Of a stretch of 64,000 nt of DNA, positions 1 to 64,000 are shown piece by piece. The stretch is from assembly GCF_016861655.1 (NCBI RefSeq), contig NZ_BOLN01000001.1:124001-188000 (forward strand), read 5' to 3'. The notes under the pieces were generated by a model. That model had not been told where the DNA came from and ran no database searches. It worked only from the letters and a program-made list of their open reading frames with translations. Each line of letters begins with the position of its first letter. Position 1 is the first letter of the stretch. Both the position numbers and the translations under genes were made by a program. The stretch comes from Levilactobacillus lanxiensis (lineage in GTDB: Bacteria; Bacillota; Bacilli; Lactobacillales; Lactobacillaceae).

Positions 1-248
1 GTTTAGCGCAAGTGCCAGTTTATTTAACATTTCGACACTTGTGTTATCTCCTCGCTCAATTCGGGCAATTGTAGATTGTGGAACCGAAGCCTTTTCTGCC
101 GCCCTCGCTGAGTTAGCCCCGCCTTTTCGCGTGCTTGCATCAGGGCAACGGCAACCTCTAGTTTCACACAGCTTTGTTCAAACCCAATCTTGAATTCAGA
201 ATCTGCCATTTGTGCCTGCAATAGGTCTTGAAACTTAACGGTTTTCAT
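1..248 (-). pseudogene. XRE-family (HigA-like) antitoxin gene, frameshifted, runs off the window
   Basis: The first 40 or so residues (MKTVKFQDLLQAQM... to ...AREKAGLTQR) match the N-terminus of HigA-type helix-turn-helix antitoxins. The frame then breaks between about 98 and 108. In the next frame a good HTH continues (RAAEKASVPQSTIARIERGD, then NTSVEMLNKLALALN) to the window edge. Joining the frames needs one extra base, so a single-base deletion is the simplest explanation. I chose ATG at 248 because AAGGGG lies upstream at normal spacing; the ATG at 266 has no ribosome site. No toxin gene is visible in the 140 bp upstream. A sequencing error, or a partner gene outside the window, cannot be excluded. 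Confidence 0.75.
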
Positions 249-320
249 AGCCGATATCCCCTTCATTCAAGTTTCTAAACAGGAACCACTTCTTGTGTCC
301 GATTCTACCCGTTTTCAACC

Positions 321-360
321 AAAAAATCAGCAACGGTCCCGCCGCTGCTGATCTTTTTGG
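321..360 (-). terminator. Rho-independent terminator
   Basis: Stem ATCAGCA..CGG paired with CCG..TGCTGAT and flanked by A and T runs, so it can act in both directions. It follows the small secreted-protein gene on the minus strand. Confidence 0.8.
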
Positions 361-386
361 CTAACTTTAAGCTGCTGCCGGTATGC

Positions 387-686
387 TTACTTCAGCTGAC
401 TATCCGTGTGTTGTCGGTCCAGATTGAGCGCACTAGCATCCACGGCCGTCTGAACCTGATTTGAAATTTGCTTGGTTGTCGTCGGCTTGTGCAACTTAAT
501 TTTAACGACTTGGACTGTCGTATTGGGCCGGGAGTTAAATTGAATCGTCGTCCGTTCAATGCGAGGAGCGGTCGCCGTAGCAGTTGCCGTCGTCGCCGCG
601 GAAGCCCCAGCAGACGTTCCCAACAGCGTTGCCACCGTCATTGCCCCCAACATTACTTTCGTCATCATTGCTTTTACTTTAGTCAT
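387..686 (-). CDS. Small secreted protein of unknown function
   Basis: A 99-residue protein with a clear signal peptide: a basic start (MTKVKAMMTK), a hydrophobic core and a GASA-A cleavage site near residue 31. The mature part is Thr/Ala-rich, then polar and basic (KLHKPTTTKQ), with no Cys and no anchor motif, so it is probably released or loosely wall-associated. I chose ATG at 686 because GGAGG lies upstream at good spacing; a GTG nine bases earlier would overlap that ribosome site. The gene is monocistronic with its own terminator. I recognise no family. Confidence 0.65.
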   Translation of the reverse strand: MTKVKAMMTKVMLGAMTVATLLGTSAGASAATTATATATAPRIERTTIQFNSRPNTTVQVVKIKLHKPTTTKQISNQVQTAVDASALNLDRQHTDSQLK

Positions 687-885
687 TACAACCACTCCTC
701 CATTGATTTTCGTTCGTTATTAAGCATGTATTAGTTATACCATGCGTTTACCCGCTAAATCTTGAAGGCACGCTAAGGTTAATCTGTGAATTTCTTAGGT
801 TCCGGTTATTTTCAATTGGTCATCTATTTAAGCACCAACAGACCTGCTAAAAAAACTAGCAAGTCCGGTTGTTGGTTAAATCCCT

Positions 886-1070
886 GTAAGCCGTGAGGGT
901 GGCGAAAATAGGCTCAGCAGTGGGAATGGACTTACCGATGATTCGTGCCGGTTAGTCCATTGGTATCTTTGAGACTCGCCTTTCGAGGCTCAAAGTAAGG
1001 CTGAAGACCGCCTTTTGGCTTCAGCCGTCCGCCCACCGCGTTCCGACCTATTTTTGCCACCCGGTAAGGC
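886..1070 (+). repeat. Dispersed multi-hairpin element, copy A (type 1 reference copy)
   Basis: Closing stem GGTGGCGAAAATAGG with CCTATTTTTGCCACC (one mismatch). It encloses three hairpins: ATGGACT..AGTCCAT, CTTTGAG..CTCAAAG (about 967-995) and GGCTGAAG..CTTCAGCC (999-1026). Related copies occur at least 14 more times in the window. It lies between a small secreted-protein gene and the response regulator gene, and holds no ORF of its own. Confidence 0.85.
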
Positions 1071-1150
1071 GCAGATAAGCACGAGCAATAAATGCGTTTA
1101 CATGCTACACTAATCGTAACTCACTGCGATAGTAAAGGAGCCCACTACAA

Positions 1151-1852
1151 ATGAAAAATACCATTCTACTCGTTGAAGACGAAGAGGGTCTGGCCAGTTA
1201 CGTGGCTAAGGAACTCACCTTTGAAGATTTTAACGTCCTGACCGCCGCCGATGGCGAAGCCGCCTGGGAGACCTACCAACAGGAAAAGGATCACTTGTTG
1301 CTGGTCCTGTTAGACTGGATGCTACCCAAGATGGACGGCATGGAAGTCCTGCGGCGAATTCGCAAGCACGATGAACTCCCCGTCATTATGATGACCGCCC
1401 GCGATTACCTGGGCGACAAGGTCACTGGCCTGGACAACGGGGCCGACGACTACATCACGAAACCCTTTGAAATTGAAGAACTCCTCGCCCGCATCCGGGT
1501 CATCCAACGCCGCACGGCCCATCAAAGTGGCCTGGATCAAACCTATACACTGGGCGACCTGACGCTGGTCACCAAGACCCGCCAAGTCGACCGGGCCGGT
1601 GAGACCATTCAGCTGACCCAACGCGAATACGATTTACTCCTCTTTCTCCTGCAACATCCCGGCCAAGTCTTCACCCGTGACGAACTGCTCGACAACGTCT
1701 GGGGCGTGGACTTTCTCGGCCAACAGAACGTGGTCGACGTGTACATCGGCTACCTTCGAAACAAAATTGACGTCGCCGGTGCCCCCCATTTGTTCCACAC
1801 GATTCGGGGCGTCGGCTACAGCTTGAAGGAAGATGACGCCGATGAGCACTAA
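1151..1852 (+). CDS. OmpR/PhoB-family response regulator
   Basis: A 233-aa response regulator. The receiver domain (about 1-115) has the acidic pair E9/D10, phospho-acceptor D55 (VLLDWMLPKMDG), a switch Thr in IMMTARD and the conserved Lys in ITKPFE. A winged-helix DNA-binding domain follows (about 130-228), with LTQREYDLLLFLL and a TIRGVGYSL end typical of OmpR/PhoB proteins. Ribosome site AAAGGAG is upstream. The gene overlaps the histidine kinase, so the two form one operon and presumably one signalling pair. It resembles ArlR-type regulators of Firmicutes, but the signal and targets cannot be read here. Confidence 0.93.
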   Translation: MKNTILLVEDEEGLASYVAKELTFEDFNVLTAADGEAAWETYQQEKDHLLLVLLDWMLPKMDGMEVLRRIRKHDELPVIMMTARDYLGDKVTGLDNGADDYITKPFEIEELLARIRVIQRRTAHQSGLDQTYTLGDLTLVTKTRQVDRAGETIQLTQREYDLLLFLLQHPGQVFTRDELLDNVWGVDFLGQQNVVDVYIGYLRNKIDVAGAPHLFHTIRGVGYSLKEDDADEH

Positions 1853-3212
1853 ACGCGCCCCACGAACCTACACGGATATCATTCGTCACTCGGTCACCAG
1901 CCTGCTGCTGACCATTGGCCTCATTATCGTGCTCACCGTCAGTATCACGCTAACGGTCGACCAACTCTTTCGGGCCCAGGATCAGGCGGAAAAACTCAGC
2001 ACCAGTCTGCAAACCACACAGGTCAGTAATTTTAAGGACTGGCTCGCGGTCAATCAAGGGAGTGGTTTGAACTCTCACAACACGTTTGTCCTGATTAAAC
2101 AGTCGGATGGCACGACCACCTCACTCTTGCCACACACCAGTCAGCTTGCTAGTGCCAGCACAGTCTCTGTCCCGTTCACACACTTGGTCTACATTAAAAA
2201 AAGCGGGCTGTACTTCTCGGAAACGCTACGAACCGGCACGCGAACTTACTATCTTTATATTGGCATGCACGTCCTGGTTGGAAATTTACACGTTCTGATT
2301 GCCGTTCTGATCATCGCCATCGGCCTGAGTCTCCTGATTGGGTTGCTTTACGTCCGGCGACTGGCTAAGAGCCTAAGCGCCCCGACGCTGGCCCTAGCAA
2401 ATGCGGCCCAACAAGCCGCGGCAAACCCAGAAAATACCCAGGCCGAACTGCCACAACCCGAGGAACCCGTGGAAGTTGCGCAATTAGCGCGCGACTTTAA
2501 CCAGTTGCTGGCCGCCCAGAACGGCCGCCTGGAACGCGAACGGCAATTTATTTCCGACGCCTCCCATGAATTACGGACCCCCATCGCCACGATTCGCGGC
2601 AATCTGAAATTAATCGAACGCCGCGGCGAACAGCATCCCGAGGTCATCCCCGAATCCCTCGGCTTTATCGACCAGGAATCTCTGCGGATGCAACACTTAA
2701 TTGAAAACTTACTCCACCTGTCCCGTGCCGACCGCGCCGACGTCAGCCTGCAACCGCTAAACTTGCGTGAACTGGCTCAGGCCGTGGTTAACCATTACCA
2801 ACCGTTGGTCAGTCAGCCCGTGACCTTTGACAGTCCCGACACCTCCGTCATGGCGCTTGCCGATACGGACATGCTGCACCAAATTTTGACGGCACTCCTG
2901 GATAACGCGCATAAATATTCACCTGAAGATCAACCCATCAACGTGACCATCGCCCAAACCAAGGACGCCGTCACACTGACCGTGGCCGACCATGGTGCCG
3001 GCATTCCAGCGGCGGACCGCGAACACATCTTTGAACGGTTTTACCGCGTCGATGCCTCCCGTTCCACTAAAATTGAAGGGAGCGGCCTCGGCCTGTCCAT
3101 CGTTTCCCGGCTAGTGCAACTCAACGAGGGCCACATTGCCGTGACGGATAATAACCCCCACGGTGCTCGTTTCACCGTCACCCTTCAGCCAGCACCCCCA
3201 AAGAAAAACTAA
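1842..3212 (+). CDS. Membrane sensor histidine kinase
   Basis: About 456 aa with two transmembrane segments (about 17-38 and 145-168) around an extracytoplasmic sensor domain of about 100 residues. A HAMP linker follows, then HisKA with the H-box FISDASHELRTPIATIRGNL, then HATPase_c with N-box LLDNAHKYS, G1 DHGAGIP, F-box FERFYRVD and G2 GSGLGLSIV. Autophosphorylation on the H-box His and transfer to the upstream regulator is the expected chemistry. I chose ATG at 1842, overlapping the regulator stop, because GGAAG sits 9 nt upstream; the in-frame ATG at 1833 is too close to that site. Architecture resembles ArlS-type kinases. Confidence 0.92.
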   Translation: MSTKRAPRTYTDIIRHSVTSLLLTIGLIIVLTVSITLTVDQLFRAQDQAEKLSTSLQTTQVSNFKDWLAVNQGSGLNSHNTFVLIKQSDGTTTSLLPHTSQLASASTVSVPFTHLVYIKKSGLYFSETLRTGTRTYYLYIGMHVLVGNLHVLIAVLIIAIGLSLLIGLLYVRRLAKSLSAPTLALANAAQQAAANPENTQAELPQPEEPVEVAQLARDFNQLLAAQNGRLERERQFISDASHELRTPIATIRGNLKLIERRGEQHPEVIPESLGFIDQESLRMQHLIENLLHLSRADRADVSLQPLNLRELAQAVVNHYQPLVSQPVTFDSPDTSVMALADTDMLHQILTALLDNAHKYSPEDQPINVTIAQTKDAVTLTVADHGAGIPAADREHIFERFYRVDASRSTKIEGSGLGLSIVSRLVQLNEGHIAVTDNNPHGARFTVTLQPAPPKKN

Positions 3213-3264
3213 GAAATTCTCAGACAATCCTTAATCAAACTTGGTGGTTGCCGTAACCTTTGCT

Positions 3265-3273
3265 TGGTATACT
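3265..3273 (+). promoter_or_regulatory. Extended -10 promoter element
   Basis: TGGTATACT matches the extended -10 consensus TGnTATAAT, 30 bp before the start of the small gene at 3303. No good -35 was found at the right spacing. Confidence 0.5.
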
Positions 3274-3302
3274 GATTTCAACAAGTGAAAGGAAGCGTTC
3301 AT

Positions 3303-3551
3303 ATGCTGATTGATGACAACCCGCAAATTAAAACCATTACGCCCGCGCAGATTACGAAGGTGTTCTACCCATTCGTGATTGCTAAAACGGAAGCTGGAAG
3401 TTATGTCAACATTAACTTAAGCGACCAGGAGCGTCAGGACCCGCTGTTCTGGGAATCCATTACTAACATCGCCAAGGCCAAGCTTTGGGTGCCAGTTGGC
3501 GAGCGGTTCCACCAGCTGCTGTCGTACGACTGGACTTACGCCGCCGAGTAA
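3303..3551 (+). CDS. Small conserved-looking protein of unknown function
   Basis: 82 aa, soluble, no signal peptide or membrane segment. The sequence is mixed and globular in character (QITKVFYPFVIAKTEAGS, LWVPVGERFHQLLSYDW), which supports a real protein. I chose ATG at 3303 because GGAAG lies 7 nt upstream; the upstream GTG has no ribosome site. An extended -10 precedes it, so it is transcribed separately from the kinase. Repeat copy B begins two bases after the stop codon. I do not recognise the family. Confidence 0.6.
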   Translation: MLIDDNPQIKTITPAQITKVFYPFVIAKTEAGSYVNINLSDQERQDPLFWESITNIAKAKLWVPVGERFHQLLSYDWTYAAE

Positions 3552-3552
3552 A

Positions 3553-3668
3553 CAACGGTGGTTTTGCCCCGTGCCTCCAGGCTGGTGAAAATAGACCGGA
3601 ACGCGGTGGGCGGACGGCTGAGTCTATTTTCACCAACCTTGCGGCTTACACGGTGTTAACCACCGTTG
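3553..3668 (-). repeat. Dispersed multi-hairpin element, copy B (interior deleted)
   Basis: Perfect 11-bp outer arms CAACGGTGGTT and AACCACCGTTG surround the element ends. GGTGAAAATAGAC pairs with GTCTATTTTCACC. The three interior hairpins of type 1 are missing, and the GGACGG of one side joins directly to CTGAG of the other. The left arm starts two bases after the stop codon of the 3303 gene. Confidence 0.75.
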
Positions 3669-3706
3669 CCAACTCTGTGCCAGTTTAAAACTAAAATGCT
3701 AACTCA

Positions 3707-3742
3707 GCCTCAGTTGCCATTTCGGCAGTTGAGGCTTTTCTG
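3707..3742 (+). terminator. Rho-independent terminator
   Basis: GCCTCAgtTGCC pairs with GGCAgtTGAGGC, followed by TTTTCTG. A 9-bp inverted repeat (TGTGTTCCA, TGGAACACA) follows at 3741-3779. Confidence 0.7.
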
Positions 3743-3778
3743 TGTTCCAGAAAATTTCACCCATGCCATTTGGAACAC

Positions 3779-3803
3779 AAAAGACGGCCTCACAGCCGCC
3801 TAA
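3779..3803 (-). terminator. Terminator-like hairpin, near-identical to the one at 4498
   Basis: Read on the minus strand, AGGCGGC..GCCGTCT followed by TTTT. No minus-strand gene ends here, so it is an orphan or a duplicated relic. Confidence 0.4.
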
Positions 3804-3914
3804 AACTTTGATTATTTACTTGTCTACCTAATGACATTCGGCCTCTTTTCGTGTTGAGCAGGGGTAGAAAAAAGATTATACTTTATCTTAAGAAAACCTT
3901 AAGGAGAGAATTTC

Positions 3915-4334
3915 ATGAATAAAAAAATATTTTCCATGATGGCAGTCGCGCTACTTTCAGTCGCAGGAGCCTCGGCACTGACTGGAGCTACACCAGCAAA
4001 CGCCTCTATCGGTCATACTACTCCCGCAAAAATGCGTGGGACTTGGTATAGCTATGATACTTACTCCAAAAAATTCACAAAGATAAAGATCACCAAGCAC
4101 ACTTTCACCTACGCTGGCCAAAAAATCAAAAAATTGGAAGTCCAAAAATTTAAGGTTGGCGGAAAGATGGCTTACAACTTTAAACAGCGTAAAAGCACTT
4201 CTGCCTCATCTTTTTACCAGCTGGGAAAAGCAAAGGTTAAAGGGAAGTACAAAAAGTGTCTGGTCGCAGACAGTAGCCGGGACTCAGTCTTTTTCAAAAG
4301 TAAAGTAAAGCACTTCTCTTCTCTAAAATACTAA
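3915..4334 (+). CDS. Small secreted basic protein of unknown function
   Basis: 139 aa with a signal peptide (MNKKIFSMMAVALLSVAGAS, cleavage after PANA near residue 31). The mature part of about 108 residues is very Lys-rich (about a quarter), with short beta-like stretches (FTKIKITKHTFTY, KIKKLEVQKFKV, KAKVKGKYKKCLV) and one Cys. No sortase or lipobox motif is seen, so it is probably secreted or bound to the wall by charge. Ribosome site AAGGAGAG lies 8 nt upstream. Its own terminator follows at 4391. Proteins of this shape are common and unnamed in lactobacilli; I assign no function. Confidence 0.7.
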   Translation: MNKKIFSMMAVALLSVAGASALTGATPANASIGHTTPAKMRGTWYSYDTYSKKFTKIKITKHTFTYAGQKIKKLEVQKFKVGGKMAYNFKQRKSTSASSFYQLGKAKVKGKYKKCLVADSSRDSVFFKSKVKHFSSLKY

Positions 4335-4390
4335 GAATTGACGGTTGAAAGTAAGCATCTAACAGCCGACCGTATCGATATACAAGCTCA

Positions 4391-4441
4391 AAAAATTAGC
4401 TCTGCAAAGCCTCCTGAATTGGCTTTACAGAGCTAATTTTA
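4391..4441 (+). terminator. Rho-independent terminator
   Basis: AAAATTAGCTCTG pairs perfectly with CAGAGCTAATTTT. It follows the secreted-protein gene. Confidence 0.8.
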
Positions 4442-4497
4442 GTATGTTTACAGTGAATTTACCGCCAATCATAGACGGTCAGTTATTTGGTGCTTAC

Positions 4498-4522
4498 AAA
4501 AAGACGGCCTCCCAGCCGCCTT
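4498..4522 (-). terminator. Rho-independent terminator
   Basis: On the minus strand AAGGCGGC..GGCCGTC is followed by TTTTT, just downstream of the 4546-4968 gene. Confidence 0.7.
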
Positions 4523-4545
4523 CTAATCAATTCAATTCATTTTTT

Positions 4546-4968
4546 CTACAATCGGGAAGAGTTCTTCAAAATTTCTGCTTTCTTGCGCAGGTCGCCCCGC
4601 GTTTGATCCGCTAAAATCTTGGTTGGCTGAGCTAAATACCCATCGATGATGCCACCGAAACCCGCGAGCCAGAAACTGATGAACCCCCAGATGTTTGCCG
4701 ACCATTCTTGCTTAAAGGCTAGCGTGAACGCCGCAATAATTGCGAATAATCCTAAATTAATCAACGCCGTCACGCCTTGGCGCCCTAACCGATTAAAGTA
4801 AGGATACTGCCACGTTAAGAGCGCATCCACAATCAAGAATCCTAAAATAACGCCTAATGCAATCCGAACGCCGTGGAAGTTATCAACCGCTGTCGTTAAG
4901 CTCAGGAACACCATTAGGGTCATCAGAAACCAGAAGGAATGAAATGCATATCGCCAATCAAATTTCAT
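4546..4968 (-). CDS. Small integral membrane protein, unknown function
   Basis: 140 aa with four predicted membrane segments (about 10-25, 33-50, 65-85, 91-110) and a charged C-terminal tail (TRGDLRKKAEILKNSSRL) probably in the cytoplasm. GAGG lies 8 nt before the ATG. It is monocistronic with its own terminator and is separated from the MFS gene by about 150 bp. No conserved catalytic motif is visible and I do not recognise a family. Confidence 0.65.
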   Translation of the reverse strand: MKFDWRYAFHSFWFLMTLMVFLSLTTAVDNFHGVRIALGVILGFLIVDALLTWQYPYFNRLGRQGVTALINLGLFAIIAAFTLAFKQEWSANIWGFISFWLAGFGGIIDGYLAQPTKILADQTRGDLRKKAEILKNSSRL

Positions 4969-5122
4969 GCCAATCGCCTCACTTTCCGTAGCCAGCTTGG
5001 GCTTTATTGGAAGTGAATTGTAGCACCTGGTAGCTTAAATAAACATAACGCCACCTCCCATAGTTAGGAAAGTAGCGCTACCAACGTGAGTCTCTAGCGA
5101 CCGTTAATTTTTCGTAAAGGCA

Positions 5123-6511
5123 CTAGATTCTATTCTTTTTAAATGCAACCACCATACTGAGAAATGCCCCTGTTCCAGCAATCACCAGAATCAGCAATGC
5201 CAGCTGTGATCCGGCAGCCGTTTTAACCGCCGTGCTACCAACGTTCCCAGCCTGACTGGCCGCAATCAAGGCCGAAACAATCGCTGTTCCCATCGCCCCA
5301 GCAAATTGTTGCATCGCATTCATTAAGGCGTTGCCGTCTGCCTTCAGTTCAGCCGGCAACTGTTTCAACCCATCCGTCATAATGTTCCCAAAGGCCGATC
5401 CGATGCCGACCATGTAGCCCACGTAGAGGCCCAGAATGGCCCAAGCAGATAATCCGCGAGCTGTTCCAGTCATCACCACTAACATGATGACGACTAATCC
5501 CAAGCCCAGTAGGATTGGCCGCTTAGCTCCAAACCGGTCCAGAATATTTCCCCCAATTGGCGAAAACGCCGCCCCAATCACGGCCCCTGGCAAGACCACT
5601 AACCCAGCCACAAAGGCGGATTGTTGGTCGACCAACTGGAGATAATTTGGCAGGACGAAGGAGAGTCCTAGCGCCGTAATCTGAACCAGGAAAAACGCCA
5701 GTAAATGCCAAGCAAACGCCGGATTAGTCACTGCCTGAAGATGGATCAACGGGTGCGCACTGTGGCGCGTCCGTTGGACAAAGTAGACCAATCCTAAAAT
5801 TCCTAACAGAATGGCACCGCCAACGGACCAGCTCAAGAACGGCTGGTCACTCAGCGAACTAAACCCAAAGATCAATCCGCCAAATGTCACGATAACGCCC
5901 AACATACTCAGAAAATCAAAGCCTTCCGACTGCGTGGTGGACACTTGCTTGATAGTCTTGATTCCCACGAAGAATGAGACAATCAGGAACGGCAAAAGAA
6001 TCCAGAAAATATACCGCCAGTTTAGACTAGTGACAAGGATACCGCCATACGTGGGGCCAATCGCTGGTCCGATTGCTGTGACCAGTGTTCCCACCCCGGT
6101 CATCATGCCGATACGACTGAGTGGTACCTGTTCCAAGATGATGTTAAACATCAACGGTAAGGCAATACCCGTTCCAAAGCCTTGAATGGCCCGGCCCAGC
6201 AACAACCAGGTAAAACTACCCGCACAGGCATCGATGACGAGCCCCGTAATAAAGAGCAGGTTGGCCACAATAAATAACTGTTTCAACTTGAAGCGGCGTT
6301 TCAAATACGATGAAATTGGTACGATGCAGGCCACGATTAAGAGGTACAGGGTGGTCATCCACTGCACCGTTCCAGTGGTCACGTTAAACTGTTTCATCAA
6401 CGTGGGGAACGTAATGTTCATCGCTGTTTCAACGATAACCCCACTCAAAGACATCAGGCCGGTCGCCAGGACCGCACCAACGACCCGTGGGTCAATTTTT
6501 TCTTTACTCAT
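5123..6511 (-). CDS. MFS drug exporter, DHA2 (EmrB/QacA) family
   Basis: 462 aa with about 14 predicted membrane segments, the usual size of DHA2 proton antiporters. Motif A-like residues follow the second segment (SYLKRRFKLKQLF), and motif C-like GIGPAIGPTYGG is near 145-160, as in exporters. It lies three bases downstream of a marR gene, and its ribosome site GAAGGAG overlaps the marR end, so the two are translationally linked. Role inferred: efflux of toxic or amphipathic compounds under MarR control. The actual substrate cannot be read from sequence. Confidence 0.9.
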   Translation of the reverse strand: MSKEKIDPRVVGAVLATGLMSLSGVIVETAMNITFPTLMKQFNVTTGTVQWMTTLYLLIVACIVPISSYLKRRFKLKQLFIVANLLFITGLVIDACAGSFTWLLLGRAIQGFGTGIALPLMFNIILEQVPLSRIGMMTGVGTLVTAIGPAIGPTYGGILVTSLNWRYIFWILLPFLIVSFFVGIKTIKQVSTTQSEGFDFLSMLGVIVTFGGLIFGFSSLSDQPFLSWSVGGAILLGILGLVYFVQRTRHSAHPLIHLQAVTNPAFAWHLLAFFLVQITALGLSFVLPNYLQLVDQQSAFVAGLVVLPGAVIGAAFSPIGGNILDRFGAKRPILLGLGLVVIMLVVMTGTARGLSAWAILGLYVGYMVGIGSAFGNIMTDGLKQLPAELKADGNALMNAMQQFAGAMGTAIVSALIAASQAGNVGSTAVKTAAGSQLALLILVIAGTGAFLSMVVAFKKNRI

Positions 6512-6514
6512 AAT

Positions 6515-6946
6515 CTACTCCTTCGTTGTTTGCCAGTGACTCACATTCGCTAATGCGCGCCGGAACGCAGCCGCTTCGGTGGGCGTCAAATCAGCCACCA
6601 TCTTGGCATCTTGTTGTTCCAAGTGTTCATGGACAATCGGCACCAGGCGCTGGCCCTTCGCGGTCAATTGTAGTTGCCGCTTGCGACTGTCACTGGCCGC
6701 CACGACGCGCGTCACCAAATCCCGTTCCACCATGCGTTTCACTAATAAGGACGCCGTGGAACGTTGCACATGAAATTCACGTTCCAGATCAACTTGGAAC
6801 ACATCGGATGTCTGTTCCCGGCTTAAGAAATCAATCACAGATAGTTGCATCCCCGTTACGCCATAGGACCGCGCAAAGTCGTTCATTTCTAGGTTCATTT
6901 GGTGCTCAGCATCACGCAACCAAGCCCCTAATCGTCGTTCAGTCAC
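6515..6946 (-). CDS. MarR-family repressor of the adjacent MFS pump
   Basis: 143 aa, the family's usual size, with a winged helix (QVDLEREFHVQRSTASLLVKR, then the wing DSRKRQLQLTAKGQRL). It begins with GTG, preceded by AAGGAG. An inverted repeat TTGTTAG-N4-CTAACAA lies just upstream (6963-6980) and overlaps the likely promoter, which fits autorepression of the marR-MFS operon and release on ligand binding. The effector is unknown. Confidence 0.9.
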   Translation of the reverse strand: MTERRLGAWLRDAEHQMNLEMNDFARSYGVTGMQLSVIDFLSREQTSDVFQVDLEREFHVQRSTASLLVKRMVERDLVTRVVAASDSRKRQLQLTAKGQRLVPIVHEHLEQQDAKMVADLTPTEAAAFRRALANVSHWQTTKE

Positions 6947-6962
6947 AGTTAATCGCTCCTTT

Positions 6963-6980
6963 TTGTTAGTCAGCTAACAA
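6963..6980 (-). promoter_or_regulatory. Probable MarR operator
   Basis: TTGTTAGtcagCTAACAA, a perfect 7-bp inverted repeat with a 4-bp centre, 17 bp before the marR start codon. Size and placement suit a MarR dimer. Confidence 0.65.
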
Positions 6981-7055
6981 TTTTAACGTGTTATTTCCAA
7001 AACTGCAAGGGTAAATTTGGCTGGAACACGATTTTCTTCAGTAAGTAACTCCACA

Positions 7056-7086
7056 TAAAAAGGCTCGGAACAGACTCCCAAGCCTC
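7056..7086 (-). terminator. Possible terminator
   Basis: On the minus strand AGGCTTGG..CCGAGCCT is followed by TTTTT. It lies downstream of corA and repeat copy C. Confidence 0.5.
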
Positions 7087-7175
7087 AGTTACTGTATATT
7101 TATACGATAATGTCAGCCACTCAACTGACAATCGACTAACTAATATCAAGTTTCCGCTCACAAATAAGGTAAACC

Positions 7176-7430
7176 TGCGTCAACCGTAGGACTGGAGAAA
7201 ATAAACCGATTGTGTTAGTGACCAGAGGCGAGCCAAGGTGACCAGCTGTGTCGGTGGCCTTGGCTGAGGTTCTTTCTCAGCCTAGCCCACGGGGCAACCT
7301 TTGAGACCGCTCCTCAGGCTCAAAGTTGAGGTGGAAGCCCGCCCTACAGGCTGGAACCGACCCCACAGCAGGGCACCTTGAGCTCGCCGCCGGGAACGGA
7401 AGGACCGGGCACTTTTCACCAGTCCACGCA
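7176..7430 (+). repeat. Dispersed multi-hairpin element, copy C (type 2)
   Basis: Closing arms GGACTGGAGAAAA and TTTTCACCAGTCC. Inner hairpins are GCCAAGG..CCTTGGC, GGCTGAG..CTCAGCC and CTTTGAG..CTCAAAG (7299-7325, loop starting ACCGC). It contains CTGTGTCGGTGG, shared with other type 2 and 3 copies. The interior is closely similar to copy N at 63.4-63.7 kb in the opposite orientation. It ends 11 bp from the corA stop codon. Confidence 0.8.
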
Positions 7431-7440
7431 TCGACCAATT

Positions 7441-8358
7441 TTACCAGAAATGCCGGTGGCGGAGCATGAGCGCCACCACGCCCATGATGCCGACCATCAT
7501 CAGCACCGTAAAGATCCAAGAAATGGCGTCGTTAGCGAATGGCAATTTCACATTCATCCCATAAAATCCGGTGATGATTGTCGGAATGGTCAAGACCAAC
7601 GACCAAATCGTTAAGAATTTCATCGTGTCGTTCAGGTTATTGTTCAGCACATTGTTAAATGTATTCGAGATCCGATCGACAACGTCCGCCTCAATCGCGG
7701 TCATTTCAGACGTTTGTCGGGCTTCAATAACGGCATCCATCAGATGTTCGTTGTTCTTGTCCGACAACTGTTTGCCAAACGGGGTGCTATTCAGGTTGAC
7801 CACCATCATGGCATTGTTGCGGGTGGCACTGACGAAATAGGCCAGACTCTGTTGCAGGTTGGACAGCGCGATTAAATCTTTGTTGTCCGGCGCCTGATTC
7901 AGCTGCTTGTCCAGTCGGTTTTGTTCCGCGTTAATTTTACGAATGGGTGGAATGAATTGGTCGAACAAAATGAACAGGCCAATTAACATGAACTCATTGG
8001 TATCTGAAATTTGGTCCAACTTCATTCGCTCACTCAGGGTCTGATTTACCCATTGCGTGCGCTTCGTTGTGATGGAAAAAACTTGATTACCCTTCAATAA
8101 AAAAGTCACGGGCCGGGTGATATAGCGTTGGGAAACTTGGTCGACCACCACCGGCACGTGCAGGACAAATAATTGCGTATTCAAGTATTCGTCACGGTCA
8201 TAGTGAGAGCGTTCGTTCACGTCGGTCACGTAGGTTAAAATTTCATCGGTCAGACCATACGTTACCTGCAACGAATCCTTGTCAGAATCGTCTTCGATCA
8301 TGGCCATCACCCAGACGAGGTTCTGCTCCCCCGTCCCAATCTTTCGCTCAACAATCAT
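7441..8358 (-). CDS. CorA-family magnesium/divalent cation transporter
   Basis: 305 aa: a cytoplasmic alpha/beta N-terminal domain and long helix (about 1-240), then two C-terminal membrane segments (about 245-265 and 280-300) joined by the family signature GMN (FYGMNVKLPF). This loop is the pore entrance of CorA pentamers. The ribosome site is AGAGGAAT. The gene stands alone. CorA relatives carry Mg, Co or Zn; GMN fits a Mg-type channel but does not settle the ion. Confidence 0.9.
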   Translation of the reverse strand: MIVERKIGTGEQNLVWVMAMIEDDSDKDSLQVTYGLTDEILTYVTDVNERSHYDRDEYLNTQLFVLHVPVVVDQVSQRYITRPVTFLLKGNQVFSITTKRTQWVNQTLSERMKLDQISDTNEFMLIGLFILFDQFIPPIRKINAEQNRLDKQLNQAPDNKDLIALSNLQQSLAYFVSATRNNAMMVVNLNSTPFGKQLSDKNNEHLMDAVIEARQTSEMTAIEADVVDRISNTFNNVLNNNLNDTMKFLTIWSLVLTIPTIITGFYGMNVKLPFANDAISWIFTVLMMVGIMGVVALMLRHRHFW

Positions 8359-8508
8359 GGGAATTCCTCTTCTCTGCCGTCGTTAACTTAAGTGTACCAC
8401 GTCCCCTAACAAATTTTGTTAAAAATTGGCGAGACCGAAATATCCAAATGTTGTGAACGTTTTGGTTATCCGACTTTATTCGCACACATTTGGCCGAGTG
8501 GATAAGAA

Positions 8509-8541
8509 AAGGGATTAGTCGCGTTCGACTAATCCCTTCTA
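8509..8541 (-). terminator. Rho-independent terminator
   Basis: AGGGATTAGTCG pairs perfectly with CGACTAATCCCT around a 4-nt loop. It is downstream of the minus-strand marR at 8558. Confidence 0.85.
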
Positions 8542-8557
8542 TTAACATATTTTGGGG

Positions 8558-9025
8558 TTATTTTTCTGATTCTTCGACGTCTTCCTTGGCGGTCAGCGCA
8601 CCCAACATCTTGGTCAATTGGCCCACAGTAAATTGGCTGCCACTGTCATCCAAATCGACTTGACTCATGGTATCGGCTGCCACCTTAAGTGCTTCGTGAC
8701 AAGTAATTTCTAATTGCTCCCCACTAGCAGTTAAAGAAAGTGGCCGTACCCGGCGGTCTGAACTTTGATAACTTTGCACGACATAGCCGCGCCGAATCAA
8801 TTGCGAAATTCCGCGAGAAACAGCGGCCCGAGAAATGCCGCGACTATCGGCAACCGTTGCCGACGTTAGCTTCCCTGGATTCTCTAAAATATGGTGCAGA
8901 ATCGCATATTGATCCACTGAAATCCCCATGGTTCGTTGGAATCGGGTTGCTGCTTTCTCTAGTTCTCGCTTCAGCTCCATGAAAGATTCAAAGAAACTCT
9001 CCGCATGAACGACCTTACTCTTCAT
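8558..9025 (-). CDS. MarR-family transcriptional regulator
   Basis: 155 aa with a MarR winged helix in the middle (SATVADSRGISRAAVSRGIS, wing QSSDRRVRPLSLTASGEQL). Ribosome site AAGGAT is a few bases before ATG. It is monocistronic with no transporter or enzyme next to it in the same operon, so its target is not evident. Upstream, a weak CGTG-N10-CACG repeat (about 9061-9078) might be an operator. The acidic C-terminal end (TAKEDVEESEK) looks unstructured. Confidence 0.85.
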   Translation of the reverse strand: MKSKVVHAESFFESFMELKRELEKAATRFQRTMGISVDQYAILHHILENPGKLTSATVADSRGISRAAVSRGISQLIRRGYVVQSYQSSDRRVRPLSLTASGEQLEITCHEALKVAADTMSQVDLDDSGSQFTVGQLTKMLGALTAKEDVEESEK

Positions 9026-9193
9026 AGTATTATCATATCCTTATCTTCACTTTGCTAACCCGTGATATAGTTAACACGACTAGCAATACGCAAAATGGTT
9101 GACCCCATAGAAATATCTATATATTTAATAATAAAGAACAAGCTACCGAATTGCAAGCATTCGACCACAATTTATTAAAAAAGTTTACGGTAT

Positions 9194-9227
9194 AAAAAAG
9201 GAACCGAAGATTCGTTTTTCGGCTCCC
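9194..9227 (-). terminator. Rho-independent terminator
   Basis: On the minus strand GGagCCGAA..TTCGGttCC is followed by TTTTTT. It follows the alpha-glucosidase gene. Confidence 0.8.
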
Positions 9228-9233
9228 GCCATT

Positions 9234-10871
9234 TCATTCTAGTTTCCGTAAATGATACAGTCGGGCTTCCCACGGTTGAATCTGTGGGTCGTCGGAGTCT
9301 GCATCGACTTCCGTGTTGGTAAAAATTAACTCACTTGTATTTAAATCAAATTCTTGCGTGGTCGCAACCTGATTGCTCATGTTCACCACGACCAGCCAGT
9401 TGTCCCCGTTTAGCGTCCGGCGATAAACAAACAGTTGGTCATCCCGCGTATCAATCAACTCATACCGCCCACGTTCCAAGGCTGGAACGGATTTTTTCAG
9501 ACGAATGAGTTGCTGGTAAAACGTTAAAACGGAGTGCGGATCGTGACTTTCCCGTTCCACATTGATCTGCTCTGTTCCAGGTGTCATGTTGATCCAGGGC
9601 TGCTGGTCTGAGAAACCGCCAAACTGCTGATGGGTCCACGGCATCGGTGTCCGGGCATTGTCGCGACTCTTCATGGCTAATTGGCCAAGAACCTGCGACT
9701 CCGGCACACCGGCTGCCCGCTGTTGTTGGTAATACAGGCGGCTATCTAGGTCGCGGTACTCGCTGATCTGAGTAAAATTGGCGTTTGGTAACCCCAATTC
9801 CTGCCCTTGATAGACAAACGGCGTCCCCTTCATCAACAGGTACCACAGCCCCAAGGCCTTCGCGGAACGTCGGCGATAATCGCTAGCGTTCCCGTAATAC
9901 GAAACGGCACGAGGCAAATCATGATTTTCAATGAACAAGGCGTTCCAACCGACCTTTTCCAAGCCCAGTTGCCATTTCGAAAGCGTGGCCCGCAACGCGG
10001 CAACCGGGAGTTTAGGTTCGGCTCTTTCCCAAAAATGTACGTGGTCAAATTCCAAAAGGAGGTTAAAGAATCCCCGTTCCGGGTCCAACCAACGCTGAGC
10101 GGTCTGTTGGTCAATGGTCCCCGCTTCGCCAATCACAAAGAGCTGATTGCGTTGCAGCACGGGCTTCAAATCAGCCAGAAACGCATCCGTTCCAGTCACG
10201 TCCTGGTAGTAATCCGTCCGCGGATGGGCAACGTTCGCAAAGTCCTGACGCTTCTTGAGGTGGGTCACGCCATCGAGGCGGAAGCCATCCACCCCACGGT
10301 CAGCCCACCACTGAATCGTCTCGGCCATCGCCTGACGAACGGCTGGGTTTTCCCAGTTCAGATCCGGTTGGGCTTCCGCAAAGGTGTGTAGGTAGGCTGA
10401 ATCCAGCTCTGGCACATAGGTCCACGCCGACCCGCCAAAGATGGATTCCCAATTATTGGGCACTTGATCCGCTGTGGCTGACCGCCAAACATAGTAATCG
10501 TGGTAGGGACTGGTGGCATCAGCCAGTGCCGCTTGGAACCACGGATGTTGGTCGGACGTATGGTTCAACGCCAAGTCGATAACAACTTTAATATCGGCTG
10601 CGTGGAACGCCGCAACCAACTGCATAAAGTCGTCAAGGGTCCCATATTGCGGGTCCACGTTGCGGTAATCGATCACGTCATACCCACTGTCCACTTGACT
10701 GGAGGGGTAAAAGGCCGACAACCAAACGAAGTCGATGCCGAGGGATTGTAAGTAAGAGATTTTCGCTTGGATGCCGGGCAAGTCGCCCACACCGTCATGG
10801 TTCGTATCAAAGAAACTCTTCGGGTAAATCTCATACCCGACCGCGTGTTGCCACCACTGTGCGTCAGCCAT
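9234..10871 (-). CDS. GH13 alpha-glucosidase (oligo-1,6-glucosidase type)
   Basis: 545 aa, the usual size of GH13_31 enzymes. The catalytic triad is visible: nucleophile Asp in GVDGFRLDGVTHL, acid/base Glu in FVIGEAGTID and transition-state Asp in FIENHDLPRAV. The barrel start WWQHAVGYEIYPKSF and region I (DLALNHTSDQHPWF) are typical. No signal peptide, so it acts in the cytoplasm on imported isomalto- or malto-oligosaccharides, releasing glucose. I chose ATG at 10871 because AAAGGAAG lies upstream; the longer form starting 30 bases earlier lacks a site. A LacI-type palindrome CAACCGGTTG lies upstream. Exact linkage preference cannot be fixed. Confidence 0.88.
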   Translation of the reverse strand: MADAQWWQHAVGYEIYPKSFFDTNHDGVGDLPGIQAKISYLQSLGIDFVWLSAFYPSSQVDSGYDVIDYRNVDPQYGTLDDFMQLVAAFHAADIKVVIDLALNHTSDQHPWFQAALADATSPYHDYYVWRSATADQVPNNWESIFGGSAWTYVPELDSAYLHTFAEAQPDLNWENPAVRQAMAETIQWWADRGVDGFRLDGVTHLKKRQDFANVAHPRTDYYQDVTGTDAFLADLKPVLQRNQLFVIGEAGTIDQQTAQRWLDPERGFFNLLLEFDHVHFWERAEPKLPVAALRATLSKWQLGLEKVGWNALFIENHDLPRAVSYYGNASDYRRRSAKALGLWYLLMKGTPFVYQGQELGLPNANFTQISEYRDLDSRLYYQQQRAAGVPESQVLGQLAMKSRDNARTPMPWTHQQFGGFSDQQPWINMTPGTEQINVERESHDPHSVLTFYQQLIRLKKSVPALERGRYELIDTRDDQLFVYRRTLNGDNWLVVVNMSNQVATTQEFDLNTSELIFTNTEVDADSDDPQIQPWEARLYHLRKLE

Positions 10872-10898
10872 TGCTGTCTTCCTTTCGTTGCTAAACTG

Positions 10899-10908
10899 CA
10901 ACCGGTTG
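10899..10908 (-). promoter_or_regulatory. LacI/MalR-type operator candidate
   Basis: CAACCGGTTG, a perfect palindrome with central CG as in LacI-family operators, about 28 bp upstream of the glucosidase start. No regulator gene is adjacent. Confidence 0.4.
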
Positions 10909-11011
10909 TAATTGTTGTATTCCGGGGATTGTATTCGCCTCCAATTGTAACAATAATTATCTAATTTGTCGGCTGATTTAGCAAACTTTATGCTCAGTCG
11001 TTAATTTTTGC

Positions 11012-11224
11012 GGGTTGAACGAGTGTCCGGGCCTCCGGGCGGGTGAAAATGAGCCGGGTCGCTGTGGGCGAACGCCCGGAGCCAAAAAGCGGTCTCCGCG
11101 CTTACTTTGAGCCGCTAAGGTACGCGTCTCAAAGATATCAGTTCCCTAAGTGGCTTCGCCACCAAGGGAACTCCCACGGCTGAGCTCATTTTCACCCACC
11201 CTGCGGCTTACACTGGTTCAGCCC
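11012..11224 (-). repeat. Dispersed multi-hairpin element, copy D (type 1)
   Basis: Locus arms GGGTTGAAC and GTTCAGCCC lie outside the core stem GGTGAAAATGAGC with GCTCATTTTCACC. Inside are the conserved ACCGC-loop hairpin (stem CGGAG..CTCCG on the minus strand), CTTTGAG..CTCAAAG, and GTTCCCT..AGGGAAC. Confidence 0.8.
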
Positions 11225-11330
11225 ACCATAATTGACCTTCTCCGTGACTCCTGATTATCTTTTCGTTTCTTGTTTTCCGGCTGACCATTTCTCTGCATAT
11301 TTATGCAGTTGGTCCTGCCTATCTAAATCC

Positions 11331-11373
11331 AAAAGCAGCTCCACCACCAGAATAGCTGATGGCGAAGCTGCTC
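11331..11373 (-). terminator. Rho-independent terminator
   Basis: On the minus strand AGCAGCT..AGCTGCT is followed by TTTT. It is just downstream of the FAD oxidase gene. Confidence 0.7.
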
Positions 11374-11395
11374 GTTTGCTACTTAATTTTTAGGT

Positions 11396-12790
11396 TTAAT
11401 CAATCTTCCGCTTAGGATTCAACAGGTTCATTGGATCGAACAGCGTTTTGATTTGGTGTTGTAATTGGTCCACTGTTTCGCCTAATTCTGGGTTGTTCCA
11501 TTGATTCTTCATCATGCCCACGGCGTGTTCCCCGGAGATAGTGCCACCGAGTTCCAGCGTTTTCCAGAAGGTCTTCCGTAAGGCTTCGATGATGACTTCT
11601 GGGACCTCATTCTCGTCTTCGGACCACGTGTAAGTTGGGTGCACGTTGCCGTCACCAGCATGGCCGGCCGTGTAAATCTTAATGCCCAGTTCCTTACCCA
11701 GATCCTGCAGGAAGTCCATCATTGGTGCTAACTTAGACAGCGGCATCGCCATGTCTTCCATCAAATGGTTATTTCCGGAGAAAACGGCTGGCAACATGTC
11801 CTGCCGCAACTTTTCCAAGGCCTTTTGTTCGTCGGGGTCCGTGGTGACCTGGACGTTTTGAGCATCATGCTTAGCCAATAGGTCGTTCAAAACGCCCACG
11901 CTTTCGTCACTGCTCCCGTCCAACCGGAAAATCAGCATGGACCCACTGTTGTCCGCGTAGTGTGTCCCTTCAAACCGGTCCAACGCCTTGACCGTGTTAC
12001 CGTCCAGCGCTTCCAACATGGTTGGGTAAACGCCTGACATGCGGACCGCCGTGACGCCAGCTGCCAACGCACTCATATCCTTGAAGAAGGCCACACCCAT
12101 GACGGACTTGCCTAGCGGAATCGGCATCAATTTCACCGTAATTTCAAAGATAATCCCTAACGTCCCCTCGGAACCCACGAAGAGTTGCGTCAGGTCATAG
12201 CCAAACGCCTGCTTCAGCGTCCGGCCACCAAGCTTGACCACGCGGCCATCAGCCAACACGGCCTTCAAGCCCAAGACGTTGTCCTTGGTCGCACCGAAAC
12301 GGACGGTACTCATCCCACCAGCGTTGGTCGACACGTTCCCACCAACGGATGAAAATGGCTTGGAACCAGGATCTGGCGCGTAGAATAACCCTTGTTTGCG
12401 GGCAGCTTGGTCCAAGTCCCCGTTGACGACCCCGGGTTGAACAACGGCCACGGAATCTTCTTTACTAATTTCCAAAATTTGATTCATTTTCCGCATCGAA
12501 ATAATAATGGCGCCATCGATACCATCGGACCCAATCACGGTACTGCTAAAGGTGGTTTGGGGAACGACGGCAATATGAAATTTCCGCGCTGTCCGCAAAA
12601 CACCTTGAATATCCTCGACACTGGCAGCCTCAACGAATGCCCGTGCCAAGCCGGTCTCACCGCCAGAAGCGTTGGGATTGAATGACTGTTTCTTTAACGT
12701 CTTTTCATCCGTGTAGATCGTCCCATCCTTGACTTGGTCTTGGAGGTAGGTCGAAATTTCTTCATCAGAATAAGCACTAAAAACTGTCAC
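11396..12790 (-). CDS. FAD-linked oxidase, D-lactate dehydrogenase / glycolate oxidase GlcD type
   Basis: 464 aa from the chosen start, matching the GlcD family. The PCMH-type FAD-binding domain comes first (ETGLARAFVEAASVEDIQ, PGSKPFSSVGGNVSTNAGG, FGYDLTQLFVGSEGTLGI), then the FAD-oxidase C domain with a metal-binding-like AGHAGDGNVHP and ISGEHAVG. It should oxidise a 2-hydroxy acid such as D-lactate or glycolate; the acceptor is unknown. I prefer GTG at 12790 because AGAAGG lies at fit spacing and the length suits the family. A reading from ATG at 12904 adds 38 residues with a hydrophobic stretch but has no ribosome site. Confidence 0.8.
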   Translation of the reverse strand: MTVFSAYSDEEISTYLQDQVKDGTIYTDEKTLKKQSFNPNASGGETGLARAFVEAASVEDIQGVLRTARKFHIAVVPQTTFSSTVIGSDGIDGAIIISMRKMNQILEISKEDSVAVVQPGVVNGDLDQAARKQGLFYAPDPGSKPFSSVGGNVSTNAGGMSTVRFGATKDNVLGLKAVLADGRVVKLGGRTLKQAFGYDLTQLFVGSEGTLGIIFEITVKLMPIPLGKSVMGVAFFKDMSALAAGVTAVRMSGVYPTMLEALDGNTVKALDRFEGTHYADNSGSMLIFRLDGSSDESVGVLNDLLAKHDAQNVQVTTDPDEQKALEKLRQDMLPAVFSGNNHLMEDMAMPLSKLAPMMDFLQDLGKELGIKIYTAGHAGDGNVHPTYTWSEDENEVPEVIIEALRKTFWKTLELGGTISGEHAVGMMKNQWNNPELGETVDQLQHQIKTLFDPMNLLNPKRKID

Positions 12791-12981
12791 ACTGAAGACC
12801 TTCTTTACTAGAATTAGTTTCGCGTGCCGGCTAGCCCCAACCGTCAATAACACTGAAAAAATGGCCACAAGGGCCACCAGCACGGGTTCATTATCAGTGA
12901 TCATTCTAACACGTAATTAATAAAAGTACAGGTTTAACGACTTGAATTGCCTAACAATCGGCAAATAACTCATCTACTGCC

Positions 12982-13031
12982 AAAAAAGGATGCCAAACCC
13001 CAGCCAAATGGCTGCGGTCGACATCCTTTTT
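12982..13031. terminator. Bidirectional terminator-like hairpin
   Basis: GGATG..GCC and GGC..CATCC with A and T runs on both sides. It lies in the 560-bp gap between the FAD oxidase and the ABC cassette, which otherwise holds only repeat copy E. Confidence 0.6.
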
Positions 13032-13143
13032 CATGGAAAAATAATTCTCTACTTTTGTTGAAGCAAACTGGCCAGTTACGCTGACAAATATTCCCGAAAA
13101 ATACTATTGGGAAATGCCAGTCACCCCGCTCGTCTAATCAGCA

Positions 13144-13344
13144 GCGGTGCGGTACCGGAGGCGGCTAGATGGCGCAGACCTGTGTCGGTAGCGTTAGTTA
13201 GCGTTTTTTGTCGACTTACGCTACGGGTCGGTTGGAAGACGTGGCACTTTCACGGCTTTCAACCGCCTCTGAAGACCGCTTCTCAGGCTTCAGAGGTCAC
13301 CCCCACAGGCGGAGCTATCTAGACCGCCGCAGGTGCCGCACCGC
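13144..13344 (+). repeat. Dispersed multi-hairpin element, copy E (type 3)
   Basis: Nested complementary arms GCGGTGCGG with CCGCACCGC, AGAT with ATCT, and CTGTG with CCACAG. Inner hairpins are TAGCGT..ACGCTA, GGTTG..CAACC and CCTCTGAAG..CTTCAGAGG (13266-13296) with the shared ACCGC loop. It ends 12 bp from the stop codon of the ABC ATPase. Confidence 0.75.
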
Positions 13345-13355
13345 GGTTCGCCCAT

Positions 13356-14015
13356 TTAGGCGAGCTGGGTGAATTGCTTGTTTTCGAGGCGGTACTGGTG
13401 GTCGCATTGCGCCGCCACGTCTGGCTCATGCGTCACAATGATCACGCATTTCTGCCGGTCGTGCGCAATCTTTTGAAACTGCGCGATGACCTCTTTGGTG
13501 TTGTCCTCATCGAGGTTCCCGGTCGGTTCGTCGGCCACCACCAACTGGGCGTCGCAAGCCATCGTCCGGGCAATCGCCACGCGTTGTTGTTGGCCCCCAG
13601 ACAGGTGTTGGACGTTACGGGTCGCCAGGTCCTCGTTGATCCCTAGGTCATTTAGCGTCCGTAAGGCAAAATGTTTATCACCCGCATGTTCCGCCTCCGT
13701 AATCGCCATGGCCGTTAACAAATTGTTCAACGGGGACATGTAGGTAAACAGGTTGTAGGCTTGAAACACGATGGACACATCATGCCGCCGATACGTCGTT
13801 AGGCCAATCTTTTTCAGTAATCGGTCATCCAGCAAAATATCGCCTGCTTTCGGCTTATCCAGGCCGGCAATCAATGACAGAAACGTTGTCTTCCCGGTCC
13901 CGGAATGGCCTAGAATCGCGTACGACTGGCCGACCTCAAACGTCAGATTAATATCTTGAAACAACGGTTCACTTTTATCCTGGTACCAATACCCCAGGCC
14001 TTCTGTTTTCAACAT
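13356..14015 (-). CDS. ABC transporter ATP-binding protein (MacB/LolD type)
   Basis: 219 aa single nucleotide-binding domain: Walker A GHSGTGKTT, Q-loop in VFQAYNLF, signature [17 protein letters not shown], Walker B VVADEPTGNLD and H-loop IIVTHEPD. It follows the permease gene by 12 nt, and its AGGAGG overlaps the permease end, so they form one operon. With the partner it should make a MacB-like mechanotransmission or export complex. The substrate (peptide, antibiotic or lipid) is unknown. Confidence 0.92.
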   Translation of the reverse strand: MLKTEGLGYWYQDKSEPLFQDINLTFEVGQSYAILGHSGTGKTTFLSLIAGLDKPKAGDILLDDRLLKKIGLTTYRRHDVSIVFQAYNLFTYMSPLNNLLTAMAITEAEHAGDKHFALRTLNDLGINEDLATRNVQHLSGGQQQRVAIARTMACDAQLVVADEPTGNLDEDNTKEVIAQFQKIAHDRQKCVIIVTHEPDVAAQCDHQYRLENKQFTQLA

Positions 14016-14027
14016 GCGCGTTCCTCC

Positions 14028-15482
14028 TTAGGAAATTAAGACTTTCTTCGGCTCCAGTCGCAGGATGCCACCGGAGGCAATCATGATCGACAGGAACGTG
14101 ATGGCTAAACCAAAGCCACCGAGTTCCGCCAGGTCTACCGCACTCACACTAATATCCAGGTCGGTATCGGCCGCCTTGGCGCTCGTGGTCGCGTTAGTTG
14201 AACCAGGACCCCCGGCACCGCCACGGGTACCACCGGGTTGACCGCTGCCCCCGGGTTGTCCGGTTGAACTGGTCGCGGTCGTCTGTGTGGTCGTGCTTTG
14301 CGAGACGAGTTGTGAGCCCAGTTGGTCGCCGACAAATTTACCACCGGCCCCTGCAATCGCCACGGCGACGACAATGACCATCAGCATCTCAGTAAAGAAC
14401 TGTGCCATAATTTTCCAGCGTGCTTCCCCTAGGGAAAGTAGAACGCCGATTTCAAAGCGCCGTTCGCGAATCATCAAGATGACGATCAACGCCAAGATAA
14501 TCGTGCCGGCAATGGCGACCAGCCAGACAATTTTATTGGCAAAACTCTTCACGTTCGCCATTGAGGCCTTCACCGTTTGGTAACTGGCATCGTCCGTGCT
14601 CAGCGCATACTTGCTGGTGTTGATCAGCTGTTTGCCGGCCTTCTTCACGCTGCTGACCTTGGCAGGGTTACTAATATTGAAGGTCACGGAATCCGCGGTA
14701 TTCGCATACTTGCTGCCCTTAAAGGTGTTGGCCAGCGTGTACGACGTGTACATCGTATTAGCCGGGTCGGCACTCATGGGGCTAGCACTGGTGCTGGTCG
14801 AACTAGCCTTATAAATCCCGACAATCTTCAGCTTGACCTTAGCCTTGTCACCCGCGGTCTCTTTGACGGTAATCGTGTCGCCAACGGTCAGGTCATTCTG
14901 GCTCGCCAGGTCCTTTTCGATGACCACGTTGTTGGTGTTCTTGTCGGCTGCGGTGATGCCGCGACCTTTGGTGATCTTACTTTGACTGTTGCTAAAGGCC
15001 GTTGTCAGACTCGTGGCCGTGACCCCGTCAATCTGCGTGTCACCGGTGCTGGCACTGGATTTCATGCCCCCGGGACCGCCGCCGTTACTGCTGCCCATCC
15101 CCGTGCTGGTCGAAACCACGTCGTAGGATTTGGCGTTGACGGTCGTACTGCTGGTCACGTTGGTGCTCTTGACGTTGCTGAGCTGAGAAATCTTGGTCGC
15201 ATCGCTCAGCTTCACCGGTGTCAGCGTCATCTTCGGCCGACTGCTCTTGCTGGTGGAACTGCTACTGCTCTGCATCTTCTTAAACGCCGCCTGCCGGTTC
15301 GCAGACAACGTCACGGTCGCACCAACATCGGCTTTCGCTTGGTCGGTTGCCTTAACCGCGGCGCTTCGAATCAGCAAGCCCGCTAACACAAACATCAAGA
15401 TGGCGGACGAGACCAGAATCAGTAAGACTGACCGGCCCTTCTTCGCCCACACATTTAACCAGGCCCGTTTGAAAAAGTTCAT
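14028..15482 (-). CDS. MacB/FtsX-type ABC transporter permease
   Basis: 484 aa: one N-terminal membrane segment (about 17-38), a large Ser/Thr/Lys-rich extracellular MacB core domain, then three C-terminal segments (about 325-350, 370-395, 455-478). Between segments 2 and 4 is an unusual low-complexity stretch rich in Gly, Ser, Thr and Gln (GGSGQPGGTRGGAGGPGS), outside the membrane. I chose ATG at 15482 because GGAGG lies upstream at good spacing; a further upstream in-frame ATG sits on that site. First gene of the operon with the ATPase. Confidence 0.88.
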   Translation of the reverse strand: MNFFKRAWLNVWAKKGRSVLLILVSSAILMFVLAGLLIRSAAVKATDQAKADVGATVTLSANRQAAFKKMQSSSSSTSKSSRPKMTLTPVKLSDATKISQLSNVKSTNVTSSTTVNAKSYDVVSTSTGMGSSNGGGPGGMKSSASTGDTQIDGVTATSLTTAFSNSQSKITKGRGITAADKNTNNVVIEKDLASQNDLTVGDTITVKETAGDKAKVKLKIVGIYKASSTSTSASPMSADPANTMYTSYTLANTFKGSKYANTADSVTFNISNPAKVSSVKKAGKQLINTSKYALSTDDASYQTVKASMANVKSFANKIVWLVAIAGTIILALIVILMIRERRFEIGVLLSLGEARWKIMAQFFTEMLMVIVVAVAIAGAGGKFVGDQLGSQLVSQSTTTQTTATSSTGQPGGSGQPGGTRGGAGGPGSTNATTSAKAADTDLDISVSAVDLAELGGFGLAITFLSIMIASGGILRLEPKKVLIS

Positions 15483-15590
15483 TAGGGTCGCCTCCATTTC
15501 TTATCATGCTTTCGAGTATGCCAAAGTCGGCTTTGTGGAAACTTAAATTCCGGCATTACCGGCCTGCATTTTGGAAAACCCGGAGACACA

Positions 15591-15625
15591 AAAACGGCGG
15601 AACCCCTTAAGGTACCGCCGTTTCG
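15591..15625 (-). terminator. Rho-independent terminator
   Basis: AAACGGCGG pairs with CCGCCGTTT, with a T run on the minus strand. It is downstream of the AI-2E family gene. Confidence 0.8.
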
Positions 15626-15662
15626 TTAAGCTTTCTGTCATGATACGTGTGTTAATAAAGCG

Positions 15663-16832
15663 TTAAGGCTCGAGCTCGTCCGGTGGCAAGACATCCGGAT
15701 AGAGCGCCGAGTATTCTTGATACCACTGGAACGTGGTGGTGGCCAGGACTTTCAGGACCGCAAAGCCTGGCACCCCGAAGATGACGCCCAGTAGGCCAAA
15801 CATTTTGCCCCCGGCCAACAGGACGAAGACAATCGTAATCGGGTGCATCGCGAGGCTGTTACCCATGATCAGTGGCGACAGGACCTGCGTTTCCAGGACC
15901 CATTCGATCAGGTAAACGATGACCACGCCCAATAGCATGGACGGACTGGTCACGACCCCGATAATCAGGGCGGGCACCAGCGCGATGGCCGACCCGAAAT
16001 ATGGAATCAGGTTCAGTGGCCCGGCCAGTAACCCAATCAGTAGGGCATAACGCAACCCAATAACGGAATAACCGGTCGTGAAAATAATCATCACGCACAG
16101 CGCAACCGTCAGTTGGCCACGCACGTAAGAACTCACCTTGGCGTTCATCTGATCGAGCATCGTGATGAATCGGCTCCGGTAAGCGGTCGGCACGACCTGA
16201 CTGATGTAATGAGGAAAGCGTGACCCATCCTTCAACATGAAGAACAAGACCAGTGGCGCCGTGATAATCGTGATGACCCAGTCGCTCACGGTCGTCACCA
16301 CGTTGCCCAGCGAACTCAGTGTCCCGGTCAACAGGTTCAGCCCCCGTTTAGAAAAGTAGGTCGACACACGCTCGTTGATGTCCGCCAAATTGCTGTTGGA
16401 CACCCAGTGATGCTCCTGGTTCAGGTGATTGATGTTGTGGAGCATGTCGTTAGCAAATTGGGGTAACGCGCCAATGATGCCGCTGGTCTGCTTGGTCAGA
16501 AACGGAATCAGGTTGAGGAAAATCAGCACAATGATGCCCGCAGTCAGGAGCATGGCCACGGCAATCGCCAGGCCAGTACGCATGTGAAGCCGCCGTTCCA
16601 TGAAGTGGACGAACGGATCCAGCACGTAAAACAGAATGCCCGCGACCACGATGGCTGGCATGGTAATCCCAATAAACTTCCAAACCGGCGTGAGAATCCA
16701 AGCGTTTTGCATGAGTTCATTGAGCACCAAGAGTAATAAAAAGATATTTAATAGCAGAATTGTAATGTGATTATTTAAAAATCGTTGGTAGAACCAGGAG
16801 AATCCCGATTCTGGTTGACGCAAATTTTTCAA
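15663..16832 (-). CDS. AI-2E family transporter (PerM/YtvI-like membrane protein)
   Basis: 389 aa with about eight predicted membrane segments and the arrangement of the family: two N-terminal segments, a long soluble stretch (about 95-200), then clustered C-terminal segments with LIPYFGSAIALVPALIIG and VLAGGKMFGLLGVIFGVPGF. Members have been linked to AI-2 export, ion transport or unknown export, so function is open. I chose TTG at 16832 because GGGAGGGG lies 5 nt upstream; the longer reading has no site. Confidence 0.85.
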   Translation of the reverse strand: MKNLRQPESGFSWFYQRFLNNHITILLLNIFLLLLVLNELMQNAWILTPVWKFIGITMPAIVVAGILFYVLDPFVHFMERRLHMRTGLAIAVAMLLTAGIIVLIFLNLIPFLTKQTSGIIGALPQFANDMLHNINHLNQEHHWVSNSNLADINERVSTYFSKRGLNLLTGTLSSLGNVVTTVSDWVITIITAPLVLFFMLKDGSRFPHYISQVVPTAYRSRFITMLDQMNAKVSSYVRGQLTVALCVMIIFTTGYSVIGLRYALLIGLLAGPLNLIPYFGSAIALVPALIIGVVTSPSMLLGVVIVYLIEWVLETQVLSPLIMGNSLAMHPITIVFVLLAGGKMFGLLGVIFGVPGFAVLKVLATTTFQWYQEYSALYPDVLPPDELEP

Positions 16833-16904
16833 TGCGACCCCTCCCGTAAATGTGCATAGCTCTAGTTTAAGTCTCACGAACCCGGGTGACTAGCTCTTTT
16901 TACC

Positions 16905-17162
16905 GGAAAGCAAAAATAATTTTCCTGAGTCCAGGCGCTTGCCGCCTCCAGTAGTCGAACGCCTAGCCTATGGGGCAACCCTCCGGAGCCAAAGGGCGGT
17001 CTCCGAAGGCGCACTGAAGCCCCGCAAAGCCCACGTGTCTTCCGCACGACCCGGGCTGTAAGGCCGCAAGTCCGGCGACCAAACAGCCCTATCACAGGCT
17101 AGGCATTCAACTACTTCCGGCTATCGCTCACGATGCAGGAAAATTATTTATCTCCGCTTTCC
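16905..17162 (-). repeat. Dispersed multi-hairpin element, copy F, with long terminal arms
   Basis: Nested arms: GGAAAGC with GCTTTCC, then a perfect 14-bp pair AAATAATTTTCCTG (16914-16927) with CAGGAAAATTATTT (17136-17149), then AGTAGT with ACTACT and GCCTAGCCT with AGGCTAGGC. The shared ACCGC-loop hairpin (stem CGGAG..CTCCG) is on the minus strand. Confidence 0.75.
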
Positions 17163-17220
17163 AAAAAAGCGCGGCTCACCAGCTTTTCTTCAGCCTATAT
17201 CCCAATGTATCCCCATATCA

Positions 17221-17262
17221 AAAGGTGTTTGTCACTAATCCATACTAGTGACAAACACCTCT
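17221..17262 (-). terminator. Terminator-like perfect hairpin
   Basis: AGGTGTTTGTCACTA pairs perfectly with TAGTGACAAACACCT, then TTTT on the minus strand. It lies between copies F and G, downstream of the lysozyme operon. Confidence 0.65.
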
Positions 17263-17357
17263 TCAGTATCATATAAACAGGGAAAACTAATTAACTATTA
17301 GTCACAGTCCAATCGCCCAACAGGCAACTCTAACTAAGTTGCTAGTTACGCCAGTAT

Positions 17358-17531
17358 CAGCTGCGAGGGCGGCGATAATGGGTTCAGCCGTGGAATTTTC
17401 TGAGGGTTCACCTCAGAAAATGGTGACTTTGAGACTCGCTCTATGAGGCTCAAAGCAAATCTGGAGACCACTCTATGGCTCCAGGCGTCCTCCCCACCGC
17501 GTTCCGGCTCATTTTCACTGCCCGGTAAGGC
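17358..17531 (+). repeat. Dispersed multi-hairpin element, copy G (type 1)
   Basis: Core runs from CAGCTGCGAGGG to CCCGGTAAGGC. Hairpins are ATTTTCTGAGG..CCTCAGAAAAT, CTTTGAG..CTCAAAG and TCTGGAG..CTCCAGG. Outer arms TAACTAAG (17331) and CTTAGTTA (17555-17562) are complementary, and the right one overlaps the stop codon of the 17556 gene. Confidence 0.8.
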
Positions 17532-17555
17532 ATAAACAAAGCACAACCAGTGACC

Positions 17556-18200
17556 TTAGTTATCCGCGTTTTGGGCGACTTTGACGGTGGCGTCGGCGGT
17601 AGTGCCAGTGACGGCGTACACCTGCTTGCCATCCTGCCAAGTCACCTCATTGGCCTCGTCGTCATCGGTCTGACTGTAGACGGTCACGGCGCCCGTGTCT
17701 GCGCTGGTTGGCAAGCTGGATTTGGTGATCTGTTGGTTGACCTGCTTGGCAAATTGCGTTGGCGTCCCACTCTCATCAGCATTGCTGGTGACGGCCGTGA
17801 CCGACCAATCGCCTTTGTTCCAGTGAACGTAGGTATGGCCCATGGTGCCTTGAACCACCGCCGTCGTCTGCTTGTTCAGTTTAACGGTCGTCCCCGTTGT
17901 GTTGCCACCCACGTAGTCGATCTGTTTCGCAGCCGTATTGGTGCTCCCGTACGTCGTTTTCTTATAGGTCGCAGACTGGTTATCGCTGGCAGAATAGTCG
18001 ACCTGATAGTTCTGTTTCGTTCCGCTGGCGCTATTGGCCGTCAGTTTGGTGCCATCAGCCGTCGCCGTGGTTGGTGCCGTCGTTTGACTCACAGAACTAA
18101 CGTCATTGGCGGCATGAATTTGCAAGGCCGTGCCCGACCCCAATGCTAACAGCGCGAGGGTTGCCGTGACGGTCGTGATGATTTTCGTCTTTCGTTGCAT
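17556..18200 (-). CDS. Secreted protein of unknown function next to the GH25 lysozyme
   Basis: 214 aa with a signal peptide or single N-terminal membrane segment (about 8-30, LALLALGSGTALQIHA-A). The mature part is Thr/Ser/Ala-rich with few hydrophobic clusters. Its second half (QGTMGHTYVHWNKGDWSVTA ... EVTWQDGKQVYAVTG) looks like a small beta domain. It starts 20 bp after the lysozyme stop, so both are probably cotranscribed, suggesting a wall-related role. GAAAGAAG precedes ATG weakly. No family recognised. Confidence 0.7.
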   Translation of the reverse strand: MQRKTKIITTVTATLALLALGSGTALQIHAANDVSSVSQTTAPTTATADGTKLTANSASGTKQNYQVDYSASDNQSATYKKTTYGSTNTAAKQIDYVGGNTTGTTVKLNKQTTAVVQGTMGHTYVHWNKGDWSVTAVTSNADESGTPTQFAKQVNQQITKSSLPTSADTGAVTVYSQTDDDEANEVTWQDGKQVYAVTGTTADATVKVAQNADN

Positions 18201-18220
18201 ATATATTCAACTTCTTTCAT

Positions 18221-19588
18221 TTAATTTTTGGTGACGTAAGCCGTTTGGGCCGTCACATATTTGCCATTACTTAAGACCAGGTACCGCGACCCCGTCGAGC
18301 GCTTCTTGATACCAGTGACCTTCAGCGTGGTTCCTTTCTTAACGGCAGTCGATCGGTTAGCCTTCTTAAAGGAAGATTTGGTGTATTCATAAACTTTCTT
18401 CTTGGTCTTCACGCTCGTGCTCGACCCCAGTGATTCATAGTAAGCGTGATCCGAATATTCTGTGCTAGCGGACAAGTATCCCAGTTTTGTCTTGATACGG
18501 TACGACTTCCCACTCGGCGCCTTGACGACTTGACCGGCCACCGTGTCACCAGCGACGTAATAGCCGCCAGTTTTGGTTTTTAAACTCGAATCAGCATAAA
18601 TATTCAGTTTGTGGTTCAGCTTAAACGAGCCGTGTTGACCGACCCAGTAGCCCGTGGCATCCTGCGACAAGACCCATTTACCCAGTGAATCAATGTAGAG
18701 TTCCTGCTTAGATTTGTCAGTCGTCACGCTCTTCACCTTAGAAATCGCATAGAATTTCTGCCGGTCCGAGGCCGCAATGGCGGTGCCGTCAGCATACTTG
18801 GTCGCCCCATTATGTAAGTAGATGTGTTGACCCTTCTTATAACTACTGTAAGCATAATTCGTGGTCGTGGCGGTATTGGCCAGCGACGTCGCAATCCCAT
18901 TGGTCCACCATGAAATTGGGTGCACGGTCGTCACAGCCTTACTGTTGTCGGTGTATTCACCCAACGCGGATAAATAATTATGATCCGTGTACTGCCACAA
19001 CGCGTAGGAAATTGTCGGCGTCGTGGAGTAGTTCGCAATCCATTGGGCGTCAAAATTTTGGCGGGCAGTGTTGGCATAACTTGTGGCAAATGATTGGTAA
19101 GAATAGAAAACGAGTTTTTTATTGGTCAACGCACTCATTTCCTCATACCAGGCCTTAACGGCGGCGTTCGTGGTTCCGGACGTCACGTCATTTTCTTCAA
19201 AGTCTAAAACATAAAATTTCGCGTTTTTATTCGACCGGTTATAAAAATCCTTGGCCTCCTGCTTAGCACTCGCCGCGCTAGTGAACCGGGCATAGTCGTA
19301 CTCACCAAACGGAATCCCGTACTTCACGTAAAGCGCGGTGTTATTGGTGGCATACAGGTCTGTGTACGAGGACCCATACTGCCGCCGGTTGATGACAAAG
19401 GAGACCTGACTCTTCAAATTGGCAACTTGACTCGATGTTAATTTTCCTTGCCATTCAGAAATATCCGGAATGGCTAAGGTGCTCGCTTGGGCAACGGTCT
19501 GGCCACCGGCTACTGCGATACCGGCCAGGGCACTCGCCGCAACGATGGCTTGCGTCAGCCGCTTGGCCCATTGATGTTTGCTCGACAT
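18221..19588 (-). CDS. Secreted GH25 lysozyme with C-terminal wall-binding-like repeats
   Basis: 455 aa. Signal peptide about 1-35 (AGGQTVAQAS). GH25 domain about 38-225: LAIPDISEWQGKLT carries the catalytic-site Asp, and FYVLDFEEND carries the DxE pair of muramidases. The C-terminal half holds bacterial SH3- or SLAP-like modules, the last (KKVYEYTKSSFKK..LKVTGIKK..YLVLSNGKYVTAQTAYV) resembling the DUF5776 ends of proteins at 41-56 kb. Expected action: cleaving MurNAc-GlcNAc bonds in peptidoglycan, as an autolysin. It is first in an operon with the 17556 gene. Confidence 0.88.
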   Translation of the reverse strand: MSSKHQWAKRLTQAIVAASALAGIAVAGGQTVAQASTLAIPDISEWQGKLTSSQVANLKSQVSFVINRRQYGSSYTDLYATNNTALYVKYGIPFGEYDYARFTSAASAKQEAKDFYNRSNKNAKFYVLDFEENDVTSGTTNAAVKAWYEEMSALTNKKLVFYSYQSFATSYANTARQNFDAQWIANYSTTPTISYALWQYTDHNYLSALGEYTDNSKAVTTVHPISWWTNGIATSLANTATTTNYAYSSYKKGQHIYLHNGATKYADGTAIAASDRQKFYAISKVKSVTTDKSKQELYIDSLGKWVLSQDATGYWVGQHGSFKLNHKLNIYADSSLKTKTGGYYVAGDTVAGQVVKAPSGKSYRIKTKLGYLSASTEYSDHAYYESLGSSTSVKTKKKVYEYTKSSFKKANRSTAVKKGTTLKVTGIKKRSTGSRYLVLSNGKYVTAQTAYVTKN

Positions 19589-19924
19589 ATTGTTGACACT
19601 TCCCTATCTAAAAAATGATTTTCTGTTCGCACAATGTGAGTCCCTTTTGGCGTTGCGCCACCTCCTCGTTTCACAGTCCTTTTCCACCATAACCGATTAA
19701 AGTGTGCATTCCGTAACAGGGCGATTGCAGTTCAGTTACCAGATTTTACGATTATATTTATTACAGGAAGGCCGCTAAATCAACGATAGTCGTGATAATC
19801 CGGACAGATAACGGTTCGTTCCTTGCCCCGATAAAATGCAGAATTCTCCCATTTTGTGTAACGTTGTTCAACTGCCAGGCGGGCGGACCACGAGATAAAA
19901 ACAATTTTGTTGATTAAAGCAAGT

Positions 19925-19937
19925 ATTGTTCCGTTAT
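19925..19937. promoter_or_regulatory. PurBox-like site (weak)
   Basis: ATTGTTCCGTTAT is 12 of 13 to the reverse of the PurR box AWWWCCGAACWWT. A second, weaker match (ATATACGAATATT) is at 19987-19999. The rest of the 490-bp gap before purH is AT-rich with no gene seen. Confidence 0.3.
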
Positions 19938-20014
19938 TAATGAAATTATATTTGTTAACTGTCCTTTATAAATTTTATATAGCCTAATATACGAATATTT
20001 ATAATTTATTCTTG

Positions 20015-20043
20015 TTGATTGTTCAGATGAAATCACGTATGAT
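20015..20043 (+). promoter_or_regulatory. purH: Sigma-A promoter of purH
   Basis: TTGATT (-35), 17-bp spacer, TATGAT (-10), ending 35 bp before the start codon. Confidence 0.7.
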
Positions 20044-20078
20044 GGGGTTACTTCAAAAAAACTATTAGGAGGCCCCTT

Positions 20079-21608
20079 ATGCGCCGTGCTTTGTTAAGTG
20101 TTTCTGATAAAACTGGATTAGTTGAATTTGCGCAAACGCTGATTGCTCATGACTTTGAAATTGTCTCAACTGGTGGCACCCAGTCCGTCCTGGCCCAGGC
20201 CGGGATTCCCGTTCTACCTATTGAAGACGTCACCCATTTTCCAGAAATGTTGGACGGCCGCGTTAAGACCCTGAATCCATTGGTATTCGGCGGCATTCTG
20301 GCCAAACGGGATAACTCCGAACACCAACAAACATTGCGTGAGCATGACATCACGCCCATCGACTTGGTCTGTGTGAACCTTTACCCCTTTGCCGCAACCA
20401 TTGCCCAACCTGGTGTCGCCCTGGCCGCAGCCGTTGAACAAATTGACATTGGTGGACCTTCTTTGATTCGGGCCGCCGCAAAGAACTACGCGGATGTGCT
20501 GGTTGTTTGTGACCCTGCCGATTACGATCAGGTTGGCCACGCCCTTGCCGAAGAACACGTTGACCTTCGCTTGCGTAAACACTTGGCAGCCAAGGTATTC
20601 CACCACACTGCGCACTATGACGCCCTAATTGCCAATTACTTAACGGATGAAGCCAAGCCTGATACCTTAACCCTGACCTACGAACGCAAACAAGCCCTGC
20701 GTTACGGGGAAAATCCACAACAAACAGCGACCTTCTACCAAAACTGTGAACCGATTCCTTTCTCCATCGCAGCCGCCGTTCAGTTACACGGTAAGCCGCT
20801 GTCCTTCAACAACATCAAGGACGCCGACGCTGCGTTGGGCTTGATTCGCGAATTCGATGACCCGACCGTTGTCGCCTTAAAACACATGAATCCTTGTGGC
20901 ATTGGCTCTGCCGTTGATCTCTCAACGGCCTGGGATAAGTGCTATGAAGCTGATTCAATGTCTATTTTTGGGGGCATCATTGTCTTAAACCGGCCCGTAG
21001 ATTTAGCAACTGCGACCAAGATGCACAAACTCTTCTTGGAAATCATCATTGCCCCAGCTTTTGACGACGATGCCTACGACGTGCTGGCTAAGAAGAAAAA
21101 TCTGCGCTTATTAACGGTTGATTTCAGCACAGCCAAGGATCCAGAAGAAGATGAACTGGTCAGTGTCCGTGGTGGACTCCTTCGTCAAGAACGCGACAAC
21201 GTCTACGACGACCCAGCTAAATTCCAAGTTGTCAGCCACGCGCAACCAACCGCTGATCAATTGGCTGCCATTACCTTTGGTCTCAAGGCCATCAAGTTCG
21301 TCAAGAGTAACGCCATCCTGATCAACACGGCTGATCAAACCTTAGGCGTTGGTCCCGGCCAAATGAACCGAATCGATGCGGTAAAGATTGCGGTCGGTAA
21401 AGCCGAAGTGAAACCGAACTACGACCAAGCCGTCTTGGTATCCGACGCCTTCTTCCCCATGGAAGACTGCGTCGAATACGCCGCCCAACACGGTATCACG
21501 GTCATTGCCGAACCCGGTGGGAGTATCCGTGATCAAGATTCCATTGCCATGGCAGATAAACTCGGTATCGCCCTAGTCTTCACGGGCAACCGTCACTTCC
21601 GCCACTAA
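20079..21608 (+). CDS. purH: Bifunctional AICAR formyltransferase / IMP cyclohydrolase
   Basis: 509 aa, full length. The N-terminal IMP cyclohydrolase (MGS-like) domain has [33 protein letters not shown] and [14 protein letters not shown]. The AICAR transformylase domain follows with [22 protein letters not shown] and the C-terminal [11 protein letters not shown]. It catalyses the last two steps of purine synthesis, AICAR to IMP. AGGAGG precedes ATG. Odd: it stands alone with its own promoter and terminator, although in lactobacilli purH usually lies inside a pur operon. No other pur gene is in this window. Confidence 0.96.
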
Positions 21609-21621
21609 ATTGACGCCACAA

Positions 21622-21668
21622 GAAAAGGCCGTCGCGACCCAATTAAAGGTTACGCGACGGCCTTTTGT
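21622..21668 (+). terminator. Rho-independent terminator of purH
   Basis: AAGGCCGTCGCG pairs with CGCGACGGCCTT, followed by TTTG. Confidence 0.85.
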
Positions 21669-21790
21669 GACCAGAACATTTGAATTTTAATTAAATGTAT
21701 CAACTTCACACTAAAGGGTTAAGGTAGTCAGTAACTCAAAAAAGCAGAAATACCAAGGGACTCCGCAATAATTTCCGGTCACCACCATAT

Positions 21791-21989
21791 CAGCCGTGAG
21801 GGTGAGAAAAATAGGCTCAGCCGTGGGATTTTTTGAGTGAATTTCTCAAAAAATGGCGACTTTAAGACGCGCCTTTCAGCGGCTTAAAGCGAGCCTTTCA
21901 GTGGCTTAAAGCGAGCCTAAAGACCGTTCTCCAGGCTTTAGGCGTCCTGCCCACCGCGTTCCAGCCTATTTTTCTCGCCCGGTAAGGCG
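21791..21989 (+). repeat. Dispersed multi-hairpin element, copy H (type 1, internal duplication)
   Basis: Closing stem AGAAAAATAGGC with GCCTATTTTTCT. Hairpins are ATTTTTTGAG..CTCAAAAAAT, CTTTAAG..CTTAAAG and GCCTAAAG..CTTTAGGC (21915-21943). A 22-bp unit (21871-21892) is repeated at once (21893-21914) with one change. Outer arms CAATAATT (21766) and AATTATTG (22005-22012) are complementary, and the right one overlaps the SDR stop codon. Confidence 0.8.
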
Positions 21990-22006
21990 AATGAAACCAC
22001 CAATAA

Positions 22007-22741
22007 TTATTGGGCAGACATCCCACCGTCGACAACGAACTCTGAGCCCGTTGCGTAGCTAGCGTCATCTGAAGCCACGAACAGCACTAACTTAGAGACT
22101 TCTTCTGGCTTAGCGATTCGACGTAACGGAATAGCCTTAGCAAATTGCTTAACGGCTTCTTCCGTTCCGGGTTGCGATATCATTGGCGTTTCAATGACTC
22201 CTGGATGAACAGAGTTGACCCGGACGCCAGATGGGGCCAGTTCCAGGGCGGCCGCCTTGGTCATCCCCCGGACAGCAAATTTCGTGTCCGTATAACCCAC
22301 GGCACCACCGACTAACCCGTTCAGCGACGAAATATTCACAATGGAACCGGAATGCTGCGCCACCATTTCCTTGGCGACAGCCTTCAGGCCCAAGAAGGTG
22401 CCCAATTGGTTGATCTGGAAAATCTTCAGGTAGTCATCTTCGCTGATATCTTGCAGGCGCTTCGCAAACGTAATGCCGGCGTTATTGACTAAGATATCAA
22501 TGCGGCCAAACTTCGCTTTGGTCTGGGCAACCACGTTATCCCAGTCGGCAGCACTCGCCACGTTGTGCTTGATGAAGAGGGTATTCTCGCCGAGTGACTT
22601 AGCCAGTTCTTCACCTTCAGCTTCTTTAATATCAGTGATGACGACCTTGGCCCCTTCACGAACAAATAGCTTCGCGTGTGCGGCGCCCATTCCTTGAGCA
22701 GCACCCGTAATGATTGCAACCTTGCCATCTAATTTACCCAT
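22007..22741 (-). CDS. Short-chain dehydrogenase/reductase
   Basis: 244 aa classical SDR. Cofactor site TGAAQGMGAAHA, structural NNAGI, active Ser in IVNISSLNG and catalytic YTDTK; it ends with the typical TGSEFVVDGGMSAQ. Asp after the second strand (VVITDIKEAEG) favours NAD(H) over NADP(H). It resembles the R-specific alcohol dehydrogenase / hydroxysteroid dehydrogenase group, so a carbonyl or secondary alcohol substrate is likely but unproven. I chose ATG at 22741 because GGAGG lies 9 nt upstream; the longer reading adds an atypical N-terminus. Confidence 0.88.
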   Translation of the reverse strand: MGKLDGKVAIITGAAQGMGAAHAKLFVREGAKVVITDIKEAEGEELAKSLGENTLFIKHNVASAADWDNVVAQTKAKFGRIDILVNNAGITFAKRLQDISEDDYLKIFQINQLGTFLGLKAVAKEMVAQHSGSIVNISSLNGLVGGAVGYTDTKFAVRGMTKAAALELAPSGVRVNSVHPGVIETPMISQPGTEEAVKQFAKAIPLRRIAKPEEVSKLVLFVASDDASYATGSEFVVDGGMSAQ

Positions 22742-22952
22742 CTTGGAAAACCTCCATTTTGTGATTTTATGTACAAATATAATTATACCGGATTTACTTA
22801 TCAACCGCTAATCAAATGCAACACGCAAAGTTAATCACCCTTAAAAATCGCCCAATTCTAAGTCCCTGACACCCCAAAACACTGTGCTTAGCTTATCATT
22901 GGGACACGTAGGGGATTACATGCTTAGATTTTTTCGGGGGAGACGATTTAAA

Positions 22953-24005
22953 ATGACATTGAAGCAACTGCCACGACTGGCTATAGTGGTCCCATGTTAT
23001 AACGAAGAACCCGTTTTACCAACCACGGCACCCATTCTCGCAGATATTTTGACCCAATTGATTCATGACCGTTTGGTAACCGCGGACAGCCGCATTTTAT
23101 TTGTCGATGACGGCAGTCGTGACCGGACCTGGCAACTGATTGACCAGTTGCGCACCCAAAACTCCCATTTCACCGGACTGAAACTCAGTCGCAACTACGG
23201 TCAGGAGGCTGCCCTCATGGCCGGCATGGAAACCGCCGCCCGGCAAGCCGACTACGTCATTACCATTGACGCCGACCTCCAGGATGACCCCACGCTCATC
23301 CCCGCCATGGTGACGCAAGCCCACGCTGGCTACGATGTCATCTACGGGGTCCGTAACGACCGGTCCACAGATTCCTGGTTCAAACGGACGACTGCCAACG
23401 GCTTTTACTGGGTCATGGGTAAACTCGGCGTCAATCTGATTCCCAATCATTCTGACTTCCGCCTACTGACTCATCCCGTCCTGGTTGCCCTCATGCGTTG
23501 CCACGAGACCCGGCCGTTCATTCGCGGCATCATTCCCCAGTTAGGATTTCCAGCCACTAAGCTCTACTACAAGCGGCAACCCCGCCAGGCGGGGGTCTCC
23601 AAGTACCCACTGCGAAAAATGTTGCGTTTCGCCTTAGACGGCATTCTTTCCTTCTCCGTCGCCCCGATTCGAGCATTACTGGTCGCCGGCCTAACCATCT
23701 GTGGCGGTGCCCTCCTCATGATTCTTTGGATCCTCATCCAGCATTTCCGAGGAACCGTGGTTACCGGTTGGAGCTCCATTATGGCTTCACTTTGGTTCTT
23801 AGGTGGCTTTCAATTGGTCGCCATCAGCATCATTGGCGAATACGTTGGCCGCACCTTCACGGAAGTCAAGCACCGGCCGCGGTTCATTATTCAAACGGAC
23901 ACCTATACCCCGAGTTTCACAGCGGCTTACCGGGAACCGAGCAATTCTGCGGCCGTTACGTTACACTTAAGTCAACTCAGAACTAAATCAGGAGAACGCT
24001 CATGA
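22953..24005 (+). CDS. GT2 glycosyltransferase, GtrB/DPM type (polyprenyl-phosphate sugar synthase)
   Basis: 350 aa. A GT-A domain (about 8-235) with IVVPCYNEEPVL, DDGSRDRT and metal-binding ITIDADLQDDP, then two C-terminal membrane segments (about 235-260 and 270-295) as in GtrB/CsbB/DPM1-like enzymes. Expected reaction: transfer of a sugar from a nucleotide donor to undecaprenyl phosphate on the cytoplasmic face. I chose ATG at 22953, preceded by GGGGGAG. Its stop overlaps the next start (ATGA), coupling it to a GT-C-like membrane protein that would use the product outside the cell. Confidence 0.88.
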   Translation: MTLKQLPRLAIVVPCYNEEPVLPTTAPILADILTQLIHDRLVTADSRILFVDDGSRDRTWQLIDQLRTQNSHFTGLKLSRNYGQEAALMAGMETAARQADYVITIDADLQDDPTLIPAMVTQAHAGYDVIYGVRNDRSTDSWFKRTTANGFYWVMGKLGVNLIPNHSDFRLLTHPVLVALMRCHETRPFIRGIIPQLGFPATKLYYKRQPRQAGVSKYPLRKMLRFALDGILSFSVAPIRALLVAGLTICGGALLMILWILIQHFRGTVVTGWSSIMASLWFLGGFQLVAISIIGEYVGRTFTEVKHRPRFIIQTDTYTPSFTAAYREPSNSAAVTLHLSQLRTKSGERS

Positions 24006-26068
24006 AAATCCGTCATTATCTCACCGTAACCCTGGGCGGCCTAATCAGCTGCCTGCTCTTAGTAACTTTTCTATTGGCCCTCTGGCCCGTCACGATTCGG
24101 GTGGACCACGATTGGCTCAAACCACTGGCTTTGTTGATGGCTAGTGCCCTGTACTTAGGCGGTGTTGGCCTGCTCTTTCGCTACCTACACCGGATCAAGC
24201 CCCGAACGGGCAAGTGGCTGAGTGGGGGCCTCTGGCTGGCCTTCTTAGTGATTCAGCTATGGGTCGCAACCACCTGGGTAGCGGCCCCCCGTGCCGACCT
24301 GTACTTTGTCCATCAGCAGGCCCTAAACCTCTTGAACGGTCATTTGGACTGGTCATCCTACTTCTACGTGTACCCAAATAACGTGACCTTTACGCTCCTA
24401 CTCAGTGGCATCATGCGGGTGGGCCACCTTCTAACCGGCAGTTATTCTGGCGTCTGGCTAAACATGGTCCAATTTGCCTGGCTGGATGTCGGTCTCCTAG
24501 CCATCTGGCAGCAGTTGCGGCGCCACAATCCAGCGCGCGCTAATCTATTTCTGGTTCTCATCATGACCACGGTACCGCTCTACGCCTACGCGCTAAACAC
24601 TTACAGCGATACCTATGTCCTTCCGCTAGGTCTCCTAGCCCTTGTAGCCTTTCGTCATCTACAACGGGCGCAGAGCTGGGAACAAATTACCTGGCGGAGC
24701 ATTCTGTTAAGCTGCTTACTGGTTGCGGCCTACCTATTAAAAGCCAACTTTATTGTGCTAGTGATTGCGGTCCTCGTGGCTATCTGGCTACGTCCCAACC
24801 AATCCCCGCACCAAAGCTTTACCCGTTGTTTGTTGACGCTAGTCCTCCTAGCCACGCTGGTTGTCGGTGGTGGTCTCACGACCAAATGGCAAAAGGCCAA
24901 CGGCTATACCGTTGACGCCAATCAATCACTGCCAGCAACGAGTTGGGTAGCGATGAGTTGGAATCCCCATTCCTATGGCCAATACAAACGGGCGGACGTC
25001 AACGCCATTCGCCAACAACCAACCAAGGCGGCCAAGCAAAAATTGGCTAGCCAAACGCTCACGACGCGGCTCCACGACCTGGGCTGGCAAGGAATTCTCC
25101 AACACCTCTTCCGCAAAGCCCGCCTGTTTCTTTCCAGCGGGACCTTCGACAGTTTTCAAATCAATCCCGCCTTTGACCGCGCACCTAACTGGTATCGCCA
25201 GCACCGCGCCACCAGTGATTGGTTCCTCGCCAACTGGTGTCAGATCAGCTATCTAGCACTGATCTTGGTCAATTTAGGCTGGGGCGTCCAACAGATTCGT
25301 CGGTACCATCTGACCTCAGCTTATTTATTGGGCGGTCTCTTCTTCATGGGCTTGATCTGTTTTCACGTCATCTTCTGGGAAACGGAAGAACGTTACGCCC
25401 TGCCAGTTCTCTTCCTATTGATTGCAGGCACGGCCGCGGGTTATCGCCAACCCCTCAATATTTTGCGCTATTCACAGCGTTCACGTTGGCTGCCCTTGGG
25501 GATGGCCCTAGCCTTCACCACGTTACTGGGCTTCGCTGCTTGGCAAAATACCAACCTGATGGTCCGCTCTAACAGCGACCCAGTCAGCGTTATCAGTCAA
25601 AACGAGGGACAATACTTTCAAAATCATCAGCTAACGCTCAAATCAAATCGTTCCCTGACCCAGCCCTTCACGGCGTCTCTCCCCTTTGACCAGATTACGG
25701 TCAACAATGGTGAACGACTGACTGGACGGCTGACCTTAAAGAACGCCCTAGGTAAGACGGTCTGGCAGTCTCATGGCCGCCAACTCCGGCTCAACCAAGC
25801 GCTGCCTTTACAGCCCGCCGGCCGCTACCGCCTGACCGTCACCAATCGCAGTCCTAAGGACATCACGCTGACCACGGCCCCAGCCACGTACCGACTCCTA
25901 CTGGAACCCCTCAGCGCCCATCCCGACCAGTACTTGCGATTTGCCGTGACCCAGCAAAGTGTGGCCCCCGTGCTCTCTAACGGAAAATTCTGGCTGCTCT
26001 TTGGCGCCATGTGGTTAAGTGGTCTCCTAGTTATCGACCGTTTCTACTGGTATCGTCGGCGAATTTAA
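24002..26068 (+). CDS. Polytopic GT-C type glycosyltransferase (YfhO/PMT-like)
   Basis: 688 aa with about 11-12 predicted membrane segments over residues 1-500 and a C-terminal extracytoplasmic domain (about 515-655) before a last segment (about 660-678). The first large outer loop carries an Asp motif (PRADLYFVHQQALNLL) as in GT-C enzymes. Coupled by ATGA overlap to the GtrB-like gene, it most likely moves the lipid-linked sugar onto teichoic acid, polysaccharide or protein outside the cell. The acceptor is unknown. No GtrA-like flippase gene is adjacent. Confidence 0.78.
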   Translation: MKIRHYLTVTLGGLISCLLLVTFLLALWPVTIRVDHDWLKPLALLMASALYLGGVGLLFRYLHRIKPRTGKWLSGGLWLAFLVIQLWVATTWVAAPRADLYFVHQQALNLLNGHLDWSSYFYVYPNNVTFTLLLSGIMRVGHLLTGSYSGVWLNMVQFAWLDVGLLAIWQQLRRHNPARANLFLVLIMTTVPLYAYALNTYSDTYVLPLGLLALVAFRHLQRAQSWEQITWRSILLSCLLVAAYLLKANFIVLVIAVLVAIWLRPNQSPHQSFTRCLLTLVLLATLVVGGGLTTKWQKANGYTVDANQSLPATSWVAMSWNPHSYGQYKRADVNAIRQQPTKAAKQKLASQTLTTRLHDLGWQGILQHLFRKARLFLSSGTFDSFQINPAFDRAPNWYRQHRATSDWFLANWCQISYLALILVNLGWGVQQIRRYHLTSAYLLGGLFFMGLICFHVIFWETEERYALPVLFLLIAGTAAGYRQPLNILRYSQRSRWLPLGMALAFTTLLGFAAWQNTNLMVRSNSDPVSVISQNEGQYFQNHQLTLKSNRSLTQPFTASLPFDQITVNNGERLTGRLTLKNALGKTVWQSHGRQLRLNQALPLQPAGRYRLTVTNRSPKDITLTTAPATYRLLLEPLSAHPDQYLRFAVTQQSVAPVLSNGKFWLLFGAMWLSGLLVIDRFYWYRRRI

Positions 26069-26188
26069 CTTTTTTGTTAAAATCACTTGCCTTAAGGCCA
26101 CTCGAAGGTACTAGAATAATCTTCATAGGGTCGCAGACTGACCCCGAATTCTAGTCCCTCATCGGTAAAAAAGGAGTCGAAACAACAA

Positions 26189-27049
26189 TTGACAACAGAA
26201 ATTAATCAACAAACCTTAACGGGAGAACGGGCCCTTTTTCAAGGACACGACCTCCACATTACAAATAGCACCTTCGTTGATGGCGAATCGCCATTAAAGC
26301 ACAGCCAAAACGTGGCCATTGACCACACTATTTTCAAGTGGAAGTACCCCCTGTGGTACACAAATCACGCCCAACTTGATCACACCACCTGGCAGCCGGA
26401 TGCCCACGCTGGTATTTGGTACACAGACGACCTGACCATGCATCACAGTCTCGTTCGGGCCACCAAGACATTCCGTCATGCCAGCAACATCAAGCTAGAT
26501 GACGTGACCTTCGCCGACGCCGGAGAAACCCTTTGGTGGTGCCAAGATGTTCAGCTCGACAACGTCACGGCGACCGGTGATTACTTTGGCATGAACAGCG
26601 AGAACGTCGTTGCCCATAACCTCAAGATCACTGGAAACTATGCCTTTGATGGCAGTAAAAATGTTGAAGTCCACAACTCCACGTTTATCACGCATGATGC
26701 CTTCTGGAACTGTGATAACGTGACCGTGTACGACTCCACCATCATCGGCGAATACCTGGCCTGGAACACCAAGAACATTACCTTCGTCAACTGTTGGCTC
26801 GAAAGCGATCAAGGCCTCTGTTACGTGGACCACCTGACGCTGAAGAACTGTTCCTTGATCAACACCGACCTCTCATTTGAGTACTGCACGGACATCGACG
26901 CCACTATCAACACGGCCATCGATAGCGTGAAGAACCCCATTAATGGTAAAATTACAGCACCGGCCATTGGCCAAGTCATCTTTGATGATCCCGCCATTGA
27001 CCCGCAGAAAACGACCATTATCACGACCAAGGAGGCCTTGAATCAATGA
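26189..27049 (+). CDS. DUF3737 beta-helix protein
   Basis: 286 aa made of about ten imperfect rungs (ITNSTFVDGE, VAIDHTIFKW, LDHTTWQPD, LDDVTFADAG, VHNSTFITH, VYDSTIIGE, FVNCWLESD), a right-handed parallel beta-helix. I recognise it as the DUF3737 family, of unknown function, often beside PatB-type genes in lactobacilli. No signal peptide, so cytoplasmic. The start is TTG at 26189 with AAGGAG 12 nt upstream, slightly long. It overlaps the next gene by 4 bp (ATGA), so the two proteins are coupled. Confidence 0.85.
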   Translation: MTTEINQQTLTGERALFQGHDLHITNSTFVDGESPLKHSQNVAIDHTIFKWKYPLWYTNHAQLDHTTWQPDAHAGIWYTDDLTMHHSLVRATKTFRHASNIKLDDVTFADAGETLWWCQDVQLDNVTATGDYFGMNSENVVAHNLKITGNYAFDGSKNVEVHNSTFITHDAFWNCDNVTVYDSTIIGEYLAWNTKNITFVNCWLESDQGLCYVDHLTLKNCSLINTDLSFEYCTDIDATINTAIDSVKNPINGKITAPAIGQVIFDDPAIDPQKTTIITTKEALNQ

Positions 27050-28212
27050 GTTATGACTTTTCAGAAATGATTGACCGACGGCACACCAACTCCGTCAAGT
27101 GGGATGTTAAGGACAACGAGCTCCCTATGTGGGTAGCCGATATGGACTTTCGGACGGCACCAGCGATTGTCGATGCCATCAAGAACAAGGCGGACGCCGG
27201 CATCTTCGGTTACGAAGAAGTCCCCGAAGCTTATTTTGAAGCCGTTCAACACTGGTACGCCACGGAACACAACTGGGCACCCAACACTGATTGGATGCGC
27301 TTCGTGACTGGTGTCGTTCCCGCCATCTCCTCTGCCGTTCGGCGCGTGAGTCACCTAGGCGACAACGTGTTGGTTCAGGCGCCCGTTTACAACATCTTCT
27401 ATAATTCCATCGTCAACAATGGTCGGCACATTTTAGCCAACGACTTGCATTTTCACGACGGCAACTATGAGGTAGATTGGGCTGACCTTGAAGCCAAGCT
27501 GGCCGACCCACTGACCACGCTGATGATTCTCTGTAACCCTCACAATCCCGTGGGTAAGGTTTGGCAACCAGACGAGTTACGGCGCTTAGCCGATCTCGCC
27601 TTGGCCAATCACGTCACGGTCTTCTCCGACGAAATTCACGGCGACATTACGGATGCCGGTCACGGCTATTACCCGTTTGCCTCCGTTAGTGATGCCGCTG
27701 CCAACAACAGCATCACCGCCGTTTCCCCCAGCAAGACCTTTAACGTGGCTGCCCTGCATGCCGCAACACTGATCATCCCGAACAAATTCTTACGCGATAG
27801 TGTTGACCGTGGCATTAACAGCGAAGAGCTGGCCGAACCCAACGCCTTTGCCATTCCTGGGACCATTGCGGCCTACACGCAAGGTGCCGAATGGGTCCAC
27901 GAGTTAAACGCAACGATTACTGCGAACAAGCAAACCCTCACGGCCTTCATTGAAAAGAACTTGCCGGACCTGCACGTCATCAAGGGCCATGCTACTTACC
28001 TGGTCTGGATTGACTGCCGCGATGTGACCCATGATACCCAAGCGTTATGCGATGTCATTCGCCAAACGACCGGACTGTTCATTACCGCCGGTGCCGTTTA
28101 CGGTGGCGATGGTCACGACTTTGTGCGAATCAACGTAGCTTGCCCCGCCGAACGCCTGCAAGATGGCTTGAACCGCTTAGCCCAAGGCATTCACACCTTT
28201 GAACAAAAATAA
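27046..28212 (+). CDS. patB: PatB/MalY-type PLP aminotransferase, putative C-S lyase
   Basis: 388 aa fold-type I aminotransferase of the MalY/PatB group. The N-terminus DRRHTNSVKWD and MWVADMDF is the group signature. CNPHNPVGKVW and DEIHGDI are PLP contacts, and the Schiff-base Lys is in AVSPSKTFNVAAL. Expected reaction: beta-elimination of cystathionine or related cysteine conjugates to pyruvate, ammonia and a thiol. Second gene after DUF3737, followed by a strong terminator. The symbol rests on family resemblance. Confidence 0.85.
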   Translation: MSYDFSEMIDRRHTNSVKWDVKDNELPMWVADMDFRTAPAIVDAIKNKADAGIFGYEEVPEAYFEAVQHWYATEHNWAPNTDWMRFVTGVVPAISSAVRRVSHLGDNVLVQAPVYNIFYNSIVNNGRHILANDLHFHDGNYEVDWADLEAKLADPLTTLMILCNPHNPVGKVWQPDELRRLADLALANHVTVFSDEIHGDITDAGHGYYPFASVSDAAANNSITAVSPSKTFNVAALHAATLIIPNKFLRDSVDRGINSEELAEPNAFAIPGTIAAYTQGAEWVHELNATITANKQTLTAFIEKNLPDLHVIKGHATYLVWIDCRDVTHDTQALCDVIRQTTGLFITAGAVYGGDGHDFVRINVACPAERLQDGLNRLAQGIHTFEQK

Positions 28213-28217
28213 TTCCA

Positions 28218-28260
28218 GCGTCTGAATGTTAGCTAGCCTAACGTCCGGGCGTTTTTTCTT
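28218..28260 (+). terminator. Rho-independent terminator
   Basis: CGTCTGAATGTTAG..CTAACGTCCGGGCG (with GU pairs), followed by TTTTTT, after patB. Confidence 0.75.
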
Positions 28261-28269
28261 TGCCGACAG

Positions 28270-28321
28270 GTTATCATTTGATAACTTAATAAGTGAGTCC
28301 CAGTGAGTCCCGTGCTATACT
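28270..28321 (+). promoter_or_regulatory. Control region of the Dyp peroxidase gene
   Basis: Inverted repeat GTTATCA-tt-TGATAAC (28270-28285), then AGTGAGTCCC twice in tandem, then extended -10 TGCTATACT (28313-28321). The palindrome looks like a site for a dimeric regulator; it does not match the PerR box well. Confidence 0.5.
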
Positions 28322-28364
28322 GAATTTGATATCGTTTTCACGACCTTAAAGGAGGATGCTTATT

Positions 28365-29312
28365 ATGCCAATCAACCCAGCTGATGCCCAAGATGTTTAC
28401 CGTGACGCCGGCGACAATATTATGTTTACCACCTACGTCATCGACCGTGATCACCTCGAGGCTGACCGCGAAGCCATCGCCGAATTTGCCGACCGCCTAG
28501 CCGCTATCGAACGGAGCATGGACATTCGTTATCCCGATGCCAATCTCCGCGTGGCCTTTGGCTTTGGTGCCAGCGCTTGGAAAGACCTCTTCCCGAACGC
28601 CAACGTACCCAAGGAACTCGTCGATTTTCAGGAAGTCAAAGGGCCCAAGTACACGGCGCCCGCAACCCCTGGCGACCTGTTCATGCACGTCCGCGCCAAG
28701 GATACGGCGGTGGTCTACGAAGTCATGGACCAAGCCCGCGAATTTCTGCGCGACTGGACGACTGTCGTGGATGAGACTCCTGGCTTCCGCTACTTCGAAG
28801 GCCGTGCCATCATCGGCTTTATCGATGGCACCGAAAATCCAGCCGGCCCAGACGCCACCCAGTACGCGTTGATTGGCGATGAAGACCCGGAATTTGTTAA
28901 TGGCTCCTACGCCTTCGCTCAGAAATACGAGCATAACATGGATGCTTGGAACGCCTTGAAGACTGAAGGCCAGGAAAAATCCATTGGTCGGCACAAATTT
29001 AGCGACCGCGAACTTGAGGACGACGAAAAGCTCCCCAACGCCCACAACATTGCCTCGCAAGACAACGAGGGCGGCATTGAACACAAAATTGTGCGGATGA
29101 ACGTGCCCTATGCGCTACCCGGTCAAGGCATCGTCGGCACCTACTTCATCGGCTATGCCCGTCACTTTACCGTGACCCAACGGATGTTGAACAACATGTT
29201 TAGCCAGAGCGACCGGCTGTTAGACTTTAGTACGCCGATTACAGGTGCGGCATTCTTTATCCCATCCCGCCGCCTCCTCGAAACCATCGCGAACGGCAAC
29301 TACGGGGCTTAA
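28365..29312 (+). CDS. Dyp-type heme peroxidase
   Basis: 315 aa. It carries the Dyp signature GFIDGTENP (GxxDG, with the distal catalytic Asp) near residue 155, a GRHKFSDREL segment, and the late Arg/Phe motif IVGTYFIGYARHFTV that lines the heme pocket. No Tat or Sec signal, so it is cytoplasmic (class B-like). It should use hydrogen peroxide to oxidise dyes or phenolics; related proteins have been linked to deferrochelation. I chose ATG at 28365 after GGAGG; an earlier ATG overlaps that site. Repeat copy I overlaps its stop codon. Confidence 0.9.
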   Translation: MPINPADAQDVYRDAGDNIMFTTYVIDRDHLEADREAIAEFADRLAAIERSMDIRYPDANLRVAFGFGASAWKDLFPNANVPKELVDFQEVKGPKYTAPATPGDLFMHVRAKDTAVVYEVMDQAREFLRDWTTVVDETPGFRYFEGRAIIGFIDGTENPAGPDATQYALIGDEDPEFVNGSYAFAQKYEHNMDAWNALKTEGQEKSIGRHKFSDRELEDDEKLPNAHNIASQDNEGGIEHKIVRMNVPYALPGQGIVGTYFIGYARHFTVTQRMLNNMFSQSDRLLDFSTPITGAAFFIPSRRLLETIANGNYGA

Positions 29313-29518
29313 ACTTGCCTCCGATTCGCCTTACCGGGAGAAGAAAATAGCTTGGAACGCTGGGGCAGGACGGCCGAAGCCAAAATGCGGTCTTCGTCCT
29401 TGCTTTGAACCGCTTAAAACCGCGTTTCAAAGTCACCATTTTATGAGCAGCCCACTCATAAAATCCCCCAGCTGAAGCTATTTTCTTCTCCCTCACGGCT
29501 GACACCGGTTTAACCCCG
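29303..29518 (-). repeat. Dispersed multi-hairpin element, copy I (type 1)
   Basis: Core stem GGGAGAAGAAAATAGC with GCTATTTTCTTCTCCC is perfect. Hairpins (minus sense) are CGAAG..CTTCG with the ACCGC loop, CTTTGA..TCAAAG and ATTTTATGAG..CTCATAAAAT. Outer arms CGGGG-TTAAAC (from 29303, across the dyp stop codon) and GTTTAA-CCCCG (29508-29518). Confidence 0.85.
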
Positions 29519-29567
29519 TGTGGCCGTGCTAACTATTTACTAACTTGATTCTATTCTGTCATAACTA

Positions 29568-29625
29568 CAAACCGGTTCCCAATCACGTGTTCTACCTTCA
29601 CGTGACCGGGGACCGGTTTTCTTTC
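29568..29625 (+). terminator. Strong terminator-like hairpin
   Basis: AAACCGGT-CCC..CACGTG pairs with CACGTG..GGG-ACCGGTTT, followed by TCTTTC. Confidence 0.7.
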
Positions 29626-29716
29626 ATCACATCAACTGGCCCAAATCGAAACTTTTCAATTGCCGTAATCCCTTATTTCAAACCAATTGCGAGCGCATAC
29701 AATCAAGTCGCTAACG

Positions 29717-29745
29717 TTGACGTTCCGGCATTATGGGCGTATCTT
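29717..29745 (+). promoter_or_regulatory. Sigma-A promoter of the MFS gene
   Basis: TTGACG, 17-bp spacer, TATCTT; about 90 bp before the TTG start. Confidence 0.6.
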
Positions 29746-29837
29746 AGTAGAGTTACCATTACGGATAATTCACGATTGGTTTGCGTTACTTTGGGTAATC
29801 TCACCAATCAATTCAATCAATAGGGAGTTGAACTATT

Positions 29838-31067
29838 TTGGACGAGTCTGAAAGAGAATCCGGCCCATGGCGGCGTAATTTGCGGGTTCTCTGGTTCTGT
29901 ACGTTCGTTGCCGGCATGGCTTTTAGTGAAATCATGCCATTTTTATCGTTATATATTAGTAGTTTAGGCGATTACACCAAATCACAGGTGACCATGTATA
30001 GTGGTTTGGTCTACGCCGCGGACTTCTTCGTGAGTGCGATTGCTTCCCCACTTTGGGGCATGGTCGCCGATCGGAAGGGTCGGAAATTAATGCTGATGCG
30101 GGCCTCACTCGGAACGGCCGGCGCCATGGCGTTGATGGGATTTGCCACCAGCGTTTGGCAGTTAGTGGCCTTGCGAGCTTTACAAGGGGTCTTCGCCGGA
30201 TTCATTTCCAACGCACAGGCCTTAGTCGCCTCACAGACGCCGCGGAAACACAGTGGCGCTTCACTCAGCACCCTGATGACCGGGGTGACCAGCGGCATGT
30301 TGCTGGGGCCCGTCATTGGTGGGATACTGGCGCAGGTCTTCTCGATTCGGCTGACCTTCTTCATCACGGCCGCCTTGTTGTTCCTCACGTTCATCATGAG
30401 TTGGGTGCTGGTTGAAGAAAAATTCAAGCCGGTCACCAAGCAACCGGATGCGCCCAAGAGCCACAATCCATTGGCCGCCTTCCCCAATCCCAAATTGATT
30501 CTGGTTCTGTTATCCTCAACCATGATTGTTCAATTCGGGAACATTTCAATTTCACCAATCATTAGTTTGTATGTGAAAGAGTTAATGCACAACGTCGGCC
30601 CAATCACCGTGGTCGCCGGAATCATCGCGGCTTTACCAGGGATTTCAAACATCTTTGCTTCCCCGCGCCTCGGGCGTTACGGGGATGAGCACGGCTCTGG
30701 TAAGGTCTTGATCTTCGGTTACGTGTTTGCCTTTCTCATGTACCTCCCACAGGGATTCGTCACCAGCGTCTGGATGCTCGGAATCTTACGGTTCATGATC
30801 GGTATTTCCGACGGGGCCCTATTCCCAGAGATTCAAACCCTCTTGACGAAAAACTCGCCGGTCGAATTAACCTCCACCGTCTTCAGCTGGAACCAATCCT
30901 TCCAAGCCATCGGCAACATGATGGGCTCGCTCCTCGGCGGCTGGATTGCCGGGGTCTTCGATTACAACGCGGTCTTCTTCTCCACGGCCCTGTTGATGCT
31001 GGTCAACCTCGCATTAATCTGGTGGTTAGTCCCAGAGATTCGTAAGGCACGAGTCAAAACGGCTTAG
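29838..31067 (+). CDS. MFS transporter, DHA1-type (12 segments)
   Basis: 409 aa with 12 predicted membrane segments. Motif A is GMVADRKGRKLMLM in the loop between segments 2 and 3, and GVTSGMLLGPVIGG resembles the antiporter motif C in segment 5. It belongs to the MdtG/multidrug group. It starts with TTG at 29838, preceded by AGGGAG. It has its own promoter and terminator. Likely a proton-driven exporter of unknown substrate. Confidence 0.88.
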   Translation: MDESERESGPWRRNLRVLWFCTFVAGMAFSEIMPFLSLYISSLGDYTKSQVTMYSGLVYAADFFVSAIASPLWGMVADRKGRKLMLMRASLGTAGAMALMGFATSVWQLVALRALQGVFAGFISNAQALVASQTPRKHSGASLSTLMTGVTSGMLLGPVIGGILAQVFSIRLTFFITAALLFLTFIMSWVLVEEKFKPVTKQPDAPKSHNPLAAFPNPKLILVLLSSTMIVQFGNISISPIISLYVKELMHNVGPITVVAGIIAALPGISNIFASPRLGRYGDEHGSGKVLIFGYVFAFLMYLPQGFVTSVWMLGILRFMIGISDGALFPEIQTLLTKNSPVELTSTVFSWNQSFQAIGNMMGSLLGGWIAGVFDYNAVFFSTALLMLVNLALIWWLVPEIRKARVKTA

Positions 31068-31080
31068 GTTAAAATAAATT

Positions 31081-31122
31081 AAACGGACACGACAATTTTT
31101 TAATGTCGTGTCCGTTTTTTCT
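31081..31122. terminator. Bidirectional terminator
   Basis: AAACGGACACGACA pairs perfectly with TGTCGTGTCCGTTT, between convergent genes. Confidence 0.9.
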
Positions 31123-31133
31123 ATTCACCATAT

Positions 31134-33062
31134 TTACAATTGTCGAGCTACAACAAATCCTTCATGAACTGCATCGTAAATCTGACGAACACGTTCGGAG
31201 TCCCCAATATTATAAACATCCATATCCGTTTGCTCTTCAAGTTTATCTGCCAATGAAGTTTGTGGGACGAAACCAGCCGCCGTCACAACTGCTGTCGCTG
31301 ACAAAGTCGTTATATTGCCAAACCGATCCACTAATTTAACCCCTTTGGTCGTTACTTCTTGCAATCTCAGACCTGTCAGTACTTTGACCTGTGCTTGTTT
31401 GATTGCAATTTTATAAACTAGGGAGGACTGTGCGGGACTTGCTAAAAACTCATCCATCATTTCAACAATTGTGACTTGTTTGCCAGCAGCTTTCAATTCC
31501 AAAGCTGTTTCAGCTCCCGTCACGCCGCCACCAATAACGACAATATCATCCCCAGATACATCCTGACGACCGCCTAAGTAATCCATTGCGGAAATCACTT
31601 TATCTTGATTAATTCCTGGCACGTCAAGTTTACGTTCGGCACCCCCTACTGCGACAATCACGGCTTGATAACCTTGATTCACTAAATCCGCATAAGTTGC
31701 TGTTTTCTTTTCTAATTTAATATTTTTACTCCGCGTCACATGCTCTTCATAGTAAGTTGTCAGTCTACGAATATTGGCTTTGCTCTCTGGCGCTGCGGCT
31801 TCAACCATGGCTCCACCAAATGAACGTCGCTCATAGAGTGTGACCTGATGACCACGACTTGCCGCAACCAAGGCGGCCTCACATCCAGCAGGTCCAGCAC
31901 CAATCACTGCAATATTTTTGCTAACGCTTGCTGGTTCATAAGGATTTGATTCATATTTATAAAGTGTTGGATTAACCGTACAATGAATCGGCGTATTTGC
32001 CAACAAGCCGCGATCCATACAGCCAATTAGGCAATTGATACAAGGATTAATATCTTGTGCCTGATTTCTCTGAGCCTTTTTTGCCCATGCAGGATCTGCT
32101 AAGAATGCTCGACCCAGAGCAACAAAATCTCCGGCATTTTCCTCTAAAAGCTGCTCAGCAATCTCTGGCGTAAAAACATTATGACCCGCAAATACGGGAA
32201 TGTGAACGGCTTCCTTAATTTTCTGTGTATCTCCTGCATTGAAGGCATTAGGCTTTAACATTTCCATTGAAGCCGTAGCGTGGGTGCCACCCATCAAATT
32301 CAAATGGGAAACCCCTTCCCGTTCAAGCGCCTGGCAAACCTTAATCGTTTCTGACAATCGAATGCCATCTGGCTCCCAATCGTCCGTTGACAATTTCACG
32401 CCGACCGGAAAGTCAGGTCCACACTTTTGCTTAACGTCTCTAATAATCTCTAGCAGAAGACGCATCCGATTTTCAAGTGAGCCACCATACATGTCTGTTC
32501 GTTGATTATCGTGTGGCGACAAAAAATTTGTTGGAATGCAACCCGCTGCCCCATGAATCTCGAGAACTTCAAATCCCGCACGCTTGCATCGCAATGCAGC
32601 ATCACCAAACTTATGTACCAAATCATGAATTTCATCAACACTCAAAGCCCGTGGTAATTTTGCTCCAGCTTGATACCATGGTTCGTAAGTGATTGGTGAA
32701 GCACCAATCACATCTGCACTTCCTACGAAACCTGCATCACGGCCTGGGTGGGCTAGTTGCATGGCAGGCACAGCGCCATGCTCTTTCAAGGCATCTGCCA
32801 ACAATGATAGCCCAGCAATAAATTCATCTTTGTCTGCTCGCAAACCACAGGATTTCATTGGAACTGGTGTCGCATTATCCATGAAAATTAACCCCGCACC
32901 CCCATCTGCTGCTTCGGCATAGGCTTTAATTTGTCTATCCGTGACTGTCCCATTAGGATTTCCTAAGTAAGTTCCCATTGAGTTACGCACAATTCTATTT
33001 TTGATAACGACATTACCAATTTTGCCTTTTGTAAATAATTTTGGATAATGGCTACTTTTCAT
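31134..33062 (-). CDS. Old-yellow-enzyme/Fe-S flavoprotein reductase (2,4-dienoyl-CoA reductase / BaiCD-like)
   Basis: 642 aa. FMN TIM-barrel (about 1-335) starting KLFTKGKIGNVVIKNRIVR with LEIHGAAGCIPTNFLSPHDN. A [4Fe-4S] site follows with Cys spaced C-x2-C-x3-C-x12-C (about 345-365), then an FAD/NAD(P) domain (VIGAGPAGCEAAL; VIGGGVTGAETALEL). This is the layout of DCR, BaiCD/BaiH and trimethylamine dehydrogenase. Expected to reduce an activated C=C bond with NAD(P)H; the substrate is unknown. GC is lower than the flanks. It is divergent from a TetR regulator sharing a palindromic operator. AAGGAG lies 9 nt before ATG. Confidence 0.88.
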   Translation of the reverse strand: MKSSHYPKLFTKGKIGNVVIKNRIVRNSMGTYLGNPNGTVTDRQIKAYAEAADGGAGLIFMDNATPVPMKSCGLRADKDEFIAGLSLLADALKEHGAVPAMQLAHPGRDAGFVGSADVIGASPITYEPWYQAGAKLPRALSVDEIHDLVHKFGDAALRCKRAGFEVLEIHGAAGCIPTNFLSPHDNQRTDMYGGSLENRMRLLLEIIRDVKQKCGPDFPVGVKLSTDDWEPDGIRLSETIKVCQALEREGVSHLNLMGGTHATASMEMLKPNAFNAGDTQKIKEAVHIPVFAGHNVFTPEIAEQLLEENAGDFVALGRAFLADPAWAKKAQRNQAQDINPCINCLIGCMDRGLLANTPIHCTVNPTLYKYESNPYEPASVSKNIAVIGAGPAGCEAALVAASRGHQVTLYERRSFGGAMVEAAAPESKANIRRLTTYYEEHVTRSKNIKLEKKTATYADLVNQGYQAVIVAVGGAERKLDVPGINQDKVISAMDYLGGRQDVSGDDIVVIGGGVTGAETALELKAAGKQVTIVEMMDEFLASPAQSSLVYKIAIKQAQVKVLTGLRLQEVTTKGVKLVDRFGNITTLSATAVVTAAGFVPQTSLADKLEEQTDMDVYNIGDSERVRQIYDAVHEGFVVARQL

Positions 33063-33088
33063 CAGTCAGATCTCCTTAAATCGTTTAT

Positions 33089-33103
33089 TTGAATACGCTT
33101 TCA
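33089..33103. promoter_or_regulatory. CRE-like site
   Basis: TTGAATACGCTTTCA is 14 of 15 to the CcpA box WTGNAARCGNWWWCA, upstream of the flavoprotein gene. Confidence 0.4.
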
Positions 33104-33152
33104 TTGTGCTATAATTCACTTGTTGCCACAATCACAAGAACTACCTAAAAAG

Positions 33153-33189
33153 TTGCTTAAGCAACGAAAAAATAGAGAAGGTTGCTTAA
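33153..33189. promoter_or_regulatory. Probable TetR operator
   Basis: Perfect 14-bp palindrome GTTGCTTAAGCAAC (33153-33166), and a half site GTTGCTTAA (33181-33189) abutting the tetR ribosome site. Confidence 0.65.
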
Positions 33190-33202
33190 AGGAGGAGAAG
33201 TC

Positions 33203-33793
33203 ATGGCTACGGACATTCGAATCGTTAAAACTAGACGTAATATTGAATCCCACTTTATTCAGCTACTCAGTCAATTCGATTTTAATGACATCACCATAAA
33301 GTTGCTGACAACAACTTGCCAAATTAATAAGACAACCTTTTACAGAAATTATGCTGATAAGTACGATTTACTAAACAAAGTTTCAACGGATCTGCTTGGG
33401 CATTACATCCAGGTAGTTGACCGTGAGCCAACGATTTTGACTGGCGACCCTTCCTACTTGATACCCATTATTGATTACTTTGAACAAAATCAAGAAACCC
33501 TGCTCATCTTGCTCCACCGACCATTGCCCATCACCTTATTTGATGACATGCTCACCGTTTTTCAGTCAGTTCTGCTGACCGCGTTTAACGTCAAAGAACC
33601 TGATGCTTCTGAGAAGCAGGTTCAGATTATGTCTTTTTATGCCCGCTTAATTGCTGGCAATATCTTAACCACAATTAGGTGGCAACATACTGAAAAACCA
33701 CTGTTACGTAAAGATGAGCTCATTTCACTAATTATGGAAAGCTTCGAAGACGGTGTCTTACCTAGCATTCACGAAAAATTCCCTAATCTTTAG
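33203..33793 (+). CDS. TetR/AcrR-family regulator
   Basis: 196 aa. The N-terminal HTH is divergent but recognisable (FNDITIKLLTTTCQINKTTF, then YRNYADKYDLLNKV, the usual FYxxFxxKxxLL element). A helical C-terminal ligand domain follows. AGGAGG lies 7 nt before ATG at 33203. It is divergent from the flavoprotein reductase, with a 14-bp palindrome between, so it probably controls both. Its base composition matches the flavoprotein gene, suggesting they moved as a unit. Confidence 0.85.
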   Translation: MATDIRIVKTRRNIESHFIQLLSQFDFNDITIKLLTTTCQINKTTFYRNYADKYDLLNKVSTDLLGHYIQVVDREPTILTGDPSYLIPIIDYFEQNQETLLILLHRPLPITLFDDMLTVFQSVLLTAFNVKEPDASEKQVQIMSFYARLIAGNILTTIRWQHTEKPLLRKDELISLIMESFEDGVLPSIHEKFPNL

Positions 33794-33800
33794 ACATATA

Positions 33801-33851
33801 AAAAATCGACAGCCTTCAAGCAATTCTCAGCTTGTAGGTTGTCGATTTTTG
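33801..33851 (+). terminator. Rho-independent terminator
   Basis: AAAAATCGACA..CAAGC pairs with GCTTG..TGTCGATTTTT. Nothing further is seen before 33975. Confidence 0.85.
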
Positions 33852-33974
33852 ACATTTTAATTTACATGGCAAATCACATTGCGCTTTTAAAACAACTTAG
33901 AAGGCGCTAGTGAAAATCATCAGCTAGTTTGTGGATAAATTTCATGGTAGCCCAGAAAGACCTTCAACGGCTAT

Positions 33975-34454
33975 TTACCCGGCAAAACGTTCAAGGGGAA
34001 CCTCTTCACCCGGCCCAAAAACCGTTGCCGACGTCGTGCTGACGCCGAGTAAACTGCTGATGCCGCCGAAGCCATCGACTATGTCGAAAGCCACACCGGC
34101 CGCGGCTAACGTTTGCCGCGCATGGCGCTCTTCCAGCGGCAACTCTTCGATGTCATCCGTGCGGCTGATAATCAATTGTGGATTGCCAGCGGCTTGGACC
34201 GCCGTTGCCAATGTGCTCGCCATCTTGGCCAAGCGAATCGTTGGCACCAAGGCCACGACCAGGTCTTGATCCAACATGGCGGCGCTCAGACCACCTTCGT
34301 CCAACACTTCTTCGGTCAGCGCCATCACGGATTCGGGCAAACTCACCGCGCTGGAGGTGTAAACGGTCAGGTCCAACTGACTATTTTGGCTTAATTGACG
34401 GACAAAATTTTGACTGGCAGCATCAAGGGCACCAGCGAGTAAGATTCGTTTCAA
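33975..34454 (-). CDS. Short Rossmann-like (NAD(P)-binding type) protein
   Basis: 159 aa. It starts MKRILLAGALDAASQNFVRQL, a beta-loop-helix like NmrA/SDR-type dinucleotide sites though without a clean GxxGxxG. Alternating strands and helices follow (LDLTVYTSSA, QDLVVALVPT, PQLIISRTDDI). At 159 residues it is shorter than whole NmrA proteins, so it may be a minimal or trimmed member. It starts at TTG with AGGAAG 8 nt upstream. Monocistronic; no partner gene. Role unknown. Confidence 0.6.
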   Translation of the reverse strand: MKRILLAGALDAASQNFVRQLSQNSQLDLTVYTSSAVSLPESVMALTEEVLDEGGLSAAMLDQDLVVALVPTIRLAKMASTLATAVQAAGNPQLIISRTDDIEELPLEERHARQTLAAAGVAFDIVDGFGGISSLLGVSTTSATVFGPGEEVPLERFAG

Positions 34455-34490
34455 GGTCGTAACTTCCTTTCGTTCATGTATCAGTTAGCG

Positions 34491-34526
34491 CGCTGGTTAT
34501 TTTCTTTGCGTATCAGATAACCAGCG
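34491..34526. promoter_or_regulatory. Inverted repeat upstream of the 34454 gene
   Basis: CGCTGGTTAT and ATAACCAGCG, a perfect 10-bp pair with a 16-nt centre, 37 bp before the start codon. It could be an operator or hairpin. Confidence 0.35.
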
Positions 34527-34696
34527 AATATGTGCATCTTCAAGTGATTGGGCAGTGGTTAAACTCCCACAGTGGCGCCCGTTATCAGTCTCTTTTGACT
34601 AGTAAATAACGTGACCCGCCCAACCCAATGTTAATGATTATAAAGGGTTACAGTAGGTCGAAGGCAACCCCTATTTTAAAAAATTCTGAGGAAATA

Positions 34697-34714
34697 AATA
34701 AGTAATTACTTATT
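34697..34714. promoter_or_regulatory. 18-bp perfect palindrome
   Basis: AATAAGTAATTACTTATT, in the AT-rich stretch 34455-34835 that holds no gene. It could be an operator of the promoter at 34836. Confidence 0.35.
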
Positions 34715-34835
34715 AAAAACTCATATAAATATGTTAACGTAACGAAATACCCTGCAGGCCTGGCAGAGCAACGATACGGTTGCGTCCCGAATCCGTTTAC
34801 ACTAGAAGATTATCAACAGAAGGAATAGTTATCTT

Positions 34836-34864
34836 TTGGTAAATGTAACTCTTTCATGTACAAT
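34836..34864 (+). promoter_or_regulatory. Sigma-A promoter heading into the opuC leader
   Basis: TTGGTA, 17-bp spacer, TACAAT. Transcription would run about 660 nt through repeat copies J and K to opuCA. A GTGTGC..GCACAC hairpin with a T-rich tail (about 34923-34955) could attenuate it. Confidence 0.55.
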
Positions 34865-34961
34865 AGACGTAACTGCGAAACGAAAAACCAAATACGACCG
34901 GTCTCCAGGCTGCCCGTCTTGACGTGTGCTCCCGGCACACCGATCGTTATTTTTGTACGCG

Positions 34962-35176
34962 GGCTAAACTGCGCGTTGTCAGTGCCTCCGGGCGAGGGAA
35001 AACGAGACCGGTCCGCTGTGGGCACCCGCCCGGAGCCAAAGAACGGTCTCCGGGCTTAGTTTGAGCCTCACAAACCGAGTCTCGAACTAGCAGTTCCCTA
35101 AGTGGCCGAGCCACCAAGGGAACTCCCACGGCTAAGCTCATTTTCCCTCGCCCTGCGGCCAACACGGATTTAGACC
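34962..35176 (-). repeat. Dispersed multi-hairpin element, copy J (type 1)
   Basis: Arms GGCTAAA and TTTAG-A-CC. The ACCGT-loop hairpin (35028-35055, stem GCCCGGAG..CTCCGGGC in minus sense) and GTTCCCT..AGGGAAC are present. One end (TCAGTGCCTCCGGG) equals the end of copy K, which is inverted. Confidence 0.8.
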
Positions 35177-35277
35177 GCAGAACAACAGCACTGGCTTACT
35201 CGTTACAGTTCATCATCACTCTCAAGAACAACCGCATTACCATGGCCTCACTAGTTTAACCACCGACACTTCCGCCG

Positions 35278-35501
35278 GCGCATTAAACTAGTGTGAGCCG
35301 CAGGGAGAATGAAAATAGGCTCAGCCGTGGGAATTATCTTAGCGGCGGTTTTTGCTGCTTAGATAATTGCTATCTTTGAGACGCGTTCTTAGCGGCTCAA
35401 AGTAAGTCTGGAGACCGCCCTTTGGCTCCAGACGGGCGCCCACAGCGTCACGGCCTATTTTCATTCTCCCGGAGGCACTGACAACGTACCATTTAATACG
35501 C
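35278..35501 (+). repeat. Dispersed multi-hairpin element, copy K (type 1)
   Basis: Stem GAGAATGAAAATAGGC with GCCTATTTTCATTCTC. Hairpins are AATTATCT..AGATAATT, CTTTGAG..CTCAAAG and GTCTGGAG..CTCCAGAC (35406-35433). Outer arms ATTAAA and TTTAAT. It ends 27 bp before opuCA. Confidence 0.85.
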
Positions 35502-35527
35502 GACACCATCATACAGGAGGTTAATCT

Positions 35528-36736
35528 ATGCTACTTTCAATGGAACATCTACGTAAGGAATATCCCAATGGCAAGATTGCCGTCGACGACTTCAATTTGC
35601 AAGTCGGCCGCGGTGAATTTATTGCGTTCATCGGGACGTCCGGCTCGGGGAAGACCACGACCATGCGGATGATTAACCGCATGCTGAAACAAACATCTGG
35701 CACCATCAAGATCAACGACAAGGATATTTCTAAAATGGATCCGGTCAAGCTCCGGCGGTCCATCGGCTATGTCATCCAAAACATTGGCCTGATGCCCCAC
35801 ATGACCATTCAGGAAAACATCGAAATGGTGCCCAAGCTCCTCGGCTGGTCCAAGGAGAAGCGGGCCGAACAAGCGCACAAGATGATCGAGCTGGCCCAAC
35901 TCCCCGACGACATGCTGCAACGCTATCCCGGCGAACTTTCCGGTGGGCAACAGCAACGAATCGGTGTTGTGCGGGCCCTGGCCGCCGACCAAGAGATCAT
36001 TTTAATGGATGAACCCTTCGGTGCCTTGGACCCCATCACGCGGGAATCGCTGCAGGATCTGGTCAAGCATTTACAAGAAGACCTGGGCAAGACCTTCATC
36101 TTCGTGACCCACGACATGGACGAAGCGCTACACCTGGCCACCAAGGTCGTCATCATGAGTCAAGGCAAGCAGGTCCAAGTCGACACGCCCGAAAACATTC
36201 TACGCCACCCGGCCAACGACTTCGTCACCAACCTGATTGGTGAGGAACGATTGATCCGGGCGCAACCCAACATTTTATCCGTTAGCCAAATCATGTTAAA
36301 GAACCCCGTTTCCATCACGCCCGACAAGACCGTCGACGATGCCATCGAGCTGATGCATGACCGGCGAGTTGATACGCTGCTGGTTACCGACGACGCCGGC
36401 GTACTCCAAGGCTACGTTGACCTGGAAGACATCAACCGAATCACCGACCCCCACACGGCCGTGGGCGATTTCACCAACCGTCAAGTCTTCTTCGTGAAGG
36501 CCGACTCGCTGATTGGCGATACCGTCGACCGGATTCTGAAACAGGGGGTTAAAAACGTGCCCGTGGTCGACAAGGACAAGCACCTGGTCGGCATCGTTAC
36601 CCGGACGGCGCTGGTCGACATCGTCTACGATGCCCTGCGTGGCGCACCGGAAGCCAATGAAGAACCCGCTTCCCCGATCAACGCGGATATCCATGCCGCT
36701 GCGACCCACGATGAAGGGGGCGAAATCCCACAATGA
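35528..36736 (+). CDS. opuCA: Glycine betaine/carnitine/choline ABC transporter, ATP-binding subunit
   Basis: 402 aa. ABC domain about 1-240: Walker [10 protein letters not shown], signature [15 protein letters not shown], Walker [14 protein letters not shown] and H-loop [10 protein letters not shown]. Two CBS domains follow (about 255-370: [20 protein letters not shown] and [20 protein letters not shown]), as in OpuCA/OpuA, where they sense ionic strength or nucleotides. GGAGG precedes ATG. It is first in the four-gene operon opuCABCD for uptake of compatible solutes in osmotic stress. Confidence 0.95.
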
Positions 36737-37359
36737 TGCATTTTCTAGCAACTTATGGGACCCAACTGATTGCCAAGACCGGCCAACACCTGTACATCTC
36801 GGCGGCCGCCCTGGCCCTCGGGGTCATCGTGGCCGTGCCACTGGGCATCCTGTTGACGCGGATGAAACACGGCGCCAACTTTGTCATCACCCTGGCCGGG
36901 GTGCTCCAAACGATTCCGGCCATGGCACTGTTAGCCATGATGATTCCCATCTTCGGAATCGGTTCAACGCCCGCCATCGTCGCCCTGTTCATCTACTCCC
37001 TGCTGCCCATTTTGCGCAACACCTATTTGGGCATGCAAGGCGTCTCCCCGACCGTGCGTGACGCGGCCAAAGGCATGGGCATGACCTGGTGGCAAATGAT
37101 GATTCAGGCCGAGATTCCCTTAGCCGCACCGGTCATCATGGCCGGTATCCGGCTGTCCGCGACCTACGTGATTGCGTGGGCCACCCTGGCGTCCTACATC
37201 GGTGCCGGTGGTCTGGGGGATTTCATTTTCAACGGACTGAACCTGTACCGCTCTGACCTGATTCTTGGCGGCTCGATTCCCGTTATCCTGTTGGCGCTTC
37301 TCGTCGACTATTTATTGGGTAAAGTGGAAGTGGCCGTCACGCCACGCCAATTACGATAG
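36733..37359 (+). CDS. opuCB: OpuC permease subunit
   Basis: 208 aa with five or six membrane segments and the EAA-type loop [23 protein letters not shown] that contacts the ATPase. It overlaps opuCA by 4 bp (ATGA). It pairs with OpuCD to form the membrane channel for osmolytes. Confidence 0.93.
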
Positions 37360-37368
37360 GAGGCCGCT

Positions 37369-38301
37369 ATGCGAAAACATTTACGTCAATGGCTCGCTGC
37401 CTTTCTGGTTGCGGTCGTCCTCCTGCCTTTGGGCGGGTGCGCGCTACCGGGACTGTCTGGCTCGGGCAATAACACCGTACGAATCGCGTCACAGAACACC
37501 ACGGAACAACAGATCATGGCCTACGTCATTGCGGGCATGATTGGGCACTATACAAATTTAAACACCACGATCATCAATAACTTGGGGTCCGGCAACGTCA
37601 GCTTCAATGCCTTGAAGAACAAGCAGGCGGACATCTCGTCCATCCGCTTCAACGGGACCGATCTGACGACCATCTTGAATGAAAAATTTGAGCGGGACCC
37701 CGCCAAGGTCAACACGACCGTCACCCGTGAATTTCAGCAACGTTACCAGATGACTTATTTCAAATCATACGGTTTCGCCGATACCTACGCCTGGATGGTC
37801 AAGCCGGCCTTCGCGAAGAAACACCACCTGAAGACCGTCAGTGACCTGAAGAAGCTGGCCCCCACTATGAAAGTCGGGATTGACCAAATTTGGCAAAACC
37901 GTCAAGGCGACGGTTACCCCGCCTTCCAGAAGATGTACGGCTACAGCTTCGGCACGGTGCTGCCCATGCAGACCGGGCTACTCTACGACGCGTTATCCGC
38001 CGACAAGATGGACGCCATTCTGGGCTACTCCACCGATGGCCGGGTCAACAGCTACCATTTAAAATTGTTAAAGGACGACAAGAATTTCTTCCCACCCTAC
38101 GATGGGAGCGCCGTTGCCACCGATGCCATTTTGAAACAGCATCCGGAACTACGCAGCGTGTTGAACCGCTTGGTCGGCAAGATTTCACTGAAGACCATGC
38201 AACAATTGAATTACCAAGTCGACGACCAATTGGAAGAACCCCAGACGGTTGCCAACAATTTCTTGAAAGAACACCACTACTTTGAAGGGGGGAACGACTA
38301 G
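37369..38301 (+). CDS. opuCC: OpuC osmolyte-binding lipoprotein
   Basis: 310 aa. Lipoprotein signal with lipobox LGGC near residue 24, then an OpuAC-type binding domain (NTVRIASQNTTEQQIMAYVI, TYAWMVKPAFAKKHHL, GYSTDGRV). It captures betaine, carnitine or choline outside and delivers it to OpuCB/CD. AGGAGG precedes ATG. It lies 9 bp after opuCB. Confidence 0.94.
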   Translation: MRKHLRQWLAAFLVAVVLLPLGGCALPGLSGSGNNTVRIASQNTTEQQIMAYVIAGMIGHYTNLNTTIINNLGSGNVSFNALKNKQADISSIRFNGTDLTTILNEKFERDPAKVNTTVTREFQQRYQMTYFKSYGFADTYAWMVKPAFAKKHHLKTVSDLKKLAPTMKVGIDQIWQNRQGDGYPAFQKMYGYSFGTVLPMQTGLLYDALSADKMDAILGYSTDGRVNSYHLKLLKDDKNFFPPYDGSAVATDAILKQHPELRSVLNRLVGKISLKTMQQLNYQVDDQLEEPQTVANNFLKEHHYFEGGND

Positions 38302-38303
38302 TT

Positions 38304-38966
38304 ATGAAAGACATGGGTTTATTCAGTCAGCTGGTTTACTACTTTAGCCACAACGGGATGTACGTCCTCAGTCAATTTAACCAAACGTTCCTCGTTTCCA
38401 TCTACGGCGTGCTACTGGGCGCCATCGTCGGGATCCCGCTGGGCATTTGGATTTCTCAGTACCGGCGCCTCTCGCCCGTCATCATTGGCATTGCCAACGT
38501 GATCCAAACGATTCCGTCACTAGCGATGCTGTCCATTTTGATGCTGGGATTAGGCTTGGGCCAGACCACGGTCATCGTGACCGTCTTCCTCTACTCCCTG
38601 CTGCCAATCATTAAAAACACCTACACCGGCATGCTGAGCGTCGACGCCGACGTGCTGGACGCCGGGAAAGGCATGGGGATGACCCGCTTTCAGGTCATGA
38701 TGACCATCCGGATTCCCCTGTCGCTATCGGTGATTATCGCCGGGATTCGAAACGCCTTAGTCATCGGTATCGGGATCACCGTTATCGGCTCGTTCATCGG
38801 TTCCGGTGGGCTCGGGGACATCATCGTCCGCGGGACCAACGCCACGGATGGCGGGGCCATTATCCTGGCTGGGGCGTTGCCAACGGCTTTGATGGCGATT
38901 ATTACGGACCTGGTCCTCTCCTTCATCGAAAAGCGCCTAACGCCTAAGACTTCTTCTGAACGGTAA
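38304..38966 (+). CDS. opuCD: OpuC second permease subunit
   Basis: 220 aa with about six membrane segments, an EAA loop (DAGKGMGMTRFQVMMTIRIP) and GSFIGSGGLGDIIVRGTN, as in OpuCD/ProW-like permeases. It starts two bases after opuCC. It is the last gene of the operon; repeat copy L begins two bases after its stop, and a terminator follows at 39312. Confidence 0.93.
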   Translation: MKDMGLFSQLVYYFSHNGMYVLSQFNQTFLVSIYGVLLGAIVGIPLGIWISQYRRLSPVIIGIANVIQTIPSLAMLSILMLGLGLGQTTVIVTVFLYSLLPIIKNTYTGMLSVDADVLDAGKGMGMTRFQVMMTIRIPLSLSVIIAGIRNALVIGIGITVIGSFIGSGGLGDIIVRGTNATDGGAIILAGALPTALMAIITDLVLSFIEKRLTPKTSSER

Positions 38967-38967
38967 T

Positions 38968-39202
38968 ATTGGTTTGGGTCAAGTGCGTGTAAACTTGGCC
39001 GCCTGCGGCTTCCAGGACTACGCCTGCTGTGGGGCCGGTTTCCGCCTGTGGTGCGGGCTCCCACCTCAACTTTGAGCCTTGCGAGAACCCTGCAAGTCTC
39101 AAAGGTTGTCCCATTCTGTAAGCCGGCTCAAAAACGCCGACTAACAGAATCGACACAGCCGTCTCCGTCCTGGCTTCCTCCGGCTCAGATTGCGACACCA
39201 AT
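38968..39202 (-). repeat. Dispersed multi-hairpin element, copy L (type 2, diverged)
   Basis: Minus sense: contains CTGTGTCGATTC and CTTTGAG..CTCAAAG with an altered, longer loop. ATTGGT and ACCAAT form short outer arms, the left one immediately after the opuCD stop codon. It shares CCCCACAGCAGGC-like sequence with copies C and N. Confidence 0.65.
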
Positions 39203-39311
39203 CCGATGTTGGTTTGGCGAAGTCTTAGACGGCAGCCGTGGTCGTGGTCCATTTGCTCGCTAGTGTGGTTGGCTAGACGGCTGTCGCGCTAGTTGTTAAT
39301 TTTCGATAATT

Positions 39312-39358
39312 TAAGCGTCACCTGCTTCGTTTGAACGAGGTGGATGACGCTTTTTTGT
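39312..39358 (+). terminator. Rho-independent terminator of the opuC operon
   Basis: AAGCGTCA..CGTT pairs with AACG..TGACGCTT, followed by TTTTTT. Confidence 0.8.
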
Positions 39359-39405
39359 TGCCCGTGAATTGGCCTTGCTCCCCAACCACCTTTGCGGATA
39401 ATTAA

Positions 39406-39414
39406 TGTTATACT
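39406..39414 (+). promoter_or_regulatory. Extended -10 element
   Basis: TGTTATACT with no clear -35. If used, the transcript would carry repeats M1 and M2 as a leader of about 620 nt before the 40039 gene. Confidence 0.35.
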
Positions 39415-39492
39415 GTGTAAAGTAATATTCGTAGGCGTTAACTACTACGACACTGAATTTTAGGTATGCCGCCTGAACAAACACCATGACCA

Positions 39493-39745
39493 CAACCGGC
39501 AAAACCACCAACCATCCCTTGAATTTCTTTTGGGGTTGGTGCACAACTCTTAGCCGGAGTCAGCTAGGTGCGAAGTCCCGTGTCGGTGGTTGTTAGGGCG
39601 AGTGGTCTTCTCGGCCTTACAGCACGGGCTGTGGGCAAGACTTACGGGCTTGGTAAGGCTTGGCCGCAAGTCCGAAGACCGCCTTTCGGCTTCGGGCGCG
39701 CCTCATGGGACAGAGCACCTAGCTCAAGTCAAACAACCACAATCA
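39493..39745 (+). repeat. Dispersed multi-hairpin element, tandem copy M1 (type 3)
   Basis: First of two head-to-tail units with a 253-bp period. AGCTAGGTGC pairs with GCACCTAGCT, GTCCC with GGGAC, and hairpin CCGAAG..CTTCGG with the ACCGC loop at about 39672-39696. It contains CGTGTCGGTGG. Confidence 0.8.
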
Positions 39746-39998
39746 CACCCGGCCAAACCACCAATCACCCCTTGAATTTCTTTTAGGGGTGGTGCACAAC
39801 TCTTAGCCGGAGTCAGCTAGGTGCGAAGTCCCGTGTCGGTGGTTGTTAGGGCGAGTGGTCTTCTCGGCCTTACAGCACAGGCTGTGGTCGAGACTTACGG
39901 GTTTCAGTAAGGCTTGACCACAAGTCCGAAGACCGCTTCTCAGGCTTCGGGCGTGCCTCATGGGACGAGAGCACCTAGCTGACGCAGGCGGCAAAGTT
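39746..39998 (+). repeat. Dispersed multi-hairpin element, tandem copy M2 (type 3)
   Basis: Second unit, with scattered differences from M1, some compensatory: TGTGGTC..GACCACA where M1 has TGTGG..CCGCA. Conserved hairpin at about 39927-39951. It ends about 40 bp before the next gene. Confidence 0.8.
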
Positions 39999-40038
39999 AG
40001 AACCAAACACAAAAAAAGAAAATCAAGGAGATGATTGG

Positions 40039-41367
40039 GTGGAGCGGTTACGGCAAGCGGGTATCGACTTTTCCGTCGGCACCCTAAACTTTCTAGCAAA
40101 TATTGGTCTCATGTTGCCCTACATTTTAATGCTGTTGAAGTACCAGGAAACGCAGAGCGAGACGTATTTGATTGCCCTGGTGGCCTTCTACATTTCGCGA
40201 GCGGCTAGTATTTTTTATACCAAACGCTTAAATCTGCGGTCGAGCACCTACCTCATCGTGAGCCTGGTGCTGGGCGCGCTGGGGAGCTTTATCTTTGCCC
40301 TGACAAACGCCGTGGGCTGGCTCGTTGTTGGCAGTCTGTTGTGGGGGTACAGTGCCGCCACGATTTGGCCGTACTTTTTGACCCTCAAGTTACATCTTAG
40401 TCAGTCGAGCGAATTTAAAATGAAGCGGCTGTACTGGCTCATCTTCCTGGGCCTTGGCGTCATGCTGGCCATCGATCTGGCGGCTGGATGGAGCTATACG
40501 CTGACCTTTAGCGTGCTGGCGCTGCTGTACTTGGGTGCGCTGCCCGGCGGCATTTTGCTGGACAACTTTACCAACGACTTCTACCAGAATCGACCAACGC
40601 ATCCCCACGGTCTCCAACAGGGCTGGCGCTGGGCGTTGTCCCTGATTGGCTTTGCGGCTATCGCCTTACTGACGACGTTGCGGAAGGCCGCGCTGAACCT
40701 ACCAAACGGGTTAGTGCTCGCCATTATCGGCGTGGCGCTGGTGATTCTCGCCATCGAGCTGTACGGTGACCGCCACGTGCTACCTAATTACAAGATTCGC
40801 CTGTTAAACCGGGGCTTCCTGATGAGTCTGGTCCTGCTGTTCAGCGGTTTCTTCGCCTACTTCTACTTTGGGCATGCGGGGATGTACGTGGTCTTTGCGC
40901 TGTACTTGGTCGGGTTTGAGACCGGCTATCCCCTCTTTAATAAACTGGGACGCGGGTCGACCAAACGGGCGCTACGGCTCAGCCAGGGGAGTTTGCTGGC
41001 GGGGCATGTGCTCCTGCTGATTCCGTGGCGCTGGTCCTACGTGGTGGGGATTCTGCTGATTACCCTGTACGTCGGTTACGACAACCCGACCATCAACGCC
41101 ACGCTGTACGGGGCGCCGGAGATTGACCACGATATGGCCATCGTTCACAAATACCGGTTCTCCACGTATGGCGGCCTGTTGTGCCAGCTGGTCATGTTTG
41201 GCCTACTGGTGGCCGTGAGTGCGGGCGCCCATTTATCAATTCTGTCATTCTTCAAACCCAGTGATGCCAGTCATTTCTGGCTGTATACCCTGACCATGAG
41301 CTGGCCGTTAACGCTGGCCTCGTTGGGCATTTCACTGGGAAATATTTTGCACGAACCTAAGGGGTAG
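40039..41367 (+). CDS. Multi-pass membrane protein, MFS-like
   Basis: 442 aa with about 12 predicted membrane segments in two halves and a central loop near 190-200 (DFYQNRPTHPHGLQQ). The MFS motif A is not clear, so the assignment rests on layout alone. It starts with GTG, AAGGAG 10 nt upstream. The ordering of hydrophobic segments and C-terminal NPTINATLYGAPEIDHD is reminiscent of putative transporters of unknown substrate. Monocistronic with its own terminator. It lies downstream of repeats M1 and M2. Confidence 0.6.
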   Translation: MERLRQAGIDFSVGTLNFLANIGLMLPYILMLLKYQETQSETYLIALVAFYISRAASIFYTKRLNLRSSTYLIVSLVLGALGSFIFALTNAVGWLVVGSLLWGYSAATIWPYFLTLKLHLSQSSEFKMKRLYWLIFLGLGVMLAIDLAAGWSYTLTFSVLALLYLGALPGGILLDNFTNDFYQNRPTHPHGLQQGWRWALSLIGFAAIALLTTLRKAALNLPNGLVLAIIGVALVILAIELYGDRHVLPNYKIRLLNRGFLMSLVLLFSGFFAYFYFGHAGMYVVFALYLVGFETGYPLFNKLGRGSTKRALRLSQGSLLAGHVLLLIPWRWSYVVGILLITLYVGYDNPTINATLYGAPEIDHDMAIVHKYRFSTYGGLLCQLVMFGLLVAVSAGAHLSILSFFKPSDASHFWLYTLTMSWPLTLASLGISLGNILHEPKG

Positions 41368-41487
41368 CCAGTTGGCTGGCCCTTTTAATTTTATTCACGT
41401 CGTTAAGTAAGCAAGTTTACCTAACGATTTAGTGCAGTTAACTAGCCATCGTTTTAGCCGACAAATCCTATCCTACCAAGCTTTCAT

Positions 41488-41527
41488 TATCACCCACCGC
41501 GAGTCATTGCGATGGGTGATTTTTCAT
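41488..41527 (+). terminator. Rho-independent terminator
   Basis: ATCACCCA..CGC pairs with GCG..TGGGTGAT, then TTTTTC. A related sequence recurs at 43418, downstream of the next gene. Confidence 0.8.
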
Positions 41528-41559
41528 ACCGCCAATCGATTACTGTCCAACTAACTAGG

Positions 41560-41568
41560 TGCTATGCT
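41560..41568 (+). promoter_or_regulatory. Extended -10 element of the 41609 gene
   Basis: TGCTATGCT followed by TAGCTTGTAG; the same arrangement (TGGTATGCT plus TAGCTTGTAG) is at 43501-43509 before the paralogue. Confidence 0.45.
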
Positions 41569-41608
41569 TAGCTTGTAGATTATCGCACTTGATAAGGAGT
41601 GAACTCTG

Positions 41609-43339
41609 ATGAAAGGAAAAGTCTTTAGAACATTTTGTCTCAGTATACTTAGTTTCGTTGCCCTGCTGACTGGCCTATTACTAGTTAATGTGCGTTCTGT
41701 TCACGCGGAAACGACGCCGGTGGTGACGACTGATTTATCGAAAACAATTGATGAAACCTTTCCTGACGCCGACACAAATAGCGCTGCTGCTGTCGTCAAG
41801 GCTGCCATGCTAGACCATCAAAACTACCACACTGAGGGTTACGGCATTTCCGGCGATAGCACCCTAGCCGAGGTCCAAGCCGAGTACCCCGCCATTACAA
41901 TTGATCAGCCACTAACTAGTTATGAACCCCTCACCCGAATCACGCCCGTACTTCACGAGTTATCTCTAACCCATCAAACTAGTCAAATTGAAGCCAGTCT
42001 TCCTGCTATCATGTCTACCCTACTAGCCACTCGTCCCGACAAATATAAGAACGTGAACTCTTTAGATTTGAGCAATGATCAGTTAACAAACGCTGATCTC
42101 ACGACCTTGCTGAGCGCTGCCGAACACGTTCACTCAACCACGGTGCTTTCGAATCTCTATCTCAATCAAAATGATATTAGCGATTTTTCTCCCTGGATGG
42201 ACTACAAAAATGCGCAAGGCGCTACTAGTCCGATTGGCAACTTATATGCCCCAAGTTCAACCTCTTCGGACGCTCCCCTGCTCACAGATGTCGTGCTCAA
42301 TGGAACCACCGCGAAAATTCCTTTCACCAAATTTGATGAACTCACAACACCTTTTTCTCCAGACCTAATTGGCGACCCATTTTCACGTCAGGGCCAAATT
42401 GCCTTTAAAGTGTTTAACAGTCCCGACTTCTTTGATGATCCGACCAATTTCATCCCAAATGGTGCCCTCGGCGCTGGGAAAGTTATCCCATTAACGACGT
42501 ACCGTGATCAGTATCGCGATTTCCCCACAACGCTTGATTTCAGACAGACTGATCGGATTGATGCGCAAAGTAACACCTATTATCAGCCCCTGCCGCAGAA
42601 ACAAATAGATTCCGTTAGCGCATACTTTCCCGCCCAAACCTACACAATTCTTCCGCCAAACGACCCAGATTACCTGACCATCACCAACGTCCCAGCCCAT
42701 AGCACCGCCCTTCACCTCCGCGTCCTAGTTTGTCCATTCAAAACAGTTACCTACATTCAAAATTACACGATCAAGCTCTATCCGGCTCCGAAAACCGCTG
42801 TGCCCACCAATAATTTAGGCTCTTCGTCTAACACGTCTAGCAGCTCTAATACCGTTGTCTCACAGGCAGACAAGGCTAAACCAGAGAACAAAATCGTTTA
42901 CGCCACCAAGAAAATTGGTCTCTACAACTCCCCAACCTTTACCAATAAGGCCCGCATTCACTGGTACACCAAGGCTAAACGGACCAACCGGCCGATGTTC
43001 AAGGTCACTGGTTACGCTCGCTCCAAGAACGGCCTACTCCGCTACAAGGTCAAGGACGTGACGCCGAACGCCAAGACGAACGGTCAAACCGGCTACATCA
43101 CAGCCAAGGACAGTTTTGTCAGCCACGCCTACTACCAAACTCAGACAAAGAAGATCAAGGTTCTCCGCGGCCTCAACAGCTATAAAACCAAAGCCCTCAC
43201 CGGCAAGAAACTCCACTACCGCAAGAACCAAGTCATTCGGGTGAAGAAGCTGGTCACTCACAACCTGACCACGCGGTACCAGTTGCCCAATGACCGCTAT
43301 GTTTCAGCTAACAAGCGATTGGTCATGCAGGTTAAATAG
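41609..43339 (+). CDS. Secreted leucine-rich protein with C-terminal DUF5776 module
   Basis: 576 aa. Signal peptide about 1-33 (ends VRSVHA-E). Two or three leucine-rich turns lie near 150-200 (VNSLDLSNDQLTNADLTTLL; LSNLYLNQNDISDF), then a beta-rich middle and a Ser/Asn linker (about 405-420). The last 150 residues form a DUF5776-type module with internal repeats (KKIGLYNSPTF, RPMFKVTGYARSKNG, RYKVKDV, TGYITA, TTRYQLPNDRYVSANKRLV). No sortase signal, so wall binding is probably non-covalent through the C-terminus. Paralogue of the next gene; the shared upstream and downstream sequences indicate duplication. Confidence 0.8.
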   Translation: MKGKVFRTFCLSILSFVALLTGLLLVNVRSVHAETTPVVTTDLSKTIDETFPDADTNSAAAVVKAAMLDHQNYHTEGYGISGDSTLAEVQAEYPAITIDQPLTSYEPLTRITPVLHELSLTHQTSQIEASLPAIMSTLLATRPDKYKNVNSLDLSNDQLTNADLTTLLSAAEHVHSTTVLSNLYLNQNDISDFSPWMDYKNAQGATSPIGNLYAPSSTSSDAPLLTDVVLNGTTAKIPFTKFDELTTPFSPDLIGDPFSRQGQIAFKVFNSPDFFDDPTNFIPNGALGAGKVIPLTTYRDQYRDFPTTLDFRQTDRIDAQSNTYYQPLPQKQIDSVSAYFPAQTYTILPPNDPDYLTITNVPAHSTALHLRVLVCPFKTVTYIQNYTIKLYPAPKTAVPTNNLGSSSNTSSSSNTVVSQADKAKPENKIVYATKKIGLYNSPTFTNKARIHWYTKAKRTNRPMFKVTGYARSKNGLLRYKVKDVTPNAKTNGQTGYITAKDSFVSHAYYQTQTKKIKVLRGLNSYKTKALTGKKLHYRKNQVIRVKKLVTHNLTTRYQLPNDRYVSANKRLVMQVK

Positions 43340-43417
43340 TCATTTCACCTAACTAACCGAGTTGCCTAATTTGCTTTGTCTGAACATCAACAAGTCCTTA
43401 TGACATCAAGCTTTCAT

Positions 43418-43455
43418 AATCACTTACCACGCATCATTTTGGTGGGTGATTTTTC
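43418..43455 (+). terminator. Rho-independent terminator
   Basis: ATCAC..CCAC pairs with GGTG..GTGAT, then TTTTTC. Similar to the terminator at 41488. Confidence 0.65.
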
Positions 43456-43549
43456 ATGTCCACAATCCATTCACTAGTCTCACTATCCCTCACACTTACC
43501 TGGTATGCTTAGCTTGTAGTTAACTGCACATGATAAGGAGTGAATTCCA

Positions 43550-45286
43550 ATGAAAGGAAAACTGTTTAGAACGCTTTGCTTCAGTATACTTAGCACTATC
43601 GTCCTGTTAACCAGCCTGGTATTGGTTAGCCCTGCCTCGGCACATGCCGCCACACCCCCGACCGATGCCGCCACTAGCCTTGATTTGAACCAGACTATTG
43701 ACCAAGCCTTTCCCAACTACCTAACAGATCCAAATGAAGCTATCGTCCGAGAAGCTCTACTTAAAGCGGAATATCCGTACCCATATACGGGTCAAATCGA
43801 CAGAACCAGTACCTTGGAGGATGTACAAAAATGCGTTCCCCGTGTCATCATCACCGAACCAATGACAGACTATGCGCCCCTTATTAAAGTGGTCGGCCTT
43901 GCTCGCTCTCTGCACCTAGCCAACCAGCCACAGTTGTCAAAAAACCTCTCCTCCATCGCTCAGGCCTTCATGACTGATCGTAATCATCAAAATGGTATTG
44001 GCAACTTGGAACTTCCCAATGACGACCTAACTAGCGCGGACCTAGAGCTACTTCTAAGTCTTGCAAAGAAGCAGGCCCCCACCCAAACGAGTCATTTCAT
44101 TTTCTTGCTTGACCTAAGCCATAACAAAATTAGTAATTTTACTTCCTGGTCAGATTTCAAAAATTCAGACGCCAGTCAAGTCATCAGCGGGTTAAACGCA
44201 CCCATGCAAGATCCCGAATCCACGACTACCCTACCTGCACAGGACTTAACTGGCACCAGCATTAAGATTCCCTTCACAAATCTTCCAGAACTGACATCCA
44301 ATGATTTTTATGATAGTGCATACACTCTAGTTCGCGCATCGCTCACGTCTAATAAAGACTACTTTGATAAGACTGATAATTTTGATGATCAAGACAGACT
44401 TTCTCCTGAGTCAGTCCCCTATCTAAACGATATAAACAACCCCGCAATCAATTTTTATCTGTACCTAGATCCTCCTAAAACAGACTTTTCAGATATGTAC
44501 ACTATTGCCTTAAGTCCAGATACCTACACAGCAATGTTAAGTCAATCATCACTACAGGGCATGCTGACTGATGGCGATATACAGGAATATACTTTGCCAG
44601 CCGATACGACTCACCTCACAATCAATAATATTCCAGCAGGCAGCCGTCAACTCACCCTTAAGATTGCAAGACTTATTTCCGACTCCAACATGAAGTGGAC
44701 CACCTATGTTCAGAATTACACCATCCCGTTGAAATCACCTACGACAAGTAATACTGCCACCAGTGTCGAGTCCGACAAATCCAATGAATCTACAACAGTC
44801 GACACCCCAGCTGCCGACAAGGCCAAGCCAGAAAACAAAATCGTCTACGCCACCAAGAAAATTGGTCTCTACACCTCCCCAACCTTCACCAATAAGGCCC
44901 GCAGCCACTGGTACAACAAAGCAACTCGGACCAACCGGCCGATGTTCAAGGTCACTGGTTACGCTCGCTCCAAGAACGGTGTGCTCCGCTACAAGGTCAA
45001 GGACGTGACCCCGAACGCCAAAACACATGGTCAAACCGGCTACATCACAGCCAAGGACAGTTTTGTCAGCCACGCCTACTACCAGACAAAGGCTAAGAAG
45101 ATCAAGGTACTTCGCGGTCTCAACAGCTATAAGACTCAAGCTCTCACCGGCAAGAAAGTCCACTACCGCAAGCACCAAGTCATCCGCGTGAAAAAGCTCG
45201 TCACCCACAACCTGACTACGCGGTACCAGTTGCCCAATGGCCGGTATGTTTCGGCTAATAAGCGCCTGGTTATGCAAGTCAAATAG
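43550..45286 (+). CDS. Secreted leucine-rich protein with C-terminal DUF5776 module (paralogue)
   Basis: 578 aa. Signal peptide about 1-34 (SPASAHAA). Leucine-rich stretch near 145-195 (IGNLELPNDDLTSADLELLL; FLLDLSHNKISNF). The linker is Ser/Thr/Asp-rich, then a DUF5776-type module nearly identical to that of the previous gene (both have KPENKIVYATKKIGLY). The N-terminal 400 residues are much more diverged than the C-terminal 150. The start MKGK and ribosome site AAGGAG are shared with the paralogue. Confidence 0.8.
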   Translation: MKGKLFRTLCFSILSTIVLLTSLVLVSPASAHAATPPTDAATSLDLNQTIDQAFPNYLTDPNEAIVREALLKAEYPYPYTGQIDRTSTLEDVQKCVPRVIITEPMTDYAPLIKVVGLARSLHLANQPQLSKNLSSIAQAFMTDRNHQNGIGNLELPNDDLTSADLELLLSLAKKQAPTQTSHFIFLLDLSHNKISNFTSWSDFKNSDASQVISGLNAPMQDPESTTTLPAQDLTGTSIKIPFTNLPELTSNDFYDSAYTLVRASLTSNKDYFDKTDNFDDQDRLSPESVPYLNDINNPAINFYLYLDPPKTDFSDMYTIALSPDTYTAMLSQSSLQGMLTDGDIQEYTLPADTTHLTINNIPAGSRQLTLKIARLISDSNMKWTTYVQNYTIPLKSPTTSNTATSVESDKSNESTTVDTPAADKAKPENKIVYATKKIGLYTSPTFTNKARSHWYNKATRTNRPMFKVTGYARSKNGVLRYKVKDVTPNAKTHGQTGYITAKDSFVSHAYYQTKAKKIKVLRGLNSYKTQALTGKKVHYRKHQVIRVKKLVTHNLTTRYQLPNGRYVSANKRLVMQVK

Positions 45287-45296
45287 TGCCGACCAA

Positions 45297-45328
45297 GTCA
45301 GCCCACACACTGTGAGCTGGCTTTTTTG
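45297..45328 (+). terminator. Rho-independent terminator
   Basis: GTCAGC.CACA pairs with TGTG.GCTGGC, followed by TTTTTT. Confidence 0.75.
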
Positions 45329-45492
45329 GCGATTAGTTATCCAGATTAATCAATTTATCTTTTAACCATCCACTAGGGTAAAACGAAAATCGGTCTCACT
45401 GGAGCCCTAACGGTATCGATAGCGCTGGTCGCCATGATATGATATTTCTGAATAAAGCGCTTACACTACTATCCAGAAAGGCGGCGTTTCCC

Positions 45493-47493
45493 ATGCCAAA
45501 TTCCTTCCGTCCCCTCCTCTTAATTCTTACTGGCTGTTTGCTCGGCACCGCCACAGTCGTGCTGCCACCCATTCACGCCCGATCGACCTCCAGTGCGACG
45601 CAGACCCGTGAGATTCCCGCGGCTGACACCCTGACCATTCGGGAGGCCTTCAGCCATGACACCTACCTCCAGGCAGATATCGTCCACACCCTCCAACGAT
45701 ACGGCTACGAGGTCACGGCCGACTCCCCCGTGAACGCGACCCAAGCCTTTGGCGGCGCCACACCCCTAATCCTCAGTGATCCCCGCATCCGTGACTATCA
45801 GGACCTCCGCCACCTCGTCGCCTACCCGCGGTCCCTGCGAATTTCTAACCAAACACATCTTGCCGGTGCCGGCTTTCGTCAGGTGATTGCGGCCCTCAAC
45901 CAGTTGCCAGCTGAGGCCGATGGCTCGTTTTTACTCTATCGCAACCAGCTGACGGACGCGGATCTCAGCGTGCTCGTTGACTATTTGAAAACACTGCCTT
46001 CAGACGATGACACCCTACCCGTTCACAGACTCAACCTGAGCGAAAATCAAATCAACGACCTGACTCCCGTAGCCGACCTCGCCGACAGCACGCGCCCCGG
46101 TGGTCGGGTCATCCGAACGCTGGTGGCTTGGGGGCAATCCCGCCACTTGAACCCACTCCCGGCACAACGCGTTGTTCACAACCAAATCACACTAAAAGCC
46201 AATGACCTATTACCGCTACGGCTTTACCACCACACACCGGCGGAGCCTTTTGACGATCCTAGATTCCAAATGGCTGTGTTTCGCGTTCACCCGGAGCTGA
46301 ACGCGGACGGCCTCCACGCACTAACGACGGATTCGTTTGTGCCAAATGCGCTGACGGCTCAGGAAATGGGCCAGCCCGTCCTGCAATACCGCGACATCCC
46401 CATGACCCAGCCGGAACCCAAGCTGACGATTGATGAAGGGACGAAAACAGTGAGCGGCTTAGCTAATTTTGGCGTGCTCGACTATCAAAACACCACCCCC
46501 TTAGCTTACCGGCAGTGGCTGTCCCCGGCAGAACAAGCCAGCCGTCTCAGCAGTCTGGCAGCTGATGGTTACTCGGCCACCGACAGTTTTCGCGCCGACC
46601 CGCAGATCACCAACATCCCCTCTGGCACGCCGTTCATTCAGGTCCGCGCGGCCTTTCGTTACTTCTACAGCGAAACGTTCCGCGGCTTCACGCAGGATTA
46701 CACCATTCCCCTGACCTGGCCCGACACCTCGACGTCCAGTAGTTCCAGTGGTGGGTCCAATAGCGGCGGCAGTACGAGTTCCAGTCGCCCATCCCTCAGC
46801 TCGGGCGGCGATGGCGACGGTGGGGTGCCTGAGGGAACGGTGGTCACGGCCACCCGAAAGATTGGGCTGTACACGGATACGGCTTTCAAACGGACCACCC
46901 GCCAACACTACTACCGCCGCCAGCCCCGCGTCTACCGGCCGATGTTCAAAGTCACCGGCCACGCGCGCTCGGTCCACGGCACGCCGCGGTACCTGGTCAA
47001 GGACGTCAACCACCACTCGAAAACGGCGGGCAAGACCGGTTACATCACGGTCAATCGCAAATTTGTGACGCCGACCTACTACCGACAGGCGGCTAAGCGG
47101 GTGACGGTGATCAATCCTAATGGCGTGAATGCCTACCGGAGCAAATCGCTGACGGGTAAGGCGACGCACTACCGTCAGGGTCAGACACTGCGGGTGAAGA
47201 AGCTGGTCAAACACAACCTGACCACCCGATACGTGCTCACCAATGGCCACTACATCACCGCCAACAAGAAGCTGGTGCAGAATGGACGAGTAGCTATGCC
47301 AAAGAAGCTCAAAGCTAAGACCGCTATCAACCGGTACCGCGATGTGAACTTTCAGCATCGGCAAAAACATTACCGCAAAGACACTACCCTCACCGTTAAA
47401 GGCTGGGACTTCAGTGCTCATGGGACTAAACGTTATCGCGTGGCGCATGGGTATGTGACGGCCAACCGCCACTACACCAAAACAATCAATTAA
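45493..47493 (+). CDS. Large secreted leucine-rich protein with extended DUF5776 region
   Basis: 666 aa. Signal peptide about 1-30 (LLLILTGCLLGTATVVLPPIHA). A leucine-rich part near 135-190 (LLYRNQLTDADLSVLVDYL; RLNLSENQINDLTPV) resembles the two genes before it. A Ser/Gly linker near 415-445 precedes a longer C-terminal region with one full DUF5776-type module plus an additional basic repeat (KTAINRYRDVNFQHRQKHYR ... HGYVTANRHYTK). GC is higher than in its paralogues. I chose ATG at 45493 because AAAGGCGG lies 8 nt upstream; the earlier ATG has no site. Confidence 0.78.
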   Translation: MPNSFRPLLLILTGCLLGTATVVLPPIHARSTSSATQTREIPAADTLTIREAFSHDTYLQADIVHTLQRYGYEVTADSPVNATQAFGGATPLILSDPRIRDYQDLRHLVAYPRSLRISNQTHLAGAGFRQVIAALNQLPAEADGSFLLYRNQLTDADLSVLVDYLKTLPSDDDTLPVHRLNLSENQINDLTPVADLADSTRPGGRVIRTLVAWGQSRHLNPLPAQRVVHNQITLKANDLLPLRLYHHTPAEPFDDPRFQMAVFRVHPELNADGLHALTTDSFVPNALTAQEMGQPVLQYRDIPMTQPEPKLTIDEGTKTVSGLANFGVLDYQNTTPLAYRQWLSPAEQASRLSSLAADGYSATDSFRADPQITNIPSGTPFIQVRAAFRYFYSETFRGFTQDYTIPLTWPDTSTSSSSSGGSNSGGSTSSSRPSLSSGGDGDGGVPEGTVVTATRKIGLYTDTAFKRTTRQHYYRRQPRVYRPMFKVTGHARSVHGTPRYLVKDVNHHSKTAGKTGYITVNRKFVTPTYYRQAAKRVTVINPNGVNAYRSKSLTGKATHYRQGQTLRVKKLVKHNLTTRYVLTNGHYITANKKLVQNGRVAMPKKLKAKTAINRYRDVNFQHRQKHYRKDTTLTVKGWDFSAHGTKRYRVAHGYVTANRHYTKTIN

Positions 47494-47494
47494 C

Positions 47495-47541
47495 TAAAAA
47501 CGAGATGACCGGTCGCTTCAGACCAATCATCTCGTTTTTGC
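47495..47541. terminator. Bidirectional terminator
   Basis: AAAAACGAGATGA..GGTC pairs with GACC..TCATCTCGTTTTT, between convergent genes. Confidence 0.85.
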
Positions 47542-47548
47542 ATACAAT

Positions 47549-48718
47549 TTATTTTTTAACAACTAACGTCTTATTTGCCGTCATGTAACGCCCGCCGGTT
47601 AAGACCAACCGCGTCGTCAAATGATAATGCCGAATGGCTTTTACCTTCAGTACCGTTCCCCGTTTGAAATGCTGAAGACGCCGACCACTCAGATCAGCCT
47701 GGCGATACGCGTTGATTCCCAACGGATTCAGCACCCGAACGTGCCGCGGGGTAACGCGGAAATAGGTACTCGTTACATCATTATCGCTTGCCGTCACGTA
47801 ACCCGTCAGACCGTCCGTCTTGGACTGGTGATTCACATCGCGAACCCGATACCGCATGACACCAGCAGTGTTCCGCCGGTACCCCGTTACCACAAACTGT
47901 GGCCACTGATTCCGTGGGCGTTTGGCATACCAGTGCAGGCGGGTTTGCCGATTAAAGTTGACCGTGCGATAAAGGCCAATCCTCTTAAACGCCGATACAG
48001 CCTGACCTTTGGGCACAACCTTGACCGGATCAGTCGGCTCCGAGATCGATGGTGTGGGTGTGACTGTCGTTGGTGGCGTGGTAACCGCCGTTCCACCACC
48101 GTTTTCCGCTGGCGCCTTCTTCTGGTAAATGTAGGTGAATTCGCCAGGCTTGGTGGCATCCGTTCGCGCTAAATCGTAACCAGTAATAGGCAAGACTGCC
48201 TTTTTCAGCTCAGAAGTAAAATCGAAGGCCACCGTCACGTTCTCTGGCGCCCGTAAAACATTCCCAGCGGTATCCACAAAATTAATGGTTAACTTCTGCA
48301 TATCGGGTACAACCTGATTAGGATCCATAGAAAAATGGAATTTAACATCACTATCTCTAACCCAATCATGCGCACTAACTCGCCAGCTTTGGGAACCATC
48401 CATGAGATTCAGTTTTTCTGAATTCACGAACCAATCTGTTCCCTGCGCTAAGGCGCGTCCCGCAATCAGTTCATCTTCATCGTTATAAAGATGAGTCACG
48501 TATGTCGTATTTCCCATCTCAATCACTGGCGTCGTGACGTACCCGCCAGTCGCATCCTCAACGACCACCTGACTGCCGGATGTCGTTTCTTGGGGCTGAT
48601 CCGATGGGTCCTCCCCAGTGACGGCTTCGCCCAGTACGACAACTGGTTTCCCCACTACCATCAACAAAGCGACTCCCACTAAAACACTAACCAGAATTCC
48701 CTTAATTCCAGTCTTCAC
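47549..48718 (-). CDS. Secreted MucBP-like / DUF5776 protein
   Basis: 389 aa. N-terminal hydrophobic signal (about 8-30), a polar region, a MucBP-like strand set (MQKLTINFVDTAGNVLRAPE ... GYDLARTDATKPGEFTYIYQ), a Pro/Thr linker and a C-terminal DUF5776-type module (KRIGLYRTVNFNRQTRLHWY, TGYVTASDNDV, TTRLVLTGGRYMTANKTLV). I chose GTG at 48718 with AGGAA 8 nt upstream; nine bases further up is another GTG. It is convergent to the leucine-rich array but belongs to the same surface family. No sortase motif. Confidence 0.75.
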   Translation of the reverse strand: MKTGIKGILVSVLVGVALLMVVGKPVVVLGEAVTGEDPSDQPQETTSGSQVVVEDATGGYVTTPVIEMGNTTYVTHLYNDEDELIAGRALAQGTDWFVNSEKLNLMDGSQSWRVSAHDWVRDSDVKFHFSMDPNQVVPDMQKLTINFVDTAGNVLRAPENVTVAFDFTSELKKAVLPITGYDLARTDATKPGEFTYIYQKKAPAENGGGTAVTTPPTTVTPTPSISEPTDPVKVVPKGQAVSAFKRIGLYRTVNFNRQTRLHWYAKRPRNQWPQFVVTGYRRNTAGVMRYRVRDVNHQSKTDGLTGYVTASDNDVTSTYFRVTPRHVRVLNPLGINAYRQADLSGRRLQHFKRGTVLKVKAIRHYHLTTRLVLTGGRYMTANKTLVVKK

Positions 48719-48825
48719 GACTCCCACTTCCTATGCCAAATTGATTAGGTCAAGTCACGACGTTTTATAAAAATAATTATCACCAATGACTTTACACCCT
48801 TAGAACAATCATCCCCAGTATAACG

Positions 48826-48872
48826 CAAAAGGACCACGCCAGCCGAACATATACGCTCAGCCAACATGGTCC
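48826..48872 (-). terminator. Rho-independent terminator
   Basis: On the minus strand GGACCA..TTGGCTGA pairs with TTCGGCTGG..TGGTCC (with GU pairs), then TTTT. Confidence 0.65.
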
Positions 48873-48883
48873 CCCAGTCATCT

Positions 48884-49534
48884 TCACTCTGCCAACAAAG
48901 TCACACGCTTCCCGACAATCTCCAACAGGCCGTCCGCCACCAACTGCCCCAGCTGGCGACTCAACGTTTCTGGCGTGATGCCCAGAAAACTGGCGAGCTC
49001 TTTTTTCTTCACGGGTAAATCGAACTCGGAGGCCTGCTGTGCCTGCCCAATCTGCTGGAGGTAGGCCAACACCCGGTTCTTCGCCGTCAGATTGCCCGTT
49101 AGCGCGCTCACCGACTCCAGCTCGGTCAAGCGGTCACCCAGGATATTTAGGAAGTTAAACGCCACATCTGGCTCCCGGCGCAGGAGGTCCTGGAAGTCCG
49201 CACGGCCAATCGAACAGATTCGCGTATCCTCCACGGCCTCGGCGTAGTTGAAGTGCTGGCGCTTGGCAAACAGCGCGGCCTCACTGTCGATGGTCCCGGC
49301 CCGCAGCATGTACAGCACCTTCTCCTTGCCGTTTTCGTTAAGCTGATACACCTTGACCCGCCCGGAATCGACGATCATCATCCGGTCCAGCTGACTGGTC
49401 GGGTCGTAGAGCACCGTGCCCTTCTTGAATAGCTGCTGGTGTACGGAAATCTTGGCAAGCTCCGCAATGGCGGCGTCATCCAGCCCTTTGAAAATGGGGG
49501 TACTCCGCACACATTTAACTGGCGAATGAGTCAT
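48884..49534 (-). CDS. Crp/Fnr-family transcriptional regulator
   Basis: 216 aa. A cyclic-nucleotide-binding-like beta-roll (about 15-125, TVLYDPTSQLDRMMIVDSGR), a dimer helix and a winged helix (KKKELASFLGITPETLSRQL, typical Crp recognition helix). It lacks the four-Cys N-terminal cluster of Fnr, having only one Cys near the start, so it is more like FLP-type regulators, whose signal may be redox or a small ligand. A perfect TTGATATTTATCAA box lies between it and the divergent gene at 49633, suggesting control of both. Confidence 0.9.
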   Translation of the reverse strand: MTHSPVKCVRSTPIFKGLDDAAIAELAKISVHQQLFKKGTVLYDPTSQLDRMMIVDSGRVKVYQLNENGKEKVLYMLRAGTIDSEAALFAKRQHFNYAEAVEDTRICSIGRADFQDLLRREPDVAFNFLNILGDRLTELESVSALTGNLTAKNRVLAYLQQIGQAQQASEFDLPVKKKELASFLGITPETLSRQLGQLVADGLLEIVGKRVTLLAE

Positions 49535-49560
49535 CTTTTTTCGCTCCTTTTCACATTTTC

Positions 49561-49574
49561 TTGATATTTATCAA
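49561..49574. promoter_or_regulatory. FNR/CRP-type box
   Basis: TTGATATTTATCAA, an exact match to TTGAT-N4-ATCAA, between the divergent Crp/Fnr regulator and CHRD-like gene. Confidence 0.75.
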
Positions 49575-49632
49575 TTTTTATTTCTTGAAACCATTATATA
49601 CTAAATTCATCACTTCGAGGAGGTCATTTCAT

Positions 49633-49944
49633 ATGAAAATCTATCAAGCAACCATCGTGCCACTCAACGAACAGGTCATCGGGACCGCGGCCCACGGGAC
49701 GGCGCTATTCACCATCAACGGGGACACGCTGACCATTAATATTGAAATGTTTGACACCCCAGCCAACCTGCAGCACTGGGAACATTTCCACGGTTTCCCG
49801 GATGGCAAGGCCGCTGACATCGCCACCAGTGCCCAGGACGTGAACCACGATGTCGTCCTGCCAGACACGGTTGCCGGTGCGGTCGGGCATTACTCCACTC
49901 ACGTTACCCTGCCGATTGCGGTGGGTAAGATTGTGGAGCTGTGA
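49633..49944 (+). CDS. Small CHRD-like protein, likely FNR-type regulated
   Basis: 103 aa, no signal peptide. Beta-rich with an H-W-E-H-F-H cluster (NLQHWEHFHGFPDGKAADI) and later acidic/His residues (QDVNHDVVLPD), suggestive of a CHRD-type fold or metal contact. I chose ATG at 49633 because GAGGAGG lies about 10 nt upstream; the longer reading covers the FNR box and promoter. It is divergent from the Crp/Fnr gene and overlaps the small membrane gene downstream (TGATG). Function unknown. Confidence 0.65.
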   Translation: MKIYQATIVPLNEQVIGTAAHGTALFTINGDTLTINIEMFDTPANLQHWEHFHGFPDGKAADIATSAQDVNHDVVLPDTVAGAVGHYSTHVTLPIAVGKIVEL

Positions 49945-50093
49945 TGGCTGGTAAGAAAACTGATGCCATCGTGGCGACCGGCTACTACGCGGTGATCCTG
50001 TTGCTGGTGGCGTTTCACTTGGACATGCTGGCAATGTGGGGCATGGCGGGGGGGATGCTGGTTGGTGCGGGACTGCGGCTGGTACGGCGGTAA
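49944..50093 (+). CDS. Very small membrane protein (49 aa)
   Basis: The start ATG overlaps the previous stop (TGATG), which implies translational coupling. The sequence begins MAGKKTDAIVATGYYAVILL, has one or two hydrophobic segments (about 8-25 and 28-44) and ends with basic residues (LRLVRR), consistent with a small inner-membrane protein. GC-rich. Followed directly by a terminator, so it is the last gene of the two-gene unit. No family recognised. Confidence 0.6.
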   Translation: MAGKKTDAIVATGYYAVILLLVAFHLDMLAMWGMAGGMLVGAGLRLVRR

Positions 50094-50106
50094 TGGATTA
50101 TAGTGA

Positions 50107-50141
50107 TCACTCTGGTCCGGTTGGACTGGGGTGATTTTTTC
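50107..50141 (+). terminator. Rho-independent terminator
   Basis: ATCAC..GGTCC pairs with GGACT..GTGAT, followed by TTTTTT. Confidence 0.75.
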
Positions 50142-50164
50142 GTTTGACTGCATTTTTTCAATAA

Positions 50165-50212
50165 AATAACCCCTTCAGCCAACCATGAATGGTTGGTCGA
50201 AGAGGTTATTAT
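50165..50212 (-). terminator. Terminator of Csc cluster 1
   Basis: AATAACC..CTTC..CCAACCAT pairs with ATGGTTGG..GAAG..GGTTATT. Confidence 0.8.
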
Positions 50213-50224
50213 TAGGCATCATAT

Positions 50225-51886
50225 TCAATTGCCTTTAGGCGCATCAGACAGGGTCCAAGTCATCGACCCAGTGTATTCAGTACCTGACCCAGCATAAACG
50301 TTGGGATTAGCCTGCAAGTAAACGCCAGCCGGTACGGAACTTCCAGTATAAGAATCACCCTTCTGGTTCCAATCACTAGCTAAATCATACGTGCTAGTGG
50401 AACGATTACCGGAAGCCACTTGCACAGCATTACCATCATCTAACGGCGTGACAGTCCCATTACCATCTGCGTAAACCACGTGACCACTAAACGTGTGTCC
50501 ACCATCACCATCGGTTAAAGTCGAAGCCTGCGCCGTCAGGTACCAAGGTGAACCGGTTGCTCGTGAATCCGAAACGTCGACGTTGTATTTTCCGGGCGCA
50601 TATAAGGTTTGCGTTGAAGGAACAGCTAAGTTTACACCGTTACCAAATACTAACTGAGAGATAGTCGTGAACTGCATATTTCCTAATCCACGAGTAACAT
50701 TGATTGTTGCTGGATCAGTTGATTTGTCACCAGCACTGTCGCTAGCATTAATTTGAACAGCTTGTGTAGCACCACCGGCTAACGTCGATAGGTCATTTGC
50801 AGTATCAAAAGCTAGTCCATCACCACTAGCGGTTAAAGCTGTAGACGAATTTTGCTTTGTCACCACTAAATTCGACTGCTTTGCTAGCCAAGTAGCAATA
50901 TCTGAAGAACTTTTACCTTTGATATTTGCGTCCCAGTCATCCGGACTGATGGTTAGGCTTGATGTCGCCGGTGTGATTGTTAAGGGAACTGTATTAACCA
51001 CATTCGCAGTAGCAGACTTAACATCACCATACTCATTATATTCAGTAACCTTAATTGGGCTTTTGGCATGTAGAGAGTCTAACGTGCTATCACCCAAAGA
51101 TATTGTATAATTACCACTTGAATCCGCAGTTGTATGATACGTACCATCGTCACCATCAACGCCTGAAAGAAAGACATCTATGTTTGGTTGAGCTTTCCCA
51201 GTCACTTCATGCGCACTAGCTGCCACACTTCCGCCACCATCAATTGTGACGCCTGCCATCCCTGCAAACGTTGCATCATCACTTACTAAAGAAGCAGTTG
51301 CATATCTCGCAGCACCAGCAGGCATAATGTAAGGTTCCGTATACTCATCCGAAAAGCCAATGTAAATTTTTTTTTGAGGATTGACACCTAAGTGTGTAAA
51401 GTCAACATCCATTTCAATCCATTTATTCGCAGGCGGGGTTGCCACAGTAGCTTTACTATTAAGTGTCCAGGGTTGCTGATTCGTGACAAGTGAAACTAGC
51501 TTACCATTTACATTAGCCGAAACATCTGCATAAACCTTTGTGTAAGATCCATAATTAGGATTTTTTAACTTAAGTGAACCTTCAGTAAAGTAAATATAAA
51601 TCTTCGTAGTTTTATTAGTCACTCGTCCATCGCTTGTGAAGTTAGCCGCAACATTTTGTCCAGTGTCCCATGATGGATAAGAGGACGTCATGTCCCCAAC
51701 CTCAGAGCCAGGTGCAATACTTGCTGTCCCATTTGGATTCATTTCAACGCCCTTACTATCAGATAAAAGCGTTGCCCCACTTGGAAGACTAGGCATTGCC
51801 ATCACGTGAACAGATTGAATACCAATCCCCACACCAACAAAAGCCAGCAGCAAGCCAAGCTGTAGTAAAATTTTCTTCAACTTCAT
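50225..51886 (-). CDS. Large WxL-domain surface protein (CscC-like), cluster 1
   Basis: 553 aa. Signal peptide about 1-30. A long Ser/Thr/Asp-rich beta region follows, then the C-terminal WxL domain (about 400-553) with both motifs (GSPWYLTAQAS and the terminal MTWTLSDAPKGN). WxL domains bind peptidoglycan non-covalently. It is last of the four-gene cluster (order WxL, DUF916/DUF3324, LPQTSE, WxL), beginning 6 bp after the LPQTSE gene. Known Csc clusters are thought to display multi-protein complexes on the wall, possibly for plant polysaccharide or host contact. Confidence 0.85.
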   Translation of the reverse strand: MKLKKILLQLGLLLAFVGVGIGIQSVHVMAMPSLPSGATLLSDSKGVEMNPNGTASIAPGSEVGDMTSSYPSWDTGQNVAANFTSDGRVTNKTTKIYIYFTEGSLKLKNPNYGSYTKVYADVSANVNGKLVSLVTNQQPWTLNSKATVATPPANKWIEMDVDFTHLGVNPQKKIYIGFSDEYTEPYIMPAGAARYATASLVSDDATFAGMAGVTIDGGGSVAASAHEVTGKAQPNIDVFLSGVDGDDGTYHTTADSSGNYTISLGDSTLDSLHAKSPIKVTEYNEYGDVKSATANVVNTVPLTITPATSSLTISPDDWDANIKGKSSSDIATWLAKQSNLVVTKQNSSTALTASGDGLAFDTANDLSTLAGGATQAVQINASDSAGDKSTDPATINVTRGLGNMQFTTISQLVFGNGVNLAVPSTQTLYAPGKYNVDVSDSRATGSPWYLTAQASTLTDGDGGHTFSGHVVYADGNGTVTPLDDGNAVQVASGNRSTSTYDLASDWNQKGDSYTGSSVPAGVYLQANPNVYAGSGTEYTGSMTWTLSDAPKGN

Positions 51887-51892
51887 CTTAGC

Positions 51893-52330
51893 TCACTCCC
51901 TCTCCCGTAATAGGCGTGCTTGCCGATAAACTGTCACCGATAAGATCAGGACGATTAACAATAACAACCCGAAAATACTGGTTAAAAACATCCGCGATTC
52001 ACTGGTCTGTGGTAACCGGCCAGCAATCAAATCAGCTGAACCGGACTTAACCACTGTTGCCACGGCAGCGGCTGGCGATCCGTTTTTCTTATTACCATTC
52101 TGGGTACCCGCGACTTGATCACCATCAGACCCGGTTGTTGGTTTCGTCCCATTCGGAATATTGTCAACTAACGCGGCCAAACGACCTTGCTGTGGATTAC
52201 CAACAATATAGACCTTTGTCTGCGTGCTCCCACCAGTCCCAATCACTGTCTTGGCGAGCGCCGGTGTGCCAATGCCAACCCCAACGATTAACGTCAAAGT
52301 CAGAATGGCCCACATGATTAGCTTTTTCAT
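51893..52330 (-). CDS. Small sortase-anchored protein (CscD-like), cluster 1
   Basis: 145 aa. Signal peptide (MKKLIMWAILTLTL...ALA), a polar region of about 85 residues, then RLPQTSESRMF, a hydrophobic segment and a basic tail (YRQARLLRERE). LPQTSE fits the LPQTxE sortase signal reported for Lactobacillus plantarum, so it should be linked to the wall. I chose ATG at 52330 because AAGGAGGG lies upstream; the longer reading overlaps the DUF916 gene. Confidence 0.85.
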   Translation of the reverse strand: MKKLIMWAILTLTLIVGVGIGTPALAKTVIGTGGSTQTKVYIVGNPQQGRLAALVDNIPNGTKPTTGSDGDQVAGTQNGNKKNGSPAAAVATVVKSGSADLIAGRLPQTSESRMFLTSIFGLLLLIVLILSVTVYRQARLLRERE

Positions 52331-52361
52331 GACCAACGCCCTCCTTTCAGGCTGAACGGTC

Positions 52362-53420
52362 TTATTCTTCAGTGTCTTCATCATCCCGACGACGGCGACG
52401 AATCAGGTAGATAATTAGCAAGATTAGTAGAATTAAAATCAACATGGCTAAGGCACCTAGTCCAATCAACAACCAAATGTTAATGCCAGGATTATCCACG
52501 GAATCGCCATTGTACTTGCTGGCTTGAGCCTTAGTAATCGTGAAGTCCCGGTCAAACACCCAAGTCCGATTCGTGTTCTTCACAACCATATGCAGGTGAT
52601 AGCTGCCGGCTGCTAAAGGCGTCTTCCCATAAAGCATCGGATAGCTAAATCCTGAGTTGGGCGCCATTTGCACGTTTTCCTGTTTGAGATTCTTAACAAC
52701 CTTACCGCCATCACGATTGGTAATGGTCGTATTCATCTTGAGATTAGGAACCATGGTCGCCGTTGGGTTTCGCAGATTTGCGATAACGCCTCGGTGGTAG
52801 TTGCTAACACCAGCCGCCACTTTACCTAACTTCAAATCACCACTGGGGACCTTACCCATGACGTATTCCATACCAACGACATAAGAGTATTTGTTGTGAA
52901 CGTTGTTACTGCCTTTAACATTACCCGTAACCTTGGTATTTACACGTTCAAAGTACCAACCGCCCAGAATAATACCATTGAAATTAGTTTCGGGCATGTT
53001 CACTTTGGCCGAAACAGTCTTACTTCCCTTAGCAGGAATCGTGACTGTCTTTTGTCCTTGCACCTTAGTCAAATCAGCCATTTTATATTTCAGAGAAGGA
53101 TCATAATTTTTCGTAACATTCGTGTAATCAATCGCACCACCAGAATTGGTCCAAGCCGTATGAATAGCCGACTTCACCTTAATTTCTTGGTTGGTCACAT
53201 TATAAATCTTAGTCCGCAGCGTTTGTGTTTGCCCAGACTTCATTCTCAATTCAAAGAACGAATTTTGTTTATCAATCTGATTCTTCGGCAACTGGGCCGA
53301 AACACTGTAGCCAATATCATTACTGGCCGTTGCCGCATGAGCGGTAGCCGGAACGAGCCCACCAGTCACGAGGCTCAAAACTGCGAGTACCATGAGTTGA
53401 ATCTTCTTAAATTCTGACAT
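52362..53420 (-). CDS. DUF916/DUF3324 protein (CscA-like), cluster 1
   Basis: 352 aa. Signal peptide about 1-30 (VPATAHA), then DUF916 (about 35-155: GYSVSAQLPKNQIDKQNSFF, LRTKIYNVT) and DUF3324 (about 165-300), a C-terminal membrane helix (about 313-338) and a basic/acidic tail (RRRRRDDEDTEE). These domains are now described as the WxL-protein peptidoglycan-binding and host-binding domains. It is probably the membrane-anchored partner that holds the WxL proteins. Confidence 0.9.
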   Translation of the reverse strand: MSEFKKIQLMVLAVLSLVTGGLVPATAHAATASNDIGYSVSAQLPKNQIDKQNSFFELRMKSGQTQTLRTKIYNVTNQEIKVKSAIHTAWTNSGGAIDYTNVTKNYDPSLKYKMADLTKVQGQKTVTIPAKGSKTVSAKVNMPETNFNGIILGGWYFERVNTKVTGNVKGSNNVHNKYSYVVGMEYVMGKVPSGDLKLGKVAAGVSNYHRGVIANLRNPTATMVPNLKMNTTITNRDGGKVVKNLKQENVQMAPNSGFSYPMLYGKTPLAAGSYHLHMVVKNTNRTWVFDRDFTITKAQASKYNGDSVDNPGINIWLLIGLGALAMLILILLILLIIYLIRRRRRDDEDTEE

Positions 53421-53490
53421 ACTTACACCTCTGCCTTACCCTAGTTAGACACTCTTGTCATATCAATTTCATGATACTACATATGTAGGC

Positions 53491-53526
53491 GAAAAAGGTG
53501 CTCATCTTTAAACAATGGACACCTTC
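53491..53526 (-). terminator. Intra-operon terminator-like hairpin between the first and second csc genes, cluster 1
   Basis: Minus strand GGTG-CCAT..ATG-CACC then TTTTT. A counterpart with the same layout is at 60391 in cluster 2. Confidence 0.65.
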
Positions 53527-53545
53527 AATCGCAATTAGATAATTG

Positions 53546-54301
53546 TTATTCAGCTGGGATTGCTGGGGTATCACTTAAAGTCCAGTTCAAAGTCCCATTG
53601 TAGGTACCAGTCTTAGTGTTAGGACCAACGTTAGCCAACTTGATGTTTGAAGGATCCAGTTGGAAAGCAGTTTGGCCAGCACCGTTATCAGCGGAGGCTT
53701 GGTAGATAGTCTTAGCAGTAGCACTTTCAGTAGGCACACTTACTGTGTTAGCAGTGATTCCAGTCGTGCTGGCTTTGTTTGAAATTTTCGTAACATCGCC
53801 GCCACCATTAAAATCAACGGTAGCACCCTTCAAAGTATTCGTATTCGCATCTTTATCTTGTGCGTTGGTCATTGGCGTACTTGATAATGATACTGCCCAG
53901 CCAGCATTAGTCCCACGAGTATCAGAAATTTCAGTCACGAAGTTTGTGTTGGCAACTTTCGCATCCGTAAATGAACCGGTGCTCAATGAACTCAAGTCCA
54001 ATGATTGTGTGTTGTTGCTAACTGATTCGGCTGAACCGAAGTCCAGAGCGTCAGTCACATACAGGAAAGTCAAGTTTCCATCACCAGTAGTCGCACCGTT
54101 ACCACCATTATCACCAGTAGATGGTGTATCTGGATTGTCAGGATCGACTGGCGTCGTAACAGGCTTTGGTGCCGTGAATGCTGCGGTCGTCTTCGTAGTC
54201 CCAGAAGTTCCGTCAACTGTAGCCGCATTAGCAGCAACTGGCGCAACCGTCCCCAACAACAATGCACTTGCTAATACGATTGTACTTAATGTCTTCTTCA
54301 T
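53546..54301 (-). CDS. Short WxL-domain surface protein (CscB-like), cluster 1
   Basis: 251 aa. Signal peptide about 1-27 (VAANA-A), a Pro/Asp/Gly linker (TPVDPDNPDTPSTGDNGG), then a WxL domain (about 75-251) with TRGTNAGWAVSLS and terminal LNWTLSDTPAIPAE. First gene of cluster 1; it is preceded by a canonical promoter with an inverted repeat and followed by a hairpin terminator, so it is likely made in excess over the other members. Confidence 0.9.
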   Translation of the reverse strand: MKKTLSTIVLASALLLGTVAPVAANAATVDGTSGTTKTTAAFTAPKPVTTPVDPDNPDTPSTGDNGGNGATTGDGNLTFLYVTDALDFGSAESVSNNTQSLDLSSLSTGSFTDAKVANTNFVTEISDTRGTNAGWAVSLSSTPMTNAQDKDANTNTLKGATVDFNGGGDVTKISNKASTTGITANTVSVPTESATAKTIYQASADNGAGQTAFQLDPSNIKLANVGPNTKTGTYNGTLNWTLSDTPAIPAE

Positions 54302-54448
54302 AAATAAAGCACCCCTTAGATTTATCTTTTATGGATTCCCAAAACACTGTGACAGACAACACATCTTATGGGTCGTCATGATTTTGGTAACGCATGAGCA
54401 CCTCAATCATTAAGACCAGTTGTGGAAAAGTAACTCCCCCTAGAAGGA

Positions 54449-54474
54449 TGTTACGCTTCACTAACTATGTAACA
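54449..54474 (-). promoter_or_regulatory. Operator-like inverted repeat, cluster 1
   Basis: TGTTAC-N14-GTAACA just downstream of the -10. Cluster 2 has GTTAC-N14-GTAAC at the same place, with ATAGTTAGT in the centre of both. Confidence 0.6.
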
Positions 54475-54479
54475 AAGCT

Positions 54480-54508
54480 ATTATATGACCAAAAGATTGG
54501 CTTGTAAA
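54480..54508 (-). promoter_or_regulatory. Promoter of Csc cluster 1
   Basis: TTTACA, 17-bp spacer, TATAAT, giving a leader of about 170 nt. The rest of 54510-54890 is AT-rich with no gene; TGGATAACGCTTTCA at 54651-54665 is a weak (13/15) CRE match. Confidence 0.75.
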
Positions 54509-54892
54509 CCATTTTTGGTCAAATATGTTAAATTAATTTAATCAGGTGATAAAGAAGCTATGATTACCGCTGTTTAGGCATTTATAGTCATTAAAGAAAT
54601 GACAGTATCAGCTATCTACGGTTTATATTAACTATCCATTTATCCCCATTTGGATAACGCTTTCATCATTGTAACAGGGCCTCAATCATCTATCGGAGTA
54701 AGCTTCAACTGACTTTTTGTCAGTTGATTGTTTTCACTTATATTGTAGCTAAAGGTTGGATTATTTGAAAAATTTTTCATGGATATTTCTTTACTAACCC
54801 ACGCTAAAGTTAACCTATTTCTGAATTTTTCATCGGTTATAAGTGGTTCATTACTCGGCACTCATCACTTAATAACGTAAAAATTCCAATAA

Positions 54893-54922
54893 AAAATGAT
54901 GGCCACAAGGACCACCACTTTG
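54893..54922 (-). terminator. Terminator
   Basis: Minus strand TGGTGG..CCATCA followed by TTTTTT. Confidence 0.6.
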
Positions 54923-54939
54923 GACGCACAATTAACAAT

Positions 54940-56475
54940 CTATTTAATTGCTATCACACTTTTCTTATTAGCAGTCAAATATTGACCATTACTCAAGACA
55001 AACCGTGTTGTTAAGTTATGCTGCTTTAAACCAACAATGTTCAATACCTTGCCCTGCTTCACATGTTTCGTCCGCTTAGTTAAATTGACATTCTGGTATA
55101 AATTAACACCCTTCTTGCTTAAAACCTTAATCTGCTTAACCGATTTTTGATAATAAGCTGATCCGACAAAGCCTTTCCGGGCTGTCACGTATCCCGTCAT
55201 ACCAGCAGTTTTGCTGGTATGATTTACATCTTTAACTTTATAACGGAGTAAACCTGACTTAGAGTAATCGTAGCCCGTTACGACAAACATTGGCCGATTG
55301 GTTCTGGTCGTTTTAGAATACTTCACAAGCCGCTGACTCTTATTAAACGTTGGCGTTTGATACAGGTACAATGTCTTCAGCCCATAAATAACCGACTGCT
55401 TAGGGGCATCGATATCGGACATTGCACCTGCCGTTACGATTAATGAAACCGTCTTTGTTTTCCCATTTGCTGCTTTGAGAACGACTGAATAAGTCCCTGG
55501 TTTCTGAAGATTGGCTGTACTAGTATCTACCGTAACCGGAATAGAATTTCCCGAACTGTCAGTTGCCTTTGCATCAAAAGTAGCCGCATCAACAGATTGT
55601 CCCACCTTAACAGTTGCAGTATCATTTGCTATTAAACTAGATTGATCAGACGCGTTCGTCGTCCCTGTCTGACTGCCCGGCTTAACGTAATGCACGGTCG
55701 TAACGTATTTCCCTTCCTTAGCGAAATTAATCTTAACTTCCTTCTGGTCAGGAACGTACTCGTCCACGGAGGGACTGGTAATCATGATTGGCGTCTTTCC
55801 GGCATAACCAGTCACTACATCATCGGCATGTGCCGCTGTGCCATCTGGTAAGACGTATTTAATTGTCATTTGATAATCATTATTAACAATATAGATATTA
55901 AAATCCGGTATCCTATAATCATATCCCGCTGTACTAGGATCCGCAGCAGGTTCTGGCACAATCGGTTTTGCAGCTTCTTCACGCGTCTTCTCCATATCAA
56001 CAGATGCCTTTGGGAACATTGAAATATATTGCTCTACATTGAACTGGAACGTGTCTGCATCAGGAGCCATGTCAGGATCTTTAAACATTTTAGAGAGCTT
56101 AGAAAGAGCCGTATCTTGATTGATAACATTATTTGAATAATCAAAATAAGTATTGACAATATCGTACATTGTGTACGAAGAATTGAATTGTTCTGAAAAT
56201 AGCTTTTTATAGAAATCATTATAAGTTACGCCATTAACATCACTGTCCTGGAATGATTCAGGGTTAATATTGGTACTATCACCACCAGAGCGACCATCAA
56301 CCCAAACCCTGTTCGTACTGTCATTCTCTGATTCAAAATACATATCGTATATATATCTTGAATTTGAGTCTGCCTGGGCTACAACTGTCCCAGGACCCTT
56401 AAAGAAACCGAAACTACACACCACTAGGAGAAGCCCGACGCTAAACAGAATTTTTTTTATTACTTTTCTAGTCAT
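54940..56475 (-). CDS. Secreted MucBP/Ig-like protein with DUF5776 module
   Basis: 511 aa. Signal peptide about 1-33 (GTVVAQA). The N-terminal third is Asp/Asn/Tyr-rich and unknown. A MucBP-like repeat follows (about 200-268, MTIKYVLPDGTAAHADDVV ... KYVTTVHYVKPG), then an Ig-like domain (about 280-345), then a DUF5776-type module (about 360-511, TLYLYQTPTFNKSQRLVKYS, TGYVTARKGFV, TTRFVLSNGQYLTANKKSV). It sits between the two Csc clusters, on the same strand. I chose ATG at 56475, preceded by AGAGGT. Non-covalent wall binding is likely. Confidence 0.78.
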   Translation of the reverse strand: MTRKVIKKILFSVGLLLVVCSFGFFKGPGTVVAQADSNSRYIYDMYFESENDSTNRVWVDGRSGGDSTNINPESFQDSDVNGVTYNDFYKKLFSEQFNSSYTMYDIVNTYFDYSNNVINQDTALSKLSKMFKDPDMAPDADTFQFNVEQYISMFPKASVDMEKTREEAAKPIVPEPAADPSTAGYDYRIPDFNIYIVNNDYQMTIKYVLPDGTAAHADDVVTGYAGKTPIMITSPSVDEYVPDQKEVKINFAKEGKYVTTVHYVKPGSQTGTTNASDQSSLIANDTATVKVGQSVDAATFDAKATDSSGNSIPVTVDTSTANLQKPGTYSVVLKAANGKTKTVSLIVTAGAMSDIDAPKQSVIYGLKTLYLYQTPTFNKSQRLVKYSKTTRTNRPMFVVTGYDYSKSGLLRYKVKDVNHTSKTAGMTGYVTARKGFVGSAYYQKSVKQIKVLSKKGVNLYQNVNLTKRTKHVKQGKVLNIVGLKQHNLTTRFVLSNGQYLTANKKSVIAIK

Positions 56476-56762
56476 CACACTCACCTCTTATCTATAGTGT
56501 AACGCTTAGGTGACTAGTTTGGCTACAAAAAGTTAATCGACTACGTGTGAATGTTTCCGCTTACAATACTGTATCATCAGCAAGTCCGTTATTATGATGT
56601 TTTCAAAATTCAATTCAATTGATTGACTTGAATTTCCTATTATATACTCAACGTTTTAAATGTTTTGTCTTTAATTAACCGTACTTTCGGCCTACCCTCG
56701 CCTAGCCAAAAAGCTTAAAATTTCGCACTTGATTTCACCTTGCTTGTCCTCTGCGACAAATC

Positions 56763-56811
56763 AAAAACCACTTGAGCCCTTATCGATATGGTAAGAAGCT
56801 CTAGTGGCTTT
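56763..56811 (-). terminator. Terminator of Csc cluster 2
   Basis: Minus strand CCACT.GAGC..CTTA pairs with TAAG..GCTC.AGTGG, then TTTTTG. The gap 56476-56760 is AT-rich; no gene is seen there. Confidence 0.75.
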
Positions 56812-56904
56812 TGCTTTGCTCGTTTAATTACCAGGTCATCATGGCTTTTCTCGGCTCCAAACCCAAATCAAGCCCAAAATTTTTGTGGATTATGCTAGTT
56901 CGGT

Positions 56905-58749
56905 TTATTTAAGAGCAGTGTTAACGGGTAAACTGCTTGAACTATCGCTAGCTGGACTACTAATAGCATTACTGCCACCGGATTCAGCATTCTCACTGTC
57001 ATGTTCCTTAGCATAGTCTGCACTAATATCCGTGCCAGCAACAGAACCGGGCGCATTTGTCAGCTCCCAATAGATTGTGCCTTGGTACGTTGTCGTATTA
57101 CTACCCGAAAAGATTGTCGGCATCGCATCCAGGTACATTCCCGTAGCCGGTTGGTTCAGCGTTTGTGTCGTTGTCGACCAACCGTCCGTCGCGTTCACGT
57201 CCTGAGTAACTGAACGGTCACGGGCACCTGCAGAGACTGCCACAGCAGAAGCCATTGATTCACGGTTGCCGTCAGCGTCAACGTAGACCATGTGACCATC
57301 TAGCTTCCGTTGATTCCCATCAGTAGAAGTTAAATCCGTTGCCTGGGCCAACACCGTCCACTGCGTACCTGAGGCTTGTGTATCATGCACCAGTATTTGT
57401 GGCAGTGTTTTTGGTGCAATCAGTGTTTCCTTAGATGGCACACTGATTGCACCAAAGTTCATCTCGTTATCAACATGACTTAGGTAAAGCTCACCCGCAT
57501 TCCGTTTAAGGGTAATATCAGCCGTACTTGTCGTCCCAACACCATCTGAATTTGTCGCCCCAATTTTAACGGTTAGACTACCATCGTTGGCTAGTTCAGC
57601 AAGCTGCGTTGCAATATCGGTCTGATCAGACTTCAGCGTCACCTTGCTTAAATCATATGGCGTTCCCAGATAGGAAACGGTGACCCCCGCCTGTTTAGCA
57701 ATCCAGTTTAATACCTGACTATCAGAAGACATCCCTTGCAAATCCTCCAAGGTATCTGGATTGATGTCTAGGCTATTCGTAGGTGGCGTGATCTTCAGCG
57801 CCGGATTAATTGTCGCTCCAGCAGTTGCGTGATCACCCATGTCATTATATTCAGTTACCCCAAGCGTAGTTGTTCCCGTATCAGGCATGTTGACTAAATT
57901 TCCAATATAATCTGGAAAATCAATTTCAAATGTTCCATCTGCACTAACGTTATCGCCAGAATAGTCCGTATCTTCGGTACCCTTGGTCAAGGTCGCAGCA
58001 ATCTTTAGCCCCGGATACCCGACTCCTGTAACTTTCTTGTCCGACGCCATGATGTTCTTAACATTCCCTGCACCTGTTGCTTTAACTGTCGAATTGATAT
58101 ACATCTTAGGATCAAACAGCCAGTCGGTCCCTTTCCAGGTAGTTTCAAGCGCATCATCTTCAGTGATTCTGGCATAAACCAAATAATCCGTTTTCGTTGA
58201 GTTGGTATAGGTAATGGCAAATCCCAGAGATAAGGGGAGCAAAGTATAAAGCTTTGACAAATTGACATCAATCTCATAATAATCACCCGACGTCGTCACA
58301 CTAGGAACAGCAGATCCACTAATCAAATCAGTTCCCACAGCAAAAGGTTTGGCATCTCCAGCTGGTGCATTGGGATCCATATTAGATCGCATAACCTCTG
58401 GCTTGATGCTCTTAATCTTGCTGGTCGCACCACTAGCCATTCCAAAACTTCCAGACACCTGTAGATAAATTTTAGTCGTGCTCATTGTAATTCTATTTGT
58501 GCTTGATAGTCCGTTGGCCGCAACGACCCCCAACTTTGGTCTTGTTGGAACCGACCATGTCGGCTCTATCTGTCCCATGTACATCGCACCTTTATCTGAC
58601 CTCGCCGAATAGTAGGCACTAGCGGTATTTACCGGGTTAGCACCCGCTGGCATTGTTGCAGCATTGGCTGAACAATTCCCAACCAAACAAAGCCCCAACA
58701 CTACGGCCAGCAGTAAGCCAAGTTGCATGATGAATTTACGAAACTTCAT
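56905..58749 (-). CDS. Large WxL-domain surface protein (CscC-like), cluster 2, with C-terminal tail
   Basis: 614 aa. Signal peptide about 1-31 (SANA-A). Overall plan matches the 553-aa protein of cluster 1: a beta-rich N-terminal part, SLDINPDTLEDLQGMSSDSQ resembling SLTISPDDWDANIKGKSSSD of the paralogue, and a WxL domain with TQWTVLAQA and IYWELTNAPG. Odd: WxL proteins normally end at this last motif, but here about 48 further residues follow, rich in Ser/Ala/Asp/Glu (DISADYAKEHDSENAESGGS ...). Last gene of cluster 2. Confidence 0.83.
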   Translation of the reverse strand: MKFRKFIMQLGLLLAVVLGLCLVGNCSANAATMPAGANPVNTASAYYSARSDKGAMYMGQIEPTWSVPTRPKLGVVAANGLSSTNRITMSTTKIYLQVSGSFGMASGATSKIKSIKPEVMRSNMDPNAPAGDAKPFAVGTDLISGSAVPSVTTSGDYYEIDVNLSKLYTLLPLSLGFAITYTNSTKTDYLVYARITEDDALETTWKGTDWLFDPKMYINSTVKATGAGNVKNIMASDKKVTGVGYPGLKIAATLTKGTEDTDYSGDNVSADGTFEIDFPDYIGNLVNMPDTGTTTLGVTEYNDMGDHATAGATINPALKITPPTNSLDINPDTLEDLQGMSSDSQVLNWIAKQAGVTVSYLGTPYDLSKVTLKSDQTDIATQLAELANDGSLTVKIGATNSDGVGTTSTADITLKRNAGELYLSHVDNEMNFGAISVPSKETLIAPKTLPQILVHDTQASGTQWTVLAQATDLTSTDGNQRKLDGHMVYVDADGNRESMASAVAVSAGARDRSVTQDVNATDGWSTTTQTLNQPATGMYLDAMPTIFSGSNTTTYQGTIYWELTNAPGSVAGTDISADYAKEHDSENAESGGSNAISSPASDSSSSLPVNTALK

Positions 58750-58755
58750 TTTGAC

Positions 58756-59214
58756 TCACTCCTTCTCCCGTAGCTGGCGTGCTTGATGGTAAATAATTGC
58801 CACTAAAATCAACACAATCAATAGTAGAATACCCACTAAATCAGCTAGTAAAGATTGGACTTCACTCGTCTGCGGCAATCGTCCAGCTAAAACATCAGCC
58901 GCTGCGGCCTTCAACGCCGTGACACCAGTCTCTTTCTTGTTGGGATTAGCATTATCAGTGGTATCACTCCCACTACCATTCCGCCGCAAGTCATGCCCAT
59001 GGGTCGCTGTGGTCGCCGCACCAGAAGTCTTCGTTGGCGTTTTGCCATTGGGAATCTTATCATCGGAAATCCGAGTTGCGGGATTGCCCGTAAAGGTAAT
59101 ACCCACCTGCGTTTCACCCCGACTAACCACGTTGTCAGCGAGCGCTGATGTCCCCATGCCTAGACCCAAGGCCAGCGTGAGCACCAACACTAGTTGCATG
59201 ATGAGTTTCTTCAT
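58756..59214 (-). CDS. Small sortase-anchored protein (CscD-like), cluster 2
   Basis: 152 aa. Signal peptide about 1-27, a polar middle (ATHGHDLRRNGSGSDTTDNA), then RLPQTSEVQSL, a hydrophobic helix and a basic tail (YHQARQLREKE). LPQTSE fits the LPQTxE sortase motif. Start at ATG 59214 with AAGGAGGG upstream, the same leader as in cluster 1. It lies 6 bp before the large WxL gene. Confidence 0.85.
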   Translation of the reverse strand: MKKLIMQLVLVLTLALGLGMGTSALADNVVSRGETQVGITFTGNPATRISDDKIPNGKTPTKTSGAATTATHGHDLRRNGSGSDTTDNANPNKKETGVTALKAAAADVLAGRLPQTSEVQSLLADLVGILLLIVLILVAIIYHQARQLREKE

Positions 59215-59244
59215 GATCAACGCCCTCCTTTCCAGGTAGACTCG

Positions 59245-60309
59245 TTAGTCTTCGGCTTGTTCTTCTTGCTTCTTCTTGTTCCGCCGAATCAGGTAAATGA
59301 TCAGTAAAATCAAGAGAATCAGAATCAGCATACCCAGAGCCCCTAAGGCCAGCACTAACCACAAACTGATGCCGGAGCTTTCAACCGATCCACGGTTAAA
59401 CTTGGCCGCTTGAGCCGCCGTAATCGTAAAGTTACGGTCAAAGACCCAGGTCCGGTCCGTGTTCTTGACGACCATGTGCAGGTGATAATGACCTGCCTTC
59501 AATTCTTCCTTCCCAAAGTACATTGGGTAACGGAAGGTCGTGTTTGGGGCCATCTGAACGTTTTTCTTAGTTGCTTGTTTGATAACTTTGCCGCCATCAC
59601 GGTCGGTAATCGTCGTCTTCATGTTTAAATTAGGAATAATCACGGCTGTTAGGTTCCGCAAGTCTGCGAACACCCCACGGTGATAGTCACCCAATCCAGC
59701 GGCGACCTTGCCCAATTTCATATCGGGATTAGGCGTCGTATTGCCCATCGTGTATTTCATCCCAACCACGTAGGAATAGCTGTTCCGCAGGTTGCTGGCA
59801 CCCTTGACGTCACCGGTGACCTTGCTGTCGACTCGTTTGAAATACCAGCCACCCAAGATAACCCCTTTGAAGGACGTCTTTGGCATCTGGACCTTCGCCG
59901 TGACAACCTTAGAGCTACCGGCCGGAATCGTCAGTGTAGACTTGCCTTGAATCTTACTGATATCACTCATCTTGTAACGCAGTGAGGGGTCAAATGAACT
60001 GGCTGGCTTCACGTATTCGATGGCACCGGCACTGCTGGTCCAGGCCGTATGAATCGCGGTCTTTACCTGAATATCTTGATTGGTTACGTTGTAGACGCGG
60101 ACCTTCAGATATTCCGTTTGGTTTGAAACCATTTTCAAATCAAAGAACGAGTTTTTCTTGTTGATCTGATTCTTGGGAATCGATGCCTTCACGCTATACC
60201 CGACTTCGTTTTCCCCAGCCGCATTGGCCACCGTTGTGAGTCCCAAGCCACCTAAAATCAAACTAAAAACTGCTAAAACGAGAAATTGAATCTTCTTAAA
60301 CTCTTGCAT
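59245..60309 (-). CDS. DUF916/DUF3324 protein (CscA-like), cluster 2
   Basis: 354 aa. Signal peptide about 1-30 (TTVANA-A), DUF916 (about 35-155, GYSVKASIPKNQINKKNSFF), DUF3324 (about 165-300), a C-terminal membrane helix (about 315-340) and a charged tail (RRNKKKQEEQAED). Clearly paralogous to the cluster 1 protein along its whole length. Expected partner and anchor of the WxL proteins of this cluster. Confidence 0.9.
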   Translation of the reverse strand: MQEFKKIQFLVLAVFSLILGGLGLTTVANAAGENEVGYSVKASIPKNQINKKNSFFDLKMVSNQTEYLKVRVYNVTNQDIQVKTAIHTAWTSSAGAIEYVKPASSFDPSLRYKMSDISKIQGKSTLTIPAGSSKVVTAKVQMPKTSFKGVILGGWYFKRVDSKVTGDVKGASNLRNSYSYVVGMKYTMGNTTPNPDMKLGKVAAGLGDYHRGVFADLRNLTAVIIPNLNMKTTITDRDGGKVIKQATKKNVQMAPNTTFRYPMYFGKEELKAGHYHLHMVVKNTDRTWVFDRNFTITAAQAAKFNRGSVESSGISLWLVLALGALGMLILILLILLIIYLIRRNKKKQEEQAED

Positions 60310-60390
60310 CTCTACACCCCTGACTACCCTAGTTAGTTTTTATCTATGATGATTATTGCTATGTGTTGGTTATAACCGTGTTATGTAAGG

Positions 60391-60426
60391 TAAAAAGGTG
60401 CTCATCCATAAACCAATGAACACCCT
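60391..60426 (-). terminator. Intra-operon terminator-like hairpin between the first and second csc genes, cluster 2
   Basis: Minus strand GGTG-CAT..ATG-CACC then TTTTT; the counterpart of 53491-53526. Confidence 0.65.
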
Positions 60427-60442
60427 CTACCATATAAGAAAC

Positions 60443-61216
60443 TTATTTAGCTGGGGTATCACTCAGCGTCCAGTTGATGTCACCAGAGTAGGTCACACCA
60501 CTCTTGGTGTTAGCTGGGATCGAAGTTAATTGGACGTCACCTGGATCCATTTGGAAGGTCGTGGTCAACATCCCACTACCCGCCTTGGCGCCGTAAATAG
60601 GTTGTGTCGAGGTCCCATCAGTGGTCATGCCACTAACAGCACTTTGGGTAATTCCGCTTTCAGTATCGGAAGAGCTCTTAACAGTGGCAGCAGTCTTGCT
60701 GTTCAAATTAAGTAAGGCACCGGTCAACGTGTTGGACTTGTCAGTAGTGGCATCAGCCTTGCCGCCAACCGTCATTGGGTCAGCACTCAAGCTGATTGAC
60801 CAACCGGCGTTTGTCCCACGAGTATCCGTAACTTCAGTCAACAGGTTGGTGTTGTCTGCAATAGCAGTCCCAGTCCCAGAGGTCCGGCTATTATCAACCT
60901 TTTCAGCAGTGGCATCTTGGGTATTCGTTGAAACATCATGTGATCCGAAGTCAATGCCCTTAGAAACGTAGAGCAAAGCCAAGTCACCGGCAGGATTAGT
61001 GGTGTCAACCCCACCCTTGTCACCTGGATCTGGCTTGGTTGGGTCAGTTGGGTCAACTGGGTCGGTCGTGGCTTTTGGCTTGTTAAATGAAATTGAACCT
61101 ACCGTCTTACCAGTCATCTGACCAGTGTCCCCGGTAGCCGCATTGGCCGTAATTGGTGCCACGGCACCTAACAACAAAGCGCTGGCTAATAAAATACTAC
61201 TAATTGATTTCTTCAT
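60443..61216 (-). CDS. Short WxL-domain surface protein (CscB-like), cluster 2
   Basis: 257 aa. Signal peptide about 1-27 (ITANA-A), a Pro/Asp linker (TTDPVDPTDPTKPDPGDKGG) and a WxL domain with TRGTNAGWSISLS and terminal INWTLSDTPAK. First gene of cluster 2. Its promoter, leader inverted repeat and downstream hairpin match those of cluster 1. Confidence 0.9.
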   Translation of the reverse strand: MKKSISSILLASALLLGAVAPITANAATGDTGQMTGKTVGSISFNKPKATTDPVDPTDPTKPDPGDKGGVDTTNPAGDLALLYVSKGIDFGSHDVSTNTQDATAEKVDNSRTSGTGTAIADNTNLLTEVTDTRGTNAGWSISLSADPMTVGGKADATTDKSNTLTGALLNLNSKTAATVKSSSDTESGITQSAVSGMTTDGTSTQPIYGAKAGSGMLTTTFQMDPGDVQLTSIPANTKSGVTYSGDINWTLSDTPAK

Positions 61217-61374
61217 GAAGAATACACCCCTCTTGTATTTGTTATCTGCATGGTTCCCACATAATTAAGCACCATATGCTAGTTGTTGCATTAATCCTTA
61301 ATGGGCTTACGTTCCCAAGTAACGGATACACCCACGATGACTAACAATTTGAGACAAAAATCGTTTCAAATCGC

Positions 61375-61398
61375 GTTACAATCAACTAACTATGTAAC
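61375..61398 (-). promoter_or_regulatory. Operator-like inverted repeat, cluster 2
   Basis: GTTAC-N14-GTAAC immediately downstream of the -10, matching cluster 1. Confidence 0.6.
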
Positions 61399-61404
61399 AA
61401 CGTC

Positions 61405-61433
61405 AGTATATGTCAAAACAGCGTGTGTGTAAA
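61405..61433 (-). promoter_or_regulatory. Promoter of Csc cluster 2
   Basis: TTTACA, 17-bp spacer, TATACT, with a leader of about 185 nt. The stretch 61440-61760 upstream is AT-rich; only a small ACCCTA..TAGGGT hairpin near 61684 was noticed. Confidence 0.72.
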
Positions 61434-61762
61434 CCTTTTCTGTTAAAATATATTCAACTTTTTTAAAGTTAACTTAAAAACGTTGAAACGCCGGCAGTTC
61501 GGCTGTTGTAGCCATTCTAAATGTTTCATATAATGTCTAATAAGCACTTTACTAGACAACAAAGTCCCACAATTATCCAATCAACGAGACTATTCGTTAT
61601 AATCACGATAAGCGCCGGTATGCCGTGAATAGTGTGCCAATCAATGGCGAACAATCATTCATACTATATTCCCATAGAAAGAACCCTATAAACTATCATT
61701 AGGGTGGTTACAGTCAAAAAATCTTTATTTTCCGCATTTTTCACAAACATTTACGGGTAAAC

Positions 61763-61804
61763 AAAAAAGCCAGCTCAACGGCATCTCCCGTCAGCACTGG
61801 CTTT
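61763..61804 (-). terminator. Rho-independent terminator
   Basis: Minus strand AAAGCCAG..CTGGCTTTTTTG, after the 61809 gene. Confidence 0.75.
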
Positions 61805-61808
61805 CAAG

Positions 61809-63338
61809 CTAGTCCTCTAGTAATTTCCGGACCAACGATTGTGTAACACTTTCGCGTTTTTCGCGCTCATCAGCCCGCCGCAGGGCAACCTGCTGGAGCG
61901 CCGACAACGTGGCCGCTTCAGCCTCGGCTGGCAAGGCATACAGGCGATGATAAGCCTGTTTGATCTGAGCAAATTCAGTATTCTCGCGAACCAGCCCCCG
62001 TAGTTGGGTGGTCGTCACGTGATTTTTCTTGGCTGGCACCCAGTCATTTGCCGGTTGAACCGCCATCCGCTGCGTGAAGGCCTGCCGCAATTCCGCCGGC
62101 CAAGTGGCTGGCAACGCATCCCCCGCCGTTAACCGGGCCCGCAAGCTTTCACAGTCTCGGTAAACACTCACTGGCACCTGTTGACCCTCCCAGGATTGTT
62201 GGAGCTTGACCAAGCTAGCCGTCCGTTCCGTTGGCGTCAGGTCAAAGCCAATCGCCGCGTTAAACAAGTCATCCCACCAATCACGTTGGCGCTGGTGGGC
62301 ACGCTGGCGACTGGCCCGGTTCAAATCCGCCACCAGGTACCGTGGCACGATTTGGAGCCGCGCCGCCTGAATCTGGCCGGTCCTGGCAAATTCCGTGGCC
62401 ATCACCCCTAGTTGATAGGAGTTGACTAGCTTCTTCAGGCTAGCCGGCATGGTAAGGGCCGCGAGGTTTTCCTTAAACGCAGCCAACGGTAAGTGCTGGG
62501 TAATCAGATTGGCCACCCGCTGTAAGTAGCTCCGATACGGTGCCGACGCCCGCAACTCCTGAACCGCCGTACTTTCTTGGTTCTCGGCGTGTTGCCAGGC
62601 CGCCTGCGCCTCTTCCTCGGCCAACTGTTTCTCCCGTTCAGCCCGACGCTGGGCCGCCTGTTGCGCAGCCGTAGCCGCTTCCTGGTCAATCCCCGTCAGG
62701 ACGTCATACTCCGTCAGGTATGGTTTTAACTGGGTTTCCGGCAAGGTCGTTTGGGGGCGTTTCAAATACCCCGTCACCGTATCCTTGGTCCCATGCCGGA
62801 CCCAGTGCTGGCGCCGTTGGTGGGTTTGAGGCAAGTTAGGCAAGGCTTCAGGGTCCCACAAAATTTCTGGCACCTGGGGGTAGTGGGCGGTCAAATCGTC
62901 GTATTGGGCGACCGCATGGATGTTATCCTCGGTGGTGATGGTCATCAGGTACTGCATTTCATCACTCATGAACTTCTTCACGCACTCGGAGCCAACAATG
63001 ATCTTATGGCCGTCCTTGCGCAACACCACGTGGTATTCGTAGCGCACCGGCTTGTGACAGAGCGCACAATGCCGCCAATCCAGCCGGTTATTGCTGGGAT
63101 TGATCACGTACGGCGAGTCCGCCAATAATTTCCACGCCTCGCTGCTCTGAACTAACCAGTCGACTCGCTGCTCCAACAAGGCTTCTCGCGCCGAGCGGGG
63201 GAGAAAATCACTGCTGTCCTTAATCGTGGGGTGGTCGCGCAGCAGTGGCATTAGTCGGGTCAATCCCGGCAACGCCAGTGCACGCTGACTCAGTTGTAGG
63301 AACCGGTTCTCGGCCGGCGTCAAAATGGTGGTTGCCAT
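61809..63338 (-). CDS. Large protein with a Cys-rich treble-clef-like motif, unknown function
   Basis: 509 aa, no signal or membrane segment. Near residues 90-125 it carries CALCHKPVRYEYHVV and GSECVKKF, a C-x2-C plus distal Cys pattern like a small zinc-ribbon. The middle (about 215-260) is a charged Glu/Ala/Gln coiled coil (AAQQAAQRRAEREKQLAEEE). The rest is helical and rich in Arg and Gln. Preceded by AAAGGAC at good spacing. Monocistronic with its own terminator. A nucleic-acid-related role is possible but is only inference. Confidence 0.65.
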   Translation of the reverse strand: MATTILTPAENRFLQLSQRALALPGLTRLMPLLRDHPTIKDSSDFLPRSAREALLEQRVDWLVQSSEAWKLLADSPYVINPSNNRLDWRHCALCHKPVRYEYHVVLRKDGHKIIVGSECVKKFMSDEMQYLMTITTEDNIHAVAQYDDLTAHYPQVPEILWDPEALPNLPQTHQRRQHWVRHGTKDTVTGYLKRPQTTLPETQLKPYLTEYDVLTGIDQEAATAAQQAAQRRAEREKQLAEEEAQAAWQHAENQESTAVQELRASAPYRSYLQRVANLITQHLPLAAFKENLAALTMPASLKKLVNSYQLGVMATEFARTGQIQAARLQIVPRYLVADLNRASRQRAHQRQRDWWDDLFNAAIGFDLTPTERTASLVKLQQSWEGQQVPVSVYRDCESLRARLTAGDALPATWPAELRQAFTQRMAVQPANDWVPAKKNHVTTTQLRGLVRENTEFAQIKQAYHRLYALPAEAEAATLSALQQVALRRADEREKRESVTQSLVRKLLED

Positions 63339-63427
63339 GCGTAACGTCCTTTCGTCTCAAATTCGCGTTCTTTTAGTCTACCATAACTCGCCGCAAAATA
63401 GGGAACATATGTTTATTTTTTCTTTTC

Positions 63428-63703
63428 GCCTCCGGGATGGTAAAAACTGAGCCGAAACGCAGTGGTGCTGGCCGTTCCCGCCGGCGGGCTCAAAGCGCCC
63501 TGCTGTGGGGTCGGTTCCAGCCTGAGAAACAGGCTTCCACCTCAACTTTGTGCCTGAAAGGCGGTCACAAAGGTTGTCCCATGGGCTAAGCTGAGAAAAT
63601 CACTCAGCTAAGGCCATCGACACAGCTGGTCACTTTGGCCCGCCTCTGGTCACTCACATCGACCCGGTCAGCTCATTTTCACCAGCCCTGCAGCTGACAC
63701 GGG
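63428..63703 (-). repeat. Dispersed multi-hairpin element, copy N (type 2)
   Basis: Ends GCCTCCGGG and CCCTGCAGCTGACAC as in type 1, but the interior matches copy C (7.2-7.4 kb) in inverse orientation: GGTGGAAGCC, CTTTGTG..CACAAAG with the ACCGC loop, GCTGAG..CTCAGC, and CTGTGTCGATGG. Confidence 0.8.
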
Positions 63704-63801
63704 TTTGACCCACAATCCTACTTCCCATCTGCGCACGGATGGATTATTGCCTGCTGAAATTCTGACTGGTTTCACCACTATGGATGTCCTAACCATGTAA
63801 A

Positions 63802-63846
63802 ATAGACCGCTCATTTCACAACTACCTAGTGAGATGAACGGTCTAC
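63802..63846 (-). terminator. Rho-independent terminator
   Basis: TAGACCG..CAT.TCAC pairs with GTGA.ATG..CGGTCTA; TTTT follows on the minus strand. Confidence 0.7.
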
Positions 63847-63864
63847 CTAACACACATATTCACT

Positions 63865-64000
63865 TATAAAGTCGGTCGCAAAACAATTTCATTAATATCC
63901 ACGTTCGCTGGTTGCTCAATGGCAAAGACCACCGAAGCCGCAATATCCTCAGGCCGCAACTTCGGGACCGATTCCAGGTTAGCGTTGCGCTGGTCCGCAA
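63865..64000 (-). CDS. SDR-family oxidoreductase, C-terminal end only
   Basis: Partial: the gene runs into the window from the right. The final 44 residues read ADQRNANLESVPKLRPEDIA then ASVVFAIEQPANVDINEIVL and RPTL, the typical end of classical SDRs of the YdfG/serine dehydrogenase type. The stop TAA is at 63865-63867 with a terminator just after. Substrate unknown. Confidence 0.75.

Follow-up and report, generated by a model that had tools for sequence, protein, structure and literature searches.

The window, by which we mean the whole 64,000-nt stretch of Levilactobacillus DNA analysed here, contains a set of highly structured stretches between its genes, and these raise the question of whether they are copies of a mobile element, a structured RNA, or both. 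A sequence-only reading had put forward 15 dispersed copies of one family together with these interpretations. Taken as a whole that reading is partly supported: the copies belong to a covarying repeat family in which pairing is kept, and current mobility is not supported. The element is a non-coding repeat of about 200 nt with a conserved branched fold, occurring about once per 4.5 kb in the sampled part of the chromosome. Its polarity towards genes, the exchange of its interiors and its conservation in place had not been part of the earlier reading.

Copy number, anatomy and covariation

A BLAST search with one window copy against its own genome gave at least 44 matches (the best 40 of 209 candidates were scored). 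Alignment A1 comprises 28 copies, 25 of them from the 30 loci returned by BLAST and three from the window; the other five loci were left out, either since the patterns missed their ends or since only one end was located. The covariance model R1 was built from A1. Applied to the window with filters off, R1 found all 15 dispersed copies at E<1e-3, the weakest being the copy at 39001, and they lie in both orientations as had been claimed, eight on the plus and seven on the minus strand (Table 1); four of them match by construction, three being among the building copies and the copy at 11031 lying inside the building locus L001. The whole genome holds at least 150 copies by R1, many more than the window alone, with all 150 scored candidates confirmed (the best 150 of 1670 first-look candidates). 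On 464 kb including the window, 131 hits were reduced to 102 places after 28 lower-scoring duplicates on the opposite strand had been removed, together with the second half of one copy split across two stretches. These 102 copies occupy 4.1% of the 464 kb by model length, close to the coverage of about 5% that had been read from the window, and extrapolation from this sample gives about 660 copies in the whole genome. They are intergenic and free of ORFs, as had been noticed, in the sense that no predicted ORF of at least 700 nt reaches into any of them; greedy calling gave 418 ORFs, of which 399 were kept after removal of 19 shorter ones that overlapped copies. Rfam gave no match at or above the gathering score in the window, in line with a family that the earlier reading did not recognise, and at relaxed thresholds all matches at loci L001, L004, L029 and L179-L182 stayed below it. 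Among the open-licence papers listed by literature searches, no title or abstract opening describes this repeat family in lactobacilli.

Table 1. Copies of the element in the window and one associated hairpin; 'wangkuiensis' and 'mulengensis' are the two species compared.
Feature	Position	Strand	Evidence and placement	Further observations
Type I, GTGA/GGTAA internal-loop variant	888..1069	+	R1 163.4 bits; 81 bp upstream of response-regulator start	Interior deleted in wangkuiensis counterpart
Interior-deleted type I	3573..3647	-	R1 65.8 bits; 21 bp past stop codon	Followed by terminator-like hairpin with T-run; assigned because wangkuiensis and mulengensis have a full copy at the same place
Type II interior, decayed frame	7219..7394	+	R1 36.1 bits; row of alignment A5	Stem arms at 7186-7207 and 7413-7429
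Type I	11031..11209	-	R1 200.1 bits	Type II interior in mulengensis between the same outer ends
Type III	13152..13334	+	R1 40.5 bits; 21 bp from stop codon of ABC-transporter gene (Pfam)	
Type III-like, left of head-to-head pair	16944..17123	-	R1 53.5 bits	
Hairpin with T-run, candidate intrinsic terminator	17219..17266	-	Sequence and fold	Between pair members 16944 and 17358; weak R1 match, E 0.75
Type I, right of head-to-head pair	17358..17530	+	R1 138.7 bits; stop codon 25 bp away	Only the junction of GTGTCAGCC and GGTAAGGC kept in wangkuiensis
Type I between convergent genes	21791..21987	+	R1 113.7 bits; stop codon 19 bp away	Only the junction of GTGTCAGCC and GGTAAGGC remains in wangkuiensis
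Type I	29329..29501	-	R1 135.2 bits; 16 bp past stop codon	
Type I, left of head-to-head pair	34984..35161	-	R1 167.3 bits	
Type I, right of pair with 34984	35295..35476	+	R1 189.2 bits; start codon 51 bp downstream	
Type III	39001..39186	-	R1 22.1 bits, E 0.00088; 34 bp past stop codon	
Type III-like, tandem duplicate	39557..39730	+	R1 29.1 bits	Tandem duplication with 39804 (169-nt repeat, 92% identical, 253 bp apart); one copy in wangkuiensis
Type III-like, tandem duplicate	39804..39989	+	R1 39.7 bits	See 39557
Type II interior in type I frame	63477..63652	-	R1 34.1 bits; row of alignment A5	Frame 63428-63696

At least three interior types occur in the family. Type I, defined by a score above 90 bits, accounts for 40 of the 102 copies and has the multi-branch layout recognised earlier, in which the closing stem, specific to each locus, leads through a small internal loop and a GAAAAT/ATTTTC segment to an inner stem and three hairpins. 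The GAAAAT/ATTTTC segment is nearly invariant (TTTT in 28/28 copies of A1), and since it flanks the inner stem, the stem is followed by a U4 tract whichever strand is read. This UUUU tract is short, and it is absent from type II and type III interiors alone and from several folded copies of other genera. Type II is a longer interior (GTGACCAGAGG...CCGGGAACG), found alone or within a type I frame, and type III has an outer stem of its own. The internal loop of type I takes two coupled forms among 103 copies, GCA with GGAGG in 48 and GNGA with GGTAAGG in 33, the others being one discordant and 21 unclassified copies; some of this coupling could reflect common descent within two subfamilies. The GTGA/GGTAA loop form also encloses a type II interior (C1 358143-358405).

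The elements are a conserved structured family, with covariation beyond that of controls. No structure model guided the alignment of A1, in which RNAalifold predicts 59 pairs; compensatory double changes occur at 24 of them. Alignment A3, with 103 type I copies from 66 loci at E<=1e-20, was fitted to R1 and is therefore biased towards the structure of that model; 97.0% of its cells are paired, bearing out the claim that sequence varies while pairing is kept, and 47 of the 59 pairs have changes on both sides. Double-change cells number 801 in A3 and 177 after shuffling, and the covariation score is 0.396 against 0.134; none of 500 shuffles reaches any of the five measures, and slid controls are far lower. 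Alignment A5 of type II, with ends derived by hand and one of its 36 rows (L034:15051) misplaced, has double changes in 25 of 59 predicted pairs.

The ends carry MITE-like terminal inverted repeats, the GGGTTAAAC/GTTTAACCC arms, which vary by locus and follow their partner: type I outer arms pair better with their own partner than with the partners of other copies (p 5e-8). Complementarity of the flanks beyond the arms is not significant in type I (p 0.11); it is significant in the other copies, where the model hit often ends inside the frame. Among the 17 copies with both arms recognised, a short inverted match continues outside the arms in 6 against 1.9 after shuffling (4 bases). In base composition the flanks stand out only by a weak excess of A+C, close to the ends and on the strand of the element.

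Pair variation also differs between the strands. With two pairs omitted in which G-U is the commonest form, A3 has 126 G-U and 65 A-C cells, 30 of the latter in one poorly aligned outer pair; without that pair and one further outer pair the count is 121 to 35. These counts are of copies and not of independent events, as are the G-U to A-C ratios of 33:14 in A1 (rows mostly chosen by BLAST), 58:9 in A5, 18:10 in 18 stop-facing copies and 30:8 in 22 start-facing copies. Counted by position, the difference is small, 14 vs 10 in A1 and 13 vs 9 in A5. Single changes between the orthologs of two species have no strand preference (G-U 85, A-C 71, p 0.30, each locus taken from both sides). The preference is thus present in older variation and absent from recent change.

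Placement at genes and evolution in place

The elements are oriented with respect to genes. Among single copies, the 3' end is the end closer to a gene in 51 of 57. In outermost copies with the 3' end pointing outward, the median gap to a facing stop codon is 20 bp (35/48 within 30 bp) and that to a facing start codon is 80.5 bp (4/48 within 30 bp). Stop-facing and start-facing copies are about equally frequent (50 and 52 of 102). Regions with several copies follow the same polarity, with the arrangements -+ 15 times, ++ three times, -++ twice and --+ once in our own sample, and +- never; neighbours on opposite strands are head-to-head in 18 cases and tail-to-tail in none. At Levilactobacillus-like loci, 81 copies, a set that omits L070 as a near-duplicate of L069, include 22 -+, two -- and no +- arrangements, and 32 copies from other genera include nine -+ and no +-.

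A terminator-like hairpin with a T-run lies on the 5' side of 53 of the 102 copies and on the 3' side of 10, with neither in 41; the 5' excess is partly geometric because the small 3' gap leaves little room, and the distances of the 5'-side hairpins are broad. A promoter scan of the 5' flanks scored shuffled flanks as well (62%) and was too lax to discriminate. By eye, copies C1 14762 and 437961 have a sigma-70-like promoter between copy and gene.

Copies were followed in mulengensis and wangkuiensis, the nearest genomes in the collection searched, from which the own record was possibly excluded. One wangkuiensis contig is collinear with the own sequence at about 92%. The collinear range contains 63 own copies, 62 of them measurable: 33 have a length conserved to within 25 bp, 13 show a difference of 60-130 bp, 10 are short by more than 140 bp in wangkuiensis and 6 behave otherwise. 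Seven of the 10 still have element ends or parts in wangkuiensis; the other three are an ambiguous locus and two members of an own tandem duplication, one of these misanchored. The reverse comparison places 34 of 59 wangkuiensis copies within 25 bp, and four further copies were unanchored. Among the 13 size-changed loci, five have a type I interior in one species and a type II interior in the other within a similar outer stem; the remainder include interior deletions and end differences. Occupancy of the same intergenic regions also varies across 26 Levilactobacillus-like loci: some species carry a copy where others have an empty and often short spacer, and therefore copies are gained or lost over longer scales.

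Resident copies evolve slowly. In 32 orthologous copies, the 33 kept copies minus one with identity below 80%, substitutions amount to 5.2% at paired positions, 9.9% at unpaired positions and 16.2% in the outer-arm zone, a length-conserved choice that favours conservation. Their flanks changed by 19.3% in the 5' intergenic part, 3.9% in the small 3' intergenic part close to genes (1011 positions) and 5.4% in coding sequence, flank alignments that may inflate divergence. Not every flank is faster than the copies, as the slow 3' intergenic flank attests. The orthologs differ by 57 double changes, 44 of which end as Watson-Crick pairs; by estimate, the single-site rate would give about 13 double changes of any kind. 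Single changes turned 70 Watson-Crick pairs into G-U and 128 into no pair, so that pair-breaking single changes exceed compensated ones.

Distribution, mobility and known repeat systems

R1 matches occur in at least 75 of 301 genomes of the family and 11 of its 40 genera under strict filters; the element thus extends to other genera of the Lactobacillaceae. Order-wide, 25 of 395 genomes have matches; in three, all beyond the family, the match is weak. These look-alikes belong to two other families of the order, and all four stretches taken from the three outside-family genomes fold into the same layout. A 176-base query from one outside-family genome gave 29 and 38 matches, partial ones included, in two of them and none in the third. 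Plasmids (72,556 records) and phages (50,697 records) contained no copy by blastn, the query from the other family having been run on the plasmid records only.

No clean empty type I site was found in the comparison with wangkuiensis, and one solo type II locus was ambiguous. Target-site duplication, evaluated at the 17 of 101 copies with both arms recognised, was seen once at 4 bases, against 0.77 after shuffling, and never at 5 bases or more. The earlier remark that no transposase lies nearby agrees with a Pfam scan of 40 window proteins, some small ORFs excepted, which found none. PF01797 (Y1 transposase) matches number two in the own genome, five in mulengensis and none in wangkuiensis, and the RVT_1 reverse transcriptase was not found in mulengensis, all in draft genomes. 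Neither an IS200/Y1 transposase nor a reverse transcriptase was retained as the mover, as neither family was found in all three element-bearing genomes tested. An integron attC-like site was rejected on the opposite order of the arms. Substitution for Rho was likewise set aside: 63 of the 301 genomes of the family pass the Rho cut-off, none of them in the own genus, and Rho occurs in 17 of 75 element-bearing genomes vs 46 of 226 others, which is no association.

The nearest published kind is probably the EFAR repeats of Enterococcus, set beside the elements by description. These repeats, credited to De Gregorio and colleagues in 2009, are reportedly about 170 bp long, modular, located near stop codons and active as bidirectional terminators. 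The 176-base element matched in two genomes of another family of the order has the same layout as the present elements. At the level of descriptions, the present elements differ from EFAR in their far higher estimated copy number, the frame with an exchangeable interior and the polarity rule. EFAR is listed among MITEs in a citing paper (PMC3733652), and the present elements resemble MITEs in being short, without an ORF and bounded by terminal inverted repeats. Efa-1 of E. faecalis (Cozzuto et al. 2008, PMC2267715) is 163 bp long and present in 65 copies, 18 of them full length; a table in the accessible part of that paper gives it as type I, apparently meaning intergenic, and it is similar by description in size, copy number and type I placement. 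The sole Lactobacillus family in the same part is Lac-1 of L. johnsonii, said there to be located in coding sequence. With REPIN/RAYT systems, as portrayed in an excerpt of PMC3116915, the elements share extragenic dispersed hairpin units, compensatory changes and some tandem clusters, but they have a three-hairpin interior, and no Y1 transposase was found in element-bearing wangkuiensis. The MITE-like repeats of Bacillus cereus, bcr1 among them, are also short, intergenic and structured, and about half of the repeats are found in transcripts, according to the available sections of PMC3446304; those sections give no polarity rule, unlike what is seen here, the comparison being again by description.

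Possible roles of the family

We consider it unlikely that the family is a purely selfish REPIN- or MITE-like element, whose fold would serve solely in copying by a trans-acting transposase, the resident copies being relics with no host role. Its high copy number and several interior types, the varying occupancy of the 26 Levilactobacillus-like loci and the one-stranded excess of G-U over A-C in older variation, missing from recent in-place changes, would suit such an element, but resident copies change at a lower rate than the flanks on their 5' side, neither a clean empty type I site nor, at the 17 testable copies, target duplication clearly above the shuffled level came to light, Y1 was not found in wangkuiensis nor RVT_1 in mulengensis (both drafts), and blastn against plasmid and phage records turned up no copies. 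The strand symmetry of recent changes would be natural for a DNA palindrome whose cruciform or hairpin is bound by a chromosome-organising protein and which is maintained either through selection on the DNA fold or through arm-to-arm template-switching. Double changes that keep pairing, interior deletions and type I outer arms that match their own partner best (by the arm-pairing test above) also point that way, yet the older variation is strand-polar, the internal-loop forms change jointly, and a mutational process alone should not slow the stems relative to the 5' flank; we regard a palindrome of this kind as rather improbable. Polar older variation, together with head-to-head pairs that point outward, is what one might expect if transcription from the spacer of such pairs produced cis-regulatory leaders or independent small RNAs. 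About half of the copies would then run antisense into the 3' ends of genes, however, and the promoters seen by eye between copy and gene would put two copies outside such a leader, which leaves this explanation very improbable.

The reading that we favour, at slightly less than an even chance, is of one old, chromosomal, non-autonomous family recognised by its fold and kept as transcription-boundary elements. Its part concerning identity, an old non-autonomous repeat family recognised by fold, is probable; its part concerning mechanism, action at transcription boundaries, is a tentative proposal that may well fail. The fold, the copy number, the polarity, the exchange of interiors and the slow change of resident copies are direct results, and how copies insert and what they do at boundaries are inferences. 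Under the favoured reading, the fold would be recognised with no fixed sequence required, and the outer frame, the locus-specific closing stem, would hold one of several exchangeable branched interiors. Insertion, as we infer it, would take place at gene boundaries with a preferred polarity, the 5' end towards the terminator side of the spacer and the 3' end towards the nearest gene, at a distance of about 20 bp if a stop codon faces it, or else upstream of a start. Selection would keep resident copies for their action at transcription boundaries: a read-through or antisense transcript leaving the spacer towards a gene would meet the fold and be terminated or degraded.

Three things favour a boundary function: the placement of copies at points where a gene would be entered by read-through or antisense transcripts, a rate of change at paired positions as low as that of adjacent coding DNA, and the A-tract, stable stem and U-tract of type I, which could be read both ways. 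We nevertheless place the boundary reading on the less likely side because recent changes are symmetric, the 3' flank is slow and Rho is not associated with the element; the symmetry of recent single changes makes for a poor fit with in-place selection on one RNA strand. Stop-adjacent copies, moreover, would be antisense to the reading of their own gene, which runs against the boundary reading. The excess of pair-breaking over compensated single changes, the shortness of the UUUU tract and its absence from several copies of other genera, and the partly geometric origin of the 5' terminator excess also count against it. In a bolder form, which we think improbable, the elements would act as a one-way genomic fence in several families of the order, marking intergenic edges so that a gene's own transcript exits and invading transcripts are stopped, with interiors spreading by fold-guided exchange.

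If the favoured reading is right, hundreds of intergenic regions in food lactobacilli would carry a non-coding element that has no Rfam family, and many genes in these genomes would be bounded by it. The rules of polarity and exchange would then yield direct predictions for termination and antisense control, and for the way in which repeats recognised by structure spread when no transposase is obvious.

Reduced type I copies and Rho

In the close relative wangkuiensis, two reduced copies of the type I element (G301:C3:45557 and 49823) carry exactly the same junction, GTGTCAGCC joined to GGTAAGGC, which could reflect precise excision, not chance slippage. The termination factor Rho (TIGR00767) scored above the cut-off in none of the genomes of Levilactobacillus, that of L. 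lanxiensis included, and in 63 of the 301 Lactobacillaceae genomes.

Surface-protein genes and the copy-free stretch

Coordinates of the features in the window
Feature	Position
Copy-free stretch	40000-63400
Adjacent DUF5776 genes	41477-45112
WxL-type region	52300-54500
WxL-type region	59200-61400

Adjacent DUF5776 genes have upstream repeats in common and share a 300-nt segment that is 90% identical, which together suggest tandem duplication. The many short repeats common to the two WxL-type gene regions, ~6.9 kb apart, suggest an old cluster duplication.

The copy-free stretch (~23 kb; no element copy at E<1e-3 with covariance model R1) carries surface-protein genes, namely DUF5776 proteins and clusters of WxL and WxL-interacting proteins, and its G+C content is partly lower (0.457-0.514 in 8-kb windows). 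This picture is as expected if this DNA was recently gained and has yet to acquire elements.
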